NCBI GenBank assembly: GCA_023384455.1
Contig: JAHDWH010000020.1
Span: 5,403-44,197, forward strand
DNA length: 38,795 bases
Origin: Caldilineaceae bacterium
GTDB taxonomy: Bacteria; Chloroflexota; Anaerolineae; Caldilineales; Caldilineaceae
Direction of reading: 5' to 3'
Shown: positions 1 to 38,795 of the stretch, piece by piece
How positions within the stretch are numbered: position 1 is the stretch's first letter
Layout of the letters: every line of letters begins with the position of its first letter
The notes under the pieces: generated by a model
Told to the model about the DNA's origin: nothing
Seen by the model: only the letters and a program-made list of their open reading frames with translations
Database searches by the model: none
Program-made: the position numbers and the translations under genes

Positions 1-26
1 GATCGATTACTCTCACGTTTTACGTT

Positions 27-1430
27 TCACGCCTCTTCCATCACTTCCCCCACCGCGGCCAGCTTCTCATCGCTCAGATAGCCGTAGCGGTTGATCCAAA
101 CCCCATCCACCGGACTCTCCACCGCCAGGGCAAAGCGGCGGCGAAAATCGTCCAGGGGGCCGTAGCCGTGGACCAGCCCGTGGACCTGCGCCCGGCCACC
201 CACGGCCCGCACCACCTGGCGCAGCTTGCGCGCCTGGGTTTCCGTGGGGATGGGATGGGCCTCATCCGGCTCTGGGTAGTGGTAATCGGCCAGGGCGCGC
301 CCGCCGCCGCCCGGCTCCGCAATGTCCATCAGAGCGACCAGCGCAGCCACCAGCAGCCCTTCGTCCAGCCTCGGATTGGCCTCCAGCAGTTCCCGCCCCC
401 AATACTCCACCATCTGACACCAGTGCATTGTGTAGAGTTTGGCCGAAACCGAGCCGCAGCTTTCGCCGATGCGGGCAAAGTCCAGCCCGGTGAAATAGCT
501 GTAGGGGGTCATAAAGGCATTGGCCGATAGCTCTTTCCCCGGCCCCCCGGCGTCGGTGATGGCGGCGCGCCAGTCGGCCAGCAGATCCGCCGAGAGCGCC
601 GCCTTCATCCGGAAGAATTCGGCCACGCCGGGGAAGCGGGTGAGCAGACTGGCCTGGGCAAAGCGTCCGCCGTCGGCCTCGGCAAAGTCGGCCAGATCGT
701 CGTTGCGCAGGCTGCCGTGAAGATAGCGCCAGAAGGCCAGCGTCTCGGCCCGGATGGCGGCGAAATCAAAGCCGTGGGCCGCAGCCCAGCCCTCCACGTG
801 GGGGCCAAGATCGCTGAAAAGTTCGTTGAGAGTGTAGCAGGGATATTCGGGCCAGTCCGGGCGGATGCCGTCGATCTCCGGGTATTGGGCGAAGATGTCC
901 CGACACCAGGCCCGATTCCAGGCCCGGACGGCCGGGGAGGCCAGGCTGGCCGTGTCGGCCATGCGGTAGGGGGGCAGAGAGCCGTCGGGCAGCCGGGGGC
1001 GGTCCTCGTCCCGCAGGCCCGCGGGTGCGGCCGCGCTGGTCTGGATGTAGACCCCCATCCCCCGCCGCTTGGCCGCGCCGATAAACTCCCCGATAATCGG
1101 CCCGGCGCTGGCGGTGAGTTCGTTGGCTGGCCGGGGCTGATAGGGGCTGTCGGCAAAAAACTCTCGACGGAAGTGGTGGCCTGGCCCCGTGCGCAGCCAG
1201 AGTCCCCGCTGACCCCACAGGGGGCGGTCAAAGAGACGGGGGCTGGTGCCGCCATCCGCGGGGGGCTGGTAGCTGCCTTCGCCCTCCCTGCCCGGCCCGG
1301 TGACTGAAGTATTGACGGCCACGGCATTGACGCCGACCGCTTGCAGCCGATCCAAAACCGGCTGGACCCCCTCCACCTGAAAAAAGGGGCTGAGGGTTGT
1401 CACGCCGAGAAAGCGGGGGGTGGCGGGCAT
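27..1430 (-). CDS. Glycosidase-like TIM-barrel protein, function unknown
   Basis: Predicted soluble protein of 467 residues. No classical family could be assigned with certainty. The pattern of early strands (FLGVTT, GVNAVAVN) and later segments such as GMGVYIQTS and the DGIRPDWPEYPCY motif (charged residues at a strand end) is what one sees in glycoside-hydrolase-like (beta/alpha)8 barrels. A family-level assignment would be inference. The start at 1430 is chosen because AGGAGGAG lies about 9 bases upstream; an ATG 60 bases further upstream lacks this. It is the last gene of a minus-strand run behind the isomerase-like and flavoprotein genes, with a gap of about 90 bases. The sugar-isomerase neighbour supports a carbohydrate-related role. 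Alternative: a structural, non-catalytic barrel. Confidence 0.75.
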   Translation of the reverse strand: MPATPRFLGVTTLSPFFQVEGVQPVLDRLQAVGVNAVAVNTSVTGPGREGEGSYQPPADGGTSPRLFDRPLWGQRGLWLRTGPGHHFRREFFADSPYQPRPANELTASAGPIIGEFIGAAKRRGMGVYIQTSAAAPAGLRDEDRPRLPDGSLPPYRMADTASLASPAVRAWNRAWCRDIFAQYPEIDGIRPDWPEYPCYTLNELFSDLGPHVEGWAAAHGFDFAAIRAETLAFWRYLHGSLRNDDLADFAEADGGRFAQASLLTRFPGVAEFFRMKAALSADLLADWRAAITDAGGPGKELSANAFMTPYSYFTGLDFARIGESCGSVSAKLYTMHWCQMVEYWGRELLEANPRLDEGLLVAALVALMDIAEPGGGGRALADYHYPEPDEAHPIPTETQARKLRQVVRAVGGRAQVHGLVHGYGPLDDFRRRFALAVESPVDGVWINRYGYLSDEKLAAVGEVMEEA

Positions 1431-1520
1431 AGGATTACTCCTCCTGGGTGAAGGGGTCTGTGCGGACAGAACTATACTCGACACGGGCATAAACTGACAT
1501 TGTGTCGTCTTGTCACCCGG

Positions 1521-2774
1521 TCATTTTGTCGCCTTGTCAAGTATATTTTGCAGCCACTCGGCAGCGCCCAGACCCGCGGCCCGGCCTGTGGCAAAGCAGG
1601 CCGTGAGCAGATAGCCGCCGGTTGGCGCTTCCCAATCGAGCATCTCCCCCGCGCAGAAGAGGCCAGGCAGATCGCGCAGCATCAGCTGTTCATTCAGCCC
1701 GGAAAAGGCGATACCGCCGGCTGTGCTGATGGCTTCGGCCAGTGGCCGGGGGGCGATGAGTGGGAGGGGCAAGCGTTTGATGGACCGGGCCAAACCCACC
1801 GGATCAGCGAAACTCTCCCGCTCCAGAAACTCCCACAGCAGACCGGACTTTACCCCGTCCAGATTGACCGTGCGTTTTAGATGAGCGGCTGTGGAACGTT
1901 TGCCCTTCGGCTGGCCCAGACGCTCGGTCAGACGGGCCTCGCTCCAATCCGGTGCCAGGTCCAGATGGATGGTCGCTGCCCCCCCGCGCTCGATTGTGTC
2001 TCGAATGGGCGCAGAGAGCGCGTAGATCAGACTGCCCTCCACACCGGTAGCGGTGACGATAAACTCGCCCTGCTGCCCGTATTCCTGCCCGCTGGCATCG
2101 GTGAAAGTGATAGCCGCGGGCTTGACCGGCAGACCCTCGAAGCGGCTGCGGAAGTGTTCGCTCCAGCCCACATCAAAGCCACAGTTGGCCGGGCGCAGCC
2201 GGGTGATGGGAATGCCCTTTTCAGTCAGAATAGAAACCCAGCCGCCATCGGACCCCAGCTTCGGCCAGCTTGCCCCGCCCAGGGCCAAAACGGTTGCCCC
2301 GGCGCTGGTCTCTACCGTCCCGCTTCGTGTAGTGAAAAGAAGGCGGTTGTCAGCATTCCAGCCCAGCCAGCGATGGCGGGTATGAAAGATAACACCGGCC
2401 TGGCGCAGTCGGCGCAGCCAGCCCCGCAGCAGGGGGGCAGCTTTCATCTCGCTGGGGAAGACCCGGCCCGAGGTGCCCACGAATGTTTCGATCCCCAGCC
2501 CAGCCGCCCAGTCCCGCAGATCAGCGGGGCCAAAGGCGTCCAAAAAGGGGGTCAGGTCGTCACGCGTGGGGCCATAGCGTGTCAGAAAGTCGGCGTATGG
2601 CTCCGAGTGGGTCAGGTTCAGCCCGCCTTTGCCCGCCAACATGAACTTGCGGCCCACGGAAGGCATGGCGTCGTAGAGATGGACGGGAAAGCCGGCCTGG
2701 GCGATCATTTCGGCGGCCATCAGCCCTGCCGGTCCCCCGCCGATGACAGCCGCGCTGCCGGTGCTTTGGGTCAT
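1521..2774 (-). CDS. FAD-dependent oxidoreductase, HI0933/BaiN-type flavoprotein
   Basis: A 417-residue flavoprotein. The dinucleotide-binding glycine motif VIGGGPAGLMAAEM lies at the N terminus. The segment GRKFMLAGKGGLNLTHSE and the C-terminal FCAGEMLDWEAPTGGYLLT are hallmarks of the HI0933-like (BaiN/TIGR03862-like) family. Members bind FAD; physiological substrates are mostly unknown, and BaiN acts on bile-acid intermediates in gut clostridia, which should not be transferred here. The start at 2774 gives MTQSTGSAAVIGGG and leaves 7 bases after the upstream isomerase-like stop, so the two are probably translationally coupled. There is no strong Shine-Dalgarno of its own. Cytoplasmic; family call is secure, function is not. 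Confidence 0.88.
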   Translation of the reverse strand: MTQSTGSAAVIGGGPAGLMAAEMIAQAGFPVHLYDAMPSVGRKFMLAGKGGLNLTHSEPYADFLTRYGPTRDDLTPFLDAFGPADLRDWAAGLGIETFVGTSGRVFPSEMKAAPLLRGWLRRLRQAGVIFHTRHRWLGWNADNRLLFTTRSGTVETSAGATVLALGGASWPKLGSDGGWVSILTEKGIPITRLRPANCGFDVGWSEHFRSRFEGLPVKPAAITFTDASGQEYGQQGEFIVTATGVEGSLIYALSAPIRDTIERGGAATIHLDLAPDWSEARLTERLGQPKGKRSTAAHLKRTVNLDGVKSGLLWEFLERESFADPVGLARSIKRLPLPLIAPRPLAEAISTAGGIAFSGLNEQLMLRDLPGLFCAGEMLDWEAPTGGYLLTACFATGRAAGLGAAEWLQNILDKATK

Positions 2775-2781
2775 TGGGGTT

Positions 2782-3633
2782 TTACGTGGCCGTAGCTCTG
2801 GCCCAGGCATCCTGCAAAAGGGCTATGCTCTTGGGCATGGCTGTGGAGGCGTCTTCCCCGCCCTCCATTTCGATGGAGCAATAGCCCTGCCAGCCCGCGT
2901 CCAGCAGGGTGCGGAAGATGCGGGCGTAGTCCAGGTCCAGGGTGTACCAGGTGCCGCCGCCGGGATAGGTCTTGGCGTGGGCCAGCCAGACGTGGGGCGC
3001 AACGGTTTCCATAGCGGCGTACATATCTTCCTCGAAGATAAAGTTGCCCATATCCAGAATGGCAGCCAGCCAGGGGGAGTTGACCGTTTCGATCAGACCG
3101 CGCATATCTGCGGCAAAGGTGGTCAGCCCCCAATGATTTTCCAGCAGGAGCATCACACCCCGCTTCTGTGCGTGGGGCAGACAGGCTTCGATGGCGTCGG
3201 TAACCCAACCGAATGCGTCTTGTTTCGTGTAGCCATCCCAGGGATCCACCCAGCCTTTGGCCGCAATCAGATCGTCAAAGCTGCCGCCTTTGCGAAAGCC
3301 GCCGGAGTTGACCCGTATGGAGGGGATGCCCATTTCGTGGGCCAGGTCGATGCAGTGGAGGGTGTGGTCGATGTGCTGTTGGCGCACCGCGGGGTCGTCG
3401 TGAACGAAGTCCTGGTGGATGGAGAGATTGTAGACGCTCAGGCCGAGATGGAAGGCGTGGCGTTTAAGTTTTTGCAGATAGCCGTTCTCTTCCGATTCCA
3501 TCTGACGGTGCAGAATCTCGACACCGTAGAGACCCAACGCCGCGGCGCTCTCCATTACAGACTCAATCGCCACTTTTTCGGGTGTGAAATGCCAATAGGA
3601 ATAGGTGGAAGTTCCCAATCGAAGACTACTCAT
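2782..3633 (-). CDS. Sugar phosphate isomerase/epimerase-like TIM barrel (AP endonuclease family 2 fold)
   Basis: A 283-residue protein of the xylose-isomerase-like TIM-barrel superfamily (IolE, IolI, hydroxypyruvate isomerase, tagatose epimerase relatives). Candidate metal ligands fall at the usual strand ends: E165 in LLLENHWG, D194 in AILDMGNF, H219 in WLAHAKTY and E255 in SIEMEGG. The start at 3633 (MSSLRLGTSTYSYW) is fixed by an AGGAGG ribosome site just upstream; the open frame extends 74 codons further but that part looks non-coding. It is the first gene of the run reading down to position 27, downstream of a plausible promoter at 3828-3855. The substrate cannot be read from sequence. 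Confidence 0.88.
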   Translation of the reverse strand: MSSLRLGTSTYSYWHFTPEKVAIESVMESAAALGLYGVEILHRQMESEENGYLQKLKRHAFHLGLSVYNLSIHQDFVHDDPAVRQQHIDHTLHCIDLAHEMGIPSIRVNSGGFRKGGSFDDLIAAKGWVDPWDGYTKQDAFGWVTDAIEACLPHAQKRGVMLLLENHWGLTTFAADMRGLIETVNSPWLAAILDMGNFIFEEDMYAAMETVAPHVWLAHAKTYPGGGTWYTLDLDYARIFRTLLDAGWQGYCSIEMEGGEDASTAMPKSIALLQDAWARATAT

Positions 3634-3827
3634 TGTATCCTCCTGAAAAATTGAACCACGAAGACACACGGGCCACCAATCCGCTCTCGACATTGCTCCC
3701 TCAGCCCACCCAATGGGATAGCTGGGCAGGCGGCGCCAATTGGTCTCCAAAGTTCCATAGATGCCGTTGTTCAGACAAAAGCAAGAGCAAATCGGGCATC
3801 TCTGATGAAAGTAGATAACTCTGATAC

Positions 3828-3855
3828 AGTATACAACGGACAATCCATAATTCAA
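3828..3855 (-). promoter_or_regulatory. Putative sigma-70-type promoter of the isomerase-flavoprotein operon
   Basis: On the minus strand TTGAAT (3850-3855) and TATACT (3828-3833) are separated by 16 bases, close to vegetative consensus boxes. The predicted start would leave an untranslated leader of roughly 185 bases before the isomerase-like gene. Confidence 0.45.
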
Positions 3856-4004
3856 CGATCCGGGTACGTCTCGTTGGGATGTGAATTTTCGGTTTTATGG
3901 CGAGGCTGCGATAGAGAGGAGTGACGTCAGCGACAGCCCGGTTCTGCCTGGTGCGCTGTCAAAGCCGTAGGCTGGCTCACTTTGGTATTCCGTACCGGCG
4001 AGGA

Positions 4005-4084
4005 ACTAACGCACAAGCGTTAGTCGGTCGGCTAACCAACTGAAACGTGAGGTGTCGTCACGTGATCTCACGTCTTCACGTTTC
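4005..4084. repeat. Short inverted repeats in the 3634-4146 intergenic gap
   Basis: This ~510-base gap has no gene that I can support. It contains a perfect hairpin, ACTAACGC-ACAA-GCGTTAGT (4005-4024). Downstream is a second inverted pair, GAAACGTGA (4042-4050) and TCACGTTTC (4076-4084), with several TCACG words between. The word GCGTTAGT recurs across the 3' end of the ferritin-like gene (4144-4151). They sit just after the end of the ferritin-like gene, so a 3'-end or terminator-like role is possible, but there is no T-run. Confidence 0.5.
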
Positions 4085-4146
4085 CGCACGCAAATCGTGG
4101 CTGCGCCACCTTATGGCGTACCAGCGCAAGATCGACGGCAGTCGCG

Positions 4147-5415
4147 TTAGTTGTTCGGCTCTGAGACCCTGAATTGCGCATAGTAGGCGGTGCGTTCGGC
4201 TACGGTCTCGTCTGCCAGGGCATTGGCCCGCTGTCGATCCCCCTTGCAGAAGAAGCGGACCAGCCATTCCCGGCCATAGCGCACATGGGTCACTTCGTCG
4301 GCCCAGTCGAAGTCCTGATAGGTCGTCATCAGCGGATGTTGGGCCAAGTCTTTACACCACTCCCATTCCCCCCGTTTGCCGCCAGGATAGGCCATCACGC
4401 CCCCTTCGGTGGCAATTGCCAGGTGTGAATAGCGTTTCTGTGGCGGCGCGGGCAAAGTGTGTTTCGCATAGCCTACCCAGCTGGGCAAGGTTGTCAGAGG
4501 AATCCCTTCTGCTTCCAGGGCCGCCTGGCCAAAGAGGCTGTGGCGGGCTTCATCCCAGCAATGGCGCGCCAGGTCTACACAGCCCTCGTAGGGCAGACCT
4601 TCCCACTCAAAAAGCACGCTGGCACACAGTTCAGCCGCAGTCATCTCCTGGGCGCGCACCCACATTTTGGAGAGCAGGTGGTCGGGAATTGCATCTTCAT
4701 TCCAGGGATTGATTTTGGGCAGAGAGGTCATAAAGCGGTCGTCACGGGCAAAGGAGGGCGGGATCCGAAACTCGCCGTCGCTGCGGGGCGCTGGCAGGGT
4801 ATAGGTAGGGCGCACCGGCTGTGTACCGTCAATGCCGCCCGCAGCCTCCAAATAGGCGGCCAGATGCGCTTGCCACCCTGCCAGTTCGGGCCTATCCGCC
4901 GGTTCAATGGCGGCCAATACACTCTGTCCAAAGGCGAGATGTGCGTCCAGGTCCAGCAATACGTGGCCGACAGCGCGCACGGTCGGCTGATCGACCAGTG
5001 GATTTGTCTCTGCCCGATAGCGTTGCAACGCCTGCTGGTAGGCAGGCAGAATCACAGTATAGAGGCCCACGGCATATTCAGCGTCGTTTTGGCTGCGCAG
5101 CAACTCTTGAAAAAGATCGTAGAGCGGCCCTTCGGCGTGGCTTTCGATCAGATGTTCGTGGGCGCGCAGTTGACCAATACGTTCCCGCCAGATGCCCCAA
5201 TGCAGGGCAGATTCCCATAGCTGTTGACCGACTGCGGCCTTGAATTCCCAGTTTGCCACAGATGTCATTTTGCCGGCGTGGACCAGCATAAGCTGTTTGG
5301 AAATGTATCCAAAGCGCGCTACGCGTTCTGCGCACGCTTCAACCCCAAGACCTACCCGCTGTACATCGGTGATGCCAGCATAGGGTTGCACCAGATGATT
5401 GTGTAACTCAGCCAT
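4147..5415 (-). CDS. Ferritin-like helical protein, conserved-looking hypothetical
   Basis: A 422-residue, mostly helical cytoplasmic protein. The C-terminal half contains AQEMTAAELCASVLFEWEG and, about 20 residues on, CWDEARHSLFGQ. The spaced E...ExxxH pattern resembles half of a di-iron ferritin-like four-helix bundle (as in DUF455/MiaE-type proteins). An N-terminal half with EFKAAVGQQLWESALH...LRAHEHLIES may be a second, degenerate helical domain. The family call is inference. The start is backed by AGGAGGT upstream. It lies 41 bases after the esterase-like gene and is probably co-transcribed with it. Function unknown. Confidence 0.72.
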   Translation of the reverse strand: MAELHNHLVQPYAGITDVQRVGLGVEACAERVARFGYISKQLMLVHAGKMTSVANWEFKAAVGQQLWESALHWGIWRERIGQLRAHEHLIESHAEGPLYDLFQELLRSQNDAEYAVGLYTVILPAYQQALQRYRAETNPLVDQPTVRAVGHVLLDLDAHLAFGQSVLAAIEPADRPELAGWQAHLAAYLEAAGGIDGTQPVRPTYTLPAPRSDGEFRIPPSFARDDRFMTSLPKINPWNEDAIPDHLLSKMWVRAQEMTAAELCASVLFEWEGLPYEGCVDLARHCWDEARHSLFGQAALEAEGIPLTTLPSWVGYAKHTLPAPPQKRYSHLAIATEGGVMAYPGGKRGEWEWCKDLAQHPLMTTYQDFDWADEVTHVRYGREWLVRFFCKGDRQRANALADETVAERTAYYAQFRVSEPNN

Positions 5416-5456
5416 TTGTCTACCTCCTCTTTACTTTTTGTACGACTGCCAACCTA

Positions 5457-6515
5457 TCACAACCACTTGGCAAACCAATCGAAGGCTTTGTTGCCGCTGA
5501 AACGATGGCCGCCTTCAAAGATGTCCTGGTCAAAACGGTCAGCCACGCCCAGCAGTTCGTAGACGCGGGCTACTTGGCTGCTGGCCGCCCGGACCTCCTC
5601 AACGGGAAAGATAGGGTCTTGGCTGCCGGCTTCTATCAGCAGGGGGCGGGGGGCAAGCAAGGCCGCCAGATCGGCCATTTCGGCGTATTGGAGAATTCCC
5701 GGCACGTAATTGCAGTCACAATGGATTGTGGACATAATCGACGAGCGGAAACTGCTGAACGCGCCGCTGAGGACAGCTACTGTAATCCGCGGATCGACCG
5801 CCGCCGCATACAGGGTGGTTGTGCCGCCGCCGGAAAGACCCACACAGCCGACGCCTGGGCCGATATTCTCTGGGCGCATACGGATATAATCGAGGGTACG
5901 CATGACATCCCAAACGCGCATCCCCAGAAGCGTTCTTCCTATGAGCAGGGCGTTGAAGGCCAGGGAACGGCACGAACTGCGCCACATTCCGTCGCCAAAT
6001 GTCATACCCGAGTCTGCTTCCATGCGTTCGCCAAAGCCCCGCTGTTCGGGAACAAAGACCATAAAACCCCGGCAGGCCAGTTGATGGGCATAGTCGTAGT
6101 TGTGGGCGGTGATGTGCGCGATTTCTTGCTCACGCGTTGCCGCGTGCTGTGTCTTCCCCAACAGATGGATAGCGCCGCCGCTGCCGTGACCGTGCAGGGT
6201 GATGACCGCGCGATAGGGTGGGCTGCTCTGATGGGGGGTGAGGACATAGCAGGGGATGTGGATGCCCGCTTCGCTCTGCAAGGCTACCTTTTCCATTCGG
6301 TAATCGGGCAGATCGGCGGTCTCAAGCAGCTGCGGTTGCAAGGGTATCGGTATAGCTGGCATCGCGCCGAGCAGGGCCAAGACTTTTGCTGCGAGTTGCC
6401 CATGCCACGCGGTCCACTCGGCCTGGGTTGTGGCTGCGTAGGCAAGCCGCCGGGGTGTCAGCGCGTATTCTCGCCACAGGCTGTTCAGTGTTCCAAAATC
6501 GAGAGTATCGGGCAT
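5457..6515 (-). CDS. Alpha/beta-hydrolase, acetylxylan esterase / dienelactone hydrolase-like
   Basis: A 352-residue serine hydrolase. The oxyanion-hole region TLHGHGSGG lies near residue 107. The nucleophile elbow GLSGGGTT places Ser228, with Asp300 in GSQDPIFP and His337 in EGGHRF completing a catalytic triad in the correct order. The long N-terminal cap and the FGDGMWRSSCRS insert are typical of large acetylxylan-esterase-like hydrolases (PF12715-like). No signal peptide is seen, so it is probably cytoplasmic. It is first of a two-gene minus-strand unit with the ferritin-like gene. The start has no clear Shine-Dalgarno, and the upstream region is filled with repeats. Substrate inferred only as an ester. 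Confidence 0.85.
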   Translation of the reverse strand: MPDTLDFGTLNSLWREYALTPRRLAYAATTQAEWTAWHGQLAAKVLALLGAMPAIPIPLQPQLLETADLPDYRMEKVALQSEAGIHIPCYVLTPHQSSPPYRAVITLHGHGSGGAIHLLGKTQHAATREQEIAHITAHNYDYAHQLACRGFMVFVPEQRGFGERMEADSGMTFGDGMWRSSCRSLAFNALLIGRTLLGMRVWDVMRTLDYIRMRPENIGPGVGCVGLSGGGTTTLYAAAVDPRITVAVLSGAFSSFRSSIMSTIHCDCNYVPGILQYAEMADLAALLAPRPLLIEAGSQDPIFPVEEVRAASSQVARVYELLGVADRFDQDIFEGGHRFSGNKAFDWFAKWL

Positions 6516-6552
6516 GGGTGGGCTTTCAATGGGTAGGGGTGCGGTGGCGGAT

Positions 6553-6604
6553 GAACGCGGAAAGACGCAGATTTTTCTCTCTGAATCAGCGTCTTTCTGC
6601 GTTC
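6553..6604. repeat. Imperfect hairpin repeat (21-base arms)
   Basis: Arms 6553-6573 and 6584-6604 are reverse complements with two mismatches around a 10-base loop. The words GACGCAGATT/AATC..GCGTC belong to the same dispersed family as 6656-6738, 23150-23226 and 36781-36881. It lies just upstream of the esterase-like start. Confidence 0.7.
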
Positions 6605-6655
6605 CATTTTCTTTTCAGGCAATACGACCAGCTAACACCAATAACGACGAAACTG

Positions 6656-6738
6656 GGAACGCAGATTACGCCGAGGACGCAGATTTCGCAGATTTTATCC
6701 GTGTGAATCCGCCCTTTCAGCGTCATCCGCGTCCCATT
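6656..6738. repeat. Dispersed GCAGATT/AATCCG repeat, second copy
   Basis: Begins with ACGCAGATTACGCCGAGG and continues through TTTTATCCGTGTGAATCCG. A near match to the latter recurs at 23175-23193. It ends with a CCCATTTTCTTTCCAG tail resembling the tail of the preceding hairpin (6604-6618). No coding potential seen. Confidence 0.6.
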
Positions 6739-6782
6739 TTCTTTCCAGTATCTCTCCACTTACTCCTGGAGTATCTTGCGGT

Positions 6783-6883
6783 GTACCTGCTCACCCCCTC
6801 CCAACCTCCCCCACTGTGGGGGAGGAGTCGCTCCGGTTCCCTCCCTGGAATGGAGGGGTAGGGCGGGGTGGCTCAACAGTTAC
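6783..6883. mobile_element. Miniature inverted-repeat element, copy A, with 8-bp target duplication
   Basis: A 101-base non-coding element. Left end GTACCTGCTCA and right end TCAACAGTTAC are imperfect terminal inverted repeats. It is flanked on both sides by the perfect direct repeat CTTGCGGT (6775-6782 and 6884-6891), as expected from transposition with an 8-bp stagger. The core contains the palindrome CTCCCCCACTGTGGGGGAG. The same core occurs in copy B (23401-23502) and copy C (38741 onward). The GTAA-like tips plus 8-bp duplication match IS66-family transposition. It lies in the 6516-7012 gap between the importer operon and the esterase-like gene. Confidence 0.85.
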
Positions 6884-7012
6884 CTTGCGGTTGACCTCCT
6901 CCGCCTGCAATTCCAGCACAGGCGCGCCGTCCTGATCCATCCAGACACCGCAGACACCGCCCGTAACGATTATATTTTCTGTTTGCACTGTACATCTGTC
7001 AATCATCACACC

Positions 7013-8038
7013 TCACCCTAGCCCGCGTAAGGTCAGTTCTTCTGCTAAATGACAGGTGACAAAGTGGTTCGGCAACACCTCGCGCATAGCTGGCTCGTCT
7101 GTCTTGCAGATTTCTTGGGCAAAGCGGCAGCGGGGGTGAAAGTAGCAGCCAGAGGGGGGATTGGCTGAGTTCGCTACGTCGCCGGCGAGCAAAATGCGCT
7201 GGCTGCGGGCCTGTGGATCGGGTTTGGGGACTGCGGAAATCAGTGCTTCAGTATACGGATGCAGCGGGTGCTGGAATAGCTCCTGGGTGGCCGCTACTTC
7301 AACGATCTTGCCTACGTACATCACGGCCACCCGGTTGCTGATGTGCTGAACTACGCTCAGATCGTGCGAGATGAAGAGATAGGTCAATCCAAACTGCTGC
7401 TGTAAGTTGGTGAGGAGGTTCAGGACCTGCGCCTGGATCGATACGTCCAGGGCGGAGACCGGTTCGTCACAAACGACCATCTTCGGTGCCAACGCCAGGG
7501 CGCGGGCGATGCCGATCCGTTGTCGTTGACCACCGCTGAAAGCGTGGGGGTAACGGCGCATGTGATGACTCTGCAGCCCGACCGCTTTCAGAAGGTAGAT
7601 CACCCGATCTTCGAGTTCGCTGCCCGCATAGACCTTGTGAATGCGCAATGGTTCGCTGACAATATCGAAGACGCTCATGCGCGGATCTAAGGAGGAGTAG
7701 GGGTCCTGGAAGATGATCTGGACCTGACGCCGGTAGAGTTTGAGTTGTGCTGCGTCCAATTGCGCCACCGACAGCGCATCCTGCTCCCCATCTCGAAAGA
7801 GGATCTCGCCGCTGGTCGGCTCAACCAGCCGGATCAGGCAACGGCCCGCCGTTGTCTTCCCGCAGCCGCTCTCCCCCACCAGCCCGACTGTTTCGCCCGG
7901 CTGAATGCTGAAGCTCACGCCATCGACCGCGCGCACATGCCCTACCGTGCGTTTGAGCAGACCACGCCGGATGGGATAGTGTTTCTTGAGATCGCGTATC
8001 TCGATCAAAGGCTGTTGGATGGTCTGCTGATCGGTCAC
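7013..8038 (-). CDS. Oligopeptide/oligosaccharide-type ABC importer ATPase (OppF/DppF-like)
   Basis: A 341-residue ATP-binding subunit. Walker [10 protein letters not shown] lies at 55-63, the ABC signature FSGGQ at 167-171 and Walker B MVVCDE at 187-192, with the D-loop SALD after it. The C-terminal oligopeptide-transporter extension contains four cysteines in a CxxxxxC-type arrangement ([15 protein letters not shown]...C), as in Opp/Dpp ATPases. The start codon is GTG at 8038 and overlaps the stop of the upstream ATPase gene by four bases (GTGA), implying translational coupling. It energises uptake together with the partner ATPase at the inner face of the membrane. It is the last gene of the five-gene importer operon. 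Confidence 0.95.
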
Positions 8039-9069
8039 AACGCACTTTCCTTTTCAGTGTACAGATAACAACGAACCGTGTGCTGCGGCCCCACCACCAC
8101 CGGCGGAGGGTCCACTACGTTGCATATACCGGGCATAAAGCGGGGACAGCGCGGCCCAAACGCGCAGCCCTTGGGGATAGCAAACGGTTCAGGCACGACT
8201 CCCCGAATCGGTTCCAATTGCTTCTTGCTGCCGATGCGCGGAATAGAATTCAGTAACCCCTGCGTATAGGGATGCTTCGGCTCATAGAAGATCGTGTTGA
8301 CATCGGCCTGCTCGACGACTTTGCCCATATACATCACGGCCACATCGTCGGCCACCTCGGCGATCACCCCCAGGTTGTGCGTAATGTGCATGATGGCCAT
8401 GCCCATATCGTCCTGCAATTTCTCCATCAGCTCCAGAATCTGGGCCGCAGTCGTAACGTCGAGCGCGGTCGTCGGCTCATCGGCGATCAACAGGCTGGGG
8501 TGACAGGAGAGCGCGAGCGCGATCATAGCGCGCTGCATCATTCCGCCGCTAAGCTGGTGCGGATAGCTATCCAGTGTGCGGCTGGGTTGGGGCATACCCA
8601 CGAGATCGAGCATTTCGATGGCGCGTTTGCGCGCTTCCTGCTTGTTTACCTGTTGGTGCAGAGTGATCGCCTCCATGATCTGCGCGCCGATCGTATAGGC
8701 CGGCGTCAGGGAGGTCATCGGTTCCTGGAAAATCATGGCGATCTCGTTGCCGCGGATTTTGCGTATCTCTGACCCCATCGGCGGCAAGCGGGTCAAATCG
8801 ATGGCCTCGCCCGTCGTCCAGCGGTGGAAGACGATCTGCCCTCCCACCACTTTGCCTGGTGGATTGGGTACCAACCCCAGCATAGCCAGGGCGGTCACGC
8901 TCTTACCGCAGCCGCTCTCACCGACGACGCCCAGGGTTTTGCCCCGCTTGACCTCCAAGCTGACGCCGTTGACCGCCGGGACGACCCCATCCATGAGGTG
9001 AAACTGGATCACCAAGTCCTTGACTTCGAGCAGTCGATTCTCTTGCAATGGTGCGGGAGCTGCTGACAT
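8035..9069 (-). CDS. Oligopeptide/oligosaccharide-type ABC importer ATPase (OppD/DppD-like)
   Basis: A 344-residue ATP-binding subunit. Walker A GESGCGKS is at 50-57, signature LSGGM at 173-177 and Walker B LLIADE at 193-198. The C terminus carries the oligo_HPY-type extension ([16 protein letters not shown]...C). It forms a heterodimer with the downstream OppF-like ATPase. The gene lies 12 bases after the second permease gene and overlaps oppF-like by four bases. The start ATG has a modest GAGAAG ribosome site. The substrate is set by the binding protein. Confidence 0.95.
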
Positions 9070-9081
9070 GTTCTTCTCTCA

Positions 9082-10269
9082 TCACTTCGAATATGGATCC
9101 ACGGCGTCGCGCAGGCCATCGCCCAGGAAGTTGAAGCCCAGCACTGCAACAATGACCAACACAGCAGGCATGATCAACCAGGGATAGAAGATAATCGTCC
9201 TCACGTTCTGTGCTTCCTCCAGGAGTACCCCCCAACTGGTCATCGGCGCACGGATGCCCAGACCGAGAAAGCTCAAGGCGGTCTCACCCAGGATCATGTA
9301 AGGGATGGAAAGGGTGGCGACCACGATGATGTGGCTGCCATTGTTGGGGATCAAATGCCGGCTGATGATCCACCAGTCGCTGGCCCCCGCAGCGCGGGCG
9401 GCCAACGTATATCCTTCCTCGCGCAGGGCCAGCGTCTTGCCGCGCACCTGGCGGGCCAGGCCACCCCAGTTCAGAAGGGAGAGGATGATGGTGATACCGA
9501 AATATACCCGGATTGCGGACCACGTCACCGGTAGAATGGCCGCCAATGCCATCCAGAGCGGAATCTGGGGAATCGAGATCAGCAGCTCCGAAAAGCGCTG
9601 CATCAGGTCATCGACGAGGCCGCCGTAGTAGCCGGAAATCACACCCAACACGGAGCCGAGGATGATCCCAATAAAAACGCCCAGCAGCCCCACGGAGAGG
9701 GAAATGCGTGCGCCAAAGAGCGTGCGCGAGAACATATCCCGTCCCTGGCGATCAGAGCCGAGCAAGAAAATGGGTACCTCTGGATCGACGCCGAAGAGAT
9801 GGCGATCCGTCGGGATGAGACCCCAGAATTTGTAGGGAACCCCTTTCCCAAAGAAGTGAATCGGATACATCACCGTCGGGTCGGGTTCGTAGCTCATCTC
9901 CAGTGTTTCGCGGTTGATGGTGCGAATCTGCTTGTAGATAAACGGACGGAGATGAAACTGACCTGCACTGTCTATAAAATGGGGGAGAGTCGGTGGGGCG
10001 TAGATATTCTCGGTAAAGCGTGTATCTAGCTGGTACGGCGAGATGAACTCACAAAAGATCGCGCTCAGATACATAAGCAGCAACAGAATGCCGCCGATCA
10101 TAGCTGGTCGGCTGCGCTTGAAGCGACGCCAGATCAATTGCCATTGGCTGAGGCTGGCCCACTCTTCTGGGGGGACATCTACAGCGGCCGCGCCCCGATA
10201 GATTTCCTCTAGCTCCGCATCGCCCGCTGCTCCCTGCTCCGCAATATCAGATCGGGTTGGTTGTGTCAT
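9082..10269 (-). CDS. ABC importer permease, OppC/DppC-like, with long extracytoplasmic insert
   Basis: A 395-residue membrane permease. TM1 is near residues 56-78. An insert of about 85 residues follows (roughly 83-170, including GKGVPYKFWGLIPTD and HLFGVD) before the conserved LLGSDRQGRDMFSR motif. Five more TM segments follow. The EAA loop (AARAAGASDWWIISRHLIPN) contacts the ATPases. The long insert is absent from E. coli OppC, but is known in permeases of this class from sugar-using bacteria; this supports, without proving, an oligosaccharide substrate. It lies 149 bases downstream of the first permease gene. Confidence 0.93.
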   Translation of the reverse strand: MTQPTRSDIAEQGAAGDAELEEIYRGAAAVDVPPEEWASLSQWQLIWRRFKRSRPAMIGGILLLLMYLSAIFCEFISPYQLDTRFTENIYAPPTLPHFIDSAGQFHLRPFIYKQIRTINRETLEMSYEPDPTVMYPIHFFGKGVPYKFWGLIPTDRHLFGVDPEVPIFLLGSDRQGRDMFSRTLFGARISLSVGLLGVFIGIILGSVLGVISGYYGGLVDDLMQRFSELLISIPQIPLWMALAAILPVTWSAIRVYFGITIILSLLNWGGLARQVRGKTLALREEGYTLAARAAGASDWWIISRHLIPNNGSHIIVVATLSIPYMILGETALSFLGLGIRAPMTSWGVLLEEAQNVRTIIFYPWLIMPAVLVIVAVLGFNFLGDGLRDAVDPYSK

Positions 10270-10418
10270 ACCTGTGCTTGACCTTTGACTTGAAAGCAGT
10301 AAGACAGTGAATCAGCAAGAGAGAGAGAGTCAGTCACTGTCCACTGACGCACTGTCTTGCTCTTCCACTGGCAACCATTGGTTTGTGTACGCCCGGATGT
10401 CAACTTATGTACCCGCAT

Positions 10419-11402
10419 TCATTCATACGTGATGCGCGGGTCTACCCAGGCCAGGGCGATGTCGGCCAGGAAGTTACCGATAATCAAGAAGAGGCTGAGC
10501 AGCATCAGAAAACTGCCAGCAAGGTACATGTCCTGGGTACGCAGAGCGCGATAGAGCAGCGGCCCGGTGGTGGGTAGGCTGAGTACGATGGAGATGATGA
10601 TGGAGCCGGAGATGATCGAGGGGAACTGCAAACCGATCAGGCTGATTAAGGGATTGATCGCCATGCGCACGGCGTGCTTCCAGATCACCACGCGCTCCGC
10701 CAGCCCGCGCCCACGGGCCGAAAGTACATACTGCTGGTTGAGAACGTCGAGCAGATTGCCGCGCATAATACGCACCAACTCAGCGGTGCCGGACATTCCG
10801 ATCAAGAGGACAGGCACCCACAGGTGTTTGAACAGGTCCACCACCTTGGCAAAGCTCCAGGGCATGGTTTCCATGCCGGGCGAGAAGAGGCCGCTGATGG
10901 GAAACTTGAAGACATAGACCGAGATGACCATCAGGATCAGGGCGAGCAGAAAACCCGGGGTCGCCAGACCGATAAAGCTGATAAATGTGAAGAACTGGTC
11001 ACCCGTCGAATATTGGTGGGTGGCCGAATAGACCCCGATGGGTATCGCGATCACCCAGGAAAGCAGCAACGTCACGACGGAGATGATGACGGTCAGGAGG
11101 AGGCTATCGCCGATCAGTTCGCTGACCGGGCGATTGTAGGCAAAGGATTCGCCGAAGTCACCGACTGCGAAATGGCTGACCCATAGCCAGTACTGCACGT
11201 AGATCGGATCGTCCAGGCCGTAGCGCTCCCGCAATCCCTTGAGCTGCAATTCGGCGTTCTGGCTGCCCTGCCGCTCCAGATCAGCCGCCAATGTGGTCAG
11301 ATAATCGCCGGGAGGCAGAGAAATGATGGTGAAGACGACTATGGAAATCACAATCATAAGGGGAATCGTGTGCAACAGACGTCGAATAATAAAATTGATC
11401 AT
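10419..11402 (-). CDS. ABC importer permease, OppB/DppB-like
   Basis: A 327-residue permease. It opens with the family-typical MINFIIRRLLHTIPLMIVIS first TM, then the extracytoplasmic LRERYGLDDPIYVQYWLW segment and GDFGESF. About five further TM segments follow, with the EAA-type loop SARGRGLAERVVIWKHAVR. The start at 11402 is chosen because every OppB-like protein begins this way; the open frame continues upstream through repeat-like DNA. It pairs with the OppC-like protein to form the channel. The 296-base gap upstream to the binding-protein gene contains a hairpin that could tune expression. Confidence 0.94.
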   Translation of the reverse strand: MINFIIRRLLHTIPLMIVISIVVFTIISLPPGDYLTTLAADLERQGSQNAELQLKGLRERYGLDDPIYVQYWLWVSHFAVGDFGESFAYNRPVSELIGDSLLLTVIISVVTLLLSWVIAIPIGVYSATHQYSTGDQFFTFISFIGLATPGFLLALILMVISVYVFKFPISGLFSPGMETMPWSFAKVVDLFKHLWVPVLLIGMSGTAELVRIMRGNLLDVLNQQYVLSARGRGLAERVVIWKHAVRMAINPLISLIGLQFPSIISGSIIISIVLSLPTTGPLLYRALRTQDMYLAGSFLMLLSLFLIIGNFLADIALAWVDPRITYE

Positions 11403-11489
11403 GCCGGTTCTCGGAAGATGTGAGAGGTGTGACTTGGGAAACGTGCAACTACCTCGACAACAGCAGACTAGCGTTGGTTGAGCGGTGTC

Positions 11490-11555
11490 CTGAGCCTGTC
11501 GAAGGGTAGACTGGTGCTGTTTCCAGCCGTATCGCTTGTACTGAGCCTGTCGAAG
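11490..11555. repeat. Two copies of a CTGAGCCTGTCGAAG dispersed word
   Basis: The identical 15-mer CTGAGCCTGTCGAAG occurs at 11490-11504 and 11541-11555, same orientation, 51 bases apart. This word (reverse complement CTTCGACAGGCTCAG) is a widespread intergenic repeat in bacterial genomes. It lies between the binding-protein and permease genes. Confidence 0.7.
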
Positions 11556-11586
11556 TGAAACCAAGCGGGTCATGCCGATATTTGCA

Positions 11587-11651
11587 CCTTCCGGGAAGGG
11601 GTCACAAGCCGACTGCACGTGTGCCGTTCTGTTTGACCCCTTCCCGGAAGG
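11587..11651. repeat. 18-bp perfect inverted repeat downstream of the binding-protein gene
   Basis: Arms 11587-11604 (CCTTCCGGGAAGGGGTCA) and 11634-11651 are exact reverse complements around a 29-base loop. Each arm is itself nearly palindromic. It starts 48 bases after the binding-protein stop in the direction of transcription. Hairpins at this place in importer operons commonly stabilise the binding-protein mRNA or attenuate the permease genes; that role is inferred. A relative with the same loop length lies at 14956-15016. Confidence 0.75.
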
Positions 11652-11698
11652 GTGGGAAGGTATTGCTTGACAAGCCCTACCAGTTTAGACGCTTGCCC

Positions 11699-13690
11699 CT
11701 ATTCGTAGAAATAGAGCGGCGGGTTGGTGCAGCCCGGCGCGCCCTGGGCCCACGAGCCGGTGAAGGCGAAATCGGGGATGTTGCGCAGGTTGGGGCGAGA
11801 GACCACCAGGTTGGGGATGTCGTTGACCGCCCCCAGGAAGAACGGCCCTTCGGTGACGTGGATATTGACCGCTTCCAGCACCCACTTGTTCTGTTCCTCT
11901 TCGGTCGTCGCCGCCAGCATACTGTTGTACATCCCGATCATACGATCCATCGGATCGCCCGCATCGGGCTGGATGCCATCCTTGCCCTGGGTGTTGAACC
12001 AGCGCGCCGTAAGCGGCGTGCCCCAGTAGGCGCTGCCGATGGGGAAGAGGGTATCGGGGATGGACGGAATGTCGTAGCCGGTCCAGGCATCCCAGCCGGC
12101 GATATCGTACTCGCCGTTGCTGAACTTGGGCCAGAAGGCTGCCCAGTCCATACTGTTGATCACGGCCTCGATGCCGATCTGTTTCCACCCCTCGGTTACA
12201 AACTCGAGTACATCCACGGCACGGCTGTCCGGAGAGCTGCCGGTGATAACGACCCAGGAGAGGCGCTTGCCATCCGGGCGCAGACGGAAGCCTTCGCTAT
12301 CGCGCTCGGTGAGGCCCACCTTGTCCAGCAGCGCGTTGGCCTGGTCGATGTCGTACTCGATGGCCAGGTTGCGCCAATCCTCCATCAGTTTCTTGCCCTC
12401 GTCGGTGGTGCGACCCCAGGGCGAATAGGGGCTGGTCACAGCCTGGCTGGCTGTACCCAATCCGAAGTAGACGACATCGTTGATGGTCTTGCGATCGATG
12501 GCGTGGGAGAGCGCCATGCGGAAGTCGCGGTTGCGAATCAGCGTGCGCAGCACAGTGTCCGGGTTGTCCCAGTTGGGCACGATGGCGGGATCGGCACCAG
12601 CCCCTACTTTCCATTGGATGACGCGGTAGTTGCCCTGATCTTCCGAAGTTTTGAGGGTGGTGAAGCTGTCCAGCGGGATACTGCGCGCCAGGAAGTCCAC
12701 CTCGCCCCCCACGATCTTGAGCGGAACGACCCGTGGGTCTTCCACCTGGTTGATGACGGTGCGATCGATGTAGGGCAACTGCTTACCGTCGGAGTCGACC
12801 TTCCAGTAATAGGGGTTACGCTCGGCCACCAGCTTCTGGCCCGGTGTGTACTCGACTGTACGCCAGGGTGTCAACACCGGCAGGTCCGGATTCGTGTACA
12901 TATTGCCGGTGGGCGGGAAGTTCTTGGGCAGCTCGCTGAAATCTGTCAGCGCGGTATTGTATTTCGGATGGAACTGCTGCAGGTAGTGCTTGGGCGCATA
13001 CATCCGCCTATAGTCGCCAGTGCTGGCCATCAGCTTGTGGAAGAGCCAATGGGGAGCGTTGAACGACACCTTCACCGTGAAATCGTCCACCACCTCCAGG
13101 CGCATAGGCTTCTCGGCCGTGATCGTCCAGTACGGCTGGGTGTAGCCGGCCTCCTCGGTCATTACCAGGTCGTTCCACCAGAAGTCGATGTCCGCCGAAG
13201 TAAATGGCTCGCCATCCGACCACCGGACCCCCTCGCGGAAGGAGAGCGTCATGCTCAGGCCGTCCGCCGCATACTCGTGTCCAATCGCCAGGTTGGTGTC
13301 CACAGTGCTGGCATCGGGGCTCCAGCGATAGGGAGCTTCGTAGAGAAACTGGAATTCATATGCCCCCAGGTCGGGGCCGACATTAAGTTGAACCATTTGG
13401 CCGTCGCTGTATTGACCAACTTTGTCAAAGGGAGTCAGCACGACTGGATCTTTGGGCAGGCGCTCTTCGAGAGGTGGCAACTTGCCTTCTGCTACCAACT
13501 GGCGCAGCATAGGCGCTTCCTTCTCGTTGCCGACAGGAGCAGAAGCGGGAGCGGGAGCAGCTTCTTGCGCAGCGGGGGCCGGAGCGGGGGCGGCTGGTGC
13601 TGCTGGTGTACAAGCAGCCAGGGCCAAGCCAGCACTACCCAGGACAGTACCCTTCAAAAAACCACGGCGTGTCAATCGTTTGGTACTCAT
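11699..13690 (-). CDS. Extracytoplasmic solute-binding protein, family 5 (OppA/DppA-like), Tat lipoprotein
   Basis: A 663-residue binding protein that captures substrate for the downstream permeases and ATPases. The N terminus MSTKRLTRRGFLKGTVLG carries a twin-arginine motif (TRRGFLK). A lipobox LALAAC follows, then a flexible Pro/Ala-rich linker, so it is probably Tat-exported and lipid-anchored. SBP_bac_5 features include LSFREGVRWSDGEPFTSADI and FRMALSHAIDRKTIND. It is longer than E. coli OppA, like the oligosaccharide-binding members known from Thermotoga. The start at 13690 has AGAGGAG upstream. Divergent from the DeoR-type gene, which probably controls it. Substrate not determinable from sequence. 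Confidence 0.94.
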   Translation of the reverse strand: MSTKRLTRRGFLKGTVLGSAGLALAACTPAAPAAPAPAPAAQEAAPAPASAPVGNEKEAPMLRQLVAEGKLPPLEERLPKDPVVLTPFDKVGQYSDGQMVQLNVGPDLGAYEFQFLYEAPYRWSPDASTVDTNLAIGHEYAADGLSMTLSFREGVRWSDGEPFTSADIDFWWNDLVMTEEAGYTQPYWTITAEKPMRLEVVDDFTVKVSFNAPHWLFHKLMASTGDYRRMYAPKHYLQQFHPKYNTALTDFSELPKNFPPTGNMYTNPDLPVLTPWRTVEYTPGQKLVAERNPYYWKVDSDGKQLPYIDRTVINQVEDPRVVPLKIVGGEVDFLARSIPLDSFTTLKTSEDQGNYRVIQWKVGAGADPAIVPNWDNPDTVLRTLIRNRDFRMALSHAIDRKTINDVVYFGLGTASQAVTSPYSPWGRTTDEGKKLMEDWRNLAIEYDIDQANALLDKVGLTERDSEGFRLRPDGKRLSWVVITGSSPDSRAVDVLEFVTEGWKQIGIEAVINSMDWAAFWPKFSNGEYDIAGWDAWTGYDIPSIPDTLFPIGSAYWGTPLTARWFNTQGKDGIQPDAGDPMDRMIGMYNSMLAATTEEEQNKWVLEAVNIHVTEGPFFLGAVNDIPNLVVSRPNLRNIPDFAFTGSWAQGAPGCTNPPLYFYE

Positions 13691-13780
13691 GCGTCTCCTC
13701 TTTCGAAAAATGAAGGTGGAATACAAATCTAGGATAGCCGGATCGGGCCAGATGTCGTGTGGCGGAAAGCGTCTCCTTTC

Positions 13781-13926
13781 TTGATTCAAATCAACAGATT
13801 TTGCTGAGGTGATTGTTCCCACTACAACACAGATTGTGGTTGAGCCTGAGGCTATATCGGGAAATGTTAAGGATCCCATATCTTCCGGCTACTTGACGGT
13901 CGAGTATGCTGGAAAGTCTGGGATCC
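13781..13926. promoter_or_regulatory. Palindromes in the importer leader region
   Basis: Upstream of the binding-protein gene are a palindrome TTGATTCAAATCAA (13781-13794) and an inverted pair GGATCCCA (13871-13878) / TGGGATCC (13919-13926). They could be operators or leader hairpins. No function is demonstrable. Confidence 0.35.
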
Positions 13927-14000
13927 TCTCCGCATTTGTGGAGGAAGCGCCGACAACGTTTCGTGGATAGCTTTATTCTGTGGAATAGTTTAGCACACAC

Positions 14001-14029
14001 ATCGAACATAGATCGAACATGAATCGAAC
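14001..14029. promoter_or_regulatory. Three phased ATCGAAC half-sites, candidate DeoR/GlpR-type operator
   Basis: ATCGAAC occurs at 14001, 14012 and 14023, exactly 11 bases apart, so all face the same side of the helix. The first two extend to ATCGAACAT, which read on the other strand is ATGTTCGAT, matching the half-site of the E. coli GlpR operator. DeoR-family regulators such as IolR also use 11-base direct repeats. The site lies between the divergent importer and DeoR-type genes. Confidence 0.65.
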
Positions 14030-14138
14030 TATGGATAATCACCACATTAATATAAACTCTACTATATCCCAATAATGAAGTCAAATGACGAAAAAGCATC
14101 TATCGTGTCTGTTTGAAACAAACATAGTTGGTGGTACT

Positions 14139-14924
14139 ATGAACAATGGGAAGCAAGGGAAGAATGCGACGACGCCTGGCGAGCGACAGGGTGCAATTCT
14201 TCATTACCTGACAGAAAAAGGATTTGCTTCGGTCGCCGTGCTGGCCGAAGAATTCTCTGTTTCAGAGATGACGATCCGGCGCGATTTGGCCGAGCTTGAA
14301 AAGCAGCGGGTGCTACAGCGCACCTATGGAGGGGCGACTGTTTATGATTCGGCCTTCTTTGAAGTCTCATTGCAAGCCAAGACCACTCAATTTGTCGAGG
14401 AGAAGCGTCGGATCGGCAAGGCCGCCAGCGATCTGGTCAAAGACGGGGACATTGTAATTCTGGACGCGGGATCCACCACAATGCTGGTTGCCAAATTTCT
14501 CAAGACCAAGCGTATTACCGTCATTACCAATGCCCTTAATGTCGCCGCGGACCTGTCCGACTGTCCTGATATTCAGATATATGTGGCGGGTGGTCACTTG
14601 CGCCAGGGCGTGCTGGCTATTGTCGGCCCAGAGACAGCCGCCTTCTTCGAGAATATCCGCGCCGACAAAATGTTTATGGGGGCGGAGGGGATAGATATCC
14701 GCGGAGGGGTTATGGTTCCCGATCCAACCGAAGCCCATACCAAACGGGCAATGGTAAACTCGGCCAAAGAGGTAATCGTAGTCGCAGATCACAGCAAAAT
14801 TGGGCGCAGCACATTGAGTACGATTGTGCCATTGGCAAAGGTGGCTGCTCTGATCACCGGATATGAAGCAGAATCGGCCCAACTCGATGAACTACGCACG
14901 TATGTGGAAATTACCGTCGTATAA
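14139..14924 (+). CDS. DeoR/GlpR-family transcriptional regulator
   Basis: A 261-residue regulator. The N-terminal helix-turn-helix reads VAVLAEEFSVSEMTIRRDLAELEKQ, then the typical RTYGGA. The DeoR C-terminal sensor domain (isomerase-like fold) has KRRIGKAASDLVKDGDIVILDAGSTT and, later, FMGAEGID. Family members usually repress sugar catabolic genes and are released by phosphorylated sugars. The start at 14139 (MNNGKQGK) is preferred to the ATG at 14085, which would add 18 residues. A weak GGTGG precedes it. It is divergent from the importer operon, with ATCGAAC repeats between, so autoregulation plus importer control is the likely job. Confidence 0.92.
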   Translation: MNNGKQGKNATTPGERQGAILHYLTEKGFASVAVLAEEFSVSEMTIRRDLAELEKQRVLQRTYGGATVYDSAFFEVSLQAKTTQFVEEKRRIGKAASDLVKDGDIVILDAGSTTMLVAKFLKTKRITVITNALNVAADLSDCPDIQIYVAGGHLRQGVLAIVGPETAAFFENIRADKMFMGAEGIDIRGGVMVPDPTEAHTKRAMVNSAKEVIVVADHSKIGRSTLSTIVPLAKVAALITGYEAESAQLDELRTYVEITVV

Positions 14925-14955
14925 GGACTGGCGCTCAAATCAGTTGACGATTTAC

Positions 14956-15016
14956 CTTCCGGAAAGCGGCCAAATCTTCTTCCGCACTCCCTGATTTTGT
15001 GGCTGCTTTCCGGAAG
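14956..15016. repeat. Inverted repeat with TTCCGGAA core after the DeoR-type gene
   Basis: Arms 14956-14971 (CTTCCGGAAAGCGGCC) and 15001-15016 are reverse complements with one mismatch, around a 29-base loop. It begins 32 bases after the regulator stop. Arm core and loop length match the element at 11587-11651. Possible 3'-end hairpin or small repeat element. Confidence 0.65.
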
Positions 15017-15048
15017 ATTGCCATACGTTATTTAATCATCCATTTCTA

Positions 15049-15171
15049 GTAACTACTCAGCCAACGACAGAAATAACCACTGAATACACAGAATACGCGG
15101 AAGTTCTGCGCTTTTTTCAGTGTGTTCCGTGTTTTCCGTGGTTAATAAGCAGAGGATGCCTGAGCAGTTAC
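15049..15171. mobile_element. Diverged miniature element, copy D
   Basis: The ends GTAACTACTCAG (15049-15060) and CTGAGCAGTTAC (15160-15171) form 12-bp terminal inverted repeats with one mismatch. These ends match those of copies A-C. The interior differs: it is an imperfect palindrome of AACCACtGAAtACAC / GTGTTTTCCGTGGTT type. Direct repeats ATTTCTAG flank it (15042-15049 and 15173-15180), the right one offset by one base. It fills most of the 287-base gap between the DeoR-type and M24-like genes. Confidence 0.7.
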
Positions 15172-15211
15172 TATTTCTAGCCAATTTATCTGAAGACAAA
15201 GGGGAACGGTT

Positions 15212-16624
15212 GTGAGCAACCACGGGATTGAACTCGGCGAAATTGAACTACCGGCCTATGGCGAAGCTGCGGTGCAGCCAACTCTTTCGGCCCAGGAGTA
15301 CGAGGCGCGTATGGAAGCGCTGCGGGTCTGTGCAGAGTCTGACCAAATCGATGTGGTGATTGTCTATGCTGATCGTGAGCATTCCGCCAATCTGGCATTC
15401 CTCACCGGCTTTGACCCCCGCTTTGAAGAAGCCCTGCTGATTGTTGCCAACGGCCGACGTCCTATTCTGCTGGTCGGCAACGAAGGCTGGGACTATACCC
15501 AAATCAGCCCGTTGGACTTGGACGTGCAACTTTACCAGCCCTTCAGCTTGCTGGGCCAGGATCGTACACGCAGCCGAGGGCTTTCTGAAATCCTGCGGAG
15601 CAGCGGCGTGGGCAAAGGCACGAGGGTTGGCGTTGTTGATTGGAAGTACTTTGGCGCTGCTGCCGGGCCGGGCGGCGGGGCAGATGGTGACGCCGATCTC
15701 TGGATCAATGCGCCTGCCTATCTGATCGACAGCCTGCGGCAGTTGAGCGGCGCGCCGGTGGTCAATGTGACCCGCTGGCTGATGGACGCACAGGACGGCT
15801 TGCGCGCCGTCAATACGGTTGACCAGCTTGCCTGTTTTGAATTTGCCGCCACCTGCATTTCCAACGCCATGCGTCGTGCTCTGCGCGCCTTGCAGCCGGG
15901 GGTCAGCGAAATCGAAGTAATGCGCGCTGCCCAACACCCAGGACTGCCCAACTCTATGCACCCCATTATTATCTCTGGCCCGCGCACCGGGCTGGCGCTG
16001 GCCAGCCCCTCTATGCGGGTGATGCAACTGGGCGATCCTGTCTCCTGCGCGATGGGGGTCTGGGGCGCGCTGAATGCCCGGGCCGGCTTTCTGGTTCACG
16101 ACGCCAGCGAACTCCCTGCTGCCATTCAGGACTATCTTGACCGCCTGGTCAAACCCTACTTTGCGGCCATTGCCGAATGGTACAGCACCGTAGGCATTGG
16201 CGTTACCGGCGCTGAGATGTACGCCCTCATCCAGCGCCATCTCGGCGATTCTTTCTTCGGTGTGGGTCTCAACCCGGGCCATCTGATCCACCTGGACGAA
16301 TGGGTACACTCCCCCATCTTTGCCGGTTCCAGCCAGGTTTTACGGGCGGGGATGGCGCTACAGGTCGATGTCATCCCCGCTACCCACAGCCCTTACTTCA
16401 CCACCAATATTGAGGATGGCATTGGGCTGGCCGACGCGGCTATGCGCCAAACCTTTGCCGCCCGCTGGCCCGCAGCCTGGGCGCGTATCCAGGCTCGGCG
16501 CCGGTTTATGGAGGATGTGTTGGGCATCAGACTCAAACCGGAGGTGCTCCCCTTCTCCAACCTCAGCGCACACCTGACGCCCTATCTGCTCAGCCCCCAT
16601 CTGGCGCTACGCAAATCCGAGTGA
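15212..16624 (+). CDS. M24 (creatinase/aminopeptidase P-like) family protein, probably non-canonical
   Basis: A 470-residue two-domain protein. An N-terminal creatinase-N-like domain (QIDVVIVYADREHSANLAFLTGF) precedes a C-terminal pita-bread-like domain with GLNPGHLIHLDEW and TNIEDGIGLAD. True metallo-members need an Asp/Asp/His/Glu/Glu metal centre. The region where the two aspartates belong (MGVWGALNARAGFLVHDAS) lacks them, and the usual first Glu (TIEPG) is replaced by QVDVIP. A metal-independent creatinase-like hydrolase or an inactive relative is therefore more likely than Xaa-Pro aminopeptidase. GTG start at 15212 with AAGGGGA upstream. Convergent with the lipoprotein gene, 6 bases apart. 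Confidence 0.82.
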   Translation: MSNHGIELGEIELPAYGEAAVQPTLSAQEYEARMEALRVCAESDQIDVVIVYADREHSANLAFLTGFDPRFEEALLIVANGRRPILLVGNEGWDYTQISPLDLDVQLYQPFSLLGQDRTRSRGLSEILRSSGVGKGTRVGVVDWKYFGAAAGPGGGADGDADLWINAPAYLIDSLRQLSGAPVVNVTRWLMDAQDGLRAVNTVDQLACFEFAATCISNAMRRALRALQPGVSEIEVMRAAQHPGLPNSMHPIIISGPRTGLALASPSMRVMQLGDPVSCAMGVWGALNARAGFLVHDASELPAAIQDYLDRLVKPYFAAIAEWYSTVGIGVTGAEMYALIQRHLGDSFFGVGLNPGHLIHLDEWVHSPIFAGSSQVLRAGMALQVDVIPATHSPYFTTNIEDGIGLADAAMRQTFAARWPAAWARIQARRRFMEDVLGIRLKPEVLPFSNLSAHLTPYLLSPHLALRKSE

Positions 16625-16630
16625 TAGCGT

Positions 16631-17908
16631 CTATCGGCGGCTCCACGCAGCGTAGACCCCCCGCGCCACCCGCTGGGCAGGGCTGCCGTCCGCGGGGATG
16701 ACCCAAATGCCGTTTTCCCCGCTCTCGTTGCGCCCGGCAAAGAGGACGGCGCGGCTGTCCGGCGACCAGTAGGCCGCGCTCTGTCCGTACTGATCGGCGA
16801 AGCGCAGGTATTGGCTCAGGAAGGTGGCGCTGGGTCGGTAGCGTCCCAGGTCGGTCGTCGCTTGCCCGTCCCAGACCGCCAGCCGGAGCGCGTTCACTCC
16901 AGCCTCCACCTCCGCTGCCATATACAGGAGGGACGCGCCATCGGGACTCCAGAAAAAGGCGATGACCGGCTGGCTGCTCAACTGACGAAATTCCGCCGAA
17001 CGCACATCCAGCACCACCAGCGGGCCAAAGGAGTTCATCCCCTGACCGCCCCCGGAATCGGTGTAAGCCAGTCTGTGCCCGTCCGGGCTGATGGAGAAAC
17101 CCAAGACACCCCTGAAATTTGCGAGATTCTGCACCTGCCCGCTGCGCAGATTGCCGACAACCATCTGCTGCTCGCCGCCATCTATGACTGTATACGCGAG
17201 CAGAGTCGGGTCAGCCAGCCACTGGGGCGCGGCGAAATTGCCGCTGCGCCTTGACAGAAGTGTGCTGCGTCCTTGCAGGGATGAAATGCCCACTTCGGCG
17301 TTGCCAATGTGGGTAAGGAGAAAGTCACCGGTGGGTGCCCAGGAGAAGTAGAGGGGCTGGCCCGTGGCAATGGTGGAGAGGATGGGCTGTGGACCGGTCA
17401 TATCCAACAGACGCAGGGCCAGGGTAGGCGCGTCCTGAACGGTCCAGTTGCTCAGATAGGCCAGCCGATCCCCCCCGCTGTTCCAGGCGTAGTAGAAGGG
17501 GGGAAAGGGCAGTTCCGTGTCGCTCTCCACGCCGCCATCGGGCCGGGCAATCACCAGATGACCCCGGCTGTCGTCGATGCGCGTCCAGGCGATGCGCTCG
17601 CCCGTGGGTGACCAGGTGGGCTGGCTGTAGAGCCGGGTGGGGCTGGCGTCCTGGGTGAGCGCGAGCGAGCGTTGACCGTCCGGGTCTGCCGTGTACAGGT
17701 TGCCGTCTGTGCCGATCAAAAGCAGCCGATTCGTGCCCAAATCTGCCGGTGAGGATTGTGCGGTCTGGTCTGGAAGCGGGGCTGCCGGCGAGGGTGACTG
17801 CCCTTGAAAGATGGGACCTGTGTAGACAGGCATAGCACAGCCGTTCAAGAGCAGGGCCAACAGTATCCACACACTCCATTGCCATCGGTTTTGCAGCTTC
17901 GACGCCAT
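16631..17908 (-). CDS. Lipoprotein with TolB/WD40-like beta-propeller repeats
   Basis: A 425-residue secreted lipoprotein. The N terminus has positive charges, a hydrophobic stretch (WILLALLL) and lipobox LLNGC with Cys24. A Ser/Pro-rich linker follows. The rest consists of PD40-type propeller blades, visible as repeated phrases: QPTWSPTGERIAWTR, SFAWAPTGDFLL-like, FSISPDGHRLAYT, FFWSPDGASLLYM and AYWSPDSRAVLFAG. Such propellers bind proteins or ligands outside the membrane; the partner is unknown. The start at 17908 is preferred to an upstream ATG because it places the signal peptide correctly and has GGGGAA nearby. Confidence 0.87.
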   Translation of the reverse strand: MASKLQNRWQWSVWILLALLLNGCAMPVYTGPIFQGQSPSPAAPLPDQTAQSSPADLGTNRLLLIGTDGNLYTADPDGQRSLALTQDASPTRLYSQPTWSPTGERIAWTRIDDSRGHLVIARPDGGVESDTELPFPPFYYAWNSGGDRLAYLSNWTVQDAPTLALRLLDMTGPQPILSTIATGQPLYFSWAPTGDFLLTHIGNAEVGISSLQGRSTLLSRRSGNFAAPQWLADPTLLAYTVIDGGEQQMVVGNLRSGQVQNLANFRGVLGFSISPDGHRLAYTDSGGGQGMNSFGPLVVLDVRSAEFRQLSSQPVIAFFWSPDGASLLYMAAEVEAGVNALRLAVWDGQATTDLGRYRPSATFLSQYLRFADQYGQSAAYWSPDSRAVLFAGRNESGENGIWVIPADGSPAQRVARGVYAAWSRR

Positions 17909-17999
17909 CGAATTCCCCGCTTTCTCAATTTGTCTGGACGGTCTGGCGAGTGTACGATGCAGGCATCCATTTGTCAGGAAGCGCTGCTCCATAAACCCA

Positions 18000-18033
18000 A
18001 GAAGTTCGACTTTTCGGAAAAAGTCGAACTTCT
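18000..18033. repeat. Perfect 15-bp hairpin AGAAGTTCGACTTTT
   Basis: Arms 18000-18014 and 18019-18033 are perfect reverse complements around loop CGGA. It sits just ahead of the ABM-domain gene, in its leader. A decayed relative occurs at 26150-26182 (shared right arm AGTCGAACTTCT), so it is a dispersed repeat rather than a gene-specific site. Confidence 0.8.
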
Positions 18034-18054
18034 CCCCCGAAAAGAGGCCCGAAA

Positions 18055-18357
18055 ATGAGTGTTGTTCGCTTGGGTGAGATGCAGGCCGCAGAAGGCAAGA
18101 CCGATGAATTGGGAGACTTTCTGCTCTCCATTGTTCCTATTATCACTGGCTCGGAGGGCTGTGTCTCCTGCCAACTGCTTCACAACCAGGACGACCCCAC
18201 GAAATTTGTGATGATTGAGGTCTGGGAGAGCGCAGAATTCCATCAGGCGTCGGTGAAGAATATCCCGCCTGAGAAGCTGACCGCCATCCGTCCCCTGTTG
18301 GGGGGGCCGCCCAGCGGGAGCTATTACACAGATGAGACGGTGCGCGGCGCAAGCTAA
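18055..18357 (+). CDS. Antibiotic-biosynthesis-monooxygenase (ABM) domain protein
   Basis: A 100-residue ferredoxin-like alpha/beta-fold protein, the usual length for a single ABM domain. Family-typical features are VVRLGEMQAAEGKTDELGDFLLSI at the start, the central EGCVSCQLLHNQDDPTKFVMIEVWES and AEFHQASV. Members include quinol monooxygenases and heme-degrading enzymes as well as many small proteins of unknown role. AAGAGG precedes the ATG. The gene is divergent from the lipoprotein and convergent with the broken flavin-oxidoreductase gene. Substrate unknown. Confidence 0.85.
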   Translation: MSVVRLGEMQAAEGKTDELGDFLLSIVPIITGSEGCVSCQLLHNQDDPTKFVMIEVWESAEFHQASVKNIPPEKLTAIRPLLGGPPSGSYYTDETVRGAS

Positions 18358-18366
18358 CAGCTTGCG

Positions 18367-18695
18367 TTACATTCGTTTGGCTATCTCCTCCCGCACCACT
18401 GGCGCAATTTTCGTCCCCAGCAGTTCGATGGCGCGCAGCATTTTGGCGTGGGGTATGCCGCCCAGCCCTCGATAATCGCCAGGGCCATTGGCAGCCCCAG
18501 AGTGGCCGCCCGCACCACCGATTCCGGCGTGCCGCCCATCGCCACCCAGACCGGCAGCTTCGCCTGGTGGGGGCGGGGGTAGACGCCCAGATTGTTCAGG
18601 GGGGCGCGGTGCTTGCCCGCCCAGGTAATCTTCTCGGCTTCGTTTAGTTGCAGCAGCAGCCCCAGATTTTCCGAAAAGAGTTCGTTTCTATCCAC
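18367..18695 (-). pseudogene. Remnant of an LLM-class flavin-dependent oxidoreductase
   Basis: Two pieces of a luciferase-like (LLM) oxidoreductase lie on the minus strand. The first reads [20 protein letters not shown]...YPRPHQAKLPVWVAMGG and stops resembling the family after LGLPMALAIIEG. A shifted frame then continues GLGGIPHAKMLRAIELLG...VREEIAKRM to a stop at 18367, which is the family's C-terminal end. The N-terminal half (over 150 residues in intact members) is missing: a stop codon occurs upstream in frame, and the 5' boundary coincides with the start of zwf. So the gene has a 5' truncation and an internal deletion with frameshift. Confidence 0.8.
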
Positions 18696-18708
18696 GGAGA
18701 AATACCCG

Positions 18709-20283
18709 ATGCTCTATTCACCCGTCGTCGAAGCCGCCCCCGACGAGCGCCCCCGCCCCAAAATGTCCGGCCCCGCGCTGATGGTTATCTTTGGCGCTTC
18801 CGGGGATCTGGCCCAGCGCAAACTCTTGCCCGCGCTCTATAATCTGGTACAAAAGGGGCTGCTTCCCGCAGACTTCACAATTCTGGGCTATTCCCGCACC
18901 CCCTACAGCGACGACGAATTCCGGGAATTGGCCCGCCACGGCGTAGAAAAGCACGCGGACGTGGAATTTCAGGAATCCGCCTGGGCTGCATTCGCCCAGG
19001 GAATTTTCTATGTGGCCGGTGGCTATGACGACCCGGCCGGCTTTGCCCGTCTCCAGGCCCGCATCACAGAGTTGGAGGGTTTCCGGCCCACGGGCAAGAA
19101 TCGTCTCTTCTACCTCTCCACCCCCCCTTCTGTCTACGAAGCCGTGGCGACCCAACTGGGGCAGGCCGATCTGGTGCGCCCCGCCGGCGAGTCGTGCTGG
19201 ACCCGGCTGGTGGTGGAAAAACCCTTTGGCCGGGACCTGGCCAGCGCCCACGCCCTCAACGACCACCTGCTCCGCATCTTCGACGAGGATCAGATCTACC
19301 GCATCGATCACTACCTGGGCAAAGAGACCGTACAAAATATCCTCGTCTTCCGCTTTGCTAACGGTATCTTCGAGCCGGTCTGGAATCGCAACTACGTGGA
19401 GCACGTCCAGATTACCGTCTCCGAGAGCATCGGCGTAGAGCAGCGGGGCGGCTACTACGACAAGTCCGGCGCGCTGCGCGATATGGTGCAGAATCATATG
19501 CTGCAACTGGTCTCGCTGATTGGGATGGAGCCGCCCGTGGCCTTCGACGCCAAAGCCGTGCGCGACCAGAAGGTCAATCTGCTGCGCAGCATTCGCCCCC
19601 TGGCCCCCCAGGAAGTGGGGAACTATCTGGTACGCGCCCAATACGCACCGGGACTGCTCAACGGCGACGCTTTGCCCGCCTATACGGACGAAGAGGGCGT
19701 CGCTGCCGACTCCACCACAGAGACATACGTGGCCTGGAAGTTGGAGATCGACAACTGGCGCTGGAACGGCGTGCCCTTCTACCTGCGCACAGGCAAGGCC
19801 CTGCCCTACAAAGTCTCCGAAATCGCTATCTATTTTCGTCGCGCCCCCCATATGCTCTTTTCCGCCTCCAACCACGACGCAGAACATATCAGCCGCAATG
19901 TGCTGCTCATCCGCATCCAGCCGGACGAAGGCATCAGCCTGAAGATCAGCGCCAAACAGCCCGGCCCCGCGGTCAAATTGCAGCCGGTGAATATGGCCTT
20001 TCACTACGGCAGCAGCTTTGGCTCCACCCCGCCCGACGCCTACCAGCGCCTGCTGCTGGATGTGGTGCTGGGGGATGGCACTCTCTTTACCCGCCGGGAT
20101 GAGGTGGAGGTGGCCTGGGATCGGGTGAGCCGGGTCTTGGATGGCTGGCAGATGCAAGAGGCCGAGGCCAGAGCGCAAGGCGCACCCCTGCGTCTCCCCT
20201 CCTATCCGGCCGGCAGTTGGGGGCCGGACGCCGCCGACCATCTCCTGGCCCAGGAAGATCAGATTTGGCGGAGGGATTTGTGA
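18709..20283 (+). CDS. zwf: Glucose-6-phosphate dehydrogenase
   Basis: A 524-residue enzyme that oxidises glucose 6-phosphate to 6-phosphogluconolactone with NAD(P)+, the first step of the oxidative pentose phosphate pathway. The coenzyme motif [16 protein letters not shown] starts at residue 29. The substrate/active-site signature RIDHYLGKE lies near residue 198. Later family motifs include [13 protein letters not shown] and [16 protein letters not shown]. The start at 18709 is chosen for the upstream GGAG and because the extra 39 codons upstream overlap the oxidoreductase remnant. No gluconolactonase or 6-phosphogluconate dehydrogenase gene is adjacent. Cytoplasmic. Confidence 0.96.
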
Positions 20284-20363
20284 GGCGTGAGGCGAGAGGC
20301 GAGAGGCGAGAGGCGAATTGCGAATTGCGAATTGCGAGAGGCGAATTGCGAATTGCGAATTGC
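20284..20363. repeat. Heptamer tandem array, 11 units
   Basis: Directly after the zwf stop, eleven 7-base units follow: GGCGTGA, three GGCGAGA, GGCGAAT, two TGCGAAT, TGCGAGA, GGCGAAT and two TGCGAAT, then TGC. The array ends at the stop of the convergent membrane-protein gene. Two unit types alternate in blocks, which suggests slippage or unequal exchange. It is not a CRISPR (units too short, no spacers). Confidence 0.9.
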
Positions 20364-23114
20364 TTACTCCGGCACGACGAAGGGAATGATCAGCGCGTCC
20401 GGGCCAAAGCGGGTGTCGGCGGTCTCTGCCGGGGCAAAGGAGAGGCGAACACCCGTAGCGGGATCGTACAGCCCGACGTGAATTGTATACTGGCCCGCGG
20501 ACAACCCATCGGGCAGCCAGAGCTGGCGGCGGTCGATATACAGCGCACCTGCACGCCAGCCCTCTGTGGGGGTGATCCCTTCCAGGGGCGGCCCGTCCCA
20601 CTGGGCCAGCCGCTCACCAGAGGGGGATAGCAGATGGACAAAGAGGGTCAGCCCCGACGCCAGTGGCCCCCCACTTTCCCAGAAGGTGCGCAAAATCGGC
20701 CCGCCCGCTGCCGGGAGCAGGTCGTAGCCCTGTAGCTGCAAATGCTCCCCCACCCGGGCCGGGGCCGGCACACTGGGGCGCAAGGGCTGAAGCCGACCAG
20801 CCAGGGCCGGGCTGATCTCCACCCGGCCCAGTTCCACCAGACCGTCACTGCCACCGGCCACCGCCAGCCGCGCCCCCCCTTCCGTCACCAGCCCAGCCGC
20901 CAGCGCAAAACTGCCCGGCGGCTGGTCCGCCGGCACCCGCAGCGTCAGTTCATCTACATAATAGAGCGATGGCAGCCAGCCGGTGGTGGGTATCCGCCCC
21001 GGGTTCTGGTTTTGAACGATCGCCCAGGAGTGTTTGCGCTCAGGCGAGTAGAGGTGCAAGAAGCTGTGCAGGGCTTCGCTGGAATCCTCCAGGGGCTGCC
21101 AATAGAGACGTACCCGCAGGAGATCGCCGGGTCGGATCGTGCCCTCGGACAGCGAATCCCAGCCCAAAAGCTGAAAATGGCCCTTCCCTTCCTCGCCCAG
21201 CGTAAGGGAGAGCGGATGTTCAACCCGGTGGGCCTTGCCCGGCGGCGAGTAGGGCTGAAACCAGCCAACACCGCTGCCGACTATCCCCAGCCATACCAGC
21301 CAGGAAGCGCTGAGGAGAAGCACCAGCGCCTGCCAGACACGCCTTTCGCCCTCTGGCGTTGGCTGGGCACGGGGTTGGCCCCGACCAATCCCCCGCAACC
21401 CCGGAACAAAAGGCAGCCCCAGCCAGAGGAGCAGGCCGAGAAGGGAGAGCCTCTCGCCCCTCCGCTGCCACTCTGTCCCGGCCCAGAAGAGAGTCAATTT
21501 TTGCCCGCCCTCCACGCCCTCCACGGCCAGCCGCCCCTGGCTGTCAGCCTCTGTGCCCAGCCGTTTATCCCCGGCTTTCACCTGCCAGGCCGGGAAGAAA
21601 TGCAGGGGCAAAACCGCCATTCCCCCAGCGCCAGGGCCGGGCTGGATCGTCGCCCGGTGGGGCGTCTGCCAGACAAGCGAAACCGTCCCCGCTTTTCGAG
21701 ACTGGGGCGGCGCTGTGGAGAGAGTTACATCGGCCCAGCGGGGCAAAAACTCGTTACCGCTGGTCATCCCCCACAGATGATTGGCGACCTCCGCCTGCCG
21801 GGTCTCTGCCGGGCTGATGGCGGAAAAGCGCAGAAAGGGATGGCGCGGAAAGAGAAAGACGGCGTTGCAAAGCAGGATGACCCCGATGGCGAGAGCGAGC
21901 GCCCAGCTATGCCAACGCACAGGCAGGGCAGCCAGAGCCGCCGCCCCAGCCAGCGCGCAGCCCAGCGCGGCCAAAGAGAGCAGCCGGGAAGGAAATTGGA
22001 GCAGGTCCAGCCCCGGCAGCCCTTCCCACAGGGGCGCGCTGAGGGGCAGGGTGAGCAGGAGAAAGCCCACCCCCAGGGCCAACCCGCTCCCAGCCCAGAA
22101 GCGGACCCCACGGGCAGGCAGAGGAGTCTCAGGCCAGGCAGCGCTATCCCCAGCCCTGGGCACGGGGGGGGATCCTCTGCCTGCCAGCAGAGCCGCCAGT
22201 CCACCGCCCACCAGGGCCAGCCAGGCCGGCCAGCCCAGCGCGTGGGGAAAGGGCGGGTTGGCCGCCCGCTGGTCAAAGGCCAGAATAGGCGAGAGCAACT
22301 CCTGCCAACTGAGAAAGTATTGACGGTAGCTGAAAAAATCCCGTTGCAGATTCTGCACCTGCACCAGCCCCACATCCCCCAGCGCGGCCATCCAAAAGAA
22401 GCCACTGAGCAGCAGGGCGGTGAATGCGGGCACACCCCCCCACAGAAAAGTTCGCCAGTCCCGTCGGTAAAAGGCCAGCAGCAGCCAATAGAGGGCCAGA
22501 AAAGCCGCCCCGATCATCGCCGTCAGGTTGTGGGCCAGCACCAGCAACGCCAGGGAAAGGGGGGCCAGCAGCCAGAAACGGCGCTGACGGCGCTGGGCAA
22601 AGGCGGTGAAGCTCCACAGGCAGATGGGCAGCAGAAACACCGCCACCAATTGGGGGTAGTCGCCCTGGAAATAGAACTCCCGGAAGATATGGGGCTGGGC
22701 CAGGAGCAGCGCCGCGCCGGCCAGGGCGGGCAGCGCGCCAAAAAGACGGCGCAGCCAATCCCAGGCAGCCAGGGCCGAGAGGAGAAAAAGAGCGGTCAGC
22801 AGCAGTTTGACGGAAACATCCAGGGCCAGACCGCCGTAGTGCAACAGAGCCGCCAGCCAATAGAAGAGGGGGCTGTAATAGTGAAAGGTGGGCGCGCCCA
22901 GCCCCCCATAGAGTTCGGGGAACCAGCGGGGCCAGAAGAGACCCGCTTCAAAGGCCCGGGCCATAGCTGCCACCCGGTGCAGATGAAGCGGCCCGTCCGC
23001 ACTATTGGGCAGACCGGTTGCTCCCCACAGGGGGGCAACCAGCAGGGCCGCCAGCAATCCAACACCCAGGGCCGGCCACAGGGGGCCGGGCACTCTGTCA
23101 ACAAACTTTCGCAT
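20364..23114 (-). CDS. Large membrane protein, PTPS-related / glycosyltransferase-C-like
   Basis: A 916-residue polytopic protein. After a first TM (about 12-31) comes NSADGPLHLHRVAAMARAFEAG and YGGLGAPTFHYYSPLFYW, typical of the 6-pyruvoyl-tetrahydropterin-synthase-related membrane family and of GT-C-type polyprenyl-sugar transferases with acidic and His residues in the first outer loop. About ten further TM segments run to roughly residue 430. An extracytoplasmic segment, another TM (LVLLLSASWLVWLGIV) and C-terminal beta-rich domains follow. A cell-surface glycan role is inferred. The gene is convergent with zwf and divergent from glgP. No strong ribosome site is seen at 23114. Confidence 0.82.
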   Translation of the reverse strand: MRKFVDRVPGPLWPALGVGLLAALLVAPLWGATGLPNSADGPLHLHRVAAMARAFEAGLFWPRWFPELYGGLGAPTFHYYSPLFYWLAALLHYGGLALDVSVKLLLTALFLLSALAAWDWLRRLFGALPALAGAALLLAQPHIFREFYFQGDYPQLVAVFLLPICLWSFTAFAQRRQRRFWLLAPLSLALLVLAHNLTAMIGAAFLALYWLLLAFYRRDWRTFLWGGVPAFTALLLSGFFWMAALGDVGLVQVQNLQRDFFSYRQYFLSWQELLSPILAFDQRAANPPFPHALGWPAWLALVGGGLAALLAGRGSPPVPRAGDSAAWPETPLPARGVRFWAGSGLALGVGFLLLTLPLSAPLWEGLPGLDLLQFPSRLLSLAALGCALAGAAALAALPVRWHSWALALAIGVILLCNAVFLFPRHPFLRFSAISPAETRQAEVANHLWGMTSGNEFLPRWADVTLSTAPPQSRKAGTVSLVWQTPHRATIQPGPGAGGMAVLPLHFFPAWQVKAGDKRLGTEADSQGRLAVEGVEGGQKLTLFWAGTEWQRRGERLSLLGLLLWLGLPFVPGLRGIGRGQPRAQPTPEGERRVWQALVLLLSASWLVWLGIVGSGVGWFQPYSPPGKAHRVEHPLSLTLGEEGKGHFQLLGWDSLSEGTIRPGDLLRVRLYWQPLEDSSEALHSFLHLYSPERKHSWAIVQNQNPGRIPTTGWLPSLYYVDELTLRVPADQPPGSFALAAGLVTEGGARLAVAGGSDGLVELGRVEISPALAGRLQPLRPSVPAPARVGEHLQLQGYDLLPAAGGPILRTFWESGGPLASGLTLFVHLLSPSGERLAQWDGPPLEGITPTEGWRAGALYIDRRQLWLPDGLSAGQYTIHVGLYDPATGVRLSFAPAETADTRFGPDALIIPFVVPE

Positions 23115-23149
23115 GGGGAATTTCGCCCTGAGTGGTACGATGAAAATCA

Positions 23150-23226
23150 GAACGCAGATTACACAGATTCCGCAAATTTTATCCGTGTGAATCCGTTCTT
23201 TCCGTGTTCATCCGTGTTCTATTTTT
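23150..23226. repeat. Dispersed ACGCAGATTACACAGATT repeat
   Basis: GAACGCAGATTACACAGATT, then ATTTTATCCGTGTGAATCCG and GTGTTCATCCGTGTTC, form an imperfect palindrome. It is closely related to 6656-6738. Located in the 23115-23570 gap, upstream of the membrane-protein gene. Confidence 0.65.
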
Positions 23227-23347
23227 AGAGCATTCGCCAGCCCTTGCGCGCTACGCTAACACAGGGTGAATGGGAAGCCAAATCCCGGACCGTTCACAAA
23301 ATTGGCAATTCATACGCTCATCGGGTAAAATCGTTCGGTGCATTTGA

Positions 23348-23361
23348 TGCAACCGGTTGCT
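23348..23361. promoter_or_regulatory. LacI-family-like operator candidate
   Basis: TGCAACCGGTTGCT contains the perfect 12-bp palindrome GCAACCGGTTGC with a central CG. It matches the general LacI-family pattern TGnAAnCGnTTnCA except at the last base. It lies 210 bases before glgP. No LacI-family gene is in the window, so this is a weak call. Confidence 0.35.
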
Positions 23362-23400
23362 GGCGGGAAGGGCGCGAGCCATTCAGATGTCAAAACAGAC

Positions 23401-23502
23401 GTAGCTGCTCACCCCCATCCAATCTCCCCCACTGTGGGGGAGGAGTCGATCCAGTTTCCCCCTAGACTGGGGAGGGGTAGGGTCGGGTGGCTGAACAGTT
23501 AC
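23401..23502. mobile_element. Miniature inverted-repeat element, copy B, with 8-bp target duplication
   Basis: A 102-base relative of copy A. Ends are GTAGCTGCTCA and TGAACAGTTAC, with the same CTCCCCCACTGTGGGGGAG core. It is bounded on both sides by the perfect direct repeat AAACAGAC (23393-23400 and 23503-23510). No open frame. It lies between the operator-like palindrome at 23348-23361 and glgP. Confidence 0.88.
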
Positions 23503-23570
23503 AAACAGACTATCCGCGCAGGTCGCTCCAGGTGGATTGACCTGCGCCGTTCTTTTGCTTTGGAGGTTCT

Positions 23571-26138
23571 ATGAATATTCTTGGGCGGATTTCCGTCTTT
23601 CCCAAACTGCCCGAATCCATCACCCGTCTGCAAGAGTTGGCCTGCAACCTCTGGTGGAGCTGGAATCCTCACGCCCAGACCCTCTTTTCTTCTCTGGACG
23701 AAGCGCTCTGGGGTCAGGTCAACCAGAACCCGGTGAAGTTTCTGCGCAACATACGCCAGGAACTCTTGAATGAAGCCGCCACAGACGACGAGTGGCTGGC
23801 CCGCTTTGGCCGGGTGCTGGCCGATTTTGACGCCTATATGCACCCCGGGGCCAACACCTGGTATCGACGCACCCACGGCGAAGGCCAGCCCACGGCCATC
23901 GCCTATTTCAGCGCAGAGTTTGGCCTGCACGAAGCCCTGCCCATCTACAGCGGCGGGCTGGGCATTCTCAGCGGTGACCACTGCAAAGAGGCCAGCGATC
24001 TGGGCCTGCCCTTTGTGGGCGTGGGCTTTCTCTATCCCCAGGGCTACTTCACCCAGCGCATCACCGCCGACGGCCAGCAGGAGGCGCTCTATGAAAAGCT
24101 CGACTTCTCCGAAGTGCCCGCCACCCCCGCTCTGGACCCCGACGGCCAGCCGGTGCTGATTCACGTAGACCTGCCGGGCCGCACCGTCTATGCAAAGGTG
24201 TGGCGGATTCAGGTCGGGCGCATCCCCCTCTATCTGATGGATACGGACGTGGAGCGCAACGCACCCCAGGATCGGGAACTGAGCGCCCGGCTCTATGGCG
24301 GCGATCACGAGATGCGTATCAGCCAGGAATTTGTGCTGGGCATTGGGGGCGTGCGCGTCTTGCGCGCCCTGGGGCTAACGCCGACGGTCTGGCATATGAA
24401 CGAAGGCCACTCGGCCTTCCTCAACCTGGAACGCATCCGGGAGATGGTGCAGGGCGAGGGGTCGGGGGTGGGGATTCCTTTCGATGCCGCGGTGGAAGTC
24501 GTGCGGGCGGGCAGTATCTTCACCACCCACACCCCCGTCCCCGCCGGCCACGACGCCTTTGCCTTTGAACTGATGGAGAAATTCTTCTGGCAGTTCTGGG
24601 GGCGGATGGGCATAGACCGGGAGCGCTTTCTTGCCCTGGCCCGCCACGACCAGGGCTGGGGTCCCCAGTTCAGTATGACAGTCCTGGCCTTCCGACTCAG
24701 CGCCTACCACAACGGGGTGAGCGAGCTGCACGGCCAGGTGAGCCGGGAGATGTGGAAGGAGATGTGGCCGGGCACGCCCGTGGCCCAGGTCCCGATCACT
24801 TCGATTACCAATGGGGTTCACACGGGTACGTGGCTGGCCGGGGAACTGCGCGACCTCTACGACCGTTATTTGCAGAGCGACTGGTTGGAGGAGGTGGACA
24901 ACCCAGCCACCTGGGAAAGCCTGGCCGACGTCCCCGATGGCGAACTGTGGGCGGTCCACAACCAGCGCAAGGCCAAAATGGTGGACTTTGTGCGGGAACG
25001 GGTGCGCCGTCAATATATCCGCCACGGGGAGGGGACCCGGCGGCTGGCCCAGGCCAATCACCTGCTCGATCCCGGCGCGCTGACCCTGGGCTTTGCCCGG
25101 CGCTTTGCCACCTACAAACGAGCCACCCTGATTTTTCGGGATTTGGAACGGATGAAGCGTATCCTCACCAACCCGGAGCGGCCCGTGCAGATTGTCTTTG
25201 CCGGCAAAGCCCACCCCAAAGATGAGCCGGGCAAGGCGCTGATCCAGCGCATCTACCAACTCAGCCAGGACCCGGAGTTGGCAGGTAGAATCGTCTTTGT
25301 GGAAAATTACGATATGAATGTGGCCCGCCATCTGATCGCGGGGGTAGATGTATGGCTGAACACCCCGCGCCGCCCCTACGAAGCCAGCGGCACCAGCGGT
25401 CAGAAGGCGGCGTTGAGCGGTGCGCCCAATTTCAGCGTTCTGGATGGCTGGTGGCGGGAAGGTTTTGACGGCACAAACGGCTGGGCCATCGGCGAAGAGC
25501 GGACCTACAAAGACACGGAAACCCAAGACGAGGCCGACGCTCTGAGCTTTTACGCCACCCTGGAAGACGAAATCATTCCTCTCTTCTACTCCCGCAACGA
25601 CGCATCCCTCCCTGCCGGCTGGCTGGAGTGGATGCGCCGATCGATTGTTACCTGCGGCCCCCGATTCTCTATGCGGCGGATGGTGAAGGAGTATACGGAA
25701 CGGCTCTACCGGCCGGCAATGGAGACGGGCCGGGCCGCGGAGGGCGACGAATTTGCCGCGGCGCGTGCCCTGGCCGAGTGGAAGCGGCGGGTGCGGGAGG
25801 GCTGGTTTAGTGTCAACGCGCAAAGCCTGGAGAATGCCCCCACCCAGGCAGCCGTGGGCGATGGGCTTACGTTCCGGGTGCGGGTCTGGCCTGGCCGCCT
25901 TACCACCGAGGAATTGGCGGTTGAATTGGTGGTGCTGCGCGAGAACGACGCTGACCCCTCTGTGGAGCCGGAAGTACTCGCCATGCAGCCGGGCCAGCGC
26001 CACGGCGACGGCAGCGTTGATTTCGCCGGCGTCCTCTCCCCTCGGCAGAGCGGGCGTCTGGCCCTGGGCATTCGTGTGCGCCCCAGCCATCCGGGGCTGC
26101 TCAATCCGGCGGAGATGGGGCTAGTCCGCTGGGTGTGA
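23571..26138 (+). CDS. glgP: Alpha-glucan (glycogen/maltodextrin) phosphorylase
   Basis: An 855-residue enzyme releasing glucose 1-phosphate from alpha-1,4-glucans. The N terminus (LPESITRLQELACNLWWSWN) identifies the archaeal/actinobacterial-type branch (TIGR02094-like) rather than the E. coli GlgP branch. Further motifs are AYFSAEFGLHEALPIYSGGLG, VWHMNEGHSAF and GFARRFATYKRA. The PLP-lysine region YEASGTSGQKAALSG has the lysine near residue 612. A C-terminal beta-rich segment of about 120 residues follows, as in this branch. TTGGAGG precedes the ATG. The 5' region holds a miniature element and a palindrome. Cytoplasmic glycogen mobilisation, feeding glucose 6-phosphate toward zwf. Confidence 0.95.
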   Translation: MNILGRISVFPKLPESITRLQELACNLWWSWNPHAQTLFSSLDEALWGQVNQNPVKFLRNIRQELLNEAATDDEWLARFGRVLADFDAYMHPGANTWYRRTHGEGQPTAIAYFSAEFGLHEALPIYSGGLGILSGDHCKEASDLGLPFVGVGFLYPQGYFTQRITADGQQEALYEKLDFSEVPATPALDPDGQPVLIHVDLPGRTVYAKVWRIQVGRIPLYLMDTDVERNAPQDRELSARLYGGDHEMRISQEFVLGIGGVRVLRALGLTPTVWHMNEGHSAFLNLERIREMVQGEGSGVGIPFDAAVEVVRAGSIFTTHTPVPAGHDAFAFELMEKFFWQFWGRMGIDRERFLALARHDQGWGPQFSMTVLAFRLSAYHNGVSELHGQVSREMWKEMWPGTPVAQVPITSITNGVHTGTWLAGELRDLYDRYLQSDWLEEVDNPATWESLADVPDGELWAVHNQRKAKMVDFVRERVRRQYIRHGEGTRRLAQANHLLDPGALTLGFARRFATYKRATLIFRDLERMKRILTNPERPVQIVFAGKAHPKDEPGKALIQRIYQLSQDPELAGRIVFVENYDMNVARHLIAGVDVWLNTPRRPYEASGTSGQKAALSGAPNFSVLDGWWREGFDGTNGWAIGEERTYKDTETQDEADALSFYATLEDEIIPLFYSRNDASLPAGWLEWMRRSIVTCGPRFSMRRMVKEYTERLYRPAMETGRAAEGDEFAAARALAEWKRRVREGWFSVNAQSLENAPTQAAVGDGLTFRVRVWPGRLTTEELAVELVVLRENDADPSVEPEVLAMQPGQRHGDGSVDFAGVLSPRQSGRLALGIRVRPSHPGLLNPAEMGLVRWV

Positions 26139-26149
26139 TAGACCGTTTG

Positions 26150-26182
26150 GAGGTTCGACTTTTTCTGGAGAGTCGAACTTCT
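26150..26182. repeat. Second copy of the AGTTCGACTTTT hairpin repeat
   Basis: AGGTTCGACT (26151-26160) and AGTCGAACTT (26171-26180) pair with one G:T. Related to 18000-18033. It follows the glgP stop by 12 bases and could act as a 3' hairpin. Confidence 0.6.
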
Positions 26183-26237
26183 ACAGTGGCTACGTCAAAC
26201 TGCGTGGCCCGTTTAGCCCATCGCAAGAAGGGCGGGG

Positions 26238-26266
26238 TTGACGAATAATAGAAGAATGAGTACAAT
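26238..26266 (+). promoter_or_regulatory. Near-consensus sigma-70 promoter of the 82-residue gene
   Basis: TTGACG (26238-26243) and TACAAT (26261-26266) with exactly 17 bases between. The predicted start is near 26273, immediately before the palindrome at 26276-26289. Confidence 0.7.
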
Positions 26267-26275
26267 AGAAAAATT

Positions 26276-26289
26276 AGAACATATGTTCT
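26276..26289. promoter_or_regulatory. 14-bp perfect palindrome, candidate operator (GAAC-N4-GTTC)
   Basis: AGAACATATGTTCT sits just downstream of the predicted transcription start, a classic repressor position. The core GAACATATGTTC fits the GAAC-N4-GTTC pattern of Gram-positive LexA boxes. Assignment to LexA here is inference; another dimeric repressor is equally possible. Confidence 0.5.
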
Positions 26290-26324
26290 GATAAAACATA
26301 TGGTATATAAGAGGACATACCGGA

Positions 26325-26573
26325 ATGACTCCCCAAACAACAATTATTATGAAGAAAGACCTGCTGAACCTGCTGCGCAGCACCCTGCAGACAAACGAAC
26401 GCATCGCCAACCAGTTTCGCACAGAGGGCCTGGATCAGTATAGCAACGGTTTCCGGGATGCCCTGGTTGCCATTGCCACCGCCTGCGATTTTGACCTTCG
26501 AGAAGAGGCGTTTCTTGTGCCAACGCCGGCCTACCCGCGGCCAATGTTGCGTAAGCCCCAAGCGTACGACTGA
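26325..26573 (+). CDS. Small protein of unknown function (82 residues)
   Basis: Not recognised. It is an acidic-to-neutral, mostly helical protein: MKKDLLNLLRSTLQTNERIANQF, then DQYSNGFRDALVAIATACDFD, ending in a Pro-rich tail (VPTPAYPRPMLRKPQ). No TM or signal. The reality of the gene is supported by AGAGGA about 9 bases before the ATG, a near-consensus promoter, an operator-like palindrome and a terminator directly after it. An internal ATG at 26349 is an alternative start. It is monocistronic and convergent with the SPFH gene. Strong, controlled expression is likely; function open. Confidence 0.72.
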   Translation: MTPQTTIIMKKDLLNLLRSTLQTNERIANQFRTEGLDQYSNGFRDALVAIATACDFDLREEAFLVPTPAYPRPMLRKPQAYD

Positions 26574-26605
26574 CCTCCACTTCTATTCGGCTTGAGGATG
26601 ATACA

Positions 26606-26642
26606 AAAAGCACAGAGGCGGATTATGTGCCCCTGTGCTTTT
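26606..26642. terminator. Bidirectional intrinsic terminator
   Basis: AAAAGCACAG (26606-26615) pairs perfectly with CTGTGCTTTT (26633-26642), giving a stem that ends in a T-run on either strand. It lies between the convergent 82-residue gene and the SPFH gene, so it can serve both. Confidence 0.75.
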
Positions 26643-26667
26643 GCGCGCTGATCAATGGCTGGCGGCT

Positions 26668-27840
26668 CTACTTAATCGTCTGCATCATCTCCTTTAGCGC
26701 AGCTATAATCGGGCCAATAAAAAGGTTATCGGCGTTCTGATTGCGCGCCAGATGTTCCAGCGTCCTTCTGGCCGCTTCTCGACGCAGCACCCTTTCCGGC
26801 ATACCGGTCTGCCGGGCCGCCGCATAGCCATTGGCAAAGATTAGCAGCGCTTCTCGCCAGGCATGGGCGTTGGCCGCTTCCTCGGCGGCGGCAGATTGGG
26901 CTTTGAGGATTTCTTCCGGCGGATCGATGCGTTCGATGGTAAGCCGGTGGATGTGTATGCCGTAGCGCACAAGCTGGCGCATGGCCAGGGAGCGAATGTT
27001 CCCCTGAATTTGCCCGAAGTGGCTGGCATTCATCAGCGCATCGAGATCATAACCGGCAACCGCGCTGCGGGTCGCAGCCGTCAGAATGCTACGTACCTCC
27101 TCGCGCCAGTCGGGCAGCGTGTTGTGCAGATCCCGGATAATCCGCTCTTCCCCGTCGCTGATTGTGGCCCGTCCCAGGCGTACATCCTTGCGTACACGCA
27201 GCCCGAAAATATAGGTCAGGCGCACAGTGGTAGGGATGCGATCTTTTGAAATGGCCTTGTCGATTACGATGCCAGGGGATCGAATGGGCCGCAAATCGAT
27301 TACGTCCCGAATGTATTCGAATTTGTCCGTATGGAAAAATGTGGGACCAGCCCGCACTTTGTGTTGCTCAGTCCCGCCTTCCAGGATCACCGCGTTGCTG
27401 GGGCGAATGACGGTTATGACCGGGCCAGGAATGCGCGCTGCGGAACTCTTGCCTTCATCCACAATCTGAATCCCGCGCCAGAAGCCTGTGACGAGTTTGA
27501 TCAGCAGGACAAAGGCTCCGCTGCGGTCTCTCCCGAAAAATTCGGCCATCGCGATACTGTAGAGCCAAATTGTGGACATAGCCGTAACGATTATTGCTGC
27601 CGGGGTGGCCCAGGGGGGGAGAAAGTAGGAGAGGGGGATAAGGACCATCACCAATAGAACAAGCCACCAATGGTTGAGCTTACTCTCGATCCACATGGCA
27701 ACTGGGAAGCCATATACAGCGCCCAGCAGGGCTGCTCCCAACACAGGCAGCCAGTTCTGGGAGAAGGTCAGCCCTGCCAGGACAGCGCTCACGACTGCCA
27801 CCATCGCCATCCACAGTGCTACTTTGTCACGTCGAATCAT
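26668..27840 (-). CDS. Membrane protein with SPFH/Band-7-like domain
   Basis: A 390-residue protein. Four N-terminal TM helices lie at about 8-27, 31-50, 57-75 and 80-98. An SPFH-like domain runs from about 125 to 310: VDEGKSSAARIPGPVITVI, then RPIRSPGIVIDKAISKDRIPTTVRLTYIFGLRV, and a helical end with IHIHRLTIERIDPPEEILKAQSAAAEEA that recalls stomatin/prohibitin. A C-terminal helical tail follows. SPFH proteins organise membrane microdomains or scaffold proteases; the multi-TM N terminus is less usual. Strong GGAGGTGG before the ATG. Preceded by a promoter (27953-27981). Role inferred only at family level. Confidence 0.82.
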   Translation of the reverse strand: MIRRDKVALWMAMVAVVSAVLAGLTFSQNWLPVLGAALLGAVYGFPVAMWIESKLNHWWLVLLVMVLIPLSYFLPPWATPAAIIVTAMSTIWLYSIAMAEFFGRDRSGAFVLLIKLVTGFWRGIQIVDEGKSSAARIPGPVITVIRPSNAVILEGGTEQHKVRAGPTFFHTDKFEYIRDVIDLRPIRSPGIVIDKAISKDRIPTTVRLTYIFGLRVRKDVRLGRATISDGEERIIRDLHNTLPDWREEVRSILTAATRSAVAGYDLDALMNASHFGQIQGNIRSLAMRQLVRYGIHIHRLTIERIDPPEEILKAQSAAAEEAANAHAWREALLIFANGYAAARQTGMPERVLRREAARRTLEHLARNQNADNLFIGPIIAALKEMMQTIK

Positions 27841-27952
27841 CTGTCCACCTCCAGGGCACCGTTAGTAAGCCAGGACTTCACTGGAAATGGCGCATGTCAA
27901 TTGCGATGGAAAGTTCGATGTTTGCGCCCGGTAAACTATTTTAGTCCGCTCT

Positions 27953-27981
27953 ACTCTATTCGTTTTTTTGCCACTTGTCAA
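27953..27981 (-). promoter_or_regulatory. Sigma-70-type promoter of the SPFH gene
   Basis: On the minus strand a perfect TTGACA (27976-27981) and TAGAGT (27953-27958) are 17 bases apart. This leaves a leader of about 105 bases. Confidence 0.6.
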
Positions 27982-28050
27982 GCAAAAGACAGGATATTTA
28001 GGTATTTCGGTGTTTCGGCCAGTTTACACCTGCTTATTGCGCTCTGCTGA

Positions 28051-28695
28051 CTATTCCGCCAGCATCTGATAGCCATACCCCCGTATGGTTGTAATAAAGC
28101 GCGCCTCCTCGTTCTCCCCCGGCTCGATGCGGCTGCGCACCCGGCTGACCATCCGGTCGATGTTGGCGTCGTAGGTGTCGCCTTCGCTCTCGGACCAGAC
28201 ATTGAGCGCAATTTCGTCTTTGCTCACGGCGCGTCCCCGGTTTGCGTAGAGATACCAGAGCAGGTCGAACTGTTTGACGCTGAGGGGTGGATCCAGCGCA
28301 ACCCCATCCACAAAGACCTGGCGGGTGGCCTCTTCGACCCGCAGCCCCGGTTCGCGCACAGCCATCAGCGCCGGTGCAGTGACTGTGGCGGAGGGGTCGT
28401 GGAAGCGAAAGCGGGTGGAGGCGAATTGCAGCTCATCCCCGTCGTTGAGCCAGACCCGCTCATCTGCTCCCAGCCGCTCCCCCCGCACGTAGACTCCGTT
28501 CTTGCTGCCCAAATCCCGAATCTGGTAGCCGTTGTCCACAAAATAGATTTCCGCGTGCTGACGGCTGGCAAAGCTATCGGCCAGCACAATCTGGGCCGTG
28601 GCTACCCTGCCGACGGTCATTACCCCGCCGGTCAATTCATATTCTTTGCCCATATTTGGGCCGGATAGGCAGATCATTCGTCCGTATTGGCTCAC
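28051..28695 (-). CDS. FHA-domain / OmpR-type winged-helix transcriptional regulator
   Basis: A 214-residue one-piece regulator. Residues about 5-95 form an FHA (phosphothreonine-binding) domain with the conserved GR (VGRVATAQIVL), SRQHAEI and DLGSKNGVYVRG motifs. Residues about 115-214 form an OmpR/PhoB-type winged helix (LSVKQFDLLWYLYANRGRAVSKDEI, then NIDRMVSRVRSRIE and TTIRGYGYQM). There is no receiver domain; the FHA domain takes its place. FHA-wHTH architecture recalls mycobacterial EmbR (domains in the other order, plus BTAD), which is controlled by a Ser/Thr kinase. GTG start at 28695 with AAGGGA upstream. Divergent from the kinase gene. Confidence 0.93.
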   Translation of the reverse strand: MSQYGRMICLSGPNMGKEYELTGGVMTVGRVATAQIVLADSFASRQHAEIYFVDNGYQIRDLGSKNGVYVRGERLGADERVWLNDGDELQFASTRFRFHDPSATVTAPALMAVREPGLRVEEATRQVFVDGVALDPPLSVKQFDLLWYLYANRGRAVSKDEIALNVWSESEGDTYDANIDRMVSRVRSRIEPGENEEARFITTIRGYGYQMLAE

Positions 28696-28724
28696 AACAG
28701 TTCCCTTCGCCCCATTTGTCGCAG

Positions 28725-28785
28725 GTCGGAATGGTATTCCGACTTGTTCTGGCGGTTTTTGTCCGGTCGGGATACCATCCCGACC
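28725..28785. promoter_or_regulatory. Two related palindromes between the FHA regulator and kinase genes
   Basis: GTCGGAATGGTATTCCGAC (28725-28743) and GTCGGGATACCATCCCGAC (28766-28784, extendable one base each way) are both perfect-armed palindromes with 3-base centres. They are near reverse complements of one another. Their centres are 41 bases apart, about four helical turns. They could be paired operators; they could also be a dispersed palindromic repeat. Confidence 0.55.
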
Positions 28786-28801
28786 TACGGTGGGCTGTTT
28801 C

Positions 28802-28830
28802 TTTGCCCGGTCTGGCGGCTATGCTAGAAT
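28802..28830 (+). promoter_or_regulatory. Putative extended -10 promoter of the kinase gene
   Basis: TGCTAGAAT provides an extended -10 (TAGAAT at 28825-28830), with a weak -35 TTTGCC at 28802-28807, 17 bases upstream. It would give a leader of about 64 bases. Confidence 0.45.
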
Positions 28831-28900
28831 CATCTGTGAATCATACCAAAAGCCCAACCGCCCGCCAATCTCTCAGGGCGCTCTTTGTCTGCTACATTTG

Positions 28901-30955
28901 ATGTCAGAATCCGCTGAACGCCCTCTTTCCGAATTGGATAGGCTCTCCACCGCCGGGGAGAGGTACGATACGTCCAACCTTACCGGACGCCAGATTGGGC
29001 GCTATCTGATCGGGCGGCGGTTGGGCAGCGGCGGCGCGGCCGCGGTCTATCAGGTCTACGATCAGGTGCAGGGGCGTTCGGTCGCCCTGAAAGTGCTGCT
29101 CCCCGGCGCCGATGAGACGACCCGCTCCCGCTTCCGCCAGGAAGCCCGCACGGCTGGTGCCCTGCGCCACCCCAATATCGTTACCACCCTGCAGGTGGGC
29201 GACGCGCCGGCCGATGGCGTCGCCTATATTGCTATGGAGCTGATCGAAGGGGAGAGTCTGGCCCGGCTGTTGGAGCGCCGGGGAAAGCTGCAAGCCGAAG
29301 AAAGCTGCAATCTGCTGACCCCTATTGCGGCTGCCCTGGCCCACGCCCATCGGGCCGGTGTCATCCACCGGGACGTGAAGCCGAGCAACATTCTCCTGCG
29401 CCCGGTCAGCCCAGGCGCGGCGGGCAGCGTCCAATTGGAAGCCCTGGACCATCCGGTGGTCCCCCTGCTTTCGGATTTTGGGATTGCCCTGGCCCTGGAC
29501 ACCCCGGAGCTGACCAACGCCGGACGCACGATTGGCACGCCGGCCTATATGGCCCCGGAACAGTGCGCAGGCAGCCGGGAGATCAGCGCCCAGGCGGATA
29601 TCTACTCCCTGGGCGCAGTGCTCTATCGCTGTCTGGTGGGGCGTGCCCCTTTTCTTGGCTCGGTCACGCAGATTTTGCACGCCCACGTCTACGAATCGGT
29701 CACCATCCCGGATGACGTTCTGGCGGGTCTGCCGCCCCGGGTGGTCGATGTGCTGCGGGCTACCCTGGCCAAAGAGCCAGCCGAGCGTTACGCCTCGGCC
29801 CAGGAACTGGCCGCGGCCCTGACTCTGGCCGCGGGCCGTGCCCTGCCGTCGGACGAGTATGCGGGGGAGATGATCGAGACTACCTCGACCCTGACATTGG
29901 CCAGTCTGGCTTCGGTGCTCCCAGAGCCACACCCCCAGCGTACAGAAACGGTAATCGTAGCCTCCTCCGTCACCCGGCCCGCCGTCCGGCCCGCCCCTCA
30001 AAAGAGAGTGACGCCCCCCCCTCCATCGCGCCCCATTCCAAAACCAGTGCCTGCCACTCCGCCCCGCTCTGGCATTCCCTGGCCGCGTCTGATTGCTGGG
30101 GGCGCAGGGATAGTGGCCCTGGTTCTGATTGGGGTGATTCTGGTCAGCGCAGGTTCGCTCTCTCGTCTCAATTTGTTCCTGCCTGGGGGAACAGATGGCA
30201 CAGCGACTCGTCAGCCTGTGGTCCTACGCCCCATAGCCACACGAAATCAGACTTCCATAGGGGCAATTGTTCCACCCACCGCAACGCCGCAGCCGCCAGA
30301 GGCCACAGCCACACAACCGGTGCTTGTAACGATAGCTGCTACGGCCACGCCTTCCCCCACGGGCACACCCACAGCCACAGCCACCGCCCGACCGACGCAA
30401 CGCCCGACCCGTCCTCCCGCGCTTGCGGCCACGGCCACGCCCGTGCCCCCTACAGCCACGCCCACACCAGAAGAAGGGCTGGCCCTGGCCTGTCAATATA
30501 TCGGGGTGGAAGAGCTGTATGACTATCTTCGGCAACCGGGCCGGGCCGAAGCACTGGGCTGTGCCACGGATCAGGGCACGCCCATCACCTTCGAAGTGCA
30601 ACCCTTTCAGAATGGACTGATGCTGCGCCGGGAGGATATACGGGCGATTTATGTGCGTTTTGCTGGAAATGGGCAATGGGAACAGCACCCAGACCGCTGG
30701 ACGACGGATATGCCCCCCCTGCACTCGAACCCGGAACTGGTCCCGCCCGCGCCGGGTCTCTTTCAGCCGGAGCGGGGCATCGGTCTGCTGTGGGCCGAAA
30801 ACAATGTGCTGCGCGGCACCCTGGGCTGGGCTACGGCGCCGCCCACCCTTACCAGTGGGGTTGTCCAGACCTTTGACGGCGGGCTGCTTATCCGTGATAT
30901 GCAGAGAGAGGACGAAGTGATTTACGAATTTTTGAAGTCGCTTTTTCGATTTTGA
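28901..30955 (+). CDS. Transmembrane Ser/Thr protein kinase (Hanks type) with extracytoplasmic domain
   Basis: A 684-residue kinase. Catalytic elements appear in order: glycine loop GSGGAAAVY (42-50), lysine K64 in VALKVLL, catalytic loop HRDVKPSN (156-163), DFG (192-194) and APE (218-220). A Pro-rich cytoplasmic juxtamembrane region, a TM at about 397-418, a Thr/Pro/Ala-rich outer linker (about 440-525) and a roughly 160-residue extracytoplasmic domain (CQYIGVEELYDYL to the end, with PERGIGLLWAENN) follow. The outer domain has no family I recognise and is presumably the sensor. The start at 28901 gives MSESAERP; its ribosome site is poor. Divergent from the FHA regulator, its probable target. 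Confidence 0.93.
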   Translation: MSESAERPLSELDRLSTAGERYDTSNLTGRQIGRYLIGRRLGSGGAAAVYQVYDQVQGRSVALKVLLPGADETTRSRFRQEARTAGALRHPNIVTTLQVGDAPADGVAYIAMELIEGESLARLLERRGKLQAEESCNLLTPIAAALAHAHRAGVIHRDVKPSNILLRPVSPGAAGSVQLEALDHPVVPLLSDFGIALALDTPELTNAGRTIGTPAYMAPEQCAGSREISAQADIYSLGAVLYRCLVGRAPFLGSVTQILHAHVYESVTIPDDVLAGLPPRVVDVLRATLAKEPAERYASAQELAAALTLAAGRALPSDEYAGEMIETTSTLTLASLASVLPEPHPQRTETVIVASSVTRPAVRPAPQKRVTPPPPSRPIPKPVPATPPRSGIPWPRLIAGGAGIVALVLIGVILVSAGSLSRLNLFLPGGTDGTATRQPVVLRPIATRNQTSIGAIVPPTATPQPPEATATQPVLVTIAATATPSPTGTPTATATARPTQRPTRPPALAATATPVPPTATPTPEEGLALACQYIGVEELYDYLRQPGRAEALGCATDQGTPITFEVQPFQNGLMLRREDIRAIYVRFAGNGQWEQHPDRWTTDMPPLHSNPELVPPAPGLFQPERGIGLLWAENNVLRGTLGWATAPPTLTSGVVQTFDGGLLIRDMQREDEVIYEFLKSLFRF

Positions 30956-30989
30956 ATTACCAAACTAACCACAGAAAGGCAACCCGCCA

Positions 30990-32072
30990 ATGAGTACCCC
31001 CACTATCGATCTGCGCTCGGACACCGTAACCCGCCCAACCCCGGCAATGCTGGAAGCTATGGCAAAGGCCCCCGTGGGCGATGACGTCTACGGCGAGGAC
31101 CCGACTGTCAACCGGCTGGAGGCTATCACCGCGCAGATGCTGGGCAAGGAGGCCGCGGTCTTTGTGTCCAGCGGCACAATGGGCAATCTGATTTCGGTGC
31201 TGGCCCACTGTGGCCGGGGCGATGAGGTGATTCTGGGCGATCTGGCCCACATCTTCCTCTACGAGCAGGGCGGCTCGGCGGCGCTGGGCGGTGTCCATCC
31301 CCGCGCTGTGCCCACCCAGCCCGACGGCACCCTCAAACTGACCGACATTGAAAACGCCATCCGCGGCGACAACGAACACTTTCCCATCAGCCGCCTGCTG
31401 GCCGTGGAGAACACCCACAACCGCTGTGGAGGACGCCCGCTCTCGGCAGAGTATATGGACGCGGCCGGCCAGTTGGCCCACCGCCACGGGCTGAAATTTC
31501 ACGTGGACGGTGCGCGGCTGTGGAACGCGGCCGTAGCGCTAAATATCTCCCCGGAGCGGCTGGCCAAAGAGGCCGACAGTGTGAGCCTCTGCCTGAGCAA
31601 AGGGCTGGGCGCGCCGGTGGGTTCGGTGGTGGTGGGTGACAAGGAATTTATCCGCAAGGCGCGGCGGATGCGCAAGGCAGTGGGGGGCGGGATGCGCCAG
31701 GCCGGGGTGATTGCGGCCGCGGGGATTGTGGCAGTGACAGAGATGGTAGAGCGACTGGCCGACGATCACGCCAACGCCCGCCGTCTGGCCGAGGGGCTGA
31801 ACCGGCTGGAGGGAATTTCCATCGACCCGGAGAGTGTCCTGACGGATATTGTCATCTTCGATTTGGAACGGGAAGACATCACCCCGGCCAACCTTTCGGC
31901 GGGGCTACGCGGCCACGGGGTGCTGCTCAACCCCATCGGCGGCAAGCGGCTGCGGGCTGTCACTAATTATCACATCAGCGAAGCCGACATCGACCGCACC
32001 CTGGGGGCTTTCGCCGCGGTGCTGGAGGCTGGAGAAAAGGCGACGGACCAGCGGGTGATGACCTACGGATAG
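30990..32072 (+). CDS. ltaE: Low-specificity L-threonine aldolase
   Basis: A 360-residue PLP enzyme cleaving threonine or allo-threonine to glycine and acetaldehyde. The N terminus [19 protein letters not shown] and [16 protein letters not shown] are diagnostic. [13 protein letters not shown] and [15 protein letters not shown] (cofactor Asp) follow. The Schiff-base lysine is in [11 protein letters not shown], near residue 204. Length is usual for the family. It starts 34 bases after the kinase stop with AAAGGC ahead of the ATG, so it may be co-transcribed with the kinase although no functional link is obvious. Convergent with dinB, three bases apart. Cytoplasmic. Confidence 0.95.
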
Positions 32073-32075
32073 CCG

Positions 32076-33263
32076 TCAATCCAGCGCGCTGGCCCGGCGC
32101 ACCGCGTCCTGACCGAAGCGTTTGCGCAGGGCCTGCACCGCATCGTTGAGCCGTTCGGCTTTGGCCTGCTCTGCCGGGTGCGCGGGCAGCTCCCAGATGC
32201 TCATCTGGTGGACGAGGGGGCCAAGACCGCTGACACCCACACCGATCAGACGCACGGGCTGGCCGGGTGGCCGGTTGTCGGCCAGAAGTTGCAGGGCCAG
32301 CCGTGCAATCTCCTGGCTGCTGCTGATGGGCTGTTCCCCGGTACTTTGCCTGGTCAGGGTGGTGAAATCGGGCCAGCGCAGCTTTAGGGTCACCGTGCGG
32401 GCTGCCAACTTCTCGCGTGCCAGGCGGTGGGCCACCTGCCCGGCCTGTTCGGTGACAACCCGGGCCAGCGTCTGGCCGTCCGCCAGGTCTGTGGCAAAGG
32501 TGGTTTCCTGGCTGATGGATTTCGCCTCCCGCTCGGTAACGATCTCCCGCGGGTCGATGCCCTGGGCCCGGCGGTGCAGATCGTTGCCATTCTTGCCGAA
32601 GCGCCGGGCCAGCTCGCTGGCGGGAAAGCGGGCAATGTCGCCGATGGTATGAATGCCCAGTTCGGCCAGCTTCTCCGCGGTTTTTGGCCCTACACCCCAG
32701 AGCGCGTCCACGGGCAAGGGGGCCAGAAAAGCCGCTTCCTGGCCCGGCGGCACAACCTGAATGGAGCGGGGATAGTCACCGCTGCGTACGGCGGCTTTGC
32801 CCACGTCTGTGGCGATCTTTGCCACCAATTTGTTGGTGGCCACACCCAGAGAAGCGGGCAGACCCAAGGCATCCCGCACCCGGGACTGAAGTGTGCGGGC
32901 CATCTCCTCTGGGGGCTGAGAGTGGCTGCTCACATCCAAAAAGGCTTCGTCAACGGATAGCTGTTCCACCAGAGGTGTCAGTTCGTGGAGGATCGCCATC
33001 ACCTGGGCCGAGACCCGGCTGTACTCCCCCATATGGGAATCGACGATGAGTAGCTCCGGGCAGAGGCGCACTGCCTGGCTCATAGGCATAGCCGAGCGCA
33101 CCCCCTTCATCCGGGCGGGATAGGAGCAGGAAGCCACAACCCCCCGCTGGTCTGGCCGTCCGCCGACGGCAAAGGGCAGACCAGCCAGCGCGGGGTTGCT
33201 CTTTTCCTCCACCGCACAGAAGAAGGCGTCCAGATCGAAGTGGAGAATTTTGCGAATGTTCAC
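32076..33263 (-). CDS. dinB: DNA polymerase IV (Y-family translesion polymerase)
   Basis: A 395-residue Y-family polymerase performing error-prone bypass synthesis. Catalytic acidic residues are D10 in FDLDAFFCAVEE and D105/E106 in SVDEAFLDVS. The SYPARMKGVRSAMP fingers segment and the helix-hairpin-helix regions (LPVDALWGVGPKTAEKLAELGI) are present. The little-finger domain extends to the end. No obvious QLxLF clamp-binding peptide is visible at the C terminus. The start codon is GTG at 33263. An extended -10 promoter (TGGTATAAT) lies upstream. No GAAC-N4-GTTC box is seen near it. Confidence 0.95.
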   Translation of the reverse strand: MNIRKILHFDLDAFFCAVEEKSNPALAGLPFAVGGRPDQRGVVASCSYPARMKGVRSAMPMSQAVRLCPELLIVDSHMGEYSRVSAQVMAILHELTPLVEQLSVDEAFLDVSSHSQPPEEMARTLQSRVRDALGLPASLGVATNKLVAKIATDVGKAAVRSGDYPRSIQVVPPGQEAAFLAPLPVDALWGVGPKTAEKLAELGIHTIGDIARFPASELARRFGKNGNDLHRRAQGIDPREIVTEREAKSISQETTFATDLADGQTLARVVTEQAGQVAHRLAREKLAARTVTLKLRWPDFTTLTRQSTGEQPISSSQEIARLALQLLADNRPPGQPVRLIGVGVSGLGPLVHQMSIWELPAHPAEQAKAERLNDAVQALRKRFGQDAVRRASALD

Positions 33264-33310
33264 GGGAGTCTTTGGAAGGTATACAAAAGAGAGGCCGGCT
33301 ATTTAAGGCT

Positions 33311-33319
33311 ATTATACCA
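33311..33319 (-). promoter_or_regulatory. Extended -10 element of dinB
   Basis: On the minus strand TGGTATAAT is a perfect -10 (33311-33316) with the TGn extension. No good -35 is present, as is common for extended -10 promoters. The leader would be about 40 bases. Confidence 0.5.
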
Positions 33320-33432
33320 CAGGCTGTATGGGGCTGGTCTTTCCCTGGCCTTTGGCTGTACAATCATAGGCGCGCATGGAGCGAGGCAGCAAACCGGAAG
33401 CCCGCCCTGCGTTCCACCACCCCGAGGAATTT

Positions 33433-34590
33433 ATGCGTCTGCACCGCCAAACGATTCTCGGCCTCACGGGCTATCTCTGCATCGGCACAGCTTCTGTGCT
33501 GATCCCCTCGATTATGCCCTCCATCACCTCCGAATATCAGGCAGCCGGTCTCTCTCTGGCCGCCATCGGGCTGATCTTCCCGGCCCGGGCCCTGGGAAGC
33601 ATCGCGGGCAATCTGCTGGCCGGGGTCGGGTCGGACAGGCTGGGCTATGGCCGGATGGTCTGGCTGGCCGCGCTGCTGCTGGCTGGCTCCCTGGCCCTGG
33701 CGGGGATCGCCCATCCCTGGCTGCTCTTTCTGGCCGCCTTTGTGGTCATCAGCGCCACCCAGGGAGCCCTGGGCACAGGCATCAACGCCCTGACCGCGGA
33801 CGCCAATCCCGATGGGCGGGCCAGGGCGCTGAATACCCTGCACGGGGTCTATGGCATCGGCGCGGCCGTCTCGCCGCTGATCTTTGGCTATCTGTTGCAA
33901 GAAGGGGTGGCCTGGCGCTGGATGCTGGGGGGCACGGCCCTGCTCTGGCTGCTCTACGGGCTGGTCTCTTTCCTGCTTCAATCCAGCCCCACCCCCCAAC
34001 GGGAGCGCCGCCCGGCCCAACTCCTCGACCTGTCGATGCTGGCTTCTGCGCCCTTTCTGGCCCTCTTTGCCATCGCCTTTATCTACAACGGCGTGGCCTA
34101 CAGTCTGCTGGGCTGGGTGGCGCTCTTTATGCAGGAATCCGCGGGCTTCTCCGCCTTCTTCTCGATTTCCCTCATATCCATCTTCTATGTGGCCTTGACC
34201 GCGGGCCGCTTTGTCTGCGCCGCCATCAGCGAACGGGTGGGCTATGGGGCTACGCTGCTGGGGCTGGCTGTGGGCATCACCGCCACCTATCCGCTGGTGG
34301 TGTTGAGCAGCAGTGGGCTGTGGGTGGCCCTGGGCATCTTCCTCACCGGGCTGAGTCTTTCCGGTCTCTTTCCTACGGCCCTGGCCTACGGCAGCCGCCT
34401 CTACCCCACCCGGTCCGGCGCGGTGGCGGGCACGCTCAATGTCTCGATGACTCTGGGCGCGATGATTCCGCCGGTATGGACGGGGGTCATCGCCGAGTGG
34501 TGGAGCTTTCAGGCCGCGCTGGGGGTGAATTATGTGATGGTGATGGGGCTGCTGGGGGTGACGATTTATCTGTATGGGATGGACAAATGA
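33433..34590 (+). CDS. Major facilitator superfamily transporter
   Basis: A 385-residue transporter with about 12 predicted TM helices. The loop between TM2 and TM3 carries the MFS motif-A-like GNLLAGVGSDRLGYGRM, and the second half repeats it loosely (GRFVCAAISERVGYGA). Proximity to the SDR gene and overall resemblance to sugar/fucose-permease-like MFS proteins suggest a small organic solute, but the substrate is not readable. The start at 33433 (MRLHRQTILG) has GAGGAA a few bases upstream and is preferred over the ATG at 33376. The stop codon lies inside the arm of a long inverted repeat. Confidence 0.9.
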   Translation: MRLHRQTILGLTGYLCIGTASVLIPSIMPSITSEYQAAGLSLAAIGLIFPARALGSIAGNLLAGVGSDRLGYGRMVWLAALLLAGSLALAGIAHPWLLFLAAFVVISATQGALGTGINALTADANPDGRARALNTLHGVYGIGAAVSPLIFGYLLQEGVAWRWMLGGTALLWLLYGLVSFLLQSSPTPQRERRPAQLLDLSMLASAPFLALFAIAFIYNGVAYSLLGWVALFMQESAGFSAFFSISLISIFYVALTAGRFVCAAISERVGYGATLLGLAVGITATYPLVVLSSSGLWVALGIFLTGLSLSGLFPTALAYGSRLYPTRSGAVAGTLNVSMTLGAMIPPVWTGVIAEWWSFQAALGVNYVMVMGLLGVTIYLYGMDK

Positions 34591-34703
34591 CCGCGAATGG
34601 GAGGATTACGCGAATAGATGCCGTGTAGGGACGTTGCCGAATGTCCCTACAACCAGCCGAATGTCCCTACAACCATTCGCGTAATCCTCTTATTCGCGGT
34701 CAT
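34587..34703. repeat. Long inverted repeat (29-base arms) overlapping the MFS stop codon
   Basis: Arms 34587-34615 (beginning ATGACCGCGAAT) and 34675-34703 are reverse complements with two mismatches. The loop contains two tandem 20-base copies of GCCGAATGTCCCTACAACCA (34636-34655 and 34656-34675) and a small hairpin GTAGGGAC/GTCCCTAC (34625-34632, 34643-34650). The TGA stop of the MFS gene is part of the left arm. It fills the MFS-SDR gap. Confidence 0.88.
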
Positions 34704-34738
34704 CTGTCCGCCGTCCAATCCACCCAAAGGAGAATCCG

Positions 34739-35545
34739 ATGAACGACCCAATTGTAAACGCCCAACCCATCCTCGACCGCTTCCGGTTGGATGGCCGGGT
34801 GGCGCTGGTGACAGGCGCAGGCCAGGGGATTGGCCGGGGCTTTGCCCACGCCCTGGGCGAGGCCGGCGCGCGGGTGGCGGTGGCGGATTTGGTATTGAGC
34901 CGGACCGAGACGGTGGCCCAGGAGTTGACTGGGAAGGGGATCGACGCCATCGCTCTGCAAACTGACGTGACCGACGAGGCGCAGGTGGCCCGAATGGTGG
35001 CGCGGGTGGTGGAGCACTGGGGCGGGCTGACGATTGGGGTGAACAATGCGGGGATGGGGCTGTGGATGGACGCGGAGACGATGCCCCTGGCCGACTGGCG
35101 GCGGGTGATGGCGCTCAATCTGGACGGGGTATTTCTCTGCGCCCAGGCCCAAGCTCGGGTGATGCTGGCCGCGGGTTATGGAAAAATTATCAATACGGCT
35201 TCGATGTCGGGCACGATTGTCAATACGCCCCAGAATCAGGCGGCCTACAACACCTCCAAAGTCGGGGTAATCCATCTGACCAAAAGTCTGGCCGCGGAGT
35301 GGGCGACCCGGGGGGTGCGGGTCAACTGCATCAGCCCCGGCTACACCCGCACCGCGCTGGTGGACGATCTGCTGGCGACGCCGGAGGGACAGGCTATCCT
35401 ACCCCGCTGGATGGAACTGACACCCACCGGGCGGATGGTGGAGGTGGGGGAATTGCAGGGGGCCGTCGTCTATCTGGCCGCGCCGGCATCGGATGGGATG
35501 ACGGGGCACGATCTGGTGGTGGATGGGGGGTATACGTTGTGGTGA
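34739..35545 (+). CDS. Short-chain dehydrogenase/reductase (SDR)
   Basis: A 268-residue classical SDR. The cofactor motif TGAGQGIG is at 25-32, NNAG at 102-105 and the catalytic Ser155, Tyr170 and Lys174 (YxxxK) are intact. Asp50 at the end of strand 2 (VAVADL) favours NAD(H). [12 protein letters not shown] and the C-terminal [13 protein letters not shown] are typical of sugar/polyol or gluconate-type dehydrogenases; the exact substrate is unknown. AAAGGAG precedes the ATG. It follows the MFS gene, so transport and oxidation of the same compound is a reasonable inference. Confidence 0.93.
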
Positions 35546-35549
35546 GGGA

Positions 35550-35708
35550 TCAGTCCCAAATACATTCGACGATACCTGCTTGACGGATTGTTGCATCACG
35601 GGTGATCAGTGGTACGCCAAATGTGTGGGCTGCGGCCACAATGATACGATCGTGCATTTCTGAGACAGCAGTCACGGCAACCATTGCCCGCGCTTCGCCC
35701 AAGCCGAA
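35550..35708 (-). pseudogene. C-terminal remnant of a VapC-like PIN-domain toxin
   Basis: About 52 codons on the minus strand read FGLGEARAMVAVTAVSEMHD and then RIIVAAAHTFGVPLITRDAT, ending IVECIWD and a stop at 35550. The MHDRIIVAxA...PLITRDxxI pattern is the C-terminal third of VapC-type PIN toxins. The N-terminal part with the first catalytic acidic residues is absent. The fragment follows, in the same reading frame and without any gap, the stop codon of the antitoxin-like gene. Hence an internal deletion removed the start of the toxin. Not expected to be active. Confidence 0.82.
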
Positions 35709-35981
35709 TCAATCATAACCCGAATTCTCATTCAGTTCCTGGGCAAGACGCTCGAACTTACGTGCGGATTCGTTTCGAATCTCTGAAATCGCCTCCGTCA
35801 CCCAATCACCTGTATCATCAGGCCGCAATGCGTGTTTCCAGATACCCTTTAAGGAAAGAATCAGACGGGTAGATGGTGGGGCAGACCGAATCACTTCGAG
35901 CTGAACCTCCTCGCCTTCGCGCAACTGAATAGGGATGCTCGGCTTAAAAACGCCTTCCTGGAAGACTGCGCTGATTGTCAT
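35709..35981 (-). CDS. DUF104-type antitoxin family protein
   Basis: A 90-residue protein. The N terminus MTISAVFQEGVFKPSIPIQLREGEEVQLEV is the signature of the small AF2212-like/DUF104 antitoxin family, whose genes usually precede a PIN-domain toxin gene. The C-terminal half (DWVTEAISEIRNESARKFE) is helical and would be the toxin-binding tail. The start at 35981 has GGAGCG ahead; an ATG 12 codons upstream is not used in family members. The toxin gene is reduced to a C-terminal fragment, so this is an orphan antitoxin, and its last few residues may be altered by the deletion. Confidence 0.82.
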   Translation of the reverse strand: MTISAVFQEGVFKPSIPIQLREGEEVQLEVIRSAPPSTRLILSLKGIWKHALRPDDTGDWVTEAISEIRNESARKFERLAQELNENSGYD

Positions 35982-36006
35982 TGTTCGCTCCTTTTGGCAC
36001 AATGAT

Positions 36007-36047
36007 TTGAGGGCCACAGGGCGAGTATATCACCCTGTGGCCCTCAA
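36007..36047. terminator. Strong hairpin after the NIPSNAP gene
   Basis: TTGAGGGCCACAGGG (36007-36021) pairs perfectly over 15 bases with 36033-36047 around an 11-base loop. It begins 10 bases past the NIPSNAP stop on the minus strand. No T-run follows (ATCATT), so it may stabilise the 3' end rather than terminate by itself. Confidence 0.6.
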
Positions 36048-36057
36048 GACAATCCAT

Positions 36058-36378
36058 TTACTGCAAAACCGACTTGGCCGTCGGATTCAGACGCATGACC
36101 TGAATTGTCTCCCGGTTGATCATCGATGGGTTGCGCGGGGCGAGGGTATTCTTCCAGTGATCCGACTGGTAGACGGCTTCGTAGAGACGCACCCGCTCGG
36201 CCTCGTCCACAAAGCGGCGCATCCAGACGTAGCGGTTGGGGTCCTGTTCGTCCACAAAAGAGCCGACAATTACCATCCCTTTGGCGACCTGAAAGGGGAT
36301 GATCTCCTCCTCCATATACTGCACCCAGGCATCCCGCTGGCCGGGGTGACATTCGTAAATTCGCAATTCGTAGAGCAT
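36058..36378 (-). CDS. NIPSNAP-family protein
   Basis: A 106-residue protein with the ferredoxin-like NIPSNAP/dimeric alpha-beta-barrel fold. Features are MLYELRIYECHPGQRDAWVQY at the start, then GSFVDEQDPNRYVWMRRFVD and a short C-terminal strand. Bacterial members are small cytoplasmic proteins of largely unknown role. AGGAGT precedes the ATG. It follows the 118-residue hypothetical gene by 9 bases, forming a two-gene unit that ends in the hairpin at 36007-36047. Confidence 0.85.
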   Translation of the reverse strand: MLYELRIYECHPGQRDAWVQYMEEEIIPFQVAKGMVIVGSFVDEQDPNRYVWMRRFVDEAERVRLYEAVYQSDHWKNTLAPRNPSMINRETIQVMRLNPTAKSVLQ

Positions 36379-36387
36379 TGTTTACTC

Positions 36388-36747
36388 CTATATGATATGT
36401 GTGGCACCCCGATAGAGATGTCTGGCATGGCGCACCAATCGTTCCCGATCTTCGTCTTTCATCTGAATATCACCCGTGCGAGCGTCTACAACCACGCATC
36501 CGATCTGCCCCAAATCGCCCAGCAATGGCAGGGACAAGGAAACGGGCACACGCCAGCCGATCTCCTCGCCCGTCACTGCCAACTCAGGCGTCCGGGCAAT
36601 CAGTCCTGTGCCCAGATTCGGTACAATCTGCCGGTTGACCGCTACCCGCGCATCCTCCCCGCTAATGCGCAGCATTGCTTCCAAGTGAAGATGCAGCAAA
36701 AGAGATGATTCATCTGTATGTTCAGAGGGTAGCACAACGGACTGCAT
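36388..36747 (-). CDS. Hypothetical protein (119 residues), partner of the NIPSNAP gene
   Basis: Not recognised. A small soluble alpha/beta-looking protein. The N terminus is MQSVVLPSEHTDESSLLLHL. It continues with ARVAVNRQIVPNLGTGL, then VPVSLSLPLLGDLGQIGCVV and VDARTGDIQMKDEDRERLV, and ends RHLYRGATHII. The start at 36747 is chosen for GGAGAAAGG just upstream; a longer frame (start 36786) would run into the palindromic repeat. Tight spacing with the NIPSNAP gene suggests joint function. The VDxxTGDI strand-turn could be a small ligand-binding fold, but this is a guess. Confidence 0.68.
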   Translation of the reverse strand: MQSVVLPSEHTDESSLLLHLHLEAMLRISGEDARVAVNRQIVPNLGTGLIARTPELAVTGEEIGWRVPVSLSLPLLGDLGQIGCVVVDARTGDIQMKDEDRERLVRHARHLYRGATHII

Positions 36748-36780
36748 AGCCTTTCTCCATTTCTCTCCCTTTGAAAAAAG

Positions 36781-36881
36781 GGACACGGATTTGCACAGAT
36801 GGAACAGATTTTCACGGATTTGGATTTCGCTTTCGCCTCATTATCCGTGCAAATCCCTCCTATCCGTGTAAATCCGTGTCC
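36781..36881. repeat. Palindromic GGACACGGATTT repeat after the GH4 gene
   Basis: GGACACGGATTTGCACAGAT (36781-36800) and TATCCGTGTAAATCCGTGTC (36861-36880) are imperfect reverse complements. Internal CGGATT/AATCC words pair further in. It starts 7 bases past the GH4 stop and belongs to the CGGATTT/ACGCAGATT repeat class. It may act as a 3' hairpin between the GH4 gene and the next operon. Confidence 0.7.
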
Positions 36882-36887
36882 GTTTGT

Positions 36888-38246
36888 TTACGCCAACAAG
36901 TGCATAGGCCGGTCGCCTTCCACCTCAAAGTGGCGGAAGGTGGGCAGATAGTCCCGGTTCATCGCCAACATTTCGTTCACCATCTCCCGAATCTCGGCCA
37001 TTGTCAGCACCGCCGACGAGAGCGGGTCGTGGAGGATGGCCTGGAAGATTTTGCGGGGATCGCCTTCCAGAATACCTTCCACCGCCATCTCCTCCAGTTG
37101 GGAAGTCAGACCGGTCAGCATCGCCACGGACGGGGGCAGGCTGCCCACCCGTACGGATTGCAGCCCATCCCGGCTGGCCCACACGGGAATCTCCACACAC
37201 GCGCCCTGGGGCAGGTTGTCCACCAGCCCGTTGTTGGGCATATTGCCGTTGAACTGGAAGGGCGTGCCCCCTTCCAGTCCGTTTATAATATAGGCGGCAT
37301 ACTCGTGTCCCCGCTCCAAATCCAGGGGAGCCGGGTCGTTGAGCCACTCGTTGATCTGCGTCTCCCAGGTGGCTTCCCGCTCGGCGTGGCGCTTGACCAC
37401 ATAGGCATACTCGCCGGGGTTCCAGCCTGTGCCGTGGGTGCAATACTTCTCGATCAGGTCGGGCCGCTTGCGAAACCAGGGGTTGTACTCCGAGTGGTGG
37501 CCGCTGGATTCGGTGGGGTAGTAGTCCAGGTGCAGGTAGAGTTCGTTGCGCACCTGCTCCTCGTTATAGACCTCGGCCCGCTCGGTGATGGCCTGGCGGA
37601 TCAGCGGATAGGCGTCCACGCCTTTCCACTTGTACTCCAAATACCAGGCCATATGGTTGATACCGGCGCAGGTGAAGGTGATCTCCTCCATCGGCGCGCC
37701 GATCCAGCGGGCCAGCATCTCGGCGGTGCCCTGCACGCTGTGGCAGAGACCGGTGGCGACGATCTTCGTCTGGCTCTGGATGGCCCGGCAGTTGAGCACC
37801 ATCGGATTGGTGTAGTTGAGCATCACCGCCTTGGGGCAGAGACGCTCCATATCCCGGGCGATGTCCAGCATCACCGGCACCGTGCGCATAGCGCGGAAGA
37901 TGCCAGACGGCCCCCGGGTGTCGCCGATGTTCGTGTCGATCCCGTACTTCATCGGGATTTCGATGTCGTGCCGCCAGATGTTCCCGGAACCGACGAGAAT
38001 CGTGACGATCACATAGTCCGCGCCGTCCAGGGCTTCCTCCCGGCTGGTCGTGCTGACCACTTTGGCGGGATACTTCCCCTCCGTCACAATGCGGTTGATG
38101 GCCTTTTCAATAAAGCCGAGCTTCTCCGGGTCGATGTCCATCAGACAGATGGTGGCATCGGCCAGGCTGGGAAAGGTGAGAACGTCGCGCACCAGCTTGC
38201 GGGTAAAGCCAAAACTGCCTGCGCCGATAAATGCGATTTTTGTCAT
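36888..38246 (-). CDS. Glycoside hydrolase family 4, alpha-galactosidase (MelA)-like
   Basis: A 452-residue NAD+- and Mn2+-dependent glycosidase that works by oxidation at C3 and elimination. The dinucleotide motif [10 protein letters not shown] lies at residues 6-15. [14 protein letters not shown] and the metal-binding Cys168/His169 in GLCHSVQG, with His198 in AGINHMAW, mark the alpha-galactosidase/alpha-galacturonidase-like branch. Length equals E. coli MelA. LplD-type galacturonidase is the main alternative. A modest AGAGAAA lies upstream of the ATG. It could use products of the ABC importer elsewhere in the window, but the genes are not adjacent. Confidence 0.92.
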
Positions 38247-38578
38247 TAGAATTTCTCTGCGTATGTGGGGAAATGGGACAAGAGATGAAAATCAGAATTC
38301 AGGCTGGAACGAGGATAGGGGGTACGACAATTGAAACGGGCAAAGCGCTAAGTACGTCCAGATACCACCACCAACCCCAGAAAAATAAAACGGGGGTCCG
38401 AAAGATATCCCTCCACATCAAAAGGCGGGAATGCTGTTTCCATTATGCCATCCAAACCAAACATAACCAACCACCGAACCCCTTCAAATTCACCGACAAT
38501 CGTCGGGTAAATTACAGGCTGGATTCTTTACAAGGGTAGCGATTCACATCCACTTTGTCAAATCGGATTTTTCTTTCG
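38247..38578. other. Intergenic gap upstream of the GH4 gene
   Basis: About 330 bases with no gene I can support on either strand. It should contain the GH4 promoter; I see no convincing -10/-35 pair on the minus strand. The base composition is more AT-rich than the flanking genes, as expected for a regulatory gap. Confidence 0.4.
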
Positions 38579-38607
38579 CTGACAGCCCCGGACGACTACT
38601 CTATACT
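38579..38607 (+). promoter_or_regulatory. Putative sigma-70 promoter reading off the right edge
   Basis: CTGACA (38579-38584) and TATACT (38602-38607) with exactly 17 bases between. The predicted transcript passes the inverted repeat at 38657-38719 and the miniature element, so the gene it serves would lie beyond the window. Confidence 0.4.
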
Positions 38608-38656
38608 GAGACAGATTCCACTTTTTGCAGACAGTAGATACCTACTCAGGTTTTTG

Positions 38657-38719
38657 GGTGCGACGCACTCGCCATACATTTTTTGCACGGGAATGTTCTC
38701 TTGGCGAGTGCGTCGTACC
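38657..38719. repeat. 18-bp inverted repeat GGTGCGACGCACTCGCCA
   Basis: Arms 38657-38674 and 38702-38719 are reverse complements with one mismatch, around a 27-base loop. Non-coding; possibly another dispersed palindromic repeat. It lies 21 bases before miniature element copy C. Confidence 0.75.
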
Positions 38720-38740
38720 TGTGCAGCAGCGACAGCAGAC

Positions 38741-38795
38741 GTAACTGCTCACCCCCTCCCAACCTCCCCCACTGTGGGGGAGGAGTCGCTCCACT
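38741..38795. mobile_element. Miniature inverted-repeat element, copy C (truncated by window end)
   Basis: Begins with the perfect terminal sequence GTAACTGCTCA and continues with the same CTCCCCCACTGTGGGGGAG core and GAGTCGCTCC as copy A. The element runs off the window. If it is a normal copy, the 8 bases to its left, CAGCAGAC (38733-38740), should recur after its right end. Confidence 0.8.

Follow-up and report, generated by a model that had tools for sequence, protein, structure and literature searches.

The window (the whole 38,795-nt stretch of Caldilineaceae DNA that was analysed) contains members of a real, abundant and aged family of IS66-type MITEs (family 1), together with members of two sister families (families 2 and 3). 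Judged from their sequences, these MITEs very probably owe their movement to a transposase of the IS66 type; the host genome (the assembly to which the window belongs) yielded only broken fragments of such an enzyme. The elements of the window and their target duplications are as follows.

6775..6782 (+), left 8-bp target duplication of copy A, CTTGCGGT
6783..6883 (+), copy A, family 1 MITE of 101 bp, GTACCTGCTCACCCC...GGTGGCTCAACAGTTAC
6884..6891 (+), right 8-bp target duplication of copy A, CTTGCGGT, a perfect match to the left one
15041..15048 (+), left 8-bp target duplication of element D, CATTTCTA
15049..15171 (-), element D, family 2 MITE of 123 bp, with ends of the same kind and an unrelated core
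15172..15179 (+), right 8-bp target duplication of element D, TATTTCTA, matching the left one in 7/8
23393..23400 (+), left 8-bp target duplication of copy B, AAACAGAC
23401..23502 (+), copy B, family 1 MITE of 102 bp
23503..23510 (+), right 8-bp target duplication of copy B, AAACAGAC, a perfect match to the left one
38630..38637 (+), left 8-bp target duplication of element E, GACAGTAG
38638..38730 (-), element E, family 3 MITE of 93 bp, with decayed ends, the hairpin GGTGCGACGCACTCGCCA / TGGCGAGTGCGTCGTACC and an unrelated core
38731..38738 (+), right 8-bp target duplication of element E, GACAGCAG, matching in 7/8 and overlapping the left flank of copy C
38741..38795 (+), copy C, family 1 MITE, first 55 bases only, with left flank CAGCAGAC

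Copies A and B had been placed at these positions, each with a perfect 8-bp duplication, in a preliminary description of the same DNA, and a second reading of coordinates and flanks gave the same result. The window also lacks a parent transposase, as was claimed there. Elements D and E, the two sister-family members, had been missed. Copy C begins 2 bp past the duplication of element E and is cut by the end of contig C83, since the last position of the window (38795) is the last of that contig (44197). The family 3 hairpin at 38657-38719 was considered as an end-less core and rejected as such, because it is part of a full-length element that has decayed and is flanked by a duplication of its own.

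Target duplications, length and ends

Duplications were scored in 117 complete elements (114 of family 1 and 3 of family 2) from 122 host-genome sources totalling 347,658 bases with some overlap; the sample was picked by the left end, and decayed copies are therefore under-represented in it. Perfect duplications were found in 59 elements, whereas 26 had one mismatch, 9 had two and 23 had three or more, which places 85 of the 117 within one mismatch and 94 within two. For family 1 alone (n = 114), the corresponding numbers were 58, 24, 9 and 23, with 82 elements within one mismatch and 91 within two; flanks paired at random reached 0–1 mismatch in 0.15% of cases. Identity between the flanks was 76–90% at eight positions vs 14–44% at the twelve tested positions outside them, so that the matching is restricted to a duplication 8 bp in length, and target sequences showed a weak preference only. 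The 82 family 1 elements within one mismatch, whose duplications differ in sequence, bear out the earlier claim of a non-autonomous family inserted independently with duplication of 8 bp. When each sampled copy was checked for flanking repeats, as had been proposed, the expectation held for the 85 elements within one mismatch and failed for the 23 with at least three. Some of these 23 show a 7-base match or seem rearranged.

MITEs are usually limited to about 600 bp and carry no transposase gene. Family 1 elements are 103 bp long in 84 of the 114 sampled (range 64–104 bp) and are thus too small for such a gene, and their terminal inverted repeats, GTAACTGCTCA / GTAACTGTTCA, are imperfect and approximately 11 bp long, with a complementary core beyond. 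Across the families, the end takes the form GTAACT[GA][CT]TCA and element size is ~90–125 bp. The elements combine the size, terminal inverted repeats and independent target duplications of MITEs with ends that match those of an autonomous element: such ends adjoin tnpC fragments of the host genome, and the ends of intact IS66 elements in relatives are similar, not identical.

Copy number and host range

The host assembly (6.77 Mb in 448 contigs, 98.59% complete, 6.11% contaminated) was searched with the family 1 left end GTAACTGCTCACCCC, which occurs 501 times with up to two mismatches vs 17 times for the reversed control. With up to one mismatch there were 421 sites vs 0 for the control, and family 1 is thus present in excess of chance; this is the genome-wide copy search suggested in the preliminary description. 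Arithmetic from these left ends gives roughly 400–480 copies or part copies, or ~0.6–0.7% of the genome. The six congeners have 0–11 left ends each (up to one mismatch), some of which are chance matches, and of the 7 genomes examined in the genus only that of the Caldilineaceae species studied shows the amplification. A pattern scan of contigs, from which records of the host genome were possibly excluded, returned the single record JACQGT010000188.1 (a Chloroflexi groundwater MAG), whose element copy is the same as one in congener G002 (contig C65). The copy number of family 1 is high but no record, given that published accounts report up to 711 copies of ERIC, in Photorhabdus, and >120 of Correia elements (PMC10969869), as well as 169 of MITECca01 in Cardinium (PMC9769881).

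Age and insertion sites

Alignment of 105 of the 117 elements (those of 96–106 bp) gave a consensus of 103 bp, from which copies diverge by 6.0% on average. Mean pairwise divergence is 10.3%, nearest neighbours differ by 4.9% on average and no two of the 105 copies are identical. Within the 94 duplication pairs with 0–2 mismatches, 5.9% of sites differ. We read this amplification as one that has aged and does not look fresh. The family had been called recently active, a view that finds no support in the divergence from consensus, in the differences within duplication pairs, in the lack of any identical pair or in the search of the assembly, where no intact IS66 transposase was found. Tandem copies on contig C346 share the duplication CCCGGTTG between them, which suggests later local amplification.

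Insertion points were examined for 83 insertions with duplications of up to two mismatches by rejoining the flanks, 500 bp on each side. A frame of at least 900 nt crossed the rejoined site in 2% of these. For comparison, such a frame crossed 54% of 558 control points taken from the stretches that hold the insertions and 43% of 1000 window points. The location of most copies is thus outside any long frame, which is what the loss of gene-breaking insertions would produce. An empty orthologous site was sought for copy B; its flanking genes are present in congeners, with intergenic DNA that could not be aligned, and the search gave no clean empty site.

Placement outside long frames, together with the strong predicted fold of the consensus (-60.3 kcal/mol as RNA), would also suit a regulatory RNA or terminator element that was domesticated and is maintained by selection on its structure. 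That account is highly improbable: the loss of gene-breaking insertions predicts absence from genes equally well, compensatory changes, at 8 cells, show no clear excess over shuffles (mean 4.3, maximum 11) with pairing at 93.9% in both, and Rfam gave no match within the window at the gathering threshold. We read the predicted hairpins as belonging to the mobile DNA rather than as RNA under selection.

Three families with ends of one kind

In 145 host-genome sources (416,715 bases), GTA[AC]..[GT]TAC ends 50–2600 bp apart, with an 8-bp duplication of up to one mismatch, were sought de novo. The scan returned 63 elements vs 0 in the reversed-sequence control, and all 63 could be placed: 49 in family 1, 9 in family 2 (mostly 123 bp) and 5 in family 3 (92–93 bp). 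No element of at least 280 bp was found in these sources, which are mostly ~3 kb, a size at which a full IS could escape the scan. Exact matches to GTAACTGYTCAGG numbered 29 in the host genome and 0 in the control, and the 20 loci read all belong to family 2 or 3. Across the three families the cores are unrelated and the ends are of one kind. Cores lacking both ends were absent from the host-genome sample, which is mostly end-selected (0/119, 0/13 and 0/12 for families 1, 2 and 3), and single-ended cores in the same sample numbered 7, 2 and 4, respectively.

IS66 elements of related genomes

Of 150 genomes searched, the host genome among them, 45 had matches to the IS66 profile PF03050. Ends were first sought at 30 IS66 loci as a perfect duplication plus 11/16 inverted bases, with the end letters left free. 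End pairs were resolved at 10 of the 30, of which 9 start with GT and 6 of these with GTAA; the tenth, at L091 (ends 912 bp apart), is probably a chance pair. In a second search, the TnpC of locus L081 was compared with 396 genomes of the class, 43 of which had a match. The enlarged set of 60 IS66 loci, some of them one site entered twice, was examined with a script that required GT tips and, under that requirement, yielded 13 distinct two-ended elements flanked by a duplication of up to one mismatch, 9 of which start with GTAA. Most of the 60 loci gave no end pair, many being cut by contig ends.

Examples of resolved ends are GTAACTACTCAGGT (L325) and GTAACTACTAAGCC (L080), and L081 has GTAACTGCTCAGGCA at either end, with flanks that match in 5/8 only. 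An IS66 element of the same genus (congener G005) has the ends GTGACTATTCAGGCTG. In Deinococcus geothermalis, ISDge4 (IS66 family, ISBst12 group) has been seen to transpose; its terminal inverted repeats are reported as GTGACTACTCAGCA and GTAACTGCTCAGCA, and the repeat as CCTCGATG (PMC12898284). In 11/11 bases, GTAACTGCTCAGCA is the same as the left end of family 1. The GTAA-type tips and 8-bp duplications found in the MITEs are those expected of a parent in the IS66 family, ISBst12-like group. Within the genus, IS66 presence and MITE number showed no correlation.

Traces of a probable parent in the host genome

The PF03050 profile had no match in the host assembly and no intact IS66 transposase was found there, although a TnpC query gave two fragments and a DNA search one more. 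With a same-genus TnpC as the query, C231:7751-8008 matched residues 17–102 at 44% identity with one stop, and represents a relict of the tnpC N-terminus. Where the relict ends, GTAACTGCTTACCCC follows, agreeing in 14/15 bases with the left end of family 1. Among TnpCs the relict is closest to L323 and L324 (58%), loci at which no ends were resolved, and then to L081 (54%), which has GTAACTGCTCA ends. The second fragment, C197:131-184, was recovered by the DNA search with the C231 relict, to which it is identical at 98% over 54 bp. It sits behind GTAACTACTCAGGCAT, which agrees in 15/16 bases with the family 2 left end, and the tnpC start is 68 bp from that end.

C231 and C197 are separate, unjoined pieces with the end types of families 1 and 2; the 54 bp at 98% identity would point to one parent type for both. 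A second end was looked for beside each and not found. The 8-mer TCTGAAAG near the C231 relict was rejected as a duplication, as no end precedes it, and for an empty site of this relict the downstream side is conserved in G001, G002, G005 and G006 and the upstream side is not syntenic. The third fragment, C139:24252-24350, is a weak match to 33 aa of the TnpC C-terminus with no assignable end, 260 bp away from a family 3 element.

No TnpC (DDE_Tnp_IS66) lies between the ends of the MITEs, which encode nothing that large, and the host genome holds tnpC fragments only; the MITEs would accordingly be dependents of IS66 and not members of it. The preliminary description had assigned the ends to IS66 and proposed a search for an IS66 locus that shares them. 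The assignment is upheld by the mostly GTAA-type ends and 8-bp duplications of IS66 elements in relatives and by the host tnpC fragments that adjoin such ends. Of the proposed locus, broken pieces beside matching ends were recovered and no intact copy was found in the assembly.

Duplications of 8 bp are also made by members of the IS256, ISL3, ISAs1, IS1595 and IS6 families. Because duplication length by itself is not diagnostic of a family, and because the assembly yielded no intact IS66, the MITEs might belong to another such transposase family and resemble IS66 at their ends by coincidence. This is very improbable in view of the tnpC fragments beside like ends in the host genome and of the relatives' IS66 elements, which share such ends. 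A control limited to IS256-type loci (PF00872, 20 loci) resolved one end pair, CCCTGATCG, which is not GTAAC.

Under movement by an IS66-type transposase, the enzyme would have bound the ~11-bp ends and the element would have been inserted at an 8-bp staggered cut. Selection would have removed copies in genes, leaving those outside long frames, and the source of transposase in the host genome may be dead or lie outside the assembly. Different IS66 transposases could mobilise one core, in which case the other type of matched end pair would be expected in related species, as was found.

One core with different ends across the genus

Family 1 cores covering at least 80% of the core were collected from six congeners (38 cores, some at loci chosen by a match to GTAACTGCTCACCCC). 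Ends were scored with up to three mismatches, three type I and one type II right-end spellings being offered. Both ends were of type I (GTAACTGCTCA-like) in 13 cores and of type II (GTAACTACCAA-like) in 10, with 1 mixed pair, 9 single ends and 5 cores with neither end. Left and right ends match in type (Fisher p = 5.6e-6, a value that is overstated, as copies within a species are related and G003 alone supplies 8 of the 10 pairs of type II), and G004 holds matched pairs of both types. A duplication of up to one mismatch flanks 16 of the 24 two-ended congener copies, and one copy in G005, the genome with the IS66 ends GTGACTATTCAGGCTG, has ends GTGACTGTTCA/GTGACTATTCA and a perfect duplication. 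Neither end is present in 3 of the 5 G001 copies and in 2 of the 3 G002 copies; each of these genomes also has one copy with both ends, of type II in G001 and of type I in G002. In G001, 9 of 13 matches to the consensus begin at base 9–11, just inside the end. The core-only copies of G001 and G002 may be REP/BIME-like repeats.

REP and BIME are palindromic intergenic repeats without target duplications, and copying of the REP type is not known to leave any. Could the whole family be of this kind, spread by a mechanism other than transposition, the GTAAC ends simply belonging to the palindrome? The long hairpin into which the consensus is predicted to fold, and the congener cores without recognisable ends (5 of 38, plus further core-only matches), are what such an origin would give. 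It is nonetheless extremely improbable, as 8-bp duplications lie precisely at the ends, which contradicts it for copies that have ends, and as ends of one kind are common to three unrelated cores. For copies with ends, transposition remains the reading adopted here.

It is also possible, though doubtful, that IS66-type matched end pairs are exchangeable modules, placed around hairpin repeats that were already dispersed. This proposal is drawn from the single core that bears type I ends, type II ends or none, and from the three host-genome cores with like ends. If it were true, MITEs would have a source besides parental deletion, namely the capture of intergenic repeats.

Comparison with known elements

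The ~400 copies are natural substrates that reveal which end bases are kept, and two matched end types on one core could offer a way to follow the joint change of ends and transposase specificity. The amplification seems to have persisted beyond the life of any transposase found in the assembly, and its copies are probably points at which metagenome assemblies break.

Among known elements, single-gene IS66 elements of class relatives (L081, L325, L079, L080, L083, L088 and others) resemble the MITEs in their mostly GTAA-type ends and 8-bp duplications. They encode TnpC relatives of the host relict, and differ from the MITEs in their size of ~1.45–1.65 kb and full tnpC. ERIC and Correia elements have ends and parent families that differ from those of IS66-type MITEs. 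One account describes both as bacterial MITEs in high copy, in other hosts, and also covers QMITE2 of Coxiella burnetii, whose end-less copies resemble REPs as the congener cores do here, although host and core are different and the loss of ends is described there as truncation (PMC10969869). MITECca01 of Cardinium shares lineage-specific amplification and a mostly intergenic location but is derived from IS982 and has an intact parent present (PMC9769881). ISDge4 is alike in its end GTAACTGCTCAGCA, its 8-bp repeat CCTCGATG and its single-gene group, and unlike in being autonomous, with a 449-aa transposase, and in belonging to another phylum (PMC12898284).

No MITE family assigned to IS66 was among the matches listed in searches of open-licence literature, which is not proof of absence. 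The elements described here are ordinary in kind, a fresh example of a known element type; what is noteworthy is their copy number, the presence in the host of tnpC fragments whose ends match theirs, and a core that carries different matched end pairs in different species.

Copies of the element in the Caldilineaceae genome and beyond

The ~103-bp element occurs in tandem at three loci, its copies set apart either by the target duplication or by a short spacer:

L039, contig C346 of the same genome, 6853-7165: tandem element copies
L040, contig C237 of the same genome: tandem element copies
L238, contig C641 of the congener G002: tandem element copies

This arrangement suggests local amplification following insertion. 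One copy in the same genome (C6:310-412; L010 310-412) has the loop of its second hairpin inverted, with CATTCCAGG replacing CCTGGAATG, the outcome expected if the template were switched within a palindrome. Among the matches listed for this genome, 18 of 100 exact left ends, counted by eye, lie at most 400 bp from a contig start, against about 3 expected from our own arithmetic; the assembly is therefore probably broken by these repeats.

Other repeats were also noted. A copy of the mostly 123-bp family 2 on contig C303 of the same genome is interrupted by a 71-bp insert (L201 1522-1592) with ends TGCATCAT...ATGATGCA and CTCT flanking each side, which is perhaps a member of another MITE family. 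The window holds a further repeat family at 23137-23250 (AACGCAGATTACACAGATT...ATCCGTGTTC), which corresponds to positions 2738-2851 of the search query and has many partial matches across five congeners; no GTAAC ends were seen in the window copy.

A 112-bp element with a different hairpin core surrounded by the same kind of ends (L043, G064:C7, 1501-1612), flanked by GTGAATAG/GTGAATGG, occurs in a genome from another family of the class, which also carries an IS66 piece (L097) with one end reading GTAACTGCTCAGG.
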